Both the position numbers and the translations under genes were made by a program. Under the pieces are notes generated by a model. That model ran no database searches. It was not told the DNA's origin and saw only the letters and a program-made list of their open reading frames with translations. This document shows, one piece after another, positions 1-64,000 of a DNA stretch of 64,000 nt. How positions within the stretch are numbered: position 1 is the first letter of the stretch; every line of letters starts with the position of its first letter. This DNA comes from Chloranthus sessilifolius (lineage: Eukaryota; Streptophyta; Magnoliopsida; Chloranthales; Chloranthaceae): NCBI GenBank assembly GCA_021018995.1, contig CM037590.1, forward strand, positions 86,522,097-86,586,096, given 5' to 3'.

Positions 1-715
1 CAACATAGACAACCAGTCTGTGACAAATTCCATTCTCCTAACCTTGGTCTCCACATCCCAACCAACTACCTCAGCCACAGTACCCTCCACTTCTGACCAT
101 GCTACCCAAACTGAACCTGAGGTAGTACTTTTAGATTCACCTCCCCCCATCCTCACTGTCTCTGACCAAGCTACCCAAACTGTACCTGAGGTAGTACTTT
201 TAGATTCATCTTCTCCCACCCCTACTACTGGGATACATATGGTCCCCTACCACTCCATTCCTGTTCCATGTTTTGCCACTCTCAAAAGGGCTATGGAAGA
301 GAACCCTTACATCTCTTGTGATGTCTTTAAGGAGATTGCAGATATTTAAGCTTACATTAAGACTCCTTATGAAGACTAGATTCGGAAGTTGGAGCTGTTT
401 ATGCAATTTGAGAGAGAGAAGATGCAGGATCTGCTGCACCCAACCTATCAAATGGTTAGGAGTGAGAAGCACGCAGTTGCCATGTTAAAAGAGAAGCTTG
501 ACCAAGAAAACTGAGGGCTGATAGACTTGAAAAATATATTAGGCTCACCAGAAAGATCAAGTCTGAAGAGTACACCGAACTCCAAGCCACAATCCAAGAG
601 AAAGCTAAATCTAGTTCAGACTCCAATACTGACTCAAGTTCAGACTCCAATACTGACTCCAGTTCTAACCCCATTGAACCAACTTATGATATAGATTTTG
701 ACCCTAGTTATTAGA
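1..715 (+). pseudogene. C-terminal part of Athila-like extra ORF (ORF3), element A
   Basis: A Thr/Ser/Pro-rich stretch with an imperfect internal repeat (ATQTEPEVVLLDS and ATQTVPEVVLLDS) leads into a short conserved block, VPYHSIPVPCFATLKRAMEE, followed by a Lys/Glu-rich region that could form a coiled coil. The same block order ends ORF3 of element G (PPYSTLLHAMQQNPYLKRDV near 44.75 kb). In Athila elements this ORF follows integrase; it has been called env-like, but nothing here shows a signal peptide or membrane segment, so a structural or regulatory role is equally possible. Broken fossil. Confidence 0.7.
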
Positions 716-876
716 CTACCTTGTAAATTTTTTGTTTTTTGTTGTTTGTTTAGTGTTTAATTAATGTTTACTGTTTACTTCTGTTGATTTGTCCATTACT
801 GTGCAATTTTTTCTTTCCTCTCTGTCATTGTGCTTATTTTTTTTCTTTTCTTTTTGCTTATCCACTTCTGGACCAG

Positions 877-910
877 TGAGGACACTGCTCCTCATAGGTT
901 TGGGGGTGTG
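877..910 (+). other. Internal hairpin plus polypurine tract, element A
   Basis: TGAGGA and TCCTCA form a perfect 6-bp stem around CACTGC, directly followed by TAGGTTTGGGGGTGTG. That tract nearly matches the one abutting the 3' LTR at 2469-2482, 1.57 kb downstream. The same unit occurs in C, D and G. Confidence 0.75.
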
Positions 911-2309
911 ACAGAGATGCCAATAATTTAGTTAACATTAATACAGCTTATGATCAAGAGAATTTTTGAAAATGAAGTGATTTCACACCTGTTTTTGAAA
1001 AATGAGGAAGTTAAAACTTTTTAAAATTAATTTCTAGTGTAATTCTAATACTTTCATGAAGTGAATGTCAGAAAATTCTCAAAAGAAAATTGATGTTCTA
1101 GTAAACCTAAAAAGAGAGAAAACAGTGATGATATACCTCAGGAATTTGATAGAAAACCACACCCAATGAGATTTGGGCCTGAAATGTGTTCTTTGGAGGT
1201 AGGAATTGGCAATTTTTTCTGCTCTAGGGACTGTTTGAACCCACTTGTTATCACTAGAAGTTACAGATATCCAAATTAAAATAGCTTGACAGCAATCATG
1301 ATATTAAAGACATGATGTAAGGCATCCTTTTGGACAGTTCGAACTGTAAAAAGCCCCACCTTTTGAAACTGCCCTTGATACACACCAATTGAGCTTTATA
1401 AATCCAAGATTTCTTTGAAACCTCATCAACCTCATTTAGCCTAACCCTCACTCTGAGAATTCAGAAGGTAAAGGAAAGAAAGCTGAAGAAAGATGAGTTG
1501 GGTAACAGCTTGGTAAAAGTAAAAGAAAAATAACTGAAGGCAATGATGTATCAGCAGAAGAAATGTGGCATTCCAGTCAATATTGCTTTGTAAAAAAAAA
1601 AAAGAAAAAAAAAAAAAAGAAAAGAGGAAAAGTCATTTCATTGGAAGTTTGAAAAAGGAAGAGAAAAAGATGGCCACTTTGGCTCTGAAAATTCAAAGAG
1701 GAAGATGAAATTGTGCTGAATTAAAGAAGGTGTGTCTATCACCTCCTTACCTTGACTGACTTCTCAATTTTGAACTCCATTCCACCCCTTTATTCTTGAT
1801 AAATTTCACCCATAAGCCACATTACAACCAAAGTTAAAGTCCTTACTGATCAAAGATGGATTGAGCTGTCACATGGAGATAAGGATTTGTGTAATCTATG
1901 GTGAAAAGAGCAGTAAATTCTGAACTGAAAAGCAATGCCTATGCTCCTGCTTACAATCCTATTTGAGGGTTGTAACTGCTCTTGAGCTGTGTGAAATAGT
2001 ACAACCCTCTTACTTGTATGTTGAGTGACAACCATGGCGAGAGTTGGGCTTGAAATCAACTTATTTGGGATAACATCATAGCAGGATTCTCAAATATAAG
2101 GAAAGCTTTTCATTAATTTTTCTTTTAAAACTTTTTGACACAAACTGAGTGAATGGTAAAAGAACTATAGCAGAATTTCAGTTTTGAACTGATGTTTTCT
2201 TGAGAATCCTCTTACAGCTTAACTAATGTAGGTGTGAATAATCTATGATTTGATGAAAGTCTATTGTAACAAAACTGCATTAATATTAACTGATTTATTG
2301 GAGAAGTTT

Positions 2310-2482
2310 GTGGGTACCTTCACTGAAAACCCTCAGGAGACTTCACTCCTCCACTAGGGATCACCTAGGGGTTTAAAAGGCTTGTTGCATATGCTAAATG
2401 CAACTGTGCTTCCTACAAAAGTGGCTTTTTATTTTTAATTTTGTCTTTGCTCAGGGACTAGCAAAGCCTAGGTTTGGGGGCG
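2310..2482 (+). other. Conserved pre-LTR block and polypurine tract, element A
   Basis: Contains ACCCTCAGGAGACTTCACTC, CACTAGGGATCACCTAGGGG and a CTAG-flanked AAAGC just before TAGGTTTGGGGGCG, the plus-strand primer site adjoining the LTR. Blocks with the same words end the internal regions of C, D, G and H, on both strands, far better conserved than the sequence around them. Confidence 0.75.
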
Positions 2483-3297
2483 TGTTGAGAACTGGAAAAT
2501 ACCATTTCCCACCCCTTAACCTGGACCATGATAGACCTTTGAGAGAACTAAATAAGTGTTCTAAGTATTTTTTTTACAGCTAATAATAAAGGCAGGCTTA
2601 ACCCTGAAAGCAGCTTAAAAGTGTCAAAAAGATGATGACCCATTTTGATCTGGAGGAAGAAGGAGAAGGAACAGCCCCACTGGCTGTCAAAAGGCCTAAA
2701 CTAGAAGAGACAAAGGCCTGGTTTCAACCTGGAAATAGGTTTGGAGCTATTCGAAAAGAAGAATGCACTAAAGAATGCTATTCGAAAGGATTCCTGATCT
2801 ATTCGAAAGGATTCCTGATCTTTTCGAAAAGAACCTGAACACTGCGAAAAGAACTAAAGCTCCAAGCTTGGTTTTCGAAGAGCACTTGATCTATTTGAAA
2901 GGTACCAAACTTGCTGATGATCTTTTCGAAAAGAAGAAAACTCCTTGCAAATAGCACCAGTTCTTTGCGAATAGAGCTCCAGGGGTTACTTTTCCTTTCG
3001 AAAAGACCTCCAATCTGTGCGAATAGAGCTCCAGAAGTGACATTTCCTTTTGAAAAGGCCCCCAATCTGTGCAAAATCGTATTCTAATGATTCCCAGCAT
3101 CTGCAAGGGTATTTTAGTAATCTCTGCATGTCTCCCAATGCATTTAAAAACCCCAGAGTATTCTGGAAGATTCTGAGCACGAACCAAAGGCATATTCCAC
3201 TCCATGTGAACACCTAAAGATGAAATTACTTGGCGGGAACTTCTAGAAGCTTAAACAGATTTTTGAATTACCTAACAGAATTGATGCCTCTGTCTCC

Positions 3298-3442
3298 TGA
3301 TTGGCTGAACCAGATCAAATAGTTATGATTGGCCAAAACAGATCTGGATCCCTGTGCTTGACTCCTATTAGTTAATATAGATCTAACCAATTCTGATTGG
3401 TTGAGGCATATCTGAGCTGGACTTGGGAAAAACTATAAATAG
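3298..3442 (+). promoter_or_regulatory. Core promoter of A LTR
   Basis: Three GATTGG boxes (near 3299, 3328 and 3395) precede CTATAAATAG at 3433-3442. Every Athila-like LTR in the window has the order motif array, GATTGG boxes, TATA. The transcription start is inferred about 30 bases further on. Confidence 0.7.
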
Positions 3443-3888
3443 ACGAACTATTTGCCCAATTTGGATATCCAAAATTTGAGTTTCATTCCTACTGCCCCAT
3501 TTTCCAATTCAGATCAAGATAGCTTGTCTGAAACCTCTGTAATAGCCTAGCTCTTGTCTGTAATTGAGAACTGTGAGATACTTATGTAATTCTAGTGAGA
3601 ATTGTATTCAAGACTATAAATCCGAGAGCTGTTTTAAGCTGTATTCTGTAATTGTAATGGTGGATTTGAAAAGGTTGCTTTCATCAGTACGTTCTCAATC
3701 GGATTCATGTTAAGAGTTCATTATGATCTCCTCACTCAATAGATTCCTTTAGATTTGCTATTTTTTAAAGCAATTTCCCTTAATTCAGTATCCCTGTGAG
3801 AATCAGTGTTTGTAACCTGGTTCTTACATCATTTGTAGTGATACTTATGTTCTAATCAAGACTTTGGATTGAAGAAGAAAACTATTGG

Positions 3889-3920
3889 ATGATCTGTGTC
3901 CATGACAGTGGACAGATCAT
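3889..3920 (+). other. 32-nt leader hairpin, element A
   Basis: Arms ATGATCTGT and ACAGATCAT pair perfectly around a 14-nt loop. It lies about 450 bases downstream of the TATA box, hence in the transcribed leader. One of 13 copies of identical length in the window. Confidence 0.7.
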
Positions 3921-4446
3921 AGCCATAAGTTCAACTCAATCCTAATCCTTGAATTGGATTATTTTCTCTTACATCTGAGCTGGTAGCCAGATGAAGATTT
4001 AATACTTTCTCAACTGTGCTACACTATTTCTCATTCTGCAATCAATTACTAAGCTTAAGCCAATTGTTATTTCTCCATTCTTATTAATTTTGCATCCAAT
4101 TCCCCCCAACTCGGATCTGGATCACATAGTTTAAATTCTACTTGTAGATAATTTAGTTAATGTGATAAATTCAACCTCTCATCTTACTTGCTTTGTTGAT
4201 AGGATTAGAGGCCAGATCTGATAGCTCAGATCAGGAGGTTTACCATACATTTTAAATCAATTCTCTGTGGATGATCTTTTACTCACTTACATTTAAAACT
4301 TGCTACAATTGGCCCTGATCTTGCAGGCTAATTGATTTCTCTCTGTGCTGATATTTCTTTCTAGTTTTCTAATCAAAGTATAATCCATCCTTTGAAAAAT
4401 CTGTTTTCAAAATACAAATAAATCAGGCACACTTAGAACGACAACA

Positions 4447-4619
4447 ACAACTGACCAAGTTGGTCCTCTATCTTTTTTAAGCTCTAGTTGTGAGTGCACA
4501 ACTTGGGTTAAGGTATTCAAGCTCTGCAGTGAAGATAGAACTTGTTCTTCAAAGGATGGTGTTCTCACAGTTGAAGGATGTGCAGCTTGCTGCACAGGAG
4601 GAGCTACAGGTTGGGCCAT
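4447..4619 (-). pseudogene. gag segment of element B left of C
   Basis: Continues the B gag on the far side of the inserted C; encodes a Pro/Ala/Gln-rich piece (MAQPVAPPVQQAAH) and a Gln/Leu-rich helix-like piece. Bounded on the right by the GCCAT target duplication of C and on the left by the 3' LTR of A. Confidence 0.7.
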
Positions 4620-6479
4620 TGTTGTCGCTCCAAGTGTGCCAAAATTGTATGCATTATAAATCAAAAATTAAAGAATTAAAGAATGCTAAATTATATGGAT
4701 GTTAACTTATGAAAGGGATATCGGCACATTGGGGCTAACACTGGCCTGCAAGATCAGGGCCAGTTGTAGCAAGTTTTAAAAGTAAGTATTTCAAGATCGT
4801 CCACAGAGAAGTTTGTCTAAAATGAGAGATAAACCTCCAGATCTGTGCTACCAGATCTGGCTCTATAATTATCTAAATAAAGAATAGATAAAAGAGAGTG
4901 TTGGGTTTTGTCACGTTTAACTAAAAGCAAATAAAGAAAAGAACTAACTACGTGATCCAGATCTGAGTTGTGGAGGTGTTTAAAATAAGACAAATGCAGA
5001 AATAATAGCTTCATGTACTTTAGCCTCTGAATTTTAATGGAGAATCTGTAGTTCAACAGAGCAGATTCAATCTTCATCCTGCTACCAAAGATGTATGTAA
5101 GAGAAATAAACCAATTAAGGAATAGGTTTAGACTTATGGTGTGATTTGTCACAGATCATCACTAGTCAGGCCTATTCTTTATTTCGTAACATGAACATCA
5201 CTGTAAATGCTACTTGAATTAGGTTACCAAGGCTAATTCGCACAGGGATGATGGATTAAGGGAAGTTGAATGCGGATAAGTGAATCTAAAGAAGTCGAAT
5301 GCACTAAGGTGAACATTCAGCACCCTCGACATGACTCCAAAGGAGAAGAGACAAATTACAAAGAAACCTTTTAAAATCCAACGTTACAATTACAGAGCAC
5401 GGCTTTAGAGAGCCCTCAGACTTACCCTGAGCTTCTCGTGAGAGCCCTCATTTACGCCTTGAATCCGAACTTGGAAGTACAAATCACTCACAATGGCTCT
5501 CAAAGGTAAAATACAAGAAGGGATTTGGGGATCGGATGAGTTTCGACCGGAATGGGGAAACAGAGATGAAAACTCTAAAACTGGATACCCAAATTGGGCA
5601 AATGGTCTGCCTATTTATAGTTTTCCTAAGCCTCAGATGTGTATCAACCAATCGTAATTGGATAGATCTCAGATCAACCAATAGGAGTCGAGCACTAGGA
5701 TCCAGATCTGCTCGCCAATCGTAAATGCTTGATCCGTTCACCAATCAGAAACAGAGGCATCAATTACATTATGTAATTCAAAAATCTGTTTGAGCTTCTA
5801 GAAGTTCCCGCCAAGTAATTTCATCTTTGGGTGTTCACATGGGTGGAATATGCCTTTGGTTCATGCTCGTAATCTTCCTAATGTCCTTGGGTTTTAAAAC
5901 GCATTGGGCGCTGCAAAGTTTCCTAAATACCTTCTGACGAGCCGCAAATCCCCGTAATGCCATTTCGCATAGTTTAAGGGCTTTTTCCAGAGTAGTTTGG
6001 CTCCGTAAGCTCTTCTTCGCAAAGCATTTTGGCTTCGTGGAGATCTTTTCGCAAAGCATTTTGGCTTCGTGAGATCTTTTCGCAAAGGACTTCTCTTCTT
6101 TTCGCAGAGTGTTTTCTTCTTTCGCAAAGGTCATTCTTCTCGAGGAGTGTTTTCTTCTTTTCGCAAAGTTCAAGGTTCTTTATGAATAGTAGAAGTTCTT
6201 TGCGAATTGACTTTTAGCTTCCATTCTTCTTTGCGTAATGGATCCTTCTTCTTCTTCGTGTCTTTTCTTGCTCTTTAGGACCTTTTAGCCATTGCCGAGG
6301 CTATTTCTTCACTCCTCTTTGAGTTTGACATGTTGTCACTTTTGATCATTTTAGGATGGTTTTGATTTGGACCGTCTTTTGGTTAGCGCAATATGAACAC
6401 TAAAGCACTTATTTAGTCCTCTCAAGGGTCTTTCAAGGCTCGTGTTTAGGGGTAAAAATGGTATTTTCACTACTTATCA
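4620..6479 (-). repeat. 3' LTR of element C
   Basis: Begins (minus strand) TGATAAGTAGTG and ends GCGACAACA. U3 carries an array of TTTTCGCAAAG-type words (about 6000-6240), GATTGG boxes (about 5648-5750) and a TATA box, CTATAAATAG, at 5611-5620. An inverted repeat around CAGATCTG lies at 4832-4862 and the conserved tail word CCTGCAAG near 4743. Confidence 0.9.
5611..5620 (-). promoter_or_regulatory. TATA box in 3' LTR of C
   Basis: CTATAAATAG on the minus strand, downstream of GATTGG boxes and of the CG-word array. The identical sequence is at 11211-11220 in the 5' LTR. Confidence 0.65.
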
Positions 6480-8044
6480 CACCCCAAACCTAAGCTTTGC
6501 TAGTCCCCGAGCAAAGAAACATAAAAACAAAGTAAAGAGCCACTTTTGTAGGAAGAAGCAGGTGCATTTAGCATATGCAACAAGCCTTTAAACCCCTAGG
6601 TGATCCCTAGAGGAGGAGTGAAGTCTCTGAGGGTTTTCAAAGTGAAGGTACCCACAAACTTCCATGAAACGATTAACATCAAGGTGCAATATTATCAAAT
6701 GAGCAATCAAGGAGCAGGGTTAGTTACTCTTGAATCAATGATGAAATGAAAATTTGATTATTGTTTGCAGAATTTAAACATTTATAAACCTCATGAATGT
6801 TTCAATATTTCCAACTGTGAACAAATATAGAAAATCATACAAATGTGCCAAATAGAAGCTCATCCTATGGATAAAAATTAGGTTATAAGTCATACTTAAG
6901 GTGCTCAAGTTCCAACCCAAATACTCACCAGTATACTCATCACTGTTTTTGTTGAGGGGTTCATTTTCACTCAAGCTCAAGAGCGCTTACATCTCCCAAC
7001 CGGATCTCGTAAGCATGAGCATAGGCATGATTCTTAGGCAATGGCATCATTGACATCTCCTCACCATAGATTGGGTCACTTCTCATCTCCACATGATCTC
7101 ACTCAACTTTGGATCACAAGGGCTTTTAATCTAGGTTTGTTTGTATGGCTTATGGAGTGAAGTTTCAAGGAAAGGCAATTTGAACAGAGGTTTGAATTTG
7201 AGAACTCGTGAAGTGCGGAGATGGTTCATGACTCCACCTTTTTGAGTTTAGCTTCTTTCTTCTTCTTTTCGAGATTCTCACATTCACAAAGGATCAGCTT
7301 CTTTCTTTGATCTTGCATTTTTCAACATAAGGTCCCTTTTTTGCCTTTTTGCTTGCAACTTTTCACATTGTTTGTCTCTTCTTTTCTCACCACCATATTG
7401 CCTGCTTTTGAGGTATTTTCTTCATTTTCTTGATGTTGCCCGTAAATGGTCCATCTTCGCTTCTTTCTCCTTTACCTCAATTCTCGTGAGTGAGGGAAGG
7501 CTGAATTGGTTCCATAGGTTCAAAAAAGTACTTTTGAGTATTTTGATGAAGAATTGTAGGATTTATGCTCAAATGGGGTACAAATAGGGCAGATTTTTCT
7601 TGGTTGGTTCTCATAGGTTCAAGTCATCCAAAGAAGGCCTTGATCTTTTCCTCGCTTCATGAGTGTGTTACTTGTTTTAATTTGGAGTTTCCTAACTTCT
7701 AGTGGATCTAATGCCTCACCCAATCCTTTGAATCGGAAAAATTGCCTCATCACTCTTCAATGAGATGAAAATATATGAGCTCAATTCTCACTTATGGTTT
7801 TTCCTTGAGCTTTTAAGTATATCTTTACCTTTTCTCTTCCTTTTGACTTACTACGTCGATACCAGATGTTTTATGGTCAAATCATCGTGGAAATGTAGAA
7901 TATCGCAAGGTGTAGAATGTCTAAATTTGGCAAAGGAATTTTAAATTTTCTAGTTGTCATGATTCTAAAGTAAATTAATACATTTCCTAATTACTTAGGT
8001 GATTCTCACGCCCTTATGTTAACTATTCCCTAGGCAGACTTGTT

Positions 8045-8081
8045 CACACCCCCAAACCTATGAGGAGCAAAGTGTCTCCCA
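8045..8081 (-). other. Internal polypurine tract motif, element C
   Basis: TAGGTTTGGGGGTGTG on the minus strand (8045-8060), preceded by a weakened form of the TGAGGA/TCCTCA hairpin, 1.57 kb from the 3' LTR as in A. Confidence 0.7.
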
Positions 8082-8099
8082 CCGGTTCAAAGGTGGTGG

Positions 8100-8730
8100 C
8101 ATAGTCACGCTATTAGGGGAAAACAGAGAAAAATAATAGCATGGAGAATTGCGAAAGCAAATTGCATGAACCAGAAATTTTACTGAGAAAATAAAAGGAA
8201 AAGAGGGGGAAAGGGAGTAAGGGTGAGGGGGGTGGGAGCTATCTCCATAGGCTCATAGAGGGGGGTGGTGTGTGAAGGGGTATCTGGAATGGCAATGATA
8301 GATGGAGGGCTATCCGGGATAGGGAGGGGTGGGGTGTAAGGGACCAGGGCCTTCAATGGCCATGAGGTGCGAAGAGCCGACTCGGACTGTGAGGAAGGGT
8401 AGGGGCTGGCCGAGGCTCAGGGAAGTTTGAGGCTCCTCTTCACTGCAGCTTCAGAATGGTTCTCGCTTCAATTCCAGCAGAAGAGCAGGCTCGTTCAGTC
8501 TGCAAAGAAAGATGTTCTTCAATGGGCTCAACAACACAGGTGAATCAAGAAGAAGAAGTTGTGCAAAGAAAGAAAAGGAGCAGGCAACAGGGCTCCAGCT
8601 TCCTCATTCTCCTTAACATGGCCGGGCAGAGGGTGGCATATCTAGGGAGGGGGATGGAGTGGTAGGGGACTAAAGGGGGTCCACTGGGAGGGGGGTGGGG
8701 GGTTAAGAGAGGGTCAAGAGGATAAAAGAA
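8100..8730 (-). pseudogene. ORF3 tail relic, element C
   Basis: The minus strand holds CCCCTACCACTCCATCC followed by a diverged match to the VPYHSIP block that ends ORF3 in A, set in a C-rich, Pro-coding context. Degenerate; recognised only by comparison with A and G. Confidence 0.5.
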
Positions 8731-10191
8731 GAAAGAAAAACTAAGAACAGAAAAAATCTAAACTATATGCAGCAGAAAATAAAAATGTAAAATTGAATAT
8801 ATATGAGCAAGGAAATGGAAAACATGATATACAAATGCAAGAAAAATCAACAAAACAACGCTAGAACTGCTAAAAAAAATAAAATCTAAAAAATAGCAGG
8901 ATTGCTATGCAAATGGAAGGAAACTAATGCTAATAATAGAGAAACAGTAAAAACAAGGTAAGGGACTGCATACAAAGTTTTTAAAAAAAAAATAGAAAAG
9001 TGTTGATACAAAAACAGAATTTGTGAATGAAAAATAGGAAAACAATGTTATAAACTAACTATATTCACAGAAAAATGACGAAAATCAATAAAACGAGGAC
9101 ACATTAACCTAAGAAAGAAAAAAAATCAGCGATCTAAAAACAGAATTTGAAACTAAAATTCCTAAAACAGAAAATCTAATGCCAAATGATATATCCTAAG
9201 CCCAAAGAAACAAACCCAAAAGCCTGAGATACTTATGAATCTAAGTGATTATAAAAATGATTAGGTGAATACAAAGAAAAGCAAGATTCATAAGATTGAC
9301 CCTTTGTTGATGATGTGTATGAAAAATAATGAAGCATGGGAGCACATATTAAAAGCAGGGTTCACACAAATGAGACCCATTTATGATGAAGAAATCAAGG
9401 AAAATAAAATAAGTGGGTCCATTGAATATTCAAAACTATGATTCACTACTCATTATCCTACATGATTCCTTAAAAAAATGATCTCAAAGAGTCCAGGATG
9501 GGAAACGTGGATGCAAATGGAGAAAACAAATACGAAAGATATATATATATTTTTTATTTTTATAATTTTCTATATTTTTTATTTTTATTTTTTTACTTGT
9601 TTTGATCAGCCTGTGCTCAACAAGAGCCCTTATTTACTATCGCTGAAAATAATGAGAAACAACTAAGAGATTTTCTATTTGTGTTTTCATTTTCTTTTAT
9701 TTTGTATTTGGTTTTGTAAAAAAAAAGATGCCTAAAAGACAGAGAAATTATAATCGTAACAAACAATAAACACAACAGAATCTTTGGTTCTCAAGAATTT
9801 AAAATAGAAAATGAATGCCAAGGAGAAGGATGCAAAACTCAAGCGATCTGCCCACTTTTGGTCCAGATGTTCTTTGTTGACTGCCCAGATCTCAAACATC
9901 CAAAACTGCAAAGAAGACTTATTCAAGTATTGATAAAAATAAAAGAAAAACTCAAAGCACGCCCAAATTTGACAAAAAGACAAAAGAGTGGCGTGACATT
10001 TATTCAAATAACTAGAAGGCAAAGAATAAAAACTAGAAAAAAAAAAAAAAAAAAATTGAAAGAAACAGTGTTTTCTATACAAAATCGTCAGAGACATTTA
10101 ATCAAGCACTTGGAATGCAAAGTGCAGGTTTTTAAAAAAAAAATTAAAATAAATGAAAATAAACATAGGCTTATCTATTTTAGAACAAACA

Positions 10192-10209
10192 TCCCCGACA
10201 ACGGCACCA
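10192..10209 (-). other. Primer binding site of C (tRNA-Asp type)
   Basis: Minus strand TGGTGCCGTTGTCGGGGA, close to the tRNA-Asp 3' end complement typical of Athila, six bases from the LTR end. Confidence 0.8.
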
Positions 10210-10215
10210 AAAACT

Positions 10216-12078
10216 TGTTGTCGCTCCAAGTGTGCCAAAATTGTATGCATTATAAATCAAAAATTAAAGAATTAAAGAATGCTAAATTATATGGATGTTA
10301 ACTTATGAAAGGGATATCGGCACATTGGGGCTAACACTGGCCTGCAAGATCAGGGCCAGTTGTAGCAAGTTTTAAAAGTAAGTATTTCAAGATCGTCCAC
10401 AGAGAAGTTTGTCTAAAATGAGAGATAAACCTCCAGATCTGTGCTACCAGATCTGGCTCTATAATTATCTAAATAAAGAATAGATAAAAGAGAGTGTTGG
10501 GTTTTGTCACGTTTAACTAAAAGCAAATAAAGAAAAGAACTAACTACGTGATCCAGATCTGAGTTGTGGAGGTGTTTAAAATAAGACAAATGCAGAAATA
10601 ATAGCTTCATGTATTTTAGCCTTTGAATTTTAATGGAGAGTCTGTAGTTCAACAGAGCAGATTCAATCTTCATCCGCTACCAAAGACAGATGTAAGAGAA
10701 ATAAATCCAATTAAGGAATAGGTTTAGACTTATGCGTGATTTGTCACGGATCATCACTAGTCTGGCCTATTCTTTATTTGAACATGAACATCATCGTAAA
10801 TGCCGCTTGAATTAGGTTACCAACGCTAATTCGCATGTGGATGATGAATTAAGGGAAGTTGGATGCGGATAAGTGAATCTAAAGAAGTCTAATGCACTAA
10901 GGTGAACATTCAGAACCCTCGACATGACTCCAATGGAGAAGACACAAATTACAGCATCCTTTTAAAATCCACCGTTACAATTACAGAGCACGGCTTCTTA
11001 GAGAGCCCTCAGACTTACACCCGAGCTTCAGAGAGCCCTCGATTCTGATCCTTGAATCCGAACTTGGAAGTACAAATCACTCACAATGGCTCTCAAAGGT
11101 AAACTACAAGAAGGGATTACAGGGGGTTCAGATAAGCTATCTTACCGGAATGAGGGAAACAGAGATGAAAACTCTAAAATCTGGATACCCAAATTGGGCA
11201 AATGGTTCGTCTATTTATAGTTTTCCCTGAGCTTTACCGATGTGTATCAACCAATCGAATTGGATAGATCTGTATCAACCAATAGGAGTCGAGCACCGTG
11301 ATCCGGATCTGCTCGCCAATCGAAATGCTTGATCCGTTCACCAATCGTGAAATAGAGGCATCAATTACGTATGTAATTCAAAATCTGTTTGAGCTTCTAG
11401 AAGTTCCCGCCAAGTAATTTCATCTTTGGGTGTTCACATGGGGTGGAATATGCCTTTCTGCTCGAATCTTCCGGAATGTCCTTGGGTTTTAAAACGCATT
11501 GGGCGTGCAAAGTTTCTGAAATACCCTTGACGAGTAAATCCCGTAATGCCATTTCGCATAGTTTAAGGGCTTTTTCGCAGGTAGTTTGGCTCCGTAAGCT
11601 CTCTTCAGCAAAGCATTTTGGCTTCCGAGATCTTTTCGCAAAGCATTTTGGCTTCAGATCTTTCGCAGCGACTTCTCTTCTTTTCGCAGAGTGTTTTCTT
11701 CTTTTCGCAAAGGTCATTCTTCTATTCGAGGAGTGTTTTCTTCTTTTCGCAAAGTTCAAGGTTCTTTGCGAATAGTAGAAGTTCTTTGCGAATTGACTTT
11801 TAGCTTCCATTCTTCTTTGCGAATGGATCCTTCTTCTTCTTCAGGTCTTTTCTTGCTCTTTTAGGACCTTTTTAGCCATTGCTGAGGCTATTTCTTCACT
11901 CCCTCTTTGAGTTTGACATGCGTTGTCAGCTTTTTGATCATTTTAGGATGGTTTTCGGATTTGGACCTGTCTTTTTGGTTAGCTGCAATATGAACACTAA
12001 AGCACTTATTTAGTCCTCTCAAGGGTCTTTCAAGGCTCGTGTTTAGGGGTAAAAAATGGTATTTTTCACTACTTATCA
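10216..12078 (-). repeat. 5' LTR of element C
   Basis: Partner of 4620-6479. Several hundred bases at the U5 end are nearly identical; elsewhere small differences cluster. CG-word array at about 11570-11830, GATTGG boxes at about 11268-11345, TATA box at 11211-11220. The edge ACTTATCA is followed by target duplication GCCAT. Confidence 0.9.
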
Positions 12079-13257
12079 GCCATGGGTTGCTGATACTGAG
12101 GCCTTGGGGCATAACCTTCTCGATAGGGCTGGGTATTTCTGTAAGGCATGGGCTGCTGCTGCTGGTGGCTAGGGTATGCATCTTGTCTCCACCTCAGATT
12201 GGGGTGGTTCCTCCTTTGATACCTAACAGCAGGCTGCTACCCATAAGACTGAGCTGCAGCCACATGCTCTGTTATAAAATTAGGAAATTGGTTAGCAGAT
12301 GGGCATTCTTCCAAGGGATGAGTAGGGGACTGGCATATGGCACATGCCTCCTCCACTCTAGCAGCCACAGGTGACTGCATTGCTCCCATCAGCTTATCAA
12401 ATTTAATAGTTAAGCTATCCACTTTCCTTTCCAACTCACTTGGCACACTCACTTCATATATCTTTCCCCTTGAGGTGTTCTCCTTCATCAATCTAGGAGG
12501 CTCTAGATCTCTTGCTAAGGTTTCCCTTTGCATAGAGTTCTCACTAATGATGTCAAAGAGCGCCCATGCCTCCTCAGCAGTTTTATAGAGATAGGTGTCA
12601 CCACAAGAGGCATCTATCATATCTCTGCTTTTAGCATCAATTCCCTAATAAAATCTTTGAACCAATTGCCATTCAGGGATTTGATGGTGGGGGCATTTCT
12701 TAAGGAGTTCCTTAAATCTCTCCCAGGATTGATGAAAGTCTTCAGTTGGATCTTAGGTAAATGAGATGATACCCTTCCTCAACTGGCTGGTCTTTGACAT
12801 AGGGAAGAATTTGGCCAAAACTTGACATTGGTGATCACTCCAGGACTGAATGTTGTTGGGTGGAAGTAGGGACAACCAGGTCCTGGCTCTGTCCTTCAAT
12901 GAAAAAGGAAAGAGTCTCATCCTGGTGGCCTCCCCCTCCAAACTTTTGATATTAAATATAGCACACAATCATAAGAACTCATCAATGTGCTTGTAGGGAT
13001 CTTCTTTGGTCAGGCCATGAAATGAGGGCAGCATTTGAATGATGGATGATTTTATCTCATAGTTTCCCTGAGCAGCTGGGGATTGAATGCAGAAGGGGGA
13101 ATTGTAGACCCCTGGTGCATTAAACTCCTTAAGGGTTCTTGGCTGCTGTTGCTCACCCATTTCTACAGAATCAAATGCAACAGATGTGGGTGTAGTTGGT
13201 GTGGATCTGAGAAGTCTTTCAACCTCTGGATTTAGTGGAATAATCTGAGATTGCAAA
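12079..13257 (-). pseudogene. gag of Athila-like element B
   Basis: N-terminal motif RTLKEFNAPGVYNSPFCIQS, then LPSFHGLTKEDPYKHIDEF and LFPFSLKDRARTWLSLLP, the capsid-type core of Athila gag, and a zinc-knuckle-like CAICQSPTHPLEECP (CX2CX4HX4C) near the C-terminus. The same order occurs in G (54171-53204), where it is followed by protease. The product would have been the particle-forming protein with nucleic-acid binding. Cut by C at 12078; broken. Confidence 0.8.
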
Positions 13258-13551
13258 GTCCTCTACCAAATATACAACACTCAGATTCTGAATGCAGAAC
13301 GGATCCTCAACACAACAAGCAGAATCAACCAAATTTTCTAACTATTCTAACAAAAATTATCAACAGATGTGAAAAATAACAGGTGAGTAGAGGGATGCAA
13401 ACTACAGAGCAGTCTCCAGCACGATTCTCCTCTCACTGGTAGCCTTAGATCTGATGAACTGCACACAAACTACTAAAAAGTAGAAAAACATACAAATACA
13501 GTTAGTAAAAATCAAACAAAAAGTATAGATCTATCGATTTCTAAACATGCC

Positions 13552-13569
13552 TCCCCGGCAACGGTGCCA
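13552..13569 (-). other. Primer binding site of B (tRNA-Asp type)
   Basis: Minus strand TGGCACCGTTGCCGGGGA, six bases from the LTR end; the Athila primer type. Confidence 0.85.
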
Positions 13570-14069
13570 AAAACTTGTTGGCATGTTTGCCTTCCCTCAA
13601 ATGAGGGTCTAAAATCATGAATAAAACTAGGCAGACACACTCATACAGACCTGCAAGTACTCAGGATCTGTTGTAGCAAGCTTTAAAAGAATGGTGAGTA
13701 AGGGAATGTCCACAGGGAGGTTGGTTAGAAATATGATAAATCTCCAGATCTGTGGCAGATCTGGCACCCTAACTATTGCTAAGTTAGCTAAAAGACAGGA
13801 GAGAGGTTTAAAATGGATTGTCACTTAAACTAAGCTAAAATTAAACATAAACTAAATTGGATCGAGTTTAGGAGCTTAGATCTTGCAGGGGAAGAGAGTA
13901 AAAAGCAAAAAATGGAGAAGAGTAGCTTGGAGGTTGGTTTTGACTGAAATCAGATTCGATTAATCATGCTACAGAGGTTCAGAGCACACAATTCCCTCAA
14001 CTAGCTAAAAACACAACTGAAGGATATAAATTCCACTCCAAATCACAGGATCCACCAGGTCTTAAGGCT

Positions 14070-14210
14070 ATGATCTATCCACTTTAATGGTCACAGACCA
14101 TCCTATAGACTTTATCGAATCCATGGATTGTAGCAGATGAATCCAATTGGAGGTTGCGCTTAGATTCATCTTAAGGTTATGATCTATCCACTTTAATGGT
14201 CACAGACCAT
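14070..14210 (-). other. Two 32-nt leader hairpins in B LTR
   Basis: Copies at 14070-14101 and 14179-14210. In transcript sense the arms are ATGGTCTGT and ATAGATCAT, pairing with two G-U wobbles around a 14-nt loop. Both are followed by a CCTTAA-type word. Confidence 0.7.
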
Positions 14211-14698
14211 CTTAGGGATCTCCTTCAAAGTTAGACCATCAATTAGAACAATTAAAACCACTACAGATGCTATAATTCCTAGGTCACAGACTCAAGGAAT
14301 CACAAGAATATTAGATCCAGGGAGATTAGGTGGTATCCAAGAGGTCTACCCGTTAAGTGGGTGAGCTGATATACAGACTCCTCTACACAAATCTAATCGA
14401 TCACCAAATGGAACCAAAGGAACTTTAAATCTAATTAAATCATTAAAAACAATATTAACATTACAAACAAGGTCACTCTATAATGGAAATACTCTCAGAT
14501 ATGTAGTCTGTGTAGCTAGGAACCTACAATAACACTCTTAACCTTACCCAATTACAGATTTAGCTTTACTCCTCGCTACCCCAAGGGACTTAGCAAACCA
14601 TGGTTGGGCTAAAGGAGGGAAATGGAATTTCTCTGCAAGCTCTAATCTCCAGAATTTGGCTCAGATCTTGATCCTCCCACAATTACAATTGGGGGTCT

Positions 14699-14708
14699 CT
14701 ATATATAG
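14699..14708 (-). promoter_or_regulatory. TATA box of B LTR
   Basis: CTATATATAG between the CG-word array and the leader hairpins, matching the order in the other Athila-like LTRs. Confidence 0.65.
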
Positions 14709-15699
14709 CATTCTCCTTTGTTTTTCCCGCCAAAAATCCCTTCTAGAAGGTCCTCAGAGTTTGTCAGAGTTCTATTAGAGCACGTGGGTCGGTTAGGATT
14801 TCCTAGGGCATCTTTTAGAACCGTTGTGTCGACCAGCAAATGCCTTGGGTTGCGTGCGGCAGGTCACTGAATCACAACGTGTGCACAACTGAATTTCTGA
14901 GAAGTTTTGCACACGATTTTGACAGGTTCAGGAAGCTTTCGACAGGTTGGAATAGAGCATTTTGGTCCTTTCGCTAGGTTCTCAGATCTGTTCGATAGGT
15001 TCCGATAGGATGAATCTTCGCTTAGAGTTCCAGCCTTCTCAGTCCTTGGTTTGGAGTATTCGACTGGTTGGAGAACCATTTCGACTGGTTCCGCTCTGCA
15101 TGCTATCCTTTCGATAGGGTTGCTCTCACTCCTATCGAAAGGCTCAAGTACCCTCCAATAGGTTCTGTTCCAGCGTCTTCATTTCGATAAGATCAGGAAA
15201 CCATTTGATAGGTTCCCTTGACGCCTCAAGTAGGCTTTCGATAGGATGGTTTCTTCATTCCTTTCAGCTGCTCGATAGGTTCTTGGATCCTATCGAACTG
15301 CTCTATCCGCACGAATTCATCCTTTTTCTGCCTTTAGATCCTATCGAAAACTTCTTCAACTGTACAAATTCTTCCTTTCTTTACTTTCAGCTCCTATCGA
15401 AGTCTTCAGGTGACCAATTGATAGGACGTTTTGCGCCTGTTCTCACTTCCTTTACCTTGCCCTATTGTAGCCACGCGCTCTAAGGGTCCAGTGATGTGCT
15501 ACCCTCTGGTGTGCTGTTGCTGGGTTTGTCCTGTGCTGAGAGATAGCTCATTTTTTGGCATTCTTGAGTGGTTTTCTGCATTAATGTCCTCTTTTATTAT
15601 TGTCTACAAAATGCACTTGACAAAGACTTATTAGTGTGTTCACAGGTCTATCAATGGTCAGGTTAAAGGGTGAAAAGTGGCATTTTTCACCACTTAACA

Positions 15700-17730
15700 C
15701 TCCTAGGCCTTCTCATCCCCTCCCCTGGCTTGTAGTTCCTCTTCCAGCGGTAGTAGGTTGAGGATATCCCTGAGCCAAGGGCACAACTTTTTGAATGGGA
15801 TATTTTGTTTGAGGCTATGGATGTTGCCGCCTACGTCGTGTCTATATTAGAATGTGTTTAGGTTTTCTTTTTTGCTTTTTGTTTTATGTACTCATTCGGC
15901 TCTTGTGCATACTTTCTGTATATATTTTAATACAATTTCTTTTTTGGTGTTGATTAGTTTTTTTTTACATATTTATGTCTTATATTTATGTTCTTTCTGT
16001 GTGTATCTCTTTCTTTTTTTCCCGTACTGCACACCCACTGTTATCTTTAACACAGTGAGGACACTGCTCCTCATAGGTTTGGGGGTGTGGCAAGGTATGC
16101 CTTACCAATGGATAGTTAATAGTAGTGCAGCAAGGTTCAATTAAAAACTAAGAAAATGAAGTAAATCCCCACCTGAATTTTTTTTTTGGAAAATTGAAAA
16201 AGAAATTTTTTTTTTTTGGAATAATGTTGCAGCTCTAACACTATAATGAAGCAAATGTCAGGAACTTCTATTCAAAAATTAACACTTAGTGACCTTGAGA
16301 GGAGAGAAGATCTGTGAGGATACTCCCCAGAAAATTTGATGGAAGACCACACCTAGTGAGATTTGGGCCTAAGAACTTATCTTTTTAAAGAGTGTCTTGG
16401 CAATTTTTCAGCTCTAAGGACTAACTGCATCCAGCTTTGATTACTAGAAGTTAGGCAAATCCAAGTTGAAACAGCTTGACAACATTCTTGACATTGAGGA
16501 CATGAAGTAAGGTCATTCCTTGGACAATTTGAGCTGAAAATATCCCCACCCTTTGAATTGCCCTTGATAAACACCATTTGAGCCTTGAAATCCAAGCTTT
16601 TCTTTGATACAAACCAAAAAAGAAATTTATTTTGAACCCACAACCTCAATGACCAAATGCAGCCTAACCCTCACTTTGAGATTTAAGAAGGAAAGGTGAA
16701 GGAATTGAAGAGGTTAGAGGAGTAAGTTTTGACAATTTGGTATAAGAAGAAGAAAACACATGTGAAGGCAAGAGTGATGTGTAATTGTAACATGCCAGCC
16801 CATAAAAAAAGAAAAAAAAAAAAGAGAAAAACACAAAAGAAAGGCATACAAAAAGAAAAGAAAAACAGAAAAGCAAAACAAAAGAGTGAAGTCATTTCAT
16901 CAGATATTTTGAAAAAAAAAAAAAAGAAGCTGGCCACTTTGGCTTTGAAAATTCAAAAACAAGATGGAATTATGCTGAAATAAAGGTTGAGAAGTTGCAA
17001 ATCACCTCCTTACCTTACTCACATTTGAATCATTTCATTCCCTTTTATTCTTTATAAATTTCACCCATAAGCCATAGTACAACCCAATAAAACGTCCTTA
17101 CTGATCTGAAATTGATTGAGCTGTCATGTGGAGATGAGAATTTGTCTGATCTATGATGAAAAGAGTTAGAAAAATTCAGAAATTAGAGCAATGCCTATGC
17201 TCATGCTTGCAGTCCTATTGGAGGGCTGCAACTGCTCTTGAGCTGAGTGAACTGATGCACCCTTCCAGTTTCCTTCTGAGTGACAAGCCCTGGTGAGCTT
17301 TGGGTCTGAAATTAAGTTTGTTGGGAGTTGTATCATAACAGACATTCGCAATTTGATAGCTAGCTATGTATTAAATTTTGGATACAATGCCTTGACATGA
17401 GCTAATTTCAGTTTTTAAAAGACTGTGCTTTTGATAAAACCTTCTGAACTGAAAGGAACAAGGTGTGGAATGAATTTCATTTTGACTTGATTTTGTGCTC
17501 AACATGCTGCATTAACATTAACTGAACCATTGGGGAAGTTTGTGGGTAACTTCACTAAAAACCCTCAGGAAACTTCACTCCTCCACTAGGGATCACCTAG
17601 GGGTTCAAAAGGCTTAATGCATATGCTAAATGCACCCGTGTTCCCTACGAAAGTGACATCTAATTTTGTAGGTTAATTGTTTTTACTCTCTCCTTTGCTC
17701 AGGGACTAGTAAAGATTAGGTTTGGGGGTG
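15700..17730 (+). other. 3' noncoding stretch of element D
   Basis: No gene seen. T-rich 15840-16025, internal hairpin plus polypurine tract at 16056-16089 (TGAGGA/TCCTCA stem, then TAGGTTTGGGGGTGTG), A-rich runs 16800-16930, the GCTCTTGAGCTG block near 17233, and the conserved pre-LTR block about 17535-17730 ending in TAGGTTTGGGGGTG. The two tracts are 1.64 kb apart. Confidence 0.75.
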
Positions 17731-18773
17731 TGTTGAGCAGTGAAAAATACTATTTTTCACCTCCTAACCTGACCTTTGTTGGGCCCTTGAATTGACTAAT
17801 AAGGTGTGTTAAGGATGTTTTGTAGATAAGCAACAAAATCTAGCCTTAGTGCAGATATCCACCTAAAAAGGCCAAAGTAGCAATCTGTCCCTCATCACGG
17901 TTTCACAATAGCCAAAAGCCTGTTAGTCAAGCAATCAGAGTTGTATAAATTCATGAGAAGGTCATGGGCAAAACAAGTAATGCTTGAGACCAAGCACAGT
18001 TGTAGAGAAGATAGATTGAACCCACCAAGAAGTTGTTGAGTGCTAACAGATGGAAGATAGTGCACCAGAAATAGGTGCCAGCTGAGGAAAATCAAGGAAG
18101 AAGCTGTCGAGAAGTTCTGGAGCTCAAATGCCAAGCTGTCGAGAAGATCTAGTAAGCTATCACAAGGTTCCAGTTTCTTGTCGATAGGTTGTGCCTGTAG
18201 AGAAAGAATCTTGTCGACACATTAGCTGAAGGATGGAAGTCGTGAGGTTCAGATAAACCTATCAAGCAGAACAAGAGAATCCTTTGACAGGATCCTTTAG
18301 AACCTGTCAAGATGATCCCCAACATATCGATCACTTCACCAAGTCGGCAGGATGGTTGTAACCTGTCAACATGATGAAGGAAGAACTAAACAGAGGGTAT
18401 CGAGAGCTACTTGAAACCTGTCGAGAGAGGCTAATCCTAGTGACGAGTACACTTCAACCTAGCGAGAGGTTTATCCCAAACCTATCAAAAGACTGAGCAT
18501 ACAAACCAAGAACCTGTCAAAAAGCTCTCTAAACCTCTTGACATTTGTTCTAGGAACTTCTAATGACTCCTTCAGTAATCACAACTTCCAGATTCTGTGC
18601 ACACGCTCCAAGGCACGACAGCGACCCTTGGGGGGTATTTTTGGTATTCAACTAAGCACAAGCGAGAATTCTAACTACCTCACATATACTTGTCAGTTGT
18701 AGACCAATAGGAGAAAAGCTTCTAGAAGAGGGATTAGCCATATAAGCATAACTGCATTATTCTTTTGAATTTT

Positions 18774-18811
18774 GATTGGCTGAAATAGATCTGAGAAAAA
18801 GGTATAAATAG
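18774..18811 (+). promoter_or_regulatory. Core promoter of D LTR
   Basis: GATTGG box followed by GTATAAATAG; downstream of the CG-word array and about 420 bases upstream of the first leader hairpin. Confidence 0.65.
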
Positions 18812-19225
18812 AGGAGCAACGATATTGAAAGGGATCCATAAATTGAGAGAGCAGAGCCAAGGTCTAATTAATTTTTCCCTCTTTTCCTTCTTCCTCGCCA
18901 TTAGATAATGATGGTTGGCTAAAAACCTCTTCAGTAGCTAGGGTGAGGGTATGATCTGTAAGTGAGAGTTTCAGAGGCTTTGTGAGGGATTGGATGCTGC
19001 ACAGATTGTAGATCTGAGCACATCATTATAAGTAGTAGCATTATAATGGAATTGTGGGTTTTAGAGTTAATTTGGAGCTAGATTTCATTTATTCATATTT
19101 GATTTCCTTAGTTTGGATACTCCTGTGAGCCAGCCAGAAATGGGGAGCTTGTAGCCTGGCATTCACAGCATGTACAATGATTAACTTGTTCTAATCAAGA
19201 CCACTGGCTCAAGACAATCTCTACG

Positions 19226-19329
19226 ATGATCTGTGACCATTAAAGTGGACAGATCATAGCCTTAGGATTGCTTTGATATGTTGGGACAATCTCTGGGATG
19301 GTCTGTGACCATTAAAATGGACAGATCAT
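19226..19329 (+). other. Two 32-nt leader hairpins in D LTR
   Basis: Copies at 19226-19257 (ATGATCTGT with ACAGATCAT, perfect) and 19298-19329 (ATGGTCTGT with ACAGATCAT, one wobble). Each is preceded by GACAATCTCT and followed by GCCTTAGGATTG, so hairpin and flanks duplicated as a unit of about 72 bases. Confidence 0.75.
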
Positions 19330-19899
19330 GGCCTTAGGATTGCATTAATTCTCTGGTTGAGATTGGATTCTTATGCCACGCATCTGCTGGGGTAAAACCT
19401 GGGGAGCTTGTAGCTAGATGAAGGATTATTACAGATCTGATCTAAGCATTGCCTTTGATTTAATCAATTTTTAGTGAAATATCAAATCCCTAGCTGCTAA
19501 TCTTCATCCATTTGATTTTTAATCCATTTTCCTTCACTTCTATGTTTTCTTAAACTCTGGATCAACTACATTTAATTTTTGTAGTTCGTAGTGACAAAAC
19601 CCAAAAAAACCTCTCCTCTTTCCTATTTTAGAATAGCTTAAAGTAGGATAGAGTGTCAGATCTATTGTAAATCTGGAGATCCATCATAGTTTATTCATAT
19701 TTTCCCTGTGGACATACCCTTACTTACCTAAAAAACTTCCTGCACAAGCACTGTATCTTGCAGGTCTAGGAGATTGTAGCTGTGCTGGATCCATCCTTTG
19801 TTTTAATTTGATTCTATTTTATTACACTTTAAATCGTCACACTCTATTTCCCCAACATGGCTCATCATCAGGCTTTGTAGGTTCCTTAATCTAGAGGCA

Positions 19900-20345
19900 G
19901 AAGGTTGGCTCATTCCTTTGCTCGATCATGATTGGCTTCATCTTAGCACCATACGGGATTTCAATCATTGATGTCAAAGTGGCAGTGCATCGGCAAAGTG
20001 ATTCCTTATCCGAGGGACATATGAGAATGTCACGTCTTCAAAATAAACTATCGAATCCTCGAGGTGCTGACAGTAAGGGATCAATTTCTCGTCTTTGTCT
20101 TCTAATCTCCATTCGTCTGGCATATGATCAACTGTGAATCGCTGAATACTCGAAGGTGAGTTACATTCAGATCGAGAGTCGCCAACAAACCAGCAGCACA
20201 AGCTTCGTACTCGGCCATGTTGTTAGTGTAAGGGAAGTTGAGCTTCATAGAGACCAATATATGTGATCCTTTCGGTGAAATCAAGATGGCGCCAACTCCC
20301 TGACCTTCGGCATTTGTTGTCCCGTCAAAGTGCATTACTCATGAT
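19900..20345 (-). pseudogene. Second RNase H (aRNH) of element E
   Basis: Shows MHFDGTTNAEGQGVGAILIS, NMAEYEACAAGLLATLDLN and LRVFSDSQLII, the DG..N, E and SDS-type acid motifs of RNase H, then the tail VPRIRNHFADAL. In Tat/Ogre elements this domain follows the usual RNase H and precedes integrase. It may have helped degrade the RNA strand of the replication hybrid; why the lineage keeps two is not settled. Confidence 0.8.
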
Positions 20346-20459
20346 TCTTCTACTTCTTCGGTATCGTCTTTCCTCCTAAACAGGATGTCCTCGTAAGGGA
20401 ACTTAGTTCTCAAGAGTTTGTAATCTGACAAAGGATTGTCGGCAAGATGATCAGTAAGT

Positions 20460-20870
20460 GCTTGCCCCTAGATCGACTTCTGAGTGCTGTATGTGATTTC
20501 AAACTTAGACAATAAAAGCTGCCATCGTGCAGTTTGTCCAGTAAGGGTCGGCTTCTCGAAAAGGTGCTTCAACGGCTCCATTCGAGCCAAAAGTAGAACA
20601 GCTTGGGATAGCAAGTAATGACGGAGTCTCTGAGTAGCCCATAAAAGAGCCAGCCATGCCTTCTCCAGATGAGAATAATGCGTCTCATAATCAATAAACT
20701 TCTTGCTCAGATAACATATGGACTTCTCTCTTCTTCTCGTGTCGTCATGCTGCCCTAAGACAAATCCCATTGAAACTTCCGTCGTGGAGAGATACATCAA
20801 AAGTGGTCTCCCTGGCTCAGGTCGTACTAGAAAAGGTGCGTTAAGGAGGTAGCTTTTGCTTTTATCGAAC
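20460..20870 (-). pseudogene. Ty3/gypsy RNase H of element E
   Basis: Recognised by YLSTTEVSMGFVLGQHD, YLSKKFIDYETHYSHLEKAW and LLSKFEITYSTQKSI, the usual RNase H fused after gypsy RT. Lies between RT and the second RNase H, as expected for Tat. Confidence 0.8.
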
Positions 20871-20875
20871 GCTGC

Positions 20876-22000
20876 CTAACAATCATCATTCCATTCAACG
20901 GGCGAGTTCTTCCTTAGTAGTTTAAAGATTGGCATGCAGATTGGAGTTAGCTGTGCAATGAACCGACTGATATATTGTATTCTGCCCAGGAACCCTCTAA
21001 CTTCTTTCTTAGTAGATGTTGGTGGTATTTTGGTGATGGCTTTAACTTTGACTGGGTCGACCTTGATCCCTCTCCTACTGACGATGAATCCTAACAGTTT
21101 TCCAGGCATAGCACCAAATGCGCACTTTTGTGGATTCAGATGTGATAGATATTTTCTCAACCTCTCAAACAACTTTTGAAGGTTTACCAAGTGATCACTT
21201 CGCTCTGGTGACTTGGCTATCATATCATCGACATACACTATAATTTTTTAGTTCATCATGTCATGAAACAGCGCAGTCATAGCTCTCTGGTATGTTGCAC
21301 CGACATTCTTCAGCCCAAACGGCATGACTCTGTAGCAAAAGGTTCCCCAAAGAGTGATGAACACAGTCTTCTCTCGATCCGCCTCTGCCATCTTAATCTG
21401 ATTGTATCCTGAGAATCCATCCATGAAAGAAAGCATCTCGTTCTTAGCAATGTTATCGACTAGGATGTCGATGTGTGGCAATAGAAACTCTTCCTTCGGG
21501 CTTGCCTTATTCAAATTGTGAAAATCAATATACATGCGGACCTTTCCATCCTTCTTCAGCACCGATACAATATTGGCTAGCCACTGCGAGCATTTGGATA
21601 CCATGAGAAATCCTACATTATACTACTTGATGACCTCGTCCTTGACTTTCAGCATCTACTCAGGTCAGAGTCTTCTCAGCTTCTGCTTAATCGACTTTAT
21701 ATCGGGGTAGAGAGGCAACTCATGCTCGACCAAATTTGTGTCAAGACCAGGCATGCCCTTGTACGACCAGGCAAAAACATCTTGGTATGATCGAAGGAAG
21801 TCGATCATGCTTTTTCTTTCTTCGAGAGATAGCGACATTGCAATTTTGGTAATTCTAGAAATTTTCTCAGTCCCTAGATTAACGTCCTCGATTTCTTCGA
21901 CAATGGGGGTAGGGCCATGCTCAAATTTGGTAAACATGTCAAGGAGCTCATTGGGGAGCTCCTCTAAAGGGATATCTTCGTACAGACTCGTAACTCCTAC
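20876..22000 (-). pseudogene. Reverse transcriptase of element E
   Basis: N-terminal lead DVFAWSYKGMPGLD, fingers motif KKDGKVRMYIDFHNLNKASP, palm FMDGFSGYNQIKM and YRVMPFGLKN, catalytic YVDD in MYVDDMIAKSPERS, then the thumb/connection HLNPQKCAFG and GFLGRIQYISRFI. Clear gypsy RT. Broken. Confidence 0.85.
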
Positions 22001-22661
22001 CTCTTCTTGTATTTCTACAGAAAAGGGGTCGATTTTATGTAGTATGGGTATTTCAATTAAGGCATCTTTTTATGGGATTTTATTTAGAATTTTAAATGAC
22101 AATATTTTTGGACTTTGTATTTTTCAATGTTTTTGGAAATTTTATTTTCTTCGGAAACAGACCCATGACAGTACGAGTCTATGTATATACAAGGTATTAC
22201 CTACCAAGGGTTTATCTCACTTTTTATAGTTTTTTTTTTTGGAAAATGGGTGCCAAATGTTAGGCCACTCCCCGCTTCTAGGGTTTGGGGCAAAGATGCC
22301 CAATTGCATACCTAAGAGGTCGCTCCTTTACCTGTTTGGATGGAGGGTGTTGACTGATACGGCTCTTCAGAGTCAGCCTCCATCATGTTGATCCCCATTT
22401 AATCTGAGTTGATATCCTCAAATGTTAACACAGTTTTGTGGTGATTCACCACAGGGGGAGTTTATTCAGGTACGGGCCGTCACTCCTCAAAAGGGATAAC
22501 GCGGCCAAGTCTATCTCCAGGCTGGGAAGGGTGATGTGGGGATTGGTGGGCTGAATCGGTGCTATGGGCTTCTATGGGGCTAATTGGGTTACCCCATTTC
22601 GGTTAATCTTTACAACCTCGACGCTCACAAATGAATTCCTGATGTGAGGTCTGGGACGGGG
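22001..22661 (-). other. Spacer between protease and RT of element E
   Basis: About 0.66 kb without a recognisable domain. In Ogre elements an intron lies between protease and RT; this spacer has the right position, but I cannot show splice sites with confidence. Confidence 0.45.
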
Positions 22662-23630
22662 TCATTCCTCTATGTGTATTCCCCTAGTTCTCGCAGCTAC
22701 CGTCGCACGGGCTTTCTCCTTAGCCTCCCGCACTTCTTCTTCTGTGGGCTTGTAACCTAGCCTAAATTTGACTTTTTGACCACCCTTAGCTATGACGGGC
22801 TCTTTTCTGCCTTGCAGTCTAGCCCCATCCCCCTTCCATTTTGATAGCTCCACTTTTGGAGCATGGCCACTACTACTACCGTTCCACCTCTAGTTCTTGG
22901 AATGATGCCCTCGATGGGCTCCGAGAGTACTGTAAATACTTCATACTCGAAACTGTGGAGGTTGACGTCCTCAGCGGTGTGTGGTACATCCAGCACTTTG
23001 GGCTTTTCAACTCTGTTGGTAGCTTTTTCTTTCTCACTATGCCCATCACTGATGATAGTGATAATCTTATGCCCAAAAATAAATTTGAGCTTCTGGTACA
23101 GTGTGGATGGGATTGCTCCGACTTCATGCCGCCACAGGCGCCCTAACAGTAGATTAAATGAGGATTTGATATCCATCACTTGAAACAATATGGAGATGGT
23201 CATTGGCCCAATCAATAGCTCAAGGTCAACTTCTCCCATTATCTCTCTTCGTGTGTTATCGAAGCCTCTGGCACTAGTTCTCGTGGGTCTCAGCATGCAA
23301 GGATCTACCCCAATGTTGCTAGTGGTTCTCAGTGGGCATATATTTAACACAGACCCACTATCGATTAATACCAAGGGGATTATCATATTCTCAGACTCAA
23401 CAGTAATGTTCAGGGATTGAGAGTGACTACTCCCTTCATCAGGTAAATTGGCATCCAAAAATGAATTGGCATTTGGAGCCATAACCTGACCAATTATTTG
23501 CCCGACTTCATCTGGGCTAATTGGAAGCAATACATGCACATTTTTTAATGCCCCCATTAATGCTTGAAAATGAAGTGGGGATGCCATTAACAGATCCCAT
23601 ACAGTAATATGGGCATGCATTCTTCTCAAG
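22662..23630 (-). pseudogene. Aspartic protease and G-patch-like part of element E
   Basis: Protease flap and core are visible as IPLVLIDSGSVLNICPL (DSG catalytic triplet) and FNLLLGRLWRHEVGAIPSTL (the LLGR..LH-type motif). Downstream, KWSYQNGRGMGLDCK and VKFRLGYKPTEEEVREAKE resemble the G-patch (GxGxG) segment found in many Tat-lineage polyproteins. The protease would have cut the polyprotein; the G-patch probably binds RNA. Broken. Confidence 0.75.
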
Positions 23631-23639
23631 AGTCTCCAG

Positions 23640-24560
23640 TATATGTTTTCGACTCATTTTCTCAAAAGGATTCACGGCGCTATCTTTCTTTCCCTCTGGT
23701 TGGGCTTGTGTTGATGTTGGTGTTTTTGGTTGCTTTGAAATCATCTTGAATTGGGTAACAAAGTCCACTGCCACCTCTCTGTTGCTGTCAGCGTTGATAT
23801 CTATTTGTTCATAACTCAGCAGGACCTAATGAGGATCATAGGTTGGTCCCAAAATCTGAAATGGTATAGCTGCTGGTATCGAATGCACTTGTACTGCGGG
23901 CTCTGGAGGTAAGGGTAACACTTGATTCACCTCGGTGATAGCTGGTTGGTTGGTAAAATTGGGATAGATGGGGGTGGTGAAGTTTGTGGGTGCAACCGGG
24001 GGTAAAGGGGTAGCAATTGGCCATTGGTAGCTGATAGGTGCTGGCTAGGGATTGGGGGCATGATGGGCTATCGGCTAATTGACGAGGGTGGTGGTGTATG
24101 GTTGATATGCATTTATATGCACATAATTGACAGGACTGGGTGATGGAAAATAAATCCTAAGATCTAAGGGTTTAACTTGTGGTATTGGGCTAGGGAAATA
24201 ATCTGATAAATTCAGGGGTTCAATCACCCCAATATTCCTTTCTTCATAATTTCTCGGCAATGGTGCCACATAGCTCTCCCGATCACTGATATAATTTGAT
24301 GGGTCGAATTCAAACTTCTCCTCACATTCGTCTATCATCTTGATGGTTGGTTTAGGACCTGCTCCTCTGATAGGATGTGGGGGTAATGCCACCTGTTGAA
24401 TATTCGCGTGCTGGTTTACTTGAGAAGGTGCAGGTGGGATGATTTTCCTTGCATTGATTAAATCTTGGATCGCTTGCTTCAATGGGAAGCAGCGATCAGT
24501 CGGGTAATTCGTACCCTGATGAAAATTATGGTGGGTATTGGGGTCATAATTCTTTGGGAT
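23640..24560 (-). pseudogene. gag C-terminal part of element E
   Basis: Contains TDRCFPLKQAIQDLINARK, the degenerate CDYH...C-type region found after the gag core in Tat elements, followed by Pro-rich linker and the segment FEKMSRKHILETLE that leads into protease. Confidence 0.6.
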
Positions 24561-24839
24561 TGGGTGACGAGGAGGTTGCGGTTGACGAATAGGAACTAAT
24601 CTCTTTTATATTAGTAAAGGCAAAAGTATACGTAGTGATTTCCCTAGGGGTGTAAACACTCCTTCCTAGCAGGCTCTCCTCTACTCCGGAGTCATCTGCA
24701 TTCCTTGTCCATTCCCTGCTCTTTGCATCTGCTCAGTTCTAACTGGTGCTGGCAGGGCTGCTTGAAATTAGAACGAGGTTATATTATTATTAGGCCTGGT
24801 GTTGGCAATGTTTTAGACATCGGCCCGTGTTCTTTTCTC

Positions 24840-25480
24840 ATTCCTCTATTTTGAAAACCTTCTAACCCCACTAGCTCCACTTGGTACATTCTTATTCAGG
24901 CGACCTTCCATGATACCATCTTCACAGCGATTGGCGTTCCTTACCAGATCAGCAAAGATGGACTGCTACTGGTACACTAAAAAGTCTGAGATCACTGACA
25001 GAGTATTTTTGGAAATCATTTCTATTTATTCATCATCAGGTATCCTGTTTCTAACCTGAGCTATCAGTGCTCTCCAATGCCCCAAATAATCGCTAAAGGT
25101 CTCTTTCGGGTTCTGCTTTAAACGAGCCAAGTCTGACTTACGCGGTTCAATATCTATATTATAGACAAAGTATTCCTGAAACAAGTACATCAAGTCCTTC
25201 TAAGTTTTCATCATAGATGTTTCCAAAGATGTAAACCATCTCAAGGCTGGACTGGTCAAACTTTTTTAAAAGACCTTTATCAATAGTCTTTCATCCCCTC
25301 CATACTGACACATGTCCCCACAATAAGACTGGAGGTGTGCTATGGGATTGTCGGTGCCATTGTACTTGTCAAAAGCAGGCATTTTTAATTTTGGAGGCAA
25401 GGGCACCTCAGCAAACAAACATAAATCTAAGAAGTCTGTGATGTGGATTTCAGCACCACCCATCTTCAAACAACTGGTTC
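24840..25480 (-). pseudogene. gag core of element E
   Basis: LKMPAFDKYNGTDNPIAHLQ begins the retrotransposon gag domain; further on the translation reads in the style of the family (LVRNANRCEDGI). The core builds the virus-like particle. Broken. Confidence 0.65.
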
Positions 25481-25489
25481 TGTATTTTG

Positions 25490-27410
25490 TCTAACTGCTC
25501 TTTCAACTATTCCGATTCCTTGGATATGGGGGCCACTTTCTCTGAAGTTGGTTGGACCTCACTCTGGGCTACCAAGGGGTGGGCAATTATAGGAGGAGGG
25601 TTAAGGCTGGTCAATGCCCCAGCATATGCTCCACTATTCCTAATCTCATCCTCTTCATACTGCTAGTCTACATAGGGTGCAGTGAGGGTGGGATTCTCTT
25701 GCTAGTGCTACATGGTCTAGATGGGAATGGCATGAATGGAGGTTGGGTGAGTCCATTGGGGATGAGGGGAGGTTTGTTAGGCGATGGGATGAGTGGAAAT
25801 AAGATTTTTAGGTGGGGCCTGATGTGGCCATTGGGCATGCGGGAAGGCTTGCAACTGACTTTGGAATGTTGGGATATGGGTGAATTAGGGTTGATGTAAG
25901 GCATGGGTTTGAGCTGGGTATGAGGGGTTGTGAATGGGTGAAATTTTAGAGGAATTGTGAAGGGTTGCGAGGCTCCAAGGTCTTGCTGGGCTTGGGTTTG
26001 GGCTATAAGGCCTTGGGAGGGTTGGGCCACAAAGCCTTGGCCATGATAGGTGTGGCCCAGGGGGCCTTGGTGGATTTGGGTCATGGGCCATTGATGGGTT
26101 TGGGCCATGAGCCCCTGATGGGTTTAGGCCATGGGCCCCTGATGGGTTTGGGCCATGGGCCCTTGGTGGGTCTGGCCCATTGAGCCTTAATGGGTCTCGC
26201 CCAGTGGGCCTGGGCCATGGGTCCTTATGGGTCTGGCCCATTAACCCTAGATGGGTCTCAGCTATGGGCCCTTGGTGGGTCTGGCCCATTGGGCTTTGGT
26301 AGGTCTGGCCATAGGACCTTGGTGAACCTGGCCCATTAGGCCTTGATGGGTCTAGGCCATGGGCCTTTGGGACATGTGGGAGATGCAAGTTTGGGCCATT
26401 TGGTGGGTCTGGCCCATTGGGCCTTGATGGGTTTGGGCCATGGGCCCTTTGGACATGTGGGAAATGGGGGTTTGGGCCATTGGGCCTTGGGACATGTAGG
26501 AAATGGGGGTTTGGATAGTGTGGATGATGGGGGATTGATGGGGTCATGGGATAGTGAGGCATGGAGGCTTGATAGGGTATGGGAGGGATCCATAGATGTG
26601 TGGTGTGGATGAGAGGGGACGTGTTGGGAAGCCTTCCACCTATTATAGGTTTGGAACATCTCCTCCATCATGGCCATGGAAGGTGGATCGGATGGAGATG
26701 GAATATTTGATGGTTGGAGGGGTATGGATGGGGTGTGTGAAGAGGAAAAATTTGGCATGGCCCGGGTGAGGGGTGGGATATGGGGTGGATTGGAGAAATG
26801 AGGTGGGACATTGGTAGATGGATTAGGAATGTATGGGGGAGATGTGTGGGGCATAGAGGTGGAGAATGAGAGGAAATTTTGTCATGGCTTCGAAAAAGAT
26901 TGGCATGACTTGGGTAAATGGAGGGATGTGTGGGGGATTAGATGTGGTATGGATGGATGTGGGTGGATCGGGTTGGGCAGATGAGAAATAGGGTATGTTG
27001 GTTAAGGTAGAGGATGGGTTTTGAATGGGTGTAGAAGGAAGGTGAGATGGGTTGGAGATGGCCATGGATGAAGGCATGGCTTGGGAAAATGACAGGAAAT
27101 TTAGATTTTGGGCATTTTGGAAAGTGGTGGAAGGAAAAATAGGGCCACCGAATGGGTCGGTTATGGTGAGGGTTTATTGGGTGAGGGGGGTGGAAGTAAA
27201 GGCTTCTTCGGTATGGGAATGGGTTGGAGAATGTGGGGGGGATGAGTTGGGATCGGCATAAGCCGGATCAATGGCCCACGACATATCTCGGTATCGCGTT
27301 GTGTACGGGTGCCTCAGATGGGGCCCGTAAAGCTTTCTCCTTCTTCCCCTACGAGATGACGGAGGGTACGATGATGCCGTTGTGCCGGCACCAATCAAGA
27401 CTTTATTTTT
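25490..27410 (-). pseudogene. Pro-rich N-terminal gag extension of element E
   Basis: Starts near RRGRRRKLYGPHLRHPYTTR, a conserved start of Tat gag, then about 1.7 kb coding mostly Pro, His, Asn, Ser and Gly. The inner part is a tandem minisatellite. Such long Pro-rich leaders are variable within the lineage. Confidence 0.6.
25960..26500 (-). repeat. GPNP minisatellite inside gag of element E
   Basis: About 24-base units around GGGTTTGGGCCATGGGCCC (plus strand) code on the minus strand for 8-residue repeats such as HGPNPSGA and NGPDPPRA, with longer higher-order variants. At least a dozen imperfect units. Confidence 0.75.
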
Positions 27411-28696
27411 ATATTTTTTATTTTTTATTTTTTAAAATTTTTATAAGTGAAAAGAAATGAGGATTTCGGGACCTTTTTGAATTCCCGTCTCGAGGGGCTT
27501 TTGTACCCTAAATAGGTCTCGCGGCAAAGGTTTCGAAGTGCTTTGGAAGAATCAAAGGGAAACCCCTTGATCTATTGAAGGCACAAAAACCAATGCAAAT
27601 AACCCAATCCCCATAAACGAATAAAAAAGAAGTCACCTTCTTTTAACCGGCGAGGGCGTATTCGGTGTTGAATGTTACAGGGCCTAAGCAGAGGCACTAA
27701 ACACACTGATCGGGGAGTCCGGGAAGTGAAACAGGCCACCAGATTCGGGCTGCTGCTGTGTACCCAAAGCTGGAGCAACTAATAGATGCGCCAGACTAAA
27801 AAATGCTCCTTTTTATGCTAGCGCAACTAATAGATGCGCCAGTGTAAATTTGAATATTTTTTGCTTAGTGCAACTATTAGTGGCACCAGGCAAAAGTTGG
27901 GTTCCAGTTTGTTTGACAGCAGCAGTTTCAGCCGGAAATGAGTCTCCTAATTGGTTTTTTCTGGAAGTTGGGCTTCCGGGGATTGATTGTTCTAATGATA
28001 CACCTCTTTCCTCACCGATCCTAAGGGCTTAGCGACCAAATTGGGTTCACTATCGCTCTTTTTTTCTCAGGTTTTAAGCTTGGTAACGATAAGGTTACCC
28101 ACCCAATATACCTCAAGTGCAAGCACTTTTTTCAGGTACTAGGTGGGCTGGGACTTTTCCAGATCATAACCACTAGGGGCTACTTCCGTACTAAGACCCA
28201 GGAGTTTGTATGTGTGACTAAATAATCCAACCCTTGAAAATCTATCCCTCAAATATCAATTTAAATCCCCTTTGTTGGTTCAATTTTACCTTTTACTTTT
28301 AAGGAAATTTTCTTAAGTTCAAAGACCGAGGGAGATGATCCCGTGCCGCCTCTACGGGCCGGAGTTCACTAGTGAAATATGATTACGGAATTAAAAGCAC
28401 AAGTAGGTCCGCCAAATGGCTAAGACACTTGAAATGACAAAAATATAAAGTATTTAAATGACAATGCAAAAGTTTTCCCGCCAATCAGCTAAGGTGCATG
28501 AAATGACGGAAAGGTAAAGAAATTAAATGACAGTGCGCAAGTAGGCCTGCTAAACGGCTAAGGCTCGTAAATGACGTAAAAGTAGGGGTAAGTAAAATAA
28601 TGTAATCGGAGGGGTGAGTAAAAAAAAAATAGCAGTAAAAGGGTTAGTAAATCAAAAATAAAGAGGCCAAATTAAAGGGGAAGCTCTACTAGCTAC
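27411..28696 (-). other. 5' leader of element E
   Basis: No gene. Holds three copies of GCAACTAATAGATGCGCCAG or variants (near 27775, 27822, 27870) and three degenerate copies of a roughly 60-base unit with CCGCCAAATGGCTAAG, CCGCCAATCAGCTAAG and CTGCTAAACGGCTAAG, each followed by AAATGAC (28390-28580). Confidence 0.65.
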
Positions 28697-28714
28697 TCCC
28701 CAGCAGAGTCGCCA
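28697..28714 (-). other. Primer binding site of E
   Basis: Minus strand TGGCGACTCTGCTGGGGA, like the tRNA-Arg-type site of Ogre/Tat elements; two bases from the LTR end. Confidence 0.7.
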
Positions 28715-28716
28715 TC

Positions 28717-28870
28717 TGTGCAACTGTGAGATTTGTGATGATCCTGTCACGACGATGCGCTCTCAAATAAAATATTTAGAGTTGTCACCCGGAGCTTTTG
28801 TATCCCGGGAAACCAAGATCAATTTTGTAAGCACCTAATGCCCCAAATAGGACTCTGAATCCGGTCTAAG
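28717..28870 (-). repeat. Partial 5' LTR of element E
   Basis: Only the last 154 bases of the LTR (U5 end) are present; they include GTTGTCACCCGG, like the GTCGCCACC words near Tat LTR ends. The sequence to the right belongs to F. Confidence 0.65.
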
Positions 28871-30649
28871 GTGTTGACTAGTAGGACTAGTAATCAATAG
28901 TGTTACATATGTGGGGTCTAAGGTGACCCAATAATCCAGTATATATGCTAAAATATGAACATACATCCTAGGTAATTGACGCTCACGAAGAGCTTGTAAA
29001 AGAGGGATGTTTGCTTGGATGCATGCGTGCACGTGTAACCAGTTACACGTAAGCTTGATTTAAGGTAGGGAGTTTACCTCGATAATTTATGTTTTATTTC
29101 CTCATTCACATCTAGTTAGCAAGTTCATATATGTACATAAAAGCATGGTAAATATGCTCATATCAGTTTAGATGTATGGATACGCATGTATAGACTAATT
29201 TCAGCTCGATGAATGATTAAGTATGAATATGATAGACCAGTTTAGATGTATAATGATGATGATAGATATCAATTTCGATGTGTGTTTTTGCATGGCTATG
29301 CTCATGTAAATTTTGAGGTATGATAATGATAAAATCAGATTCGATGTAAGATTTTGTATGAATATGTTGTATTCAATTTCTATGAATAGTCATGTATAAT
29401 GATGATACGGTCAGATTTGACATATGATTAATGTATGAACATGCTAGTTCAATGAATAGTTAGGTATGATAATGCTAGTGCAGTTTAGATTTATGGTTAT
29501 GAATGATGAAACTAGATTAGTTTAGATGCATGCTTCTGAACGATGTTGCTAGTTACAGTCAGATGTATGGATATGTATGGTTATGTACAAGCATGCGAGT
29601 TTGGTTTATGTTCAATTCAGTTTCGATATATTCTTATATGATATATGTTCATGATGTTCTCGCATAGCTGATACCATACATTGGTCATGTCCTGTTATCC
29701 TTGATGTCATGTACACATTTTTGCTTCGTTTTGAGCCAAGTGATCCTGCTAACTTGGGAGCTTGACTGTGTAATCCTTGAATACAAGTAATCCCGCTAAC
29801 TCGAGAGCTTGATTCTTTTATTTCTTGTATATGTAAATTTTACGTCTGATAGCTTGTTTAAGTTAAACTTATTTCAGCATGATTCGTTGTATTTGTTCCA
29901 GGATGGTTTCTTGTCAGCATGACTCCTAGTATTTGTTTCAGCATGAATCTGTCAGCATGATAAATGATTCACATGATTAATTACTTGTCTATACTATATA
30001 TTGCTAGAATAGATACAAGATAAGATATAATGTGCTTAGATTTGTAATTTATGCATTAAGAAGTGAATTGGCATTCTAACATATAAGTTGGCACTGTAAA
30101 TTTTCCTGCTGAGCTTCGATGATAGCTCATCCTACAACTTCATATCTTAGCTGCAGATATTGACCCTGAGGACGAGGGTGATCTCATGTATCAGCCAGAG
30201 GAGGAAGAAGAAGAAGAGGAGGACGAGGAGGATGAGGAGGATGAATTCGCTAAGGAATTCTTTCTTAAATAGGTTAGAGAGAGAATGCTTGAGAGAGAGA
30301 TTTATTTTAAAAACTTGTACAAATCAACAATATTATAATTTTGAGATATTTTGTACTTCATCTATAGGTTTTCTTTCCATTGTTTAGATGGCGGGTGACC
30401 GTCATCGGTGGAAAGCTATACATTGTATCAGTTAGTTTTTGTTTTATAGTCCTTTGTTAATTTACTGTTTTTAATAGATGAGTAAATATCAGTTTCTACC
30501 ATATTGTTTCATGTCAGAGTTATTATAATGCTTCTGTAAATGTAATACTTTGTACACGACAAGATGCACTTGTATGACAGGATCATGTTAGGTGATCCGA
30601 CGACATGACCTTTCCTATATACGATAAGGGGAAAAGTCGGGCCATCACA
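28871..30649 (+). repeat. 5' LTR of element F (3' portion)
   Basis: Matches 39507-39818 plus 56807-58286 and ends GGGCCATCACA next to the primer site. Contains GATGTATGG/ATGATGAT-type degenerate repeats (29150-29600), two copies of a unit with CCCGCTAACTCG (29740-29820), and a GAGGAAGAAGAA tract at about 30197-30245. Confidence 0.85.
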
Positions 30650-30651
30650 GG

Positions 30652-30670
30652 TGGTATCAGAGCCCCCGAC
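30652..30670 (+). other. Primer binding site of F (initiator tRNA-Met)
   Basis: TGGTATCAGAGCCCCCGAC, the standard chromovirus site, two bases after the LTR. Confidence 0.9.
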
Positions 30671-30939
30671 ATTAAGTCGTTTGGAGACTTAACTCTGGCG
30701 TAAACATATGGCAAAGTTTCTGATGTTTTGTTCATTGTTAGGATTTAGGTTGAGTCTATGATCTATCCGATCAAGTTGTTGCTTGATCAAAATAGGTTGC
30801 GATTCTTCCACGACAAGGGAGAAGAAGGGGTAGACCACAGTTACCCCATCTCACTGGCCCGAATGCTATTCCAGCGGTGGGCTACGAGCACGACACTGTC
30901 TCTAGAAGCAGAGAGAATGTACATATGGCAGAGAGCTGA

Positions 30940-32115
30940 ACTACAATGGATAATGTTGCTGAGCATACTCCTCCTGTAGCAGATGTTAACCAGACGGGGC
31001 CTGTTCCCAGAGTCAAACAGAATGTAGGAAAAAATCTGTAGTTGATGGAGACCATGGTCCACATCATGGCCATGCTAGCAGAGAGAAGACCCCCAGAGAG
31101 CTTTGCAGAGTTTGTATGCCTCCGACCACTGAGTTTCTATGGTCAGCATAACCCAATGGAGGCTGAAAAATGGCTAACACAGATCGAGAAGGTGCTTCAG
31201 AGGGTTACATGCATTGAGGTCGAGAAAGTTAGTTGGGCAACATACAAACTAGGGGGTAAAGCCCTGGTGGCAGTCTATAGAATGGACAATAGAACTCGGA
31301 GTACCTTGGACATGGGCAACTTTCACTGAAGCCTTCAATGAGAAGTATTTTCCAGCACCCGAGAGATATCAGATGGAGGTCCAGTTTTCGACCTTAGTAC
31401 AAGGCCAGATGATTGTTAGAGAGTATGAGGTAAAGCTCACTTGCCTTTCTCAGTTTGTGCCATTACTCGTAGCCACCGAGCTCATGAAGTCATAGAAGTT
31501 TGAGCGCGGTTTGAAGCCCCTGATCAAGGATAGGATTTCGTTGTTTCAAGCAACGACACATGCACATGTGATGAAGTTGGCCCTTATAGAAGAGACCGAT
31601 GTTGAGAATATGTTCAAGAGGAGAGAGGAACCAAATAAAAGTAGAAAAGCTCAAGCTCAAGCCTTTAGTTTTGGCCAAGCAAGTACGAGACCATGATATG
31701 CCATGCAGCCAGCATTCCAACCTGCTGCAATAGCCTACACACGGCCCTACAATCTCACAAATCTACCACCATTACCACATCGAGTTAAATGTGTTTTGAA
31801 CCAGCCTGCCCAGTCTATATCTCGCATTTAACGAGCACGACCGGCAGTTTCCCGCACGGGATCTTATACAATTTCGTCGGCAGCTTCAACCGATATATGT
31901 GGGAAGTGTGGGAAGGCACACAAGACAGATGAATGTCGTAAAGTGTCTGGTGCATGCTTTCATTGTGGAAAGATGGGACATCAGATTAAGGATTGCCTAG
32001 AGACGGTGGGAACGACATCGAAGACAGGACCAGCTTTACGATCTACACGGCCTATGGTACAAGACCGAGCTTATGCTGTATCGGCACAGGGCGCCCAAAC
32101 TAGCAATGATATTAT
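30940..32115 (+). pseudogene. gag of chromovirus F
   Basis: FYGQHNPMEAEKWLTQIEKV is the hallmark start of the Del/Tekay gag core; the C-terminal nucleocapsid has two knuckles, CGKCGKAHKTDEC and CFHCGKMGHQIKDC (CX2CX4HX4C). Between them and the core runs a basic Gln-rich linker. Broken. Confidence 0.85.
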
Positions 32116-32322
32116 TCAAGGTATGTTTGATAATTATTATTTTATCATAAGTTCATTAATGATCTTTTAGATGAAGTAGGTGCATCAAGTCAAAATTCAG
32201 ATATATATACACTTTGTACATTGCATTATTTTCCACTAGTCTTACACTCTTATCGTTTAGATTCGATAGTTTATAATTCCATTAGTTCGATCTAATTATA
32301 TAATACATGTGCAATAGGTACA
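32116..32322 (+). other. AT-rich spacer between gag and protease of F
   Basis: About 0.2 kb, far more AT-rich than the coding parts on each side, with GT- and AG-like edges. Could be an intron or simply inserted sequence; see findings. Confidence 0.4.
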
Positions 32323-32720
32323 TTTCTACTGTATCTGAAGGGTGCTTACTTGAGTTATGAGACACGAGTTTTGATAGATCCTGGATCTACACACTCGTTT
32401 GTCACACTTGAGTTTGCTGATAAGATGGGAAGGTTGGGAGCCACTCTAGAATCTCTTGACTTTATTTTAGAAGTGTCAGTCCCGACCGGACAATCTGTCA
32501 CTACTGACATGGTGTATCAATCCATTGTTATTTTGATCAAAGATTACTGGGAATAGAAAGTAGTAGCTGATTTGATATTGCTTGATATGTAAGGATTCGG
32601 CGTAATCCTTGACATGGATTGGTTGTTCCATCACCATGCAAATGTCGATTGTCGAAAGAAGATCCTTACTTCGATCCCAAAGGGAGGAAATCAGCTAAAG
32701 TTTTTGGTATATAGTCAACT
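32323..32720 (+). pseudogene. Aspartic protease of chromovirus F
   Basis: VLIDPGSTHSFVTLEFADKM aligns with the chromovirus protease active-site region; GFGVILDMDWLFHHHANVDC matches the GMDWL..H...DC motif that ends it. Confidence 0.75.
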
Positions 32721-32833
32721 ATACTCCCTTTCATTTCAGCAATCCGAGCACGACGATTACTCAATGATGGTGCTCAAGAGTATATTGATTTTATACAAAG
32801 TCAAGATTAGGAAGAAAAGAAAGTCACTTTCAT

Positions 32834-33640
32834 ATGTGCCGATTGTTAGGATTACCACCTGACAGGGAAGTGGAGTTCACTATTGATTTAGCCTCGGGCA
32901 CTGAGCCAATATCAAAGGTATCATATCGAATGACACCAACAGAGTTGAAAGAACTCAAGGAGCAGTTGCAAGAGCTTCTTGATAAAGGCTTTATCAGACC
33001 AAGCGTGTCTCCGTGGGGTGCACCGGTATTGTTCGTAAAGAAGGATGGGTCGATGCGTCTCTGCATCGATTACCGTCAATTAAATAAGTTGACGATCAAG
33101 AATTGTTACCCGCTCCCCAGAATCGACGATCTCTTTGATCTGTTACAAGGAGAACGGTGTTTTTCAAAGATTGATTTATGATCAGGATATCACCAGTTGA
33201 AGGTGAAAGCTAAAGATATTTTGAAGACAACTTTTCAGACACGATATGGTCACTATGAGTTTCTCGTCATGCCCTTCGGGTTGACCAATGCACCTGCATC
33301 ATTTATGGACTTGATTAATTGAGTCCTCAAGCCTTATTTAGATCAGTGTATTATAGTATTCATCGACGATATACTCATCTACTCAAAGATGAGAGTAGAG
33401 CACGAAGATCATCTGTGTCTTGCTTTACAGACATTGAGAGATTCTCAGTTGTATGCCAAGTTTGGTAATGTGACTTCTGGTTGAATCAAGTCAGGTTTCT
33501 GGGTCACATCATTTTCAAAGCCGGTATTACCATAAATCCTACAAAGATAAAGGCTGTAGTGTAATAGAAGCATCTAGAAACTGTAAACAAAATCTGAAGC
33601 TTTCTAGGTCTCGCAGGGTATTATAGATATTTTGTTGAAG
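32834..33640 (+). pseudogene. Reverse transcriptase of chromovirus F
   Basis: Enters with [18 protein letters not shown], then [55 protein letters not shown] and the catalytic IDD in [10 protein letters not shown]. Typical gypsy RT of the Tekay/Del group. Broken. Confidence 0.85.
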
Positions 33641-34150
33641 GATTTTTTATGCTTGCAGAACCACTCACGCAGCTCACTCGTAAGAATGTCAAATTCGATT
33701 GGACTGAGGCGTGTGAGCGGAGTTTTCAGAAGTTGAAAAGGAGTCTCACCTTCGCCCCCGTACTAACACTACCATCAGGCAGTGGTGGCTTTGTGGTATT
33801 CATCGATGCCTCGTATAGTGGGTTAGGTTGTGTATTGAATCAGAGGGAACATGCGATTGTGTATGGTTCTCGGTAGTTGAAAGATCATGAGAAGAACTAC
33901 CCCACTCATGAACTAAAACTAGCAGCGATTATTTTTGCATTGAAGATCTAGAGGCACTACCTTTATGGTAAAACCTTCAAAATTTTCACCGATCATAAAA
34001 GTTTCAAGTATCTCTTTATCCAGAAAGAGCTAAATTTGAGGCAAAGAAGATGGATGGAGTTCTTACAGGACTATGACTAATCTATTCAGTACCATCTCGG
34101 TAAAGCCAATGTAGTGGCTGATGCACTAAGTTGGAAGTCATCCGCTTAGC
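33641..34150 (+). pseudogene. RNase H of chromovirus F
   Basis: TQLTRKNVKFDWTEACERSF, VVFIDASYSGLGCVLNQ (first catalytic Asp), NYPTHELKLAAI and [12 protein letters not shown] are the standard landmarks in order. Confidence 0.8.
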
Positions 34151-34399
34151 TATCTCATCTTGTGACATGGCTACAAAGATGGAAATTGCTAAATGACATA
34201 GTTTCATCTAGTGCCACTCTTAGAGCAATGGAAAATGGAGGTTTTCTTATGACAGTGATGATCCGATCCACACTCTTCGATAGGACCAGAGAACTCCAAA
34301 TGCATGATGCAGAGCTTATCGCCATCAGACAGGGAATACTCAATGGGCTCCAACCAGAATTTTCTATGAAGGACAATGGGTCCTTATTATTTTGAGGCC

Positions 34400-35280
34400 A
34401 TGTATGCGTATCGAATGATAGTACCTTGTGTCAAGAAATTCTCGAAGAGGCTCACAAGTCAGCTTATGTCATTCATCCTGGTAGCACAAAAATGTATCAG
34501 GATTTGAAGAAGATCTTTTGGTGGAATGGATTGAAGCGAGAAGTGGTGGAACATATTGCGAAATGTTTGACCTGCCAGCAAGTGAATGTCGAACACAAGC
34601 ATCCCGTTGGACTGTTACAGCCACTACTCATCCCAGAGTGAAAAAGGGAGAACATTTCCATTGATTTCATCCTTGGCTTGCCCCGTACAAAGAAGGGTTA
34701 CAATGTGATTTGGGTGATTGTTGATCGTCTCACCAAATCAGCATATTTCTTACCCTACGGTACACGATATACAACATTGAAACTGGCCGAAGTCTATCTG
34801 AGAGAGATAGTCTGACTACATGGGATACCCATGAGTATTGTGTCAGATCGCGATCCTTTATATACCTCACAATTCTGGCAGAGTTTTCAAGAGGGAATGG
34901 GTTCCAAGTTGGAATTCAGTTTTGCATTTCATCCTCAGACCGACGGACAAACAAAAAGGGTGAATCAAGTGATAGAAGATATGTTATGGGCATGTATGCT
35001 AGATTTCTAAGGATCATGGGGTAAGCACTTTCCCCTGATCAAATTCACATACAATAACAGCTTCCAATCGAGCATCGGCATGGAACCATTCGAAGCACTA
35101 TATGGACATCGATGTAAATCTCCGATCAACTGGAAAGAAGCTGGTGAACATCTTATTTTGGGCCCTGACTTGATAGAAAGTACCAATGTAATTGTTCACG
35201 TCATTTGTGAGAGACTGAAGAGTGCTCAGAGTTGGCAGAAGAGTTATGCCGATCTCAAGCAAACCAATGTTGATTTTTAG
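34400..35280 (+). pseudogene. Integrase of chromovirus F
   Basis: Zinc-binding HHCC end is visible (HPGSTKMYQDLKKIFWW, CLTCQQ), then the core with VIVDRLTKSAYF, SIVSDRDPLYTSQFW and the HPQTDGQT signature. Inserts the cDNA into chromosomes. Broken. Confidence 0.85.
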
Positions 35281-35356
35281 GTAACTAAACAACTATAAGT
35301 GTATTTCTTACGTGAATTGAATTATTTATATCGTATTTCTAACATGTGCCGTACAG

Positions 35357-35776
35357 ATTGGTAATCACGTCTTTACCAAAATATCCCCGACAAAAGACGT
35401 GATGCGATTTGGAAAATGTGGCAAATTGAGTCCTTGCTACATTGAACCATTCCCAGTTTTGAGCAAAGTTGGTGAGGTAGCATACCGAGTCGCGTTACCT
35501 CCATATTTAGCCAGCGTACACAACATATTTCATGTGTCTATGCCGAGGAAGTATGTCAAAGATTCAACACACATGTTGGATTATCAGCCACTTGACGTCC
35601 AGGAGGATTTGACGGTCACCGAAGAACCAGTTCAGATATTCGACTGCAGGGACCAAATCTTGACAATGAGGCATATTCCACTCGTATTGGTCGAATGGAA
35701 GAATCACGGTTCTCATGAGGCTACTTGGGAACGCGAAGCTGATATTCGCGCTCAGTATCCCCACTTATTTACCTAA
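35357..35776 (+). pseudogene. Integrase C-terminal part and chromodomain of F
   Basis: FGKCGKLSPCYIEPFPVLSK and LPPYLASVHNIFHVSMPRKY are the GPY/F-type module; VEWKNHGSHEATWERE is the chromodomain core with its Trp and Glu residues. In chromoviruses this domain steers insertion towards heterochromatin, which fits the nested setting. An 80-base AT-rich spacer (35280-35356) separates it from the integrase core. Confidence 0.85.
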
Positions 35777-36540
35777 GGTAAGCCGCTTATTTCATCTGTT
35801 AAACTAAATTACTAATTTTGATAAAAATAAAAATAAATTTGTGTACATTGCCATTATATAGGTGTATAAATTAGTTCTTAAAAGTTGAGAATTGGATGGA
35901 AAAATAATTTTTCATGCACTACAAACTGATAATAATATAAATAAAACTGTTTAACTTAAAACAGCCAAATTATAGCCAAATTTATGTTTCAATGTTAACT
36001 AATGAATTAGCTAAACAAATTGGTTTATATTTTTTGTAGAAAATAAAATATTTGAAGCACTTAGAAACATCAATTTGATCATCATATAATTTTTGATGAT
36101 ACATAATGGTGTTTGACACATAGATGTACCAAAGTTTTGACCCAAGACCTAAAAGTGCATAGCAGAGGGTGCCAGTCAAGACCTGAGGGTCTTGTTGCGG
36201 CAAGGGGCTTAGTGGCCGCGGCAAGCAGCTTGTCGGAGCAAGCATGTTGGGTTGTCATGGCAACCAGCACAAGTTTTAAGTGGGGCTGAGAAACCCCAAA
36301 GTTCATTTTCTGGTTCTGTTCTGTGGTGGGGTCTCAGAGTGTTCTCTCCCGAGCTATATATACACTCTATTTCTGTTCAAAAACTTCCCGTTTTCATGCC
36401 AAATTTGTTGCATGTTGGAGAATCAAGCTTGGCCTAGCTTCTCCATCTCAAATTTCACCATTTTATTCCAAATTTTGGTGCATCTTTGAGCTAAAACCCT
36501 CATTTCTGTTCTTATTTCTTTTAAATTTTTTGAAATACCA
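35777..36540 (+). promoter_or_regulatory. Candidate internal promoter before the extra ORF of F
   Basis: No gene. An array of CG-centred near-palindromes at 36191-36264 (TTGTTGCGGCAAG, TGGCCGCGGCAAGC, CTTGTCGGAGCAAGC, GTTGTCATGGCAAC) is followed by a TATA box, CTATATATACAC at 36354-36365, about 190 bases before the extra ORF. The same kind of array lies in the LTR of this element at 39340-39450. Function is inferred. Confidence 0.55.
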
Positions 36541-37860
36541 TGCCTCCATAGAAGGCCATTGCTTCTAAAATCATGCCCGTACACCCAAAGGCAATGATAA
36601 AAGAAAAGGGCAAAGCCCCATCTACATCTCAAGAACAAGCCGATCCACCCATGGATCATGAACAACCCATTCCATGGTGGAACGCGATAGCCATGGAACC
36701 TGATTAGCTGATAGAGGAATCCTTGCTCGTACTAAATCACCTGACCGCATGGTCATTACGATATCTTGAACAAGCCCTATTCCAGCCAGTACATACAAAC
36801 TTTTATCCCCACCTTGTCCATTTATTTTATCAAAATTTAAAACTTGTTGAGTACTTTGGCCAACTAGAAACTGAAATTGATGGCCGTAAATTTCATTTTG
36901 ACATCAAAGACATAGCCAAGGCTATGGATTGCAGTGCTCTATATGATGAGAGTCGAGGTCTACGAGCCCCTCGCCTTAAGGATGTGAAATTTCATCACAT
37001 CACTGCCAAGATGACTGGAGGACTGACCGCCCTCGGTCTCTTTGTTCAACACAGTAAATTACCACAAAACATGTGGTTTCTAAATGTCATTTTTAAAAGA
37101 AATTTTTACCCCATGCAACACGAGCGAGAGGGACGCAATGCTCTGTTGCAAGCCTGTTTGCTGTTCATGAGAATCACTGGGTTAATGCCCCAAAAAGTTG
37201 TTTGGGAGGGCATTAAATATGCCGGCATACATCTTATTTGTAACGTTGCTACCCCCATGCCCACATGCCCTTATCCACGTCTAATTTCCCGACTCCATGA
37301 GAGTCATCAAGATGCCCATAATATGGAACCCTATTAAGTACCCCCTGGGGAGGAGCAACGCATCGATCATATTTGGGTGTTTACTCCCGCAAAGTGGAAA
37401 AATACTTAAGAATGATCTTAACTTGCTGTACAAACCTGACAAGCACGGCAATCACGTGCTAACCCCACACCAGCCCCAAGCCACACCCTTGGCACCAACT
37501 CAAGAAGCCCCAATTCTCTCTCAAGCCGAATCAATCCCCTCTAGTGAAGAGACTTATACACTTGCCGACTTTGCTCAGTAAATGAGAGAAAATCATTAAC
37601 AAACCCTCCAACAATTCGATAACCTCTACCGGATCAATTATATGCTTCACCAATGCGTTGGCTACATTGAAGAGGCCACCATTGTATTAATGGAACCACC
37701 TTGAAGACCGCCTCAAGCCCATACGTTAGTCGAGCACGAAATTACAAGATGGCATACACCAAAACACAACTACTTTAGTGCCGAAGGTTGCTCAGAGGGA
37801 TGCAGGACCATCCTCAGCTAGTCAGCGTCAGCATAGATCACAGCCTGGTGAGTATAAAAT
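36541..37860 (+). pseudogene. Extra ORF of chromovirus F, plant transposon-protein domain (Athila ORF3-like)
   Basis: A basic/Pro-rich start leads into a helical domain with DIKDIAKAMDCSAL, ITAKMTGGLTALGLFVQHSK, MWFLNVIFKRNFYPMQHERE and AGIHLICNVATPMPTCPYPR. G ORF3 has the same order: TEIIKELTRGITALGVSIRK, MDGMLRKNIYYFGHEQERRS and SLSYCRLIIALL. I recognise this as the domain annotated in plants as putative plant transposon protein (Transposase_32 type); its role is unknown. It lies after the chromodomain in sense. A Pro/Gln-rich tail follows. Broken. Confidence 0.65.
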
Positions 37861-38097
37861 GCACTTTTATATAGTTTTTGTTGTTCATATATAATGCCAT
37901 AATTGTAAATCTGTTGCATGATTCCTGCACCTGGTTTTTTTTTTTACTCTATAGTAATATTTTATGCCTCTGTATGTGTTTACTTTGCTTTATAAAGTGA
38001 CACAAGTACCATTAGACTGCTTTTATATTTCCACTATATTTATTTTACCTCGTCTTTATTTATTTTTGAGGATGAAAATCCCTTAAGGAGGGAAGGG
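37861..38097 (+). other. Spacer and polypurine tract of F
   Basis: AT-rich spacer, then TTTTTGAGGATGAAAATCCC and AAGGAGGGAAGGG (38085-38097), the usual Tekay/Del pre-LTR signature, directly before TGTAACAG. Confidence 0.85.
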
Positions 38098-39818
38098 TGT
38101 AACAGCTGCCATAATTCAAAACCACAATATTAGGTATGGACACGGGTCAGGTCAAGTGTGTGCCTAACACGGGACACAAAGGACCTATTTAATTTAATGT
38201 TCAAAATTGATATGAATGAAAGGCCCTTAGTGGCCAAGTAAATTTTGTTAGTAAAACGCGGTCCTACATACACTTAAAGTTAGTGTACTAAAAACACACT
38301 TGAAATTATAACCTTCCGTATACCATAAATGTGTATTAGCTAATACATTGAATATAAATACCATCCTCTATAGAGTATATAAGTGTAATTGCATTACACT
38401 TGAAATTAGCCCCCAGCCAGACATTCTAAAACGTGTAGTAGAATTTCACACAAGCTAACCCAGCCCATACACTCAATAAGGTGTAGCAGGAATACATTGT
38501 AACTTTCACCCTAGGCACACATCTGTACTTAGTATATTAGCTTGACACTAAAGCCAGGCCTATTTTGGCTTATATGTGTATACAATAAAAACCAATGTAG
38601 GCACTGCATGGGATTCCATCCCTTTATGCCTTATAATACATATCTCGCTTCTTGACTACACAACTGCATGAGTCACCATGTAGTTCCATGCATCTAACGT
38701 TGAAACGAACCACTACAAACCTCACCAAAGCTTCTCCTTCCTTCTTCCTAATTTGAGCTTTGAAGGAAATCATAAGTAAACAGACCCTGCAAATTAGTAA
38801 AATCCCATAGAAGAAGAAACCCTCCTTCTAGTTCAAACCCATGTCCCATTTCAACCCTTGCAAATCCTTGGATTCAGAACCGTGGATCACAAGGTGACCT
38901 ACGATTCAGTCACAAGAGTTTTGGCAGACGACCCTTAGTCTCGGAGAGTCCTTGCGGCCCTAGCATGACAAATATTGCACGAACTCGACGAACTCGACAC
39001 CGACACCCGTTCGACGTCGTCGTAACCAAGACTCCACCAAAAGGTATGCCGTAAAATGAACCATGGATTAGTTCTTAGAGCTTAGAGTCCGTTTACGATA
39101 AATTTTAAGTCTTTGGTGTCGATTCCATGAGATCGAATCGACACTCAGAGATCTAGTCGTGTGTAAAGGTTATGGAGTCAAAATTTCCAATCAATGCACT
39201 CCAAAACTTTCCTACCGGATTTAGTAAATAAAATAGGCTCCCTGTGCAAGGTATAAAAGAAAATATAATATATATATATATAGGGTAAAAGGCCAGCAGT
39301 CCAAAAGAATAAAAAATTAAAAGAGAAGCAAGGAGGCACCATGGCAAGCATATGCATCAAGCTTGCTGCGACAACCTCACAAGGTTGCTGCTGCAAGGTG
39401 CTCAGCTGGAGGGCTTGCCGCGGCAACCCTATTGCTTGCCGAGGCAAGCCTATGGTTTGGGCTTGTGTGTCAGTTTTGAGGTGTAGTTTGCCTACTCGTG
39501 TGTTGTGTGTTGACTAGTAGTACTAGTAATCAATAGTGTTACATATGTGGGGTCTAAGGTGACCAATAACCCAGTATATATGCGAAAATATGAACATACA
39601 TCCTAGGTAATTGATGATAATGAAGAGCTTGTAAAAGAGGGATGCTTGCTTGGATGCATGCGTGCACGTGTAACCAGTTACACATAAGCTTGATTTAAGG
39701 TAGGGAGTTTACCTCGCTAATTTATGTTTTGTTTCCTCATTCACATCTAGTTAGCAAGTTAATATACGTACATAAAAGTATGCTAAATATGGTTATATCA
39801 GTTTAGATGTATGGATAC
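38098..39818 (+). repeat. 3' LTR of F, left segment
   Basis: Starts TGTAACAGCTGCC. The first 1.4 kb has no counterpart in the visible 5' LTR. It carries TATA-like words near 38363 and 39270 and the CG-palindrome array at 39340-39450 (CTTGCTGCGACAAC, CTTGCCGCGGCAAC, CTTGCCGAGGCAAG). Ends at the GATAC target duplication of G (39814-39818). Confidence 0.8.
39340..39450 (+). repeat. CG-palindrome array in F LTR
   Basis: Five or so copies of a CTTGCCGCGGCAAG-like word spaced 15-30 bases; one copy contains the perfect palindrome TTGCCGCGGCAA. Confidence 0.6.
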
Positions 39819-40294
39819 TGATATGAGATGGTAAAAATCAGAATACAAAGGTGGAGTGAAATGGCTATAAAAACAGCAACCTAAAGTACACACAGCCTAC
39901 AAGATACAGGGCTATTGTAGCAAGTTTTAAATAAGTAAGAGTTTGTCCCACAGAGATAATGATCTAGAACCTAAAATGGGCTATAATAGTAGGCCTCCAG
40001 ATCTGACAATCCTAAAGAAAGGGAGTTGGGTGTCACAACTACACTAAATTAACACTAAAAGAAGAGAAATAAATTGCAGCCCTATCCTATAGAAATGGTT
40101 ATGAAGAAGGTAGTGATGGTGTGTATTAAAATAAAGATAAAATGATGAGAAGTAGGCAATTAAGCTAAAGTTAATTTAGTTATGTAACTCAGATTTAGGT
40201 TGTCTCTGTAGCAAATCCCTCAGATGGCTACAAGCTCATCTGCAAGGAAGAAGTATCCAACTCAACCCATGCCATTTAGACTGCTCTTAAGGCT

Positions 40295-40828
40295 ATAACC
40301 TGTCCACTTAAATGGTCACAGACTATCCAACAGAGTTTGTCAAATCCCATTGATCAAATCAGAAAACTAACCTAATCCAAAGGAGTGGACTGATCTTAAG
40401 GCTATAACTTGTCCACTTAAATGGTTACAAACTATCCAATAGATTTCCTCCAACCAATGAATTAAATCAGGCGATGAATACCATTGTAGACACTGTTTTT
40501 AAGGCTATAAGAATATGCATCCATAGGATTGAACAGACTTTGAAAACTAGGTGAAAACCACAAGGTATCTCAGGCTGAATGAGGACTTAGATTCAGCTGG
40601 TCATTGCTACAAAAGGCTTGCAATGACTCAGTTCACAAGTTTGCAATCACTTCAGAGAAATCAGATCTAACATCTAATATTGGTCAAGTAAAACAGAGGG
40701 GAGCTAGGCTCTGCACAATCTCTCACTAGGCTACAAGCTCAAGTGTAGAGAAAAAGAATCCATCTCAGATCTGTGACCAAGATCTGCCCTAGGGCTATAG
40801 TCTTTTCACTTAAATGGTCATAGGCTAT
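40295..40828 (-). other. Three 32-nt leader hairpins in G 3' LTR
   Basis: Copies at 40295-40326, 40404-40435 and 40797-40828. In transcript sense the first has arms ATAGTCTGT and ACAGGTTAT, pairing with two wobbles; the others are weaker. Each is flanked by a CTTAAG-type word. Confidence 0.7.
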
Positions 40829-41291
40829 CCACAAAGGCTGCCTTACCCATAAATGATGAGATAGAATATGTAAACTACTACTACCAATATGGTCCCAGGG
40901 CTACAAGCTCAAGCTTCCATGGGCGTTTCAATCATCTTAAATCCTAAATGCGTTCTATAGTCTGAATAAAATTACGGGCAAATAGGAAAATAATGGATTG
41001 AATGAACATTTAAAATACAAATTCCATTGATCAAAATTATCTATAATGTAATTTCTCAAAGCAGCAGCATTGTGCATAGCAACTCTTCACAAAATCCTAA
41101 TGTTCACATGACCCATTATAAAACTAAATAAAACTATACCTAATTGCTTACAGAGGGTTTAGCCAGCAAGTGATGAGCTAAGAGAGAAGAAAAATGGGAA
41201 AAAGAAATGATCAAACCCTAACCCTAGTCTACTCGAGCTCACCACAGATAGAGGTTGAAGGAGATATCCCAATTCTAAGTTACAACTGCAA

Positions 41292-41300
41292 CTTATATAC
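41292..41300 (-). promoter_or_regulatory. TATA box in G 3' LTR
   Basis: GTATATAAG downstream of the CTCGCGAGG array and about 470 bases before the first leader hairpin. Confidence 0.6.
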
Positions 41301-42408
41301 TCAGTCCCTAATGCCTTGGCTCAGTGAAGAGTAAACCCTAATTTTTCAAGAAGATGCGGCACTGTTACAACCCTTGAATGCCTTGGGATGTGTGCCCCGA
41401 GATTAGGGCCTCGAGATGTGTGCCCTTGACTTGGGGAAATCCCTAAAAGGTCCCTAGAGTTAAGATTGAGAAGTGAGGAGCATGAGCTTCGCGAGGCTGC
41501 CTTCTGCATATTAAATCTTTCATGTGGTTTGTAGAGTCCTCGCGGGGTAAGATTTTGGCTTGGAAGGTCCCTGGTTCGCGCGGTAGATCTCCAAATGGTT
41601 ACGCGGCTACTTTACACTGCAATACTGTCACGAGGATGAGTTGCACTATTGGCTTGCTCGCGCAGTAGGGATTCAAAAGCTCCTCTCGCAAGGGTGTCGC
41701 GAGGATGCCTTTAACTCTCACTCGGTTTCTTTTCACATGATTTCGCAACTCGCTCGGAACTGGGTTGAACCTCTAGGCATGCGAGAGCTGTGCGAGATAA
41801 TTTTTGGGTGTCTCTCTCCTCCAGAGCCACATGAGAACTTTGCGAGGTTGCTATTGCTGTTTGTGCAAATTGGTCTCGAGAGGTAGTGTGCGCGGCTGGT
41901 TTAAAACTTGATCCTCGCGAGCTGTATTTTTGAAGGCTTAGTGTGTGACTACTTCACGAGTTCCTTAGGCATTGATTTCAACTGAATTGCATGACTATTG
42001 CACAAGTTCCCTTGTGCTGCATGTCTTAGCTACGCGAGGAACCTTTGCTAGTGAATTGAAGAGCATGAGGCAGCACCTCAACTGTGCGAGATAAGTCATT
42101 TGTTGTTGCTATGCACATGCTTCTGTTGCAACTTCCTCCACTCTCATCTATTCTTCTTTCATCTGTTAGACTTCCATGTTCCATCATGACATGTAAAATA
42201 ATTACCATGGTGTTCTATCAATCTCTAGGTCAGCTGTCATCCTTGGCTTGAAATCTCTCTTCTTGGCACCAAAGGCATGGACTTTCTGTTAAGCTGCACA
42301 AGTTATTACTAATCTACAAAACAAGCTAAACAATAGTTATTAGGTAGCTTCAAGGTTCAGCAAAGGCTAAGTTAAAAGGTGAAAAGTGGTACTCTTTAGT
42401 GAATAGCA

Positions 42409-44697
42409 CACCCCCAAACCTATTCTTTGTTAACCCCTGAACAAAGCAAAATTTAAACAACTACTCTAAGAATATAAATGCCACTTTCATAGGGAGCACG
42501 AATGCATTTTGCTTACGCATCAAGCCTTTTATACCCCTAGGTGATCCCTAGTGGAGGAGCGAAGTCTCTTGAGGGTTTTAAGTGAAGGTACCCACAAACT
42601 TCTTAATGAAATAGTTAATAAAAGTGCAACATTATCAAATCAGCTGTCAATACATAGAGCATCAGTTCACCTCTGATTCAAAATATGAGGAATTTAAAAG
42701 AAGGATATGCACAGACATTTAATCATTAAAACTTTTGCATGTATGCACATCATTTCCAATTAACTTGCAACAAGAGAAAAAACACATGTATGTCAGTACT
42801 GAGCTCACCATTAATTCAAAAATTAGGCTTTAGGCAATGCCCAATACATTAACTAGCAGACCCATTGCTTACCAGGGTAGTCTCTCACAAAGAACTTTGA
42901 GGGTTTTCATTTTCACAGAAGCTCAAGAGCAATTACAATCCCCAAATGGGTCTACAAGCATGAGCATAGGCAAAGCTCTTAAATTCTGGCATCATTGGCT
43001 ATTCCTCACCACAGATTGGACAACTCCTCATCTTTACATAACAGCTCATTCAACTTAGGACACAAGGTCTTATGACTGGGTTGTAATATGGCTTATGGGT
43101 GTAGGTTATAAAGAATGGAAGGGTAAAAAGGATGTAAAATTGAGGAATCAGCAGGTGAAGGAGGTGATTCATGACTTAACCTTCTTTAGTTCGGCACATT
43201 TCATCTTCTTTGATATTTTTCAGACTTGAAGTGGCCAGCTTCTCCTCTTATTTTTACTTTTTCCTATGAAATTTCCTCTTGACTCCTCTCTCTTCCTTTT
43301 CATTATCCTTTTTCTGTTTTTTTTTTCTTTTGGATAAATTTTTCTTTTCTTTTTGTTTTTGTTTTTCTGAAATGCCACACTCTCCCCAGCTGCTACACGC
43401 TATCTTCCTTTTGTGTTTCTTTTTTATTTACCCAATGTTGACCCTAGCTTGTCCATCTTCAACTCTTTCTACTTTACCTTCTGAATTCTCAGTGTGAGGG
43501 TAGGTTTGAACTAGGACCACAGGGTTAGGTACAAATACTCAGGTGTATTTTGAAAAAAAAAACTGGAAATCAAGGCTTAAAAGGTGTATGCACAAGGGTA
43601 GTTTACTAGGTTTGGTATGTTTAAGCTCAAACTGTCGAAGAGATGGCCTTGATCCTTTCCTAAATATCATGAGTGTTGTCAACTGTTTCAACTTGGAGAT
43701 GCCTAATTTCTTGTGAGGACATTGACTCAGCCAATCCTTAGAGCAAAAAGAGTTGCCTCAGTCCCTCCTCAAAGAGAAAATAAAATAAAATTGTAGGCCC
43801 AAATCTCACTAGGTATGGTCTTTCATTGAACTCTTAGGCATGTCCTTACCTTTTTCTATCTTTAATGGTTCACTAAGTACTGACACATGTGAGTTTTCTT
43901 GGTGTTCACCTCATGGAAATGTTAAAATTTAAAAGTTTTTAATGCCTAGATGTCTGCAAAATTTTTACATTCTCCTTTTCAAAGTTTCTTAGGTGGACTT
44001 AGCTCTATTTCTATCTTACTTGCTTCTGCTGCACTTGGGTTAACTACATCATTGGCAAACCTTGCCACACCCCCAAACCTATGAGGAGCAGTGTCCTCAC
44101 TGATTCAAAAATAAAGGACATGCGCAGTAGGTTATCATACACAAAATTTGACCCAAAATAAATCAAGAAGCAGAATTAAACAATACACACAAAAACAAAC
44201 AAATAAAAGGACGTAAAGTGAACCACAAAAACTATACCAAAGAGAAATTTCATTTGTAACATAAAAATTTATACAATACAAAGGAAAATAACTACAAAGA
44301 ATTATACAAAAACATCCTAACTAATGACATGTGCATATCTAAACATCTTAATTTTCTGTTGGCTCATGCTTGACTTGGACTCCTTTTCCTTTTTCATTCT
44401 TCTCAACAACAACAGTTGAATTGGCTGGAGGGGCAGTGGGTTGTGCATGATCTGTGGCAGTCAGTTAAGCAACTCTCCTTTCAAGGATTTCTGCCTTCTT
44501 TTTAGCAAGCAGAACTCTACTTTCATAGAGTTCTCTAGTGGCCTTTGTGACCTCTTTGGAGGCAGCAAACCTTTTTTTGAGGCCATCTATCTCAGCTTCT
44601 CAGTTGTTGCAGTATTCTTTTGAACTTTATATTGAATCAAAATTCTATCCCACTCCTTTGATATTCCCAGCAATTAAACCCTGTGATCCAGCTCCAT
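42409..44697 (-). other. 3' noncoding stretch of element G
   Basis: No gene. Terminal polypurine tract at 42409-42422, conserved pre-LTR block to about 42600, AGCTCAAGAGC block near 42920, T-rich 43280-43440, and the internal hairpin plus polypurine tract at 44066-44099, 1.66 kb from the LTR. 44100-44697 is an AT-rich junction with the ORF3 end. Confidence 0.75.
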
Positions 44698-47518
44698 TCA
44701 ACTTATCTTCTCTTCATAGGGCTGCCTGATGGAGGTCTTGATGTTAGCCATGCCTCTAATGACATCCCTTTTAAGGTATGGGTTCTGTTGCATGGCATGT
44801 AGGAGGGTTGAGTAAGGAGGTATGGAAAAGGATGAGGCAGGTTGTATGGGCTTCTCAGTACTGGAGGAAGGGATGGATGATGGCATGGGTGGGGTGAATA
44901 TTGAGGGTAAAGGGTGATGGATTGCAGGTTCAAGCTCAGGGTCTGCTTGGGTAGAAATTGAGGAGGTTGGAATGAGGTCCTCCACAGCTGTGGTAGCATC
45001 AGAGGTAGCTATAGCAGGTGGGATATCAGGTTGGGATTGTGGGTAGGTGATTGGCAGAGGTAGGGGAAGAATGGGTAGTTGGATAGGGTCAGGTTGGGGT
45101 TCTGGTTCAGGTTCAGTTTTAGTGGAGGCATTAGTAAAGGTAGTAGGAGGGATTTCTGGGATAGGTGCAATGGGTGCTGCAACAGGGGAGGTTACAGCTG
45201 AGGTTATGGGTTGGGGTGAAGTGGGTGGAGTAGGTAAATGGGTGGGTGTAGGAATAGGTGGCTGTTGTGATGGTTGGGTTAGAAGTGATAAGGTTGATTG
45301 GATGGCTTCTAAATTGTTATGAATGGAGGCTTGGTTTAGGAGGGTGGAATGCATGGCTTGGAGATTGGCCACAATGGATGATTTAGTTTGGGAGTTGGCC
45401 ATCACTTGGGCTTGAAGGGAGAGTAAGAGGTTGAAGATTTGGGATGGGAAATCAGGGGTGATGGGTGGAATTGGTTGAAATAGGGAAGTGGGTGCATGAG
45501 TGAAGGTGGTGGGCTGTGGTGATTGAGGTGTAGGGGCAAATTGATGGGGCTGTGGTGAATCTGGAGGAGGGGTAAAATGTGGACGGTGAGGAGAGTCTGG
45601 GAGAGGGGTGAAATGAGGAGGGTGAGGGGAGTCTGGGAGAGGGAAAACTCATAATTGATTTCTCCTATGATAGAGGTCATCATAGCTAAGAACCCCTCTG
45701 TTGGGATGGTGCCTTGGTCATGGGTAGGGGCGAAAGGAATGAATTGGCCCAAGGGTTCAAGGAACTCAGGTTGAAAAGGTGTAGAGGTTTCAATGGGTTG
45801 ATGTGAGGTAGCTAGAGAGTTATGAGGGATTTCAAGGGTGTGACACTTAGGTTCAGAGGGTTGGGCTGTTGAGGGTGGTGGTAGGCCAATGGTTGGGTCT
45901 GATATGGCTGTGGTTTCTAGGGTATGGATAGTTTGAAAAACATAGGTGGGTTGGGGCTCAATGGGGGCTTTGCTTAGCATCATTTTCTTTTTGTATGCAG
46001 TTTTCGTAGGTGAGCTGGATAAGTGGGTAAGGGTACAGGTATGGGTAAGGTCTCAGTAGGTATGGTGTGTGGTAATGAGGTTAAGGTGGCTGTGGCTGAG
46101 GTTAAAATTGGCTGAGGTAAGGATGGTGAAACTATGGGGGATTGTGAGGCTGTGGTTGAGGTAGTAGGTGCAGGGGTTATGGGTGTAGCTAGAGGTAAGG
46201 GTATGATAGTGGTTATGGGTATGGATGATGAGGCAATGGCATAGTGCTGGCTAGCATAGCAGAGGTTGAAGTAGTGGCTGCAGAGGTGGGGGTTGCTGAG
46301 ATAGAAGCAACAACAACAACAACATTAGCAGTAGTTGCTTCTTGAATAGTGGGGGCTGTTGGAGCTAGCAACTCCTCCTTCTCTTTCTTCTTTTCTATCA
46401 AAGTACCACTGATCCCCCATGGTTTCTTTCAATATTTTCTAGGGGTCAGGGTAATAGTCACCTCATCCATCTGAAATGGGTATCTTCCAAGCTTCAACAA
46501 GGCTATAATAAGCCTACAGTAGGAGAGTGAGTGGGATTTCTTCTTTGTCTTCACCTTCTCGTGAATATCCTTCAGCCCCTCAAAAATTAACTTGGCAGCA
46601 TCCAAGTAGTGGTTCATATGGAATGAGTAGAGTGCATGTATAATGGGAGACCTCCTCTCCTGCTCATGGCCAAAGTAATAGATATTTTTTCTCAGCATCC
46701 CATCCATAAATCTGAGGTTGAGGTGCATATCTCTCTTCCTGATGGACACCCCTAATGCAGTGATCCCTCTAGTTAGCTCCTTTATAATTTCTGTGATGGT
46801 GGCTGTCAAAAGGGGACTCAAGCCATACTCAGGACTGTACTTGGCTGGTATCTTAAGTATTTTATCTATGGCTATCTGATTGAACAACATCTCAAACTTG
46901 TCAATTAACACCAGCAATGTTGGGTTCCCATCATCTCCGGTCTTCACTCTAATATTCTGATAATATAATTATACTAGTCTAGGAAAGACTAGATGCATTG
47001 GGGGCTTCAATAGGGGCAATAGAGTGGCTTTGGCTAGGTACTCAATGGAGGCTGCTGTCTCTGGTAGCTCCTCAAAGAACACCCTATCAAAAATGGTTTC
47101 AACCTCCAATTTAATTATTGTCACAAATTCAAAGGGGACCCTGAGGTACTCATTATCTTCTTCCTCTTCAGGGTCAACCTCAGGGATCTCATGGGCCACA
47201 TCCTTTTCTTTTTTCTGGTTTTTCATTGATTTTTTAGGGCTTTTGGTAGGTGGGTGCTCTCTGGCCCTCTTCTTAGGAGCATATTTCTTTTTTGCTTGGG
47301 CACCAGAGGCCACAGCCTTGCCCTTCTTCACTGGGGCTGCCCTCTTCTCAGTTGGTTGCTCCACTTGGGGCTCAACAATAGGTGTAGGTACCTAAGAGGT
47401 CTCCACTGTGGAGGCCTCTGCAATCCTCACTGATTTACGAGTTGGCTCGGGGGTGCCAGTTTGTGGAGGGTTTAGCATGGCAGCCAATGTGTCTAGGAAC
47501 TTTGAACTTTTGGCCATG
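44698..47518 (-). pseudogene. ORF3 of Athila-like element G
   Basis: Starts MAKSSKFLDTLAAM. A basic, Lys-rich segment (AKKKYAPKKRAREHPP, nuclear-signal-like) and an acidic stretch (VDPEEEEDNEY) precede the helical Transposase_32-like domain (about 46.4-47.1 kb; TEIIKELTRGITALGVSIRK, MDGMLRKNIYYFGHEQERRS). Then comes about 1.6 kb of Pro/Thr/Ser-rich repeats (TTAVEDLIPTSSISTQADPE, SPRLPSPSSFHPSPRL) and a conserved end, YSTLLHAMQQNPYLKRDVIR, shared with A. No membrane segment seen, so env is not supported. Broken. Confidence 0.7.
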
Positions 47519-47859
47519 GCTACTCAATCCTTCAAAATTAGGGCTTTAAACTCCTAGCAGGTGTAATGCACTCTTCAGAAATAAAATAGAACCTAAATTC
47601 CTCTCTACTAATCACCAAATTAGTATCCAATCAACTAACAGAGAGGGAGTAAGAAATCTTACCAAAATGAAGCTAGGGTTCCACCCCAACCGATGCACAA
47701 TGGTTCTAATATCCCCAAACCGAGTTCAAAGTGACTAAGAAGTGATGGGGAGTAAAATGGTAGGAGGAAACTATCTGAGGTGGAGTGGGGTAGGTTGTAG
47801 AGAAGAAAGAGAGCTCAGTTTTTTGTGCAATGGAAGTTAGGGCAAAGAGATAGTATGGA

Positions 47860-48300
47860 GGAAATGGAAAATTGTAGGGTTTATAAGGCTGATCCCGTGC
47901 CTCGCACGACTGTCGCCAAGTACTCACGAGGTAGATTTCTCACGCACTTAACATCCAACCTCGGGAGGAGTGCTGTTGCAAAGAAGAATAGAGACTCGCG
48001 AGGAAAAATTTAGAGACTTTATGTGCCTCACGAGGTCACTTCGTGGAGCTCAAGTTGGGCTAAAGCGTTCGAAGCAGTTTTGCATCTCTCACGCAGCCTA
48101 GCTATAAACTTCGCGAGGAACATATATTGAGAGTATCCAGGCCTCGCGAGGTAATTAGAAATTCAAGCTTCAAAGTGTTATCACACAAGGCTCTCACGAG
48201 GAACAAAACTTCCCTCAGAACTCCGCGAGAAAACCCATTTATAGCTCGCGAGTGTGTAATTCCTGCCATTTAGCCTCACGAGAAAACAAAACCCACTTTT
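47860..48300 (-). promoter_or_regulatory. Candidate internal promoter of ORF3 in G
   Basis: At least ten CTCGCGAGG/CTCACGAGG words between 47890 and 48290, then TTATAAAC (minus strand, 47879-47886) about 360 bases before the ORF3 start. The words match those of the LTR of this element (41380-42060, 55990-56440). Array then TATA is also the order in the LTR. Confidence 0.6.
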
Positions 48301-48775
48301 TCTCTCTACTTGCACTCTGGTCTTTGCATGTACACTAGCATGCACCTATCCATTGTGTATCATCATTGGCTCCTTCAAGTAAAATCCATTTCATCATGCT
48401 AATTGTACACCCATTATCAACATTTGTTCATAAAAAATTTAGCATGCTAAAAAAAATGTTCAATTATATCAAATTCATGACATTGGTAATGACAGCTCCT
48501 TAACCATAAAGCAACAAAAACACATGCACCTCAACATCAGGTTCATGCACCTTAAATTCAGATGACCAATATGCACATACCAACTTCAACACACAACTCA
48601 AAACAGAATAAAACAAGCAAGAAAATCATCATAATAAAAATACTACATGATAGATTTGAAGCTAAACAAAACAAAACACACATTCAACACTTATGGTACA
48701 CATTTACAAAGCTGTGAATCACTGAGCAGTAGGAGGTTCATATAGGTGAATGGTCTGACGAGGCTCCACTGAATT
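48301..48775 (-). other. Spacer between integrase and ORF3 promoter candidate of G
   Basis: AT-rich, no recognisable domain or motif array. Confidence 0.6.
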
Positions 48776-50120
48776 TTATACACAAATTTTTAGCCTTTGC
48801 CCATTCACTTTCATGATTCTCCTAGACATAGGATCCAAGATCTCCATGGCACCAGATGGGGAGGCATAGATGACAGTGTAAGGTCCATCCCATCTAGATT
48901 TTAACTTCCCTAGAAAGAACTTTAATTTGGAGTTGAAAAGCCAAACCTTAGTACCAGCATTGAAGTCCTTCCTCATTAATTTCTTATCAAAGAATGCCTT
49001 GGATCTCTCCTTGTAAATTCTGGCATTTGCATAGGCTTCTAGTCTTAGCTCATCCAGCTCTGACATTTGCAATTTCCTGTGAAAACCAGTAATAGTTAAA
49101 TCAAAATTTAGTGTTTTGATAGTCCAATAGGCTCTATGTTCTAACTCTACTGGTAGGTGGCAGGCCTTGCCATAAACCAGCTTAAATGGGGACTTGCCAA
49201 TAGGGGTCTTATAGGCTGTCCTATAAGCCCACAAAGCATCATTCAGCTTTTGTGCCCAATCCTTTCTATCTGTCCTCACAGTCTTCTCCAAGATATGCTT
49301 AATCTCCCTATTAGAAATTTCTACTTGCCCACTGGTCTGTGGGTGGTAGGGAGTTGCAATTCTGTGTGTAACAGAATACCTTTTGAGTAGATTCTCAAAA
49401 ATTCAGTTACAGAAATGACTCCCCCCATCACTAATGATAGCGCTGGGGGTGCCAAATCTTGAGAAGATATTGTCCTTCAAAAATTTAAGGACAACTGTGT
49501 GGTCATTGGTCCTTGTGGCAATGGCTTCCACCCATTTGGACACATAGTCCACTCCACAAGTATGAAATTGAATCCCATAGAAAGAGGAAAGGGCCCCATA
49601 AAATCAATGCCCCAGATGTTAAAAAATTCTACCACAAGGATGGGCTGCAATGGCATTGAATCTTTCATGGAAATGCCTCCCAACCTTTGACATCTCTCAC
49701 AGGCTTTACAATGTATGTGTGCATCTCTGAATAAAGAAGGCCAATAAAAACCACATTGTAGCACTTTTGCTGCAGTCTTTTTACCACTAAAGTGACCTCC
49801 ACAGGCTTGCTCATGGCACATAGAAAGAATGTTGTCGAACTCAATTTCAGGCACACATCTCCTAACAACGTGGTCTACACAGTGCTTATAAAGGTATGAA
49901 TCCTCCCACAGAAAATGTTTGACTTGAGAGAAAAATAGGTCTTTGTCCATCTTAGACCAGTGAGGGGAAATCCTACCAATAGCAACAAAATTGATAATGT
50001 GTGCAAGCCAGGGCACACTAGACTGCATAGCAAATAACTGCTCATCAGGGAACAACTCATTGACAGGTTTTGCTACACATTTTTCTAAAATAAATCTAGA
50101 GAGGTGGTCAGCCACCACAT
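48776..50120 (-). pseudogene. Integrase of element G
   Basis: ACGGHFSGKKTAAKVLQCGF and CKACERCQRLGGIS give the zinc-binding end; FFNIWGIDFMGPFPLSMGF opens the core; [40 protein letters not shown] and [20 protein letters not shown] are strongly Athila-like. Broken. Confidence 0.85.
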
Positions 50121-50175
50121 TCTCAACTCCCTTTTCATCCTTGATCTTTAGATTAAACTCCTATAACAGGAGGAT

Positions 50176-51400
50176 TCATCTGATCAACCTTGGTTTGGCA
50201 TCCTTCTTAGCCAATAGATATTTCAGGGCTGAGTGATCAATAAAAACAATAATTTTAGGCTCCAACAAGTAGGGTCTAAACTTGTCCACAGCAAACACCA
50301 TAACAAGTAGCTCCTTCTCAGTGGTGGTGTAATTGAGTTGAGCTTCAACTAGTATTTTGCTGGCATAAGAAATCACTGCAGGCAGCTTATCTTTTCTTTG
50401 TCCTAAGACAGTACCTATGGCCAAGTCAATTGCATCACACATCAGTTCAAAATGGAGTGAGTAATCTGGGGCCTGGATTACAGGAGCAGTGGTAAGGCAC
50501 TTTTTAAAGACCTCAAAGGCCTCAAGGCACTCAGCAGAAAATTCAAATGGGACATCTTGACACAGCAGGTGGCATAATGGCTTTGCAATTTTGCTAAAGT
50601 CCTTAATGAACCTCCTGTAAAATCCAGTATGGCCTAAAAATAATTTGATTTGCTTGATAGTCCTGGGTGGGGGTAGGTGTGAAATCAAGTCCACTTTAGC
50701 CTTGTCAACCCCTATTCCTTTGTGAGAGACCACATGGCTTAATATAATTCCTTGTGTCACCATAAAGTGACTCTTTTCCCAGCTTAGGATCAAATTGGTC
50801 TCCTCACATCTTTATAAAATCAGGTCAAGGTGACTCAAGCATTTGCTAAATTTGTCCCTATAAACTGAGAAATCATCCATGAAGATTTTCAGAAACTTAT
50901 CAATCATATAAAAAAAAATTGTATACATGCACCTCTAAAATGTGGCTGGGGCATTGCACAGTCCAAAAGGCATCCTTCTGTAAGCAAAGGTGATAAAGGA
51001 ACATGTGAAAGTATTTTTTTCTTGATCTTGAGGATACACAGGGATTTGGTTATACCCTGAGTATCCATCAAGAAAGTTGTAAAATGCCTTCCCAGCCAGC
51101 TTATCTAGAATTTGGTTAATGAAGGGGAGAGAGAAATGGTCTTTCCTGATTTTGGAGTTGAGTTTTCTATAATCAATGCAAACTCTCCAGCTAGTGGTCT
51201 CTCTGGCTGGCATCAACTTCCCATAATCAGAAGCAACAACTATTATGTCTAACTTTTTAGGTACCACCTGGATGGGTGACACCCACTCTAAATCTGAAAT
51301 GGGGTAAATCACCCCTGCATCCAATAATTTTACTATCTCCTTGAGGACCGCCTCTTGCATGTGAGGATTAAGTTTCCTCTACATCTCCCATGAAGGTTTT
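50176..51400 (-). pseudogene. Reverse transcriptase and RNase H of element G
   Basis: RT landmarks: VKLLDAGVIYPISDLEWVSP, WRVCIDYRKLNSKIRKDHFS, FYNFLDGYSGYNQIPVYPQD, RRMPFGLCNAPATF, and the connection LFLGHTGFYRRFIKDFSKIA. RNase H: LMCDAIDLAIGTVLGQRKDK, NYTTTEKELLVMVFAVDKFR, VFIDHSALKYLLAKKDAKPR. Broken. Confidence 0.85.
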
Positions 51401-52570
51401 GCACCCTCTTCCAAGTGAATTTTGTGCATGCAAACTGAGGCATCAATGCCTCCAAGATCAGCTATTGTCCACCCCATTACCTTTTTATGCTTCTTGAGAA
51501 TACTCAATAATTTCTCCTCTTACTCACTAGTGAGAGAGGAAGAGATAATCACTGGGAGCTTATTGTTTCACCCTAATAAGGTATATTTTAATGTGTCTGG
51601 GAGCTATATCAGCTCCAGCTTAGGGGGACTTTCAGTGGAAGGCAACAAAGGTGCCTTAGTGGTTTGAGGAAGGGACAGTAATGTATGTTTCCAGCTGGAA
51701 TGCTACACTGGGCTCACAGAAGACTCTATTTTGGTGTTGTCTTCTGTCATGAGAGTTTGGGCCTCCTCAACCCAATTCCAAATATCTTCCAGATCCTCAA
51801 TCACATTATCCCAATCCAGCAGATTGAACAATTCTTCTTCTAGAAGGCCGTCTAGTACATCAATTGCACAGCAGTCCTTAGTGTCCATCTGAGGCTGCCT
51901 TGTAGCATTCTACATATTTAATTAGGCATTCATATTCCCAAAGGTCACCTCCATCACCCCTGACCTGCATTGAACGCAAGCATTTGTAGTGGCCAAGAAT
52001 GGTCTGCCAAGGATGACAAGAATTGGGGTTTTACTTGTGCAAGGGTCCATGTCCAAAACAAGGAAATCAGCAGGATAGTAGAACTTGTCCACCCCCACCA
52101 AAACATCATCCACCACACCCACAGGTCTCCTCTAAGACCTATCAGCCAGTTGGAGCACAACTGATGTGGATTTCATCTCCCCCAAACCTAGCTCCTCATA
52201 CACAGAATATGGGAGCAGGATCACATTGGCCCATAAGTCCAAGAGGGCTTTATCAATGGTATGGTTTCCAATTATGCAGGGGATGGTAGGTACCCTTGGG
52301 TCCTGTAATTTCTCAGGTATGGCAATGGACAGAACTGACTCAACATGTTCAACAGTAAAATCCTTTTTGGATAACTACACCCTTGCTTTTCTTTTCTGTG
52401 TGCAAAGGTTCTTCAAGAATTTAGCATATGCAGGGACCGGTTTTATAGCATCAAGCAAGGGCAAATTAATCTTGACCTGCTTGAAGGTCTCTATCATTTC
52501 CTCTATCTGAGCATTCCCCTTATCAAAAGGAGATGGGCAATCTAATGCATGATGAAATAGCAACTATAGG
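51401..52570 (-). pseudogene. Protease and linker of element G
   Basis: GVDKFYYPADFLVLDMDPC and VILGRPFLATTNACVQCRSG are the characteristic second half of Athila protease. 51703-51888 codes an acidic linker (LLEEELFNLLDWDNVIEDLE) to RT. Broken. Confidence 0.75.
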
Positions 52571-52619
52571 ACTGTTGCTGCCACAGCTGAATGGCCAACA
52601 ACATCATGGTCAAATTTAT

Positions 52620-54245
52620 ATTTTTTCTTTTTTCTTTATTTATTGTTTGCTATTCGGGCTCAACATCAGCCCCTTTATTTTTCCCTTGCTGATCCACAGC
52701 AGGGGATGAATTCTTTGACACTTCACCACTCACATTTCTATCATTTTCACTCTCCATGACCTCCTCAGTTGCCCTGCCCACTAAATTATCAACCACCCTG
52801 CCACTCCTCAGGGTAGTGATTGCATTAGCCTCCTCATGGGCAGAGGATGCTTCTCCAATCATGAACTGCCCTTTTAGATTGGCCAATGGTTAACTAGGCA
52901 ATTTGCCTTCCTCTCTCTTATTCAAAGCATTATAGATTTGATCTAGCTGATCCTCTATTTTTTAAGGCTTTGCCTATGAGAGTTCACAGTTTGGATCAAG
53001 TTCCACAAATTCTACATAGATGCCAATATTTTCTCTTCAAAGGAAGAGGATCTAGGCTATTATGGGGCCAAGACCAACTGATTGGGATGTGTGGCAGATA
53101 ACAGAAAATTTTGTCTTGGTGGATAACCTTGGTTAAATTGGTGTTGAAGTCTGTATAGAGCGGCCAACTACTGCTGCTGGTATTGAGGGTATGTATCTTG
53201 TCTCTACCTCAAATTTGGGTGGTTTCTCCATGTGTACCTAGCAGGTTGCTGACCATATGCTTGGGCAGCATTGTCATGCTCCATAACTAAATCGGGGAAT
53301 TGGTTGACTAATGGACAATCTTGGAATAAATGTGTGGGAGATTGGCATATCAGACATGCCTCTTCCACTTGTGCAACCATCCGAGGCTGCATCACATTCA
53401 TCAATTTGTCAAACTTAAAACTCAGATTGTCCACCTTCCTTTCCAAATCATTTTGGACCTTAACTTCATACATTCCACCTCTAGGGGCAGACTCTTTCAC
53501 CAATTTAGTAGGAATCTAACTGTCATTGCGAGACAGTGACTCCTGCTGCATGGAATTTTCTCCTATGATGTCAAACAACACCCAAGCCTCATCAGCTGTC
53601 TTATGGAGGTAACTACCACCACATGAGGCATTCACCATATCCCTACTCTTGGGATTAATTTCTTCGTAAAAGACTTGCACCAGTTGCCACTGTGGAATTT
53701 GATGGTGGGGGCATTGTTTTAATATCTGTTGAAATCTCTCTCATGCCTCATAAAAATTCTCAGTTGAGAACTTAGTAAATGACAAAATGTTTGTCCTCAT
53801 CTGGCTGATTTTATTCATGGGAAAGAATTTAATCAGAAATTGGCTTTGGAGGTACTCCATGTCTGAATGCTATTGGCTGGAAGCTTAGAGAGCCAGGTGT
53901 TGGCTTTGTCCTTCAGGGAAAAAGGAAAAAGCCTTAGTTTGGTGACTTTAGGTCCCAAGCCAGCAATATTGAAAGTGGTACGAAGTGCCAAAAATTGGTC
54001 AATGTGCTTGCAAGGATCTTCCTTACTGAGCCCATGGAAAGATAGCAACATGTTAATGGTGGAGGACTCAATTTCATAATTTCCCTCAATTGAAGGGAAT
54101 TGTATGCAAAAGGGAGATGTGTAATCCCCAGGTGCATTATATTCCTTCAGGGTTCTTTGCCTCTCAGCCATGACAACTAGCTCAGTTTCAACAGTAGGGC
54201 CTTTGGTAGTGTTTCTTGGTCTAAGGACCCTTTCAACCTCAGAAT
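52620..54245 (-). pseudogene. gag of element G
   Basis: RTLKEYNAPGDYTSPFCIQF start, capsid core LSFHGLSKEDPCKHIDQFLA and RLFPFSLKDKANTWLSKLPA, knuckle CLICQSPTHLFQDCP, then a region with ANAITTLRSGRVVDN that leads to protease in Athila. Closely parallel to the gag of B. Broken. Confidence 0.85.
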
Positions 54246-54604
54246 TTGAAGTTCCAACTCACAGTTAAGGGACCTTCTTCCAAGCATATACACACAAACT
54301 TAGCAGGTAAACAAAATGCTCACAGCACATAAAAATTTTTCAAACCAAATTAACAACTAAACAAATTTACAACTAAACTAATGATAGAGAATTCAACATT
54401 AAGGGATTGAGTTTTAGGGTAAAAGAAGTGCAAACAGAGCTTGCTAAACTCTAGTTGTAGCTCTAGCTTTTCCCTACTATTGCTGTCCAATTCTGCAAAA
54501 TTCTATAAAAATCAGTAGTACTTTTTATTCTATTTAAAGCACAGCTACAAAGAATTTTCTATACTAAAATATAGTACAACTCAGGTCTACTAAAAAGATC
54601 AATA

Positions 54605-54622
54605 TCCCCGACAGCAGCGCCA
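54605..54622 (-). other. Primer binding site of G (tRNA-Asp type)
   Basis: Minus strand TGGCGCTGCTGTCGGGGA. It lies 38 bases from the LTR edge defined by the target duplication, whereas B and C have six. Confidence 0.8.
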
Positions 54623-54660
54623 AAAACTTATTGATTTGTGTATCAGGTGTTTATTTAAAG

Positions 54661-56806
54661 TGATATGAGATGGTAAAAATCATAATACAAAGTGGAGTGA
54701 AATGACTATGAAAACAGGAACCTAAAGTACACACAACCTGCAAGATACAGGGCTATTGTAGCAAGTTTTAAGTAAGAGTTTGTCCCACAGAGATAATGAT
54801 CTAGAACCCAAAATGGGCTATAATAGTAGGCCTCCAGATCTGACTACAGTTCTGACAATCCTAAAGAAAGGGAGTTGGGTGTCACAACTATACTAAATTA
54901 ATACTAAAAGAAGAGAAATAAAATACAATCCTATCCTAAAGAAATGGTTATGAAGAAGGTGGAAATGATCTATATTAAAATAAAGATAAAAGGATGAGAA
55001 GGAAGCAATTAAGCTAAAGTCAATTCAGTTATGTAACTCAGATTTAAGGCTGTCTCTGCAGCAAATCCTTCCAATGGCTACAAGCACATCTGCAAGGAAG
55101 AAGTATCCAACTCAACCCATGCCATTTAGACTGCTCTTAAGGCTATAACCTGTCCACTTAAATGGTCATAGACTATCCAATAGAGTTTGTCAAATCCCAT
55201 TGATCAAATCAGAAAACCTACCTAATCAAAAGGAGTGGACTAATCTTAAGGCTATAATCTGTCCACTTAAATGGTCATAGACTATCCAATAGATTTCCTC
55301 CAACCAAGGAATTAAATCAGGCCATGAATACCATACAGACATTATGTTTACAAGACTATAAGCACATGAATCCATAGGAGCAAACAGACTTTGAAAACCA
55401 GGTGGAAACCACAAGGTATCTCAGACTAAATGAGGGCTTAGATTTCGCTGGTCATTGCTATAAAAGGCGTGCAATGACTCAACTCACAAGTCTACAATCA
55501 CTACAGAGAAATCAGATCTAACATCTGATATTGGTCAAGTAAAATAGAGGGGAGCTAGGCTCTGCACAATCTCTCACTAGGCTACAAGCTCAAGTGCAGA
55601 GAAAAAGAATCCATCTCAGATTTGTGACCAAGACCTGCCCTAGGGCTATTGTCTGTCCACTCAAATGGTCACAGGCTATCCACAAAGGCTGCCTTACCCA
55701 CAAATAATGAGATAGAATATGTAAACTACTGCAACCACCATGGTCCCAGGGCTATAAGCTCAAGCTTCCATGGGCCTTTCAATCAGCTCAAATCCTAAAT
55801 GCATCCTATAGCATGAACAAAACTACGGGAAAATAGAAACATAAGAGATTGAATGAACATTTAAAATATAAATTCCATTGATCAAAATTACCTATAATGC
55901 AATTTCTCAAGGCAGTAGCCTTGTGCACAACAGCTCTTCACAAAATCCCAATGTTCACAAGACCCATTACAAAACTACTTTGCACTGCAATACTGTCACG
56001 AGGATTAGTTACATTGCTTGGCTTGATCACACTGTAAGGCTTCAGAAGTTCCTCTCGCGAGGGTGTCATGAGGATGCCTTTAACTCTCGCTGAATTTCTT
56101 TTCACATGATTACGCAGCTCGCTTGGTACTGGGTTAAACTTCTAGGCACCCGAGAGCTGGGGGAGATAGTTTATGGGCGTCTCTCTCCTCTAAAGCCACG
56201 CGAGAACTTTGAAAGGTTGCTGCGGCTGTTTGTGTAAATTGGTCTCGCAAGGTAGTGCGCGACTGCTTTAAAAGTTGATCCTCGCGAGAGCTTCACGAGC
56301 TGTATTTCTGAAGGCTTATTCCGTGACTACTTCGCGAGTTCCTTAGGCATTGATTTTAGCTGAATTGCATGACTACTGCATGAGTTCCCTTGTGCTGCAT
56401 ATCTTAGCTACGCGAGGAAGCTTTGCTAGTAAATTGAACAGCGCGAGGCAGCACCTCAACTGTGCGAGATAAGTTATTTGTTCCTTTGCTGCTATGCACG
56501 TGCTTCTGTTGTAGCTTCCTCCACTGTCATCTATACTTTTTTCATCTGTTAGACTTCCTTGGTCTATCATGGCATGCAAAATAGTCACTATGGTGTGTAC
56601 CACCATGGTGCTCCATCAATCTCTGGCTCAGCTGTCATCCTTGCCTTGAATTCTCTCTTCTTGGCACCAAAGACATGGACTTTGTGTTAAGCTGTACAAG
56701 TTATTACTAATCTATAAAACAAGCTAAACAAGAGTTATTAGTCAGCTTTAAGGTCCAGCAAAGGCTAGGTTAAGAGGTGAAAAGTGATACTTTTCAGTGA
56801 ATAACA
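54661..56806 (-). repeat. 5' LTR of element G
   Basis: Partner of 39819-42408. CTCGCGAGG array about 55990-56440; hairpins at 55145-55176, 55254-55285 and 55648-55679. Ends ATAACA followed by GATAT, where the F LTR resumes. Confidence 0.9.
55145..55679 (-). other. Three 32-nt leader hairpins in G 5' LTR
   Basis: At 55145-55176, 55254-55285 and 55648-55679, matching in order and spacing those of the partner LTR; all 32 nt long. Confidence 0.7.
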
Positions 56807-58286
56807 GATATGCATGTATAGACTAATTTCAGCTCGATGAATGATTAAGTATTAATATGATAGACCAATTTAGATGTATAATCATGATAGAAGATATCAG
56901 TTTTGATGTGTGTTTTTGCATGACTATGCTCATGTAAATTTTGAGGTATGATAATAATAAAATCAGATTTGACATATGATTTTGTCTGAATAAGCTCTAT
57001 TCAGTTTCGATGAATAGTCATGTATAATGATGATACGTTCAGATTTGACATATGATTAATGTATGAACATGCTAGTTCGATGAATACTTAGGTATGATCA
57101 TGTTGGTGCAGTTTAGATGCATGCTTATGAATGATGATGCTAGTTGCAGTTAGATGCATGCTTATGAATGATGATGCTAGTTGCAGTTAGATGTATGGAT
57201 ATGTATGGTTATGTACAAGCATGCGAGTTCAGTTTATGTTAAATTCAGTTTTGATATATGATTATATGATATCTGTTCATGATGTTCTCACATAGCTGAT
57301 ACCATGCATTGGTCATTTCCTGTTATCCTTGATGTCATGTACACGTTTCTGCTTCATTGTGAGCCAAGTGATCCCGCTAACTTGGGAGCTTGACTGTGTA
57401 ATTCTTGAACACAAGTGATCCCGCTAACTCGAGTGCTTGATTGTCTCAGGCTAAGTGATCCCGCTAACTCGGGAGCTTAATTCTTTTGTTTCTTATATAT
57501 GTATGTTTCACGTCTAATAGCTTGTTTAAGCTAAACCTGTTTCAGTATGATTCCTAATATTTGTTCCAACATGATTTCTTGTCAGTATGATTCCTAGTAT
57601 TTGTTTCAGCATGAATATGTCAGCATGATAAATGATTCACATGATGAATTACTTGTCTATGCTATATATTGCTAGAATAGATACAAGATAAGATATAATG
57701 TGCTTAGTGAATTGGCATTCTAACATATAAGTTAGCACTGTAAATTTCCCTGTTGAGCTTCGATGATAGCTCATCCTATGACTTCATGTCTTAGCTATAG
57801 ATATTGACCCTGAGCACGAGGGTGATCCCACGTGTCAGCCAGAGGAGGAGGAGGAAGAAGAGGAGGATGAGGAGGAAGAATTTGCTAAGAAATTCTTTCC
57901 TAAATAGGACGGAGAGAGAATGCTGGAGAGAGTGAGATTTATTTTAAAAACTTGTATAAATTAGCAGTATTATGATTTTCAGATATTTTGTACTTCATGT
58001 ATAGGTTTTCTTTCCATTGTTTAGATGACAGGTGGCCGTCATCGGTGGAAAGCTATACATTGCATCAGTTAGTTTTTGTTTTATAGTCCTTTGTTAGTTT
58101 ACTGTTTTTAATAGATGAGTAAATATCAGTTTTTGGCATATTATTTCATGTCAGAGTTATTATATTGCTTCCACAAATGTAATACTTTGTACACGATATG
58201 ATGCACTTGTATGACAGGATCATGTTAGGTGATCCGACAATGCGACTTTTCCTATATATGATAAGGAGAAAAGTCGGGCCGTCACA
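56807..58286 (+). repeat. 3' LTR of F, right segment
   Basis: Resumes the F LTR after G and ends GGGCCGTCACA. It has three copies of the CCCGCTAACTCG unit (57363-57485) where the 5' LTR has two, and a GAGGAGGAAGAAGAGG tract at about 57840-57885. Confidence 0.85.
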
Positions 58287-59937
58287 GAAATGATACACCT
58301 TCCATTTTTATTTTGAGTGACAACCCTGGTGAGACTTGGGTCTTAAATTAAGTTTGTTAGGGGCATTATCTAAATAAAATTCTCAAATTAATGGTGAGTT
58401 GTGCACTAATTTCCACACACAACATCCTTTATATGAGCTGATTGGTTGTGGAGGAAGTTAAACTTGATTTCAGTGTTAAAATATTGTTTTACTATTGTGA
58501 CTCCTCTAAAAAATTTAAAGAATAAGGTGTGGAATGAGTTTTATTTGGTTGAACTCTGTTTTAACATGTTACACTGACATTAACTATTTTATTGAGAAAT
58601 TTGTGGGTACCTTCATTGAAAACCCTCAGGAGACTTTACTCCTGCACTAGAGATCACCTAGGGGTTGAAAAGGCTTGGTGCATATGCTAAATGCATCCGC
58701 GCTCCCTACGAAAGTGGCATTTAAGTATTATAGAATAATGGCTTAATTTTCACTTTGCTTGAGGACTAGCAAAGATTAAGTTTGGGGGTGTCTTAGTCAC
58801 TGGTTTTTATCACTTTCTGCCTCTTAAACCTAGCTTTTGCTAGGACTTAGAGTGATTAATAATTGCTTTTAAGTGTTGTTTTACAACTAGGAATAAATTG
58901 CATTCATAGTGCAAAAATCCATTAATAAGTGCCAAGAAGAGGAGATTAGAATCATCCAATAGTGTTGAGACAGGTGTGGCCCATGGCCTGAAAGATAGCT
59001 GCTGCTATTGGAATATATGGCAAAACAAAGCTGCCCAAGACTCAGCACCTTCAGCTCCAAATTGTCAAAGAAACCATCTTCAGCTCTGGGCACATTGGAA
59101 CATAACACAGCAGCACATTCAGTTGTGTGCATATACACTAGCACATTAATGAAGAGCAGCATCAGCAGCACACTAGAACAACCATGTGCAGCTGTACATA
59201 TAAACAACTGTTAAACTAAATTAAAGCTACAACAGTGTGGAGTAGAATAGCTTTAGCAATGTGGACTTGAGGTTCAGCAATATATGGAAGTGGTGCACTT
59301 CCCAACCTATCAAACGCAAGAGAGCAAAGTCCAACCTATCGAGTGTTGAAGCTGAAACTGGGTACCTGTCGATTAGTGTTGAAGCAGAAGTGTGCACTGT
59401 TCAAGCAGTGCTGAAGCTGAAAGCCAACCTATAAGTGCTTCAATGCTGAAGCTGAGAACCTATCGATTGGTGCTGAAGATGAAGTGAACTAGTCGAGCAG
59501 TGTTGAAGCTAAACTGGGCACTTGTCGAGCAGTACTCATCCAAGCATTCAACCTATCGAATGGTGTTGAAGCCCATTCAGCCAACCTATCGAATAGAACA
59601 CTGCTGATGCTGCTGTTTTGAAGACCTGCTTCAGTACCTGTCGAATAGTGGTCTTCAACTGGTCGAATGGATGGCTGAAGCACTCTTCATCTTCTCAAAG
59701 TGAATCAAAGTTCTTCAATGTGCTCCAGCTCGGGCCCATTGGGTTCTAACTGATTTCATACATTATTAATGGACATTTGAGGGGCAGCTTTGGGATTTTC
59801 AACAAGGCACATAGGATAGCAGTCCACATGAGAAATATTTCATAACTAAATGGAATATTCTTGGGCTGAAATCAAGTAATTGTAGTTGAGGATAACTGTA
59901 AATATTCTTCTTTCACCTGATTGGCCAAAACACTAAT

Positions 59938-60028
59938 CACATGGATTTGAATATGCTGAAATAAAATCCTCCTCTCTGATTGGTCAACAAAAAATAAAGC
60001 ACAGGGATGGCTGCATATGTATAAATAC
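59938..60028 (+). promoter_or_regulatory. Core promoter of H LTR
   Basis: Two GATTGG boxes and GTATAAATAC, after the CG-word array and about 440 bases before the first leader hairpin. Confidence 0.65.
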
Positions 60029-60461
60029 CAAATTGATTTTTGTGGTTTAGCAACAAGGAAGCTAGGAAATTCTCAGCCTCCCTTAGCTCAAATTAGGTTT
60101 AGTTTTAGGTGTTCTTTTCCCTCTTTTTTTCCCTCTTTTCTCTCCCTAATACAGCTTGTTGGATAAGTTCTTGGTAGCAGCTGAGATTATTCTAATTTAT
60201 AAATGTGTGATGTAATTACATTGTGAGGAGTTCAGAATTTCAGAGACTGCTGCCTCGAGGGAAATCATTGTAAGTTTTGTTAATTCAATGAGAAACTGTT
60301 GTGAATGTTTAGTTAGATATGTAAATTTTCTACTCAAATGCTTTAGATGTTTATAGATCTGATGCACCTATGGATGCCTATGCTTGTAGCTTTGCATCCA
60401 TAGTGGCAACAGTAATGTTCTTGGTCTAATTTTAACCTTTTGGCTGGCACACATCTATGGG

Positions 60462-60891
60462 ATATGCTGTGACCATTTGAATGGATAACATATAACCCTA
60501 GGACTGGTTCAGATTTGAAGGTTGGGTTAGATTCTTTTTCCAAGCACTTGTGCTTGTAGCCATGTGATGGATTTCTGCAGATCTAATTCCCACTCTATTG
60601 TAACAGCCCTCTTTTCAACATTTTGATTTGGAGTCTAGCAGAAATTACGGACTTGAGAGCTATGCCATTGTAGCTGTTTGAAGCAATGACCAGCTGACTT
60701 TAATGCCTCAGTTGAGCTGTGATTTTCTTGTGATTTTCACTAGAATTTTATAGATCTGCTGCTCCCATGGATACTTGTGCTTGTAGCTTGACATCCATAG
60801 TGCCTGCAATAGTTTTCTTGTTTCAATTCCAGGCTTGTGATTAGATGAGATCCCTGAGATAATCTGTCACTATTTAAGTGGATAGATTATA
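60462..60891 (+). other. Two 32-nt leader hairpins in H LTR
   Basis: 60462-60493 has arms ATATGCTGT and ATAACATAT; 60860-60891 has ATAATCTGT and ATAGATTAT. Both pair despite sequence unlike the other elements, which is the strongest covariation in the set. Confidence 0.75.
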
Positions 60892-61399
60892 CCCCCAAGA
60901 TCAATTCAAGTCTCTTGTTTAGAATTGAATTTTTCTCCCTTGCACTTTTTCTTGTATCCAAGTGAAGCCAGCTGCAGATCCATTGTTCTAAATCTGATTT
61001 AAGGTAAAAATAATCCACAGCTATCTACTCCTCACTATTTTGTATTTTATTTTATCAAATCATCATCATTTTACTTTTGTTTATAGTTTAGATCTAGATT
61101 TAGTTGTGACACCTGAAAAACCACCTCTCTTTTCCCTGTTTTCATAGAATAAGTTTAGAGATTGCTAGATCTGTAGTAGATCTGGAGAGCTACTAGATTT
61201 TTAGATCATCACTCCCTGTGAGACAAACTCTTACTTTTAAAACTTGCTACAATAGCCCTGTATCTTGCAGGACTGAGTTTGGAATGTTGGTTGTGTGTTG
61301 ATTTCATCCCATTTCACTTCCCCTTTTTAATTTGTTTTGCTGCCATTGACTGTTGCCATCACACCTTTTAATAAATATATCAGCACAGTATTTTAAAAC

Positions 61400-61680
61400 A
61401 ACACACATATATATCAGAAGGCCAAAGAATCCCATCATGGGAATAAGGTCATAACCTCGGGGACTCAACCCCTCTTTGCACATAAAGTATAATCAATTCA
61501 TAATCACGTAGCCATCCCGTATGCGAGAACACAACATATTGGGTCCCAAATCAACGATGGGCCAAAGGATCCCATTGCGGGAACGAAGCATCCCATTGCA
61601 GAAACAGGATAAAAACCCTGGGGCCTCAACCCCTCTTAAGAGACTCAACTCCTCTCTGCCACTCGTTTTTTAAGATTCAA
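61400..61680 (-). repeat. Subrepeats in LTR of I
   Basis: GGCCAAAGAATCCCATCATG and GGCCAAAGGATCCCATTGCG, each followed by GGAA and a GGGGACTCAACCCCTCTTT-like word: two to three diverged copies of a roughly 130-base unit. Confidence 0.55.
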
Positions 61681-62269
61681 ACAGTTCTCAATTCAACTTC
61701 ATTAACGGAAAACATAAACGGGTTCATAAATGGAACGAAACACAACGAAGTCAGAACGGAAACTGATATATAAATGGAACAGACACACATGCATTCAATT
61801 ACGATTTCATAATTCAAAGCTTTCATATTTTTAAAATAGTTATAAATCATTCGTTTATATCACATTATCTATTAATTAAATCAAAAATGCAATTAGTTGG
61901 TGAATTTCCCCTATCTTAACCTCAAAGTTGCGTGAGGCCAAGTAAAGTCCTACCGATGACTTCTCACCCTCAATCTACATAACAAATATACTATGTACTA
62001 AGGATTGACCTTAATTACTAATAACTTAGACATATTTAAGTGTTTTCTCAAAATGAGGCACAAACGGATAAGTTTGTGCCGACTTAAAATTTCATGTAAT
62101 TTCCCCCCAAAGTTTGACCATTAAAACTTTTGATTCACGAGTTGGTCATTTCACAAATGTTGTAGAGCTCTTTGTCCTCTTTCCAATGCCATAAGAATAA
62201 CGTCAATTGGAGTTCATAGTAAAATGTTACGACTGAAATACTGAGGCAGTGTCGGCAAGCTCACCCAAA

Positions 62270-62490
62270 TTCGATCTGTTGAAATCAAATTCGATCAATC
62301 TGTTTTCATATTTTAATCGAACAACTAGTTATTTCGATTGGTCAGTTTCCATTTCAATCGATCAATTTTTCAAAATCGATTAATCAAATTTTATATTGAT
62401 TGGTCGGTATCGCTCTAAAGCCTTCAGATTCATTGCTCGACAAAATCAATCGGTTGATTTGAAAATCGATCAGTCGGTTTTGTCAGATTT
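62270..62490 (-). repeat. ATCGATCAGTCGG-type array in LTR of I
   Basis: About nine words around TCGATC/TCGATTGGTCGGT/ATCGATCAGTCGG, often in facing pairs (for example AATCAATCGGTTGATT). A CG-centred array like those of the Athila LTRs, in a different lineage. Confidence 0.55.
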
Positions 62491-64000
62491 CACCCAAACT
62501 CGGGCTTTAACTTCTTCAACCCATTTTCTTTCAAATCCTATCTTCCTTCTTCAAATTTCTCACCCATATGCTTAAATTAAACTGACACATTTATTCATTA
62601 CAGATCCACATAAATTCTTACCTTTAAATCGATCAATTCCTCGATCCACGCGTTCACATCCGAGCAAGGGTTTCAAAGTAAATTTGTTGATCTCTCCGGC
62701 GTTTGAATAGAAACAAAGCCTACAACGACACTCTGCTCCAACAAACACTATTCTTCACTCTCCCAATCGCTTATGCCGTGATCAAAATGGTTGGTTCTAT
62801 CCGCACATTCTCATTTTCTCAAATCTCACCAAAGTCAGAATCTAACGACTCTCCGCAGCACACAACTACATGAGGCCAATACCTCGAAGTTCAACGGAGC
62901 CGATTCGACATTCAAACGGTTTACGGCGTGATCTCCTCAAGCTCTTCTCTCTCTCTCTAGAACCCAAAATCCCCAAGGCAATGCAACTGCTTATAGCTTC
63001 TTAAGGAACCCCTTTGCCTTTATAACTAAAGGAACTGGTTCCCCTACAAAACACATACACCCATTGGGGTGTAAGCTTTATCCATTGGTTTTGTTCTGTT
63101 GGGAAACCCATGTACCTAATCTAGTTGTTTTACACCACACAAATGATTTATGGTTCGGTATGGGGCCTGCACACCCGAATCACTCATTAATCGAATTCAG
63201 TGTTGAGCCAATACACACCACTACGGTGTATGATCTTGGTCCTAAAAATCTCACACGAGCTTAAACGAACCCAAAACGATCTCGCTTGAAAAATCCAAAT
63301 AGTGACGTGTTTCTTAACAGACATGCACCCAATCAGGACCTATAGTTTTGGGAATTTTCAGGATGTTATATTCTTCCCACCTTAAAAAAATTTCGTCCTC
63401 GATAATCGATATACCATTTTCAAAGATACGAATGCATGGCAACTCCTAACACGAATAGCCACATTTTCCATAAGAGTCAATGACTCACCATCAATGAAAT
63501 TCTGGGTCATTACATTCTCCCCTCCTTAAAGGAATTTTCATCCTCGAAAATTCATATGACTCATTTGGCTCTAAATACATAATACCAACCTAAAGATTAT
63601 GGCTACTGTTAGTGGAATTAATACTGAGGGTACACCAAAATGGTCACACTAAATCTGTCACATTAATCCATGTAATTTCACAAACTTCGAACAAGATATC
63701 CGTAACTAATTGTGACATTTTGATAATGATCTACCAAATCATCTAAAATTACAGGTTCGACATGAGATATCTACAACTAAGCTGAACATTTATTCACAAC
63801 TAAGTTATCCATTTGTTCGATAAGCTTTGCAGGCTATTACTACATCTAAGCTAACCAGGATTATAAAAATGATAATTGAAACATTCATCCATAACCTATA
63901 ACCATTTTAGATACTAACCACAACCACAATTATCCATATAGGGAATTAAATTATTCCATAAAATAACTATCCGATAAACATGGAGGCTATGTAAAGCATT

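What the first reader, a model, noticed from the sequence alone, without database searches (positions are those of the whole stretch)
3889..60891. A 32-nt hairpin with covarying arms is conserved in the RNA leader of five Athila-like LTR families
Thirteen copies, all exactly 32 nt (9-base arm, 14-base loop, 9-base arm): A 3889-3920; B 14070-14101, 14179-14210; D 19226-19257, 19298-19329; G 40295-40326, 40404-40435, 40797-40828 and the same three in its partner LTR at 55145, 55254, 55648; H 60462-60493, 60860-60891. Arms in transcript sense: ATGATCTGT/ACAGATCAT (A, D), ATGGTCTGT/ATAGATCAT (B), ATAGTCTGT/ACAGGTTAT (G), ATATGCTGT/ATAACATAT (H1), ATAATCTGT/ATAGATTAT (H2). Changes on one side are met by pairing or wobble changes on the other, while the loop keeps CCATT..A.GTGG-like bases. 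The copies lie about 420-500 bases or more after the TATA box, so in the transcribed leader, and were duplicated one to three times per LTR. I infer an RNA element for packaging, dimer formation, translation or primer placement. I know of no described element matching it, but could not search.
Basis: partly seen in the sequence, partly recalled or inferred. Interest (0 to 1): 0.88.

Follow-up and report, generated by a model that had tools for sequence, protein, structure and literature searches.

The report
Covarying RNA hairpin in plant retrotransposons
A short RNA hairpin sits at a fixed place in the leader of a large group of plant jumping genes and has been kept by paired, compensating mutations across many copies, so it very probably does a job for the element's RNA, though which job is not yet shown.

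Summary
All 13 copies are in the window (H2 is off by one base), and a motif scan finds exactly these 13 against 0.01 expected. The window lies in a held 2.17-Gb plant genome. There, a pattern with both 9-base arms left free finds 40,844 sites against 2 for the reversed control. The arms covary: 17-22 both-sided, pair-keeping changes fall in the true register and none in six slid registers, on a tree built without the arms. A stricter R-scape-like test passes only pair 3/30 (E 0.03); 4/29 is second (E 0.42). When base 4 is C or T, the partner follows: G in 63 of 71, A in 21 of 29. Refined fold: 3 bp, 2-nt bulge, 9 bp, 2-nt GA bulge, CCAU/GUGG and a UNRA tetraloop (46 of 50 with the loop left free). 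The first hairpin lies 423-519 nt after the TATA box in 14 elements; the last lies 519-566 nt before the PBS in 13. Sampled families with the same PBS but other LTRs lack it. My best guess is a protein-recognition hairpin, most likely for Gag packaging; that function is inferred, not shown.

The parts
3889..3920 (+). hairpin copy, element A (family with GACA loop)
14070..14101 (-). hairpin copy B1
14179..14210 (-). hairpin copy B2 (identical 32-mer to B1)
19226..19257 (+). hairpin copy D1
19298..19329 (+). hairpin copy D2 (G.U at pair 4/29, U-A at 15/20)
40295..40326 (-). hairpin copy G1, 3' LTR of element G
40404..40435 (-). hairpin copy G2, 3' LTR of G (U-A at 6/27 where G1 has C-G)
40797..40828 (-). 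hairpin copy G3, 3' LTR of G (decayed, not predicted to fold)
55145..55176 (-). hairpin copy G1p, 5' LTR of G (not predicted to fold)
55254..55285 (-). hairpin copy G2p, 5' LTR of G
55648..55679 (-). hairpin copy G3p, 5' LTR of G (upper part only predicted)
60462..60493 (+). hairpin copy H1
60859..60890 (+). hairpin copy H2 (finding gave 60860-60891)
5140..5160 (-). apex-deleted remnant of the hairpin in the 3' LTR of element C
   Evidence: alignment with A and D; coordinates
10735..10755 (-). apex-deleted remnant of the hairpin in the 5' LTR of element C
3434..3441 (+). TATA box of A, 455 nt before its hairpin
14700..14707 (-). TATA box of B, about 496 nt before its first hairpin
18803..18810 (+). 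TATA box of D, 423 nt before its first hairpin
41292..41299 (-). TATA box of G (3' LTR only), 471 nt before its first hairpin
60020..60027 (+). TATA box of H, 442 nt before its first hairpin
13552..13569 (-). primer binding site of B
54605..54622 (-). primer binding site of G
10192..10209 (-). primer binding site of C (family with apex-deleted remnant)
39819..42408 (-). 3' LTR of G
   Evidence: self-comparison and break in family F
54630..56806 (-). 5' LTR of G (inner end approximate)

Best explanation
The 32-nt motif is the core of a cis-acting RNA hairpin in the 5' leader (R/U5 part of the LTR) of one clade of Athila-like Ty3 retrotransposons. In transcript sense it folds as a 3-bp foot, a 2-nt 3' bulge, a 9-bp stem, a 2-nt 5' GA bulge, a 4-bp CCAU/GUGG helix and a UNRA tetraloop. 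Selection keeps the 9-bp stem as a stem (its middle drifts by compensating changes) and keeps the bulge, upper helix and loop as sequence. That is the pattern of a hairpin read by a protein at its tip and held out by its stem. SHOWN here: abundance, compensatory change in register, conserved tip, sense orientation and fixed position between TATA box and PBS. INFERRED: that the stretch is transcribed (from the TATA boxes), that the RNA form rather than DNA is what is selected, that a protein binds it, and that the protein is Gag.
For: Stem-free pattern: 40,844 sites against 2 in the reversed control. 49 distinct stems from its first 100 listed hits: 415 of 441 cells paired, against 386.7 +/- 3.4 (maximum 399 of 10,000) when 3' arms are re-dealt. 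On a tree from non-stem columns, 74 copies: 19.1 (17-22 over 20 parsimony resolutions) both-sided pair-keeping events in register, 0 in each of six slid registers, 2.2 for random arm pairings, in 6 of 9 pairs. With base 4 set to C or T (and base 3 to R, base 30 to Y): C4 has G29 in 63 of 71, T4 has A29 in 21 of 29 plus 6 G.U; by distinct stems 19 of 26 and 14 of 20, Fisher p 0.0008. Tip: with arms fixed and loop free, UNRA in 46 of 50, bulge GA in 48 of 50. One-sided changes from a Watson-Crick pair go to G.U 31 times and to A.C 12 times, p 0.005, as expected for sense RNA. First hairpin 423-519 nt after TATA in the 14 elements with a TATA match (three distances, L011, L013 and L018, derived by subtracting the spacing to the next copy). 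Last hairpin 519-566 nt before the PBS in 11 sampled loci plus B and G. Of 20 PBS-sampled pericentromeric leaders, all 11 whose LTR matches a window family have it. Hairpin identity 0.80 against 0.58-0.60 in 60-nt flanks (most copies were found by the motif, so this is biased upward).
Against: Only one pair (3/30, E 0.03) passes the R-scape-like null at 0.05; 4/29 has E 0.42 and the other seven have no support. On a minimum spanning tree of stems the excess is small: 4 against 0-1. None of the six G copies in the window folds better than its shuffles. In the rare subfamily with C/T at base 4 the G.U bias is reversed (A.C 34, G.U 18 cells in 46 distinct stems), 19 of the A.C at pair 5/28, where C5 faces A28 in 62 of 76 rows. 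The one-step test gives G.U 13, A.C 9. Element C has two LTRs that both lack the apex, so it was copied without it; its interior is short and it may have been mobilised in trans. No transcript, no mapped start, no protein partner. Packaging is the least tested step.
Confidence: 0.45

Rival explanations
1. The hairpin works in the same leader RNA but for another step: translation from the long leader, nuclear export of unspliced RNA, or 3'-end formation if the stretch lies in R and is therefore also present near the RNA's 3' end.
For: Same structural and positional evidence; the stretch lies about 400-490 nt after the expected start, inside the LTR, so it may be in R. Nothing measured here separates these roles from packaging.
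Against: None specific. Loss of the apex in element C speaks equally against any strictly essential role.
Confidence: 0.27
2. It is a DNA-level palindromic cis-element, like the repeated palindromes in Sirevirus LTRs: a dimeric transcription-factor site or a target of host siRNA and methylation.
For: Palindromic, repeated, in LTRs, as for Sireviruses (passages of PMC2829016, and PMC10760457). Other families in this genome carry a different palindrome. The G.U over A.C bias is absent or reversed in two of the tests.
Against: At arm base 4 all four Watson-Crick pairs occur while pairing is kept, which a protein reading two DNA half-sites would hardly allow. The asymmetric GA bulge and non-palindromic tip are well conserved. 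It lies downstream of TATA in the 14 elements with a match. G.U exceeds A.C in the main samples.
Confidence: 0.13
3. No function: reverse transcriptase or repair copies one arm from the other (quasi-palindrome correction), which makes paired changes without selection.
For: This mechanism is known for imperfect palindromes (recalled); it would give both-sided changes exactly in register, as seen.
Against: It would also erase G.U pairs and fixed mismatches, yet stems with two G.U pairs and a subfamily with a recurrent C.A mismatch are common. It does not explain the conserved bulge and loop or the fixed spacing to TATA and PBS.
Confidence: 0.1
4. Shared descent alone: similar arms inherited by related LTRs, with chance pairing changes.
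For: Families are related in the 3' part of the LTR at about 60-65% identity; only one pair passes the strict null.
Against: In-register events 19 against 0 when slid, on a tree built from other columns; conditional partner switch.
Confidence: 0.05

Closest known systems
Palindromic repeated motifs of Sirevirus LTRs (Bousios et al. 2010, PMC2829016, passages seen; 2016 paper known only as cited in PMC10760457, passages seen)
   Same: Repeated inverted-repeat motif inside plant LTRs, conserved across families.
   Different: Ty1/copia, mostly a CGG-CCG core, upstream of the TATA box and read as DNA cis-elements. Here: Ty3 type, AT-rich stem with a variable middle, conserved bulge and tetraloop, downstream of TATA.
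Retroviral and Ty1 leader packaging/dimerisation hairpins (Psi, DIS; seen only as search listings with starts of abstracts)
   Same: Leader position between start and PBS, hairpin modules, sometimes in tandem; stem kept by pairing and tip by sequence (comparison recalled).
   Different: No conserved self-complementary kissing loop; function untested; about 540 nt upstream of the PBS. No sequence comparison with such elements was made beyond the Rfam scan.
BARE dimerisation and packaging signals (PMC3735527, passages seen)
   Same: Plant LTR retrotransposon; that paper mentions conserved dimerisation and packaging signals of BARE2.
   Different: The words stem-loop and hairpin do not occur in its main text; BARE as Ty1/copia is recalled. 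Sequences were not compared.
Retrozymes (hammerhead ribozymes in plant LTRs; PMC4918200 and PMC9695139, search listing only)
   Same: Conserved structured RNA inside plant LTRs.
   Different: No Rfam family reaches its gathering score in the window.

Membership tests
Any Rfam 15 family | match at or above the gathering score | tested here: not met
   0 matches in the 64-kb window; in 4 hairpin loci only two sub-threshold matches, both outside the hairpins
Sirevirus-type LTR palindrome | dyad with CGG-CCG core (all but one Sirevirus in PMC2829016) | tested here: not met
   arms are AT-rich, spacer is 14 nt with conserved sequence; definition from PMC2829016 passages
Sirevirus-type LTR palindrome | located upstream of the TATA box | tested here: not met
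   downstream, 423-519 nt for the first copy, in the 14 elements with a TATA match
Retroviral kissing-loop dimerisation signal | self-complementary apical loop | tested here: not met
   self-complementary tetraloop in 25 of 74 and 15 of 50 copies
LTR-retroelement packaging hairpin | lies in the transcribed leader | tested here: inconclusive
   fixed distance after TATA boxes and before PBS; no transcript data
LTR-retroelement packaging hairpin | bound by Gag / needed for RNA packaging | not testable with these tools
   needs binding and particle assays
Athila-like Ty3 retrotransposon | retroelement pol (RT-RNase H, integrase) | tested here: met
   RT_RNaseH, RT_RNaseH_2 and Integrase_H2C2 in element G only; its named best relatives are plant reverse transcriptases. 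Internal genes of A, B, C, D and H were not classified
Athila-like Ty3 retrotransposon | PBS of the Athila type | tested here: inconclusive
   3 sites with 1-3 mismatches to the typed pattern; that this PBS marks Athila is recalled, and no call names the lineage

The most novel reading that the evidence does not exclude
A previously undescribed family of leader RNA elements: modular hairpins with a UNRA tetraloop and a GA bulge, recognised by Gag, that mark the genomic RNA of a whole clade of plant Ty3 retrotransposons for packaging. With more than 40,000 genomic sites it would be the first covariation-supported packaging element in plant Ty3 elements that I know of, and a handle on how autonomous and non-autonomous families share particles.
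Probability: 0.35. Interest if true: 0.8.

Novelty: new variant of a known kind. Interest (0 to 1): 0.66.

Why it matters
To my knowledge (recalled) very little is known about which RNA signals plant Ty3 retrotransposons use to mark their genomic RNA. Here is a short, well-defined candidate with in-register compensatory change and natural variants of several kinds (re-paired stems, one-to-three copy leaders, an apex-deleted family). It makes the question directly testable by binding, probing and packaging assays, and gives a searchable signature (stem-free pattern, 40,844 sites against 2) for annotating this clade of elements.

Tried and rejected
Prokaryote and virus collections: one viral hit and nine prokaryote hits for the motif, not examined further. 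For the prokaryote set I judge them chance: my own hand estimate from 18 fixed bases and 257 Gb, not from a call, is about 7. No other plant genome could be searched. RT protein in viral contigs: no relative. uORF idea: some arms begin ATG and some loops hold TAA, but G and H arms begin ATA and loop base 17 is free, so no reading frame is conserved. Kissing loop: see above. PBS-sampled leaders on the C1 arm: 0 of 20 have the hairpin; these are other LTR families. A generic hairpin scan of those 20 leaders found other hairpins, none of this kind. The flank profile from a multiple alignment failed through tandem copies and was replaced by pairwise alignments. The minimum spanning tree test is weak by construction. 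Literature searches with answers listed no paper whose title or abstract start describes this element; listings were capped (for example 20 of 39, 12 of 162), one returned 0 papers, and the library holds open-licence papers only. A genome-wide count of the apex-deleted C-type remnant and a test of non-A bases at position 1 were asked for but did not complete.

Disclosure on data: the 50-copy set and the 75-copy set contain one chance match (L029_2992). It was dropped (after the tree was built) and the compensatory count did not change (17-22); one search was not rerun without it. The 74 copies left are 13 from the window, 13 from C7 stretches, 7 from stem-sampled loci, 15 PBS-sampled and 26 from loci chosen for unusual stems. 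Three weak stem-blind hits were left out: L026 and L030 look like chance, while L028:785 looks like a real copy with a one-base-shorter loop. The pattern fixed the bulge, inner helix and most of the loop, so it and the loci say nothing about those; the loop statistic to trust is. The 20 pericentromeric leaders were fetched only from 1150 to 451 nt before the PBS, so a copy outside that span would be missed. The PBS samples are 40 of the 100 places listed of 6,752 found.


Full report
WHAT WAS CLAIMED. Thirteen 32-nt hairpins in the LTRs of five related retrotransposon families, with covarying arms, in the RNA leader. I checked the sequence, then found that the genome in which the window lies is held (2,168,743,587 bases in 32 contigs; the window is C7:86522097-86586096), which made a real test possible.

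OBSERVATION. All 13 copies are there, with one shift of a base (H2). A degenerate motif finds exactly these and no others, against 0.01 expected by shuffling. Element anatomy from self-comparison, PBS and TATA: B, C and G run on the minus strand and A, D and H on the plus strand; G is a 17-kb element (39819-56806) inserted in an LTR of family F, with a 5-base overlap of the flanking matches as expected for a target-site duplication. Most family pairs of LTR pieces align only from about the hairpin region to the LTR end, at about 60-65% identity; A with C, and G or D with H, align further upstream too. Element C, related to A, has the stretch with the apex deleted in both LTRs.

ABUNDANCE. The exact arms ATGATCTGT-N14-ACAGATCAT occur 5,137 times, the reversed control 0 times (the pattern is its own reverse complement, so both strand counts are the same places). 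With both arms free and only GG, the apex (one base free) and one A fixed, 20,365 + 20,479 sites are found against 1 + 1. Twenty 10-kb stretches of C7, one every 500 kb, gave 13 PWM hits against 0 in reversed sequence.

WHO HAS IT. Of 20 PBS-sampled leaders on the arm of C1 (2.9-28.8 Mb), 0 have the hairpin in 2,000 nt, and their LTRs share little more than the PBS with the window families. Of 20 PBS-sampled leaders at 79-86.5 Mb of C1, 11 have one or two copies, all in sense orientation. All 11 match window families; of the 9 without, 6 match the arm families and 3 match nothing. So the hairpin marks one clade.

STRUCTURE. Folding gives 9 bp, a 2-nt 5' bulge, 4 bp and a tetraloop as the minimum-energy fold for 7 of the 13 window copies, with a GG/CC foot across a 2-nt 3' bulge in several. 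G2p, G3p and H1 show it in part, H2 has another apex, G3 and G1p do not form it, and none of the six G copies is more stable than shuffles. With the arms fixed and the loop free (50 places), the loop is UNRA in 46, with the second base T, A, G or C, the bulge is GA in 48, and the upper helix is CCAT/GTGG in 39. In the mixed set of 75 copies the loop is UNRA in 70 (69 of 74 without one chance copy), but much of that set was found by its loop. Positions 7, 9, 14 and 21 never vary there, while 3, 4, 25, 28, 29 and 30 vary most within the stem. The foot pair -3/37 is A-T 25, G-C 10, T-A 9, G.T 9, and otherwise 22 of 75, with about 2 compensatory events.

COVARIATION. (1) Among 49 distinct stems from the first 100 stem-free hits, 415 of 441 cells pair; re-dealing the 3' arms gives 386.7, sd 3.4, maximum 399 of 10,000. 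(2) With a tree from loop and flank columns only and 74 copies, both-sided changes that keep pairing number 17-22 in the true register and 0 in all six registers slid by 1-3; random arm pairings give 2.2; six of nine pairs are involved. One search, with one chance copy included, gave 17-22, with 0 in five slid registers and 1 in the sixth for the resolution printed. (3) An R-scape-like null (substitutions re-dealt along the tree) gives E 0.03 for 3/30 and 0.42 for 4/29, the two best of all column pairs, and nothing for the other seven (E 0.04 and 0.49 with a tree from the same columns). (4) Setting base 4 to C or T finds 1,855 sites; in the 100 listed, C4 has G29 in 63 of 71 and T4 has A29 in 21 of 29 plus G29 in 6; by distinct stems 19 of 26 and 14 of 20. 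Ten fully Watson-Crick stem types are seen among 113 pooled stems. Against: in that subfamily C5 faces A28, a mismatch, in 62 of 76 rows, and a minimum spanning tree of stems shows only 4 compensatory edges against 0-1 when slid.

RNA OR DNA. A sense RNA tolerates G.U but not A.C, while on DNA the two should be alike. G.U against A.C: 50 to 15 cells, 53 to 12, 31 to 12 one-sided changes, p 0.005. But 18 to 34 in the C4/T4 subfamily, and 13 to 9 in the one-step test. This favours sense RNA without settling it.

POSITION. Of 30 copies with at least 1,200 nt upstream, 23 have a TATA match. In the 14 elements these represent, the first hairpin starts 423-519 nt after a TATA match (for L011, L013 and L018 the distance was obtained by subtracting the spacing between neighbouring copies; H and one L029 element have a second match elsewhere). 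The copies in L016 and L020, the chance copy in L029 and the 5' LTR of G have no match. The last hairpin starts 519-566 nt before the PBS in the 11 sampled leaders, B and G. The hairpin is thus anchored between start and PBS although the 60-nt flanks are only 0.58-0.60 identical (0.50 for shuffled), against 0.80 in the hairpin (200 random pairs of 70 copies).

MECHANISM. A conserved tip on a stem whose middle is free, one to three copies per leader, and sense orientation fit a protein-read RNA hairpin. Packaging by Gag is my first choice by analogy with retroviral leaders (recalled), not by test. Translation, export or 3'-end formation are not excluded. DNA palindrome, arm-to-arm copying and descent alone each sit badly with at least one result above.

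KNOWN WORK. The closest published thing I found is the palindromic repeat of Sirevirus LTRs (passages of PMC2829016; PMC10760457, which also reports that maize Ty3 elements generally lack an obvious peak of miRNA-like structures). Those lie upstream of TATA and have a different core. Rfam 15 holds nothing that matches the window at gathering scores or the hairpins of four loci at E up to 1. Nine literature searches listed no description of this element in titles or abstract starts; listings were capped and the library is open-licence only.

VERDICT. Real, very abundant, and structurally constrained; the function is open. A new variant of a known kind (structured cis-acting RNA in an LTR leader).

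Noticed in passing
L035, L038, L039, L054 (leaders on the C1 arm), about 1100 to 880 nt before the PBS: A different palindrome built on TCAATCGATTGA, repeated in some of these LTRs, in families with the same PBS but other LTRs; it looks like a DNA palindrome of the Sirevirus kind.
   Followed up: no
L040, L041, L044, L046, L048, L049, about 900-860 nt before the PBS: Another shared hairpin, GGATGGGGA - 8 nt - TTCCCATCC, in a further LTR family.
   Followed up: no
window 41127-41606: About 480 bp with the TATA box present in the 3' LTR of G but absent from its 5' LTR, probably a deletion after insertion.
   Followed up: partly
C1 copies listed: An expanded subfamily (ATACCCTGT/ACAGAGTAT) carries a C.A mismatch at pair 5/28, so one mismatch is tolerated by elements that multiplied.
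   Followed up: partly
L028:785: A copy whose loop is one base shorter, the only clear length variant among the stem-blind hits.
   Followed up: no
window 4619-12078: Element C has a short interior (about 3.7 kb), looks non-autonomous, and lacks the hairpin apex in both LTRs.
   Followed up: partly
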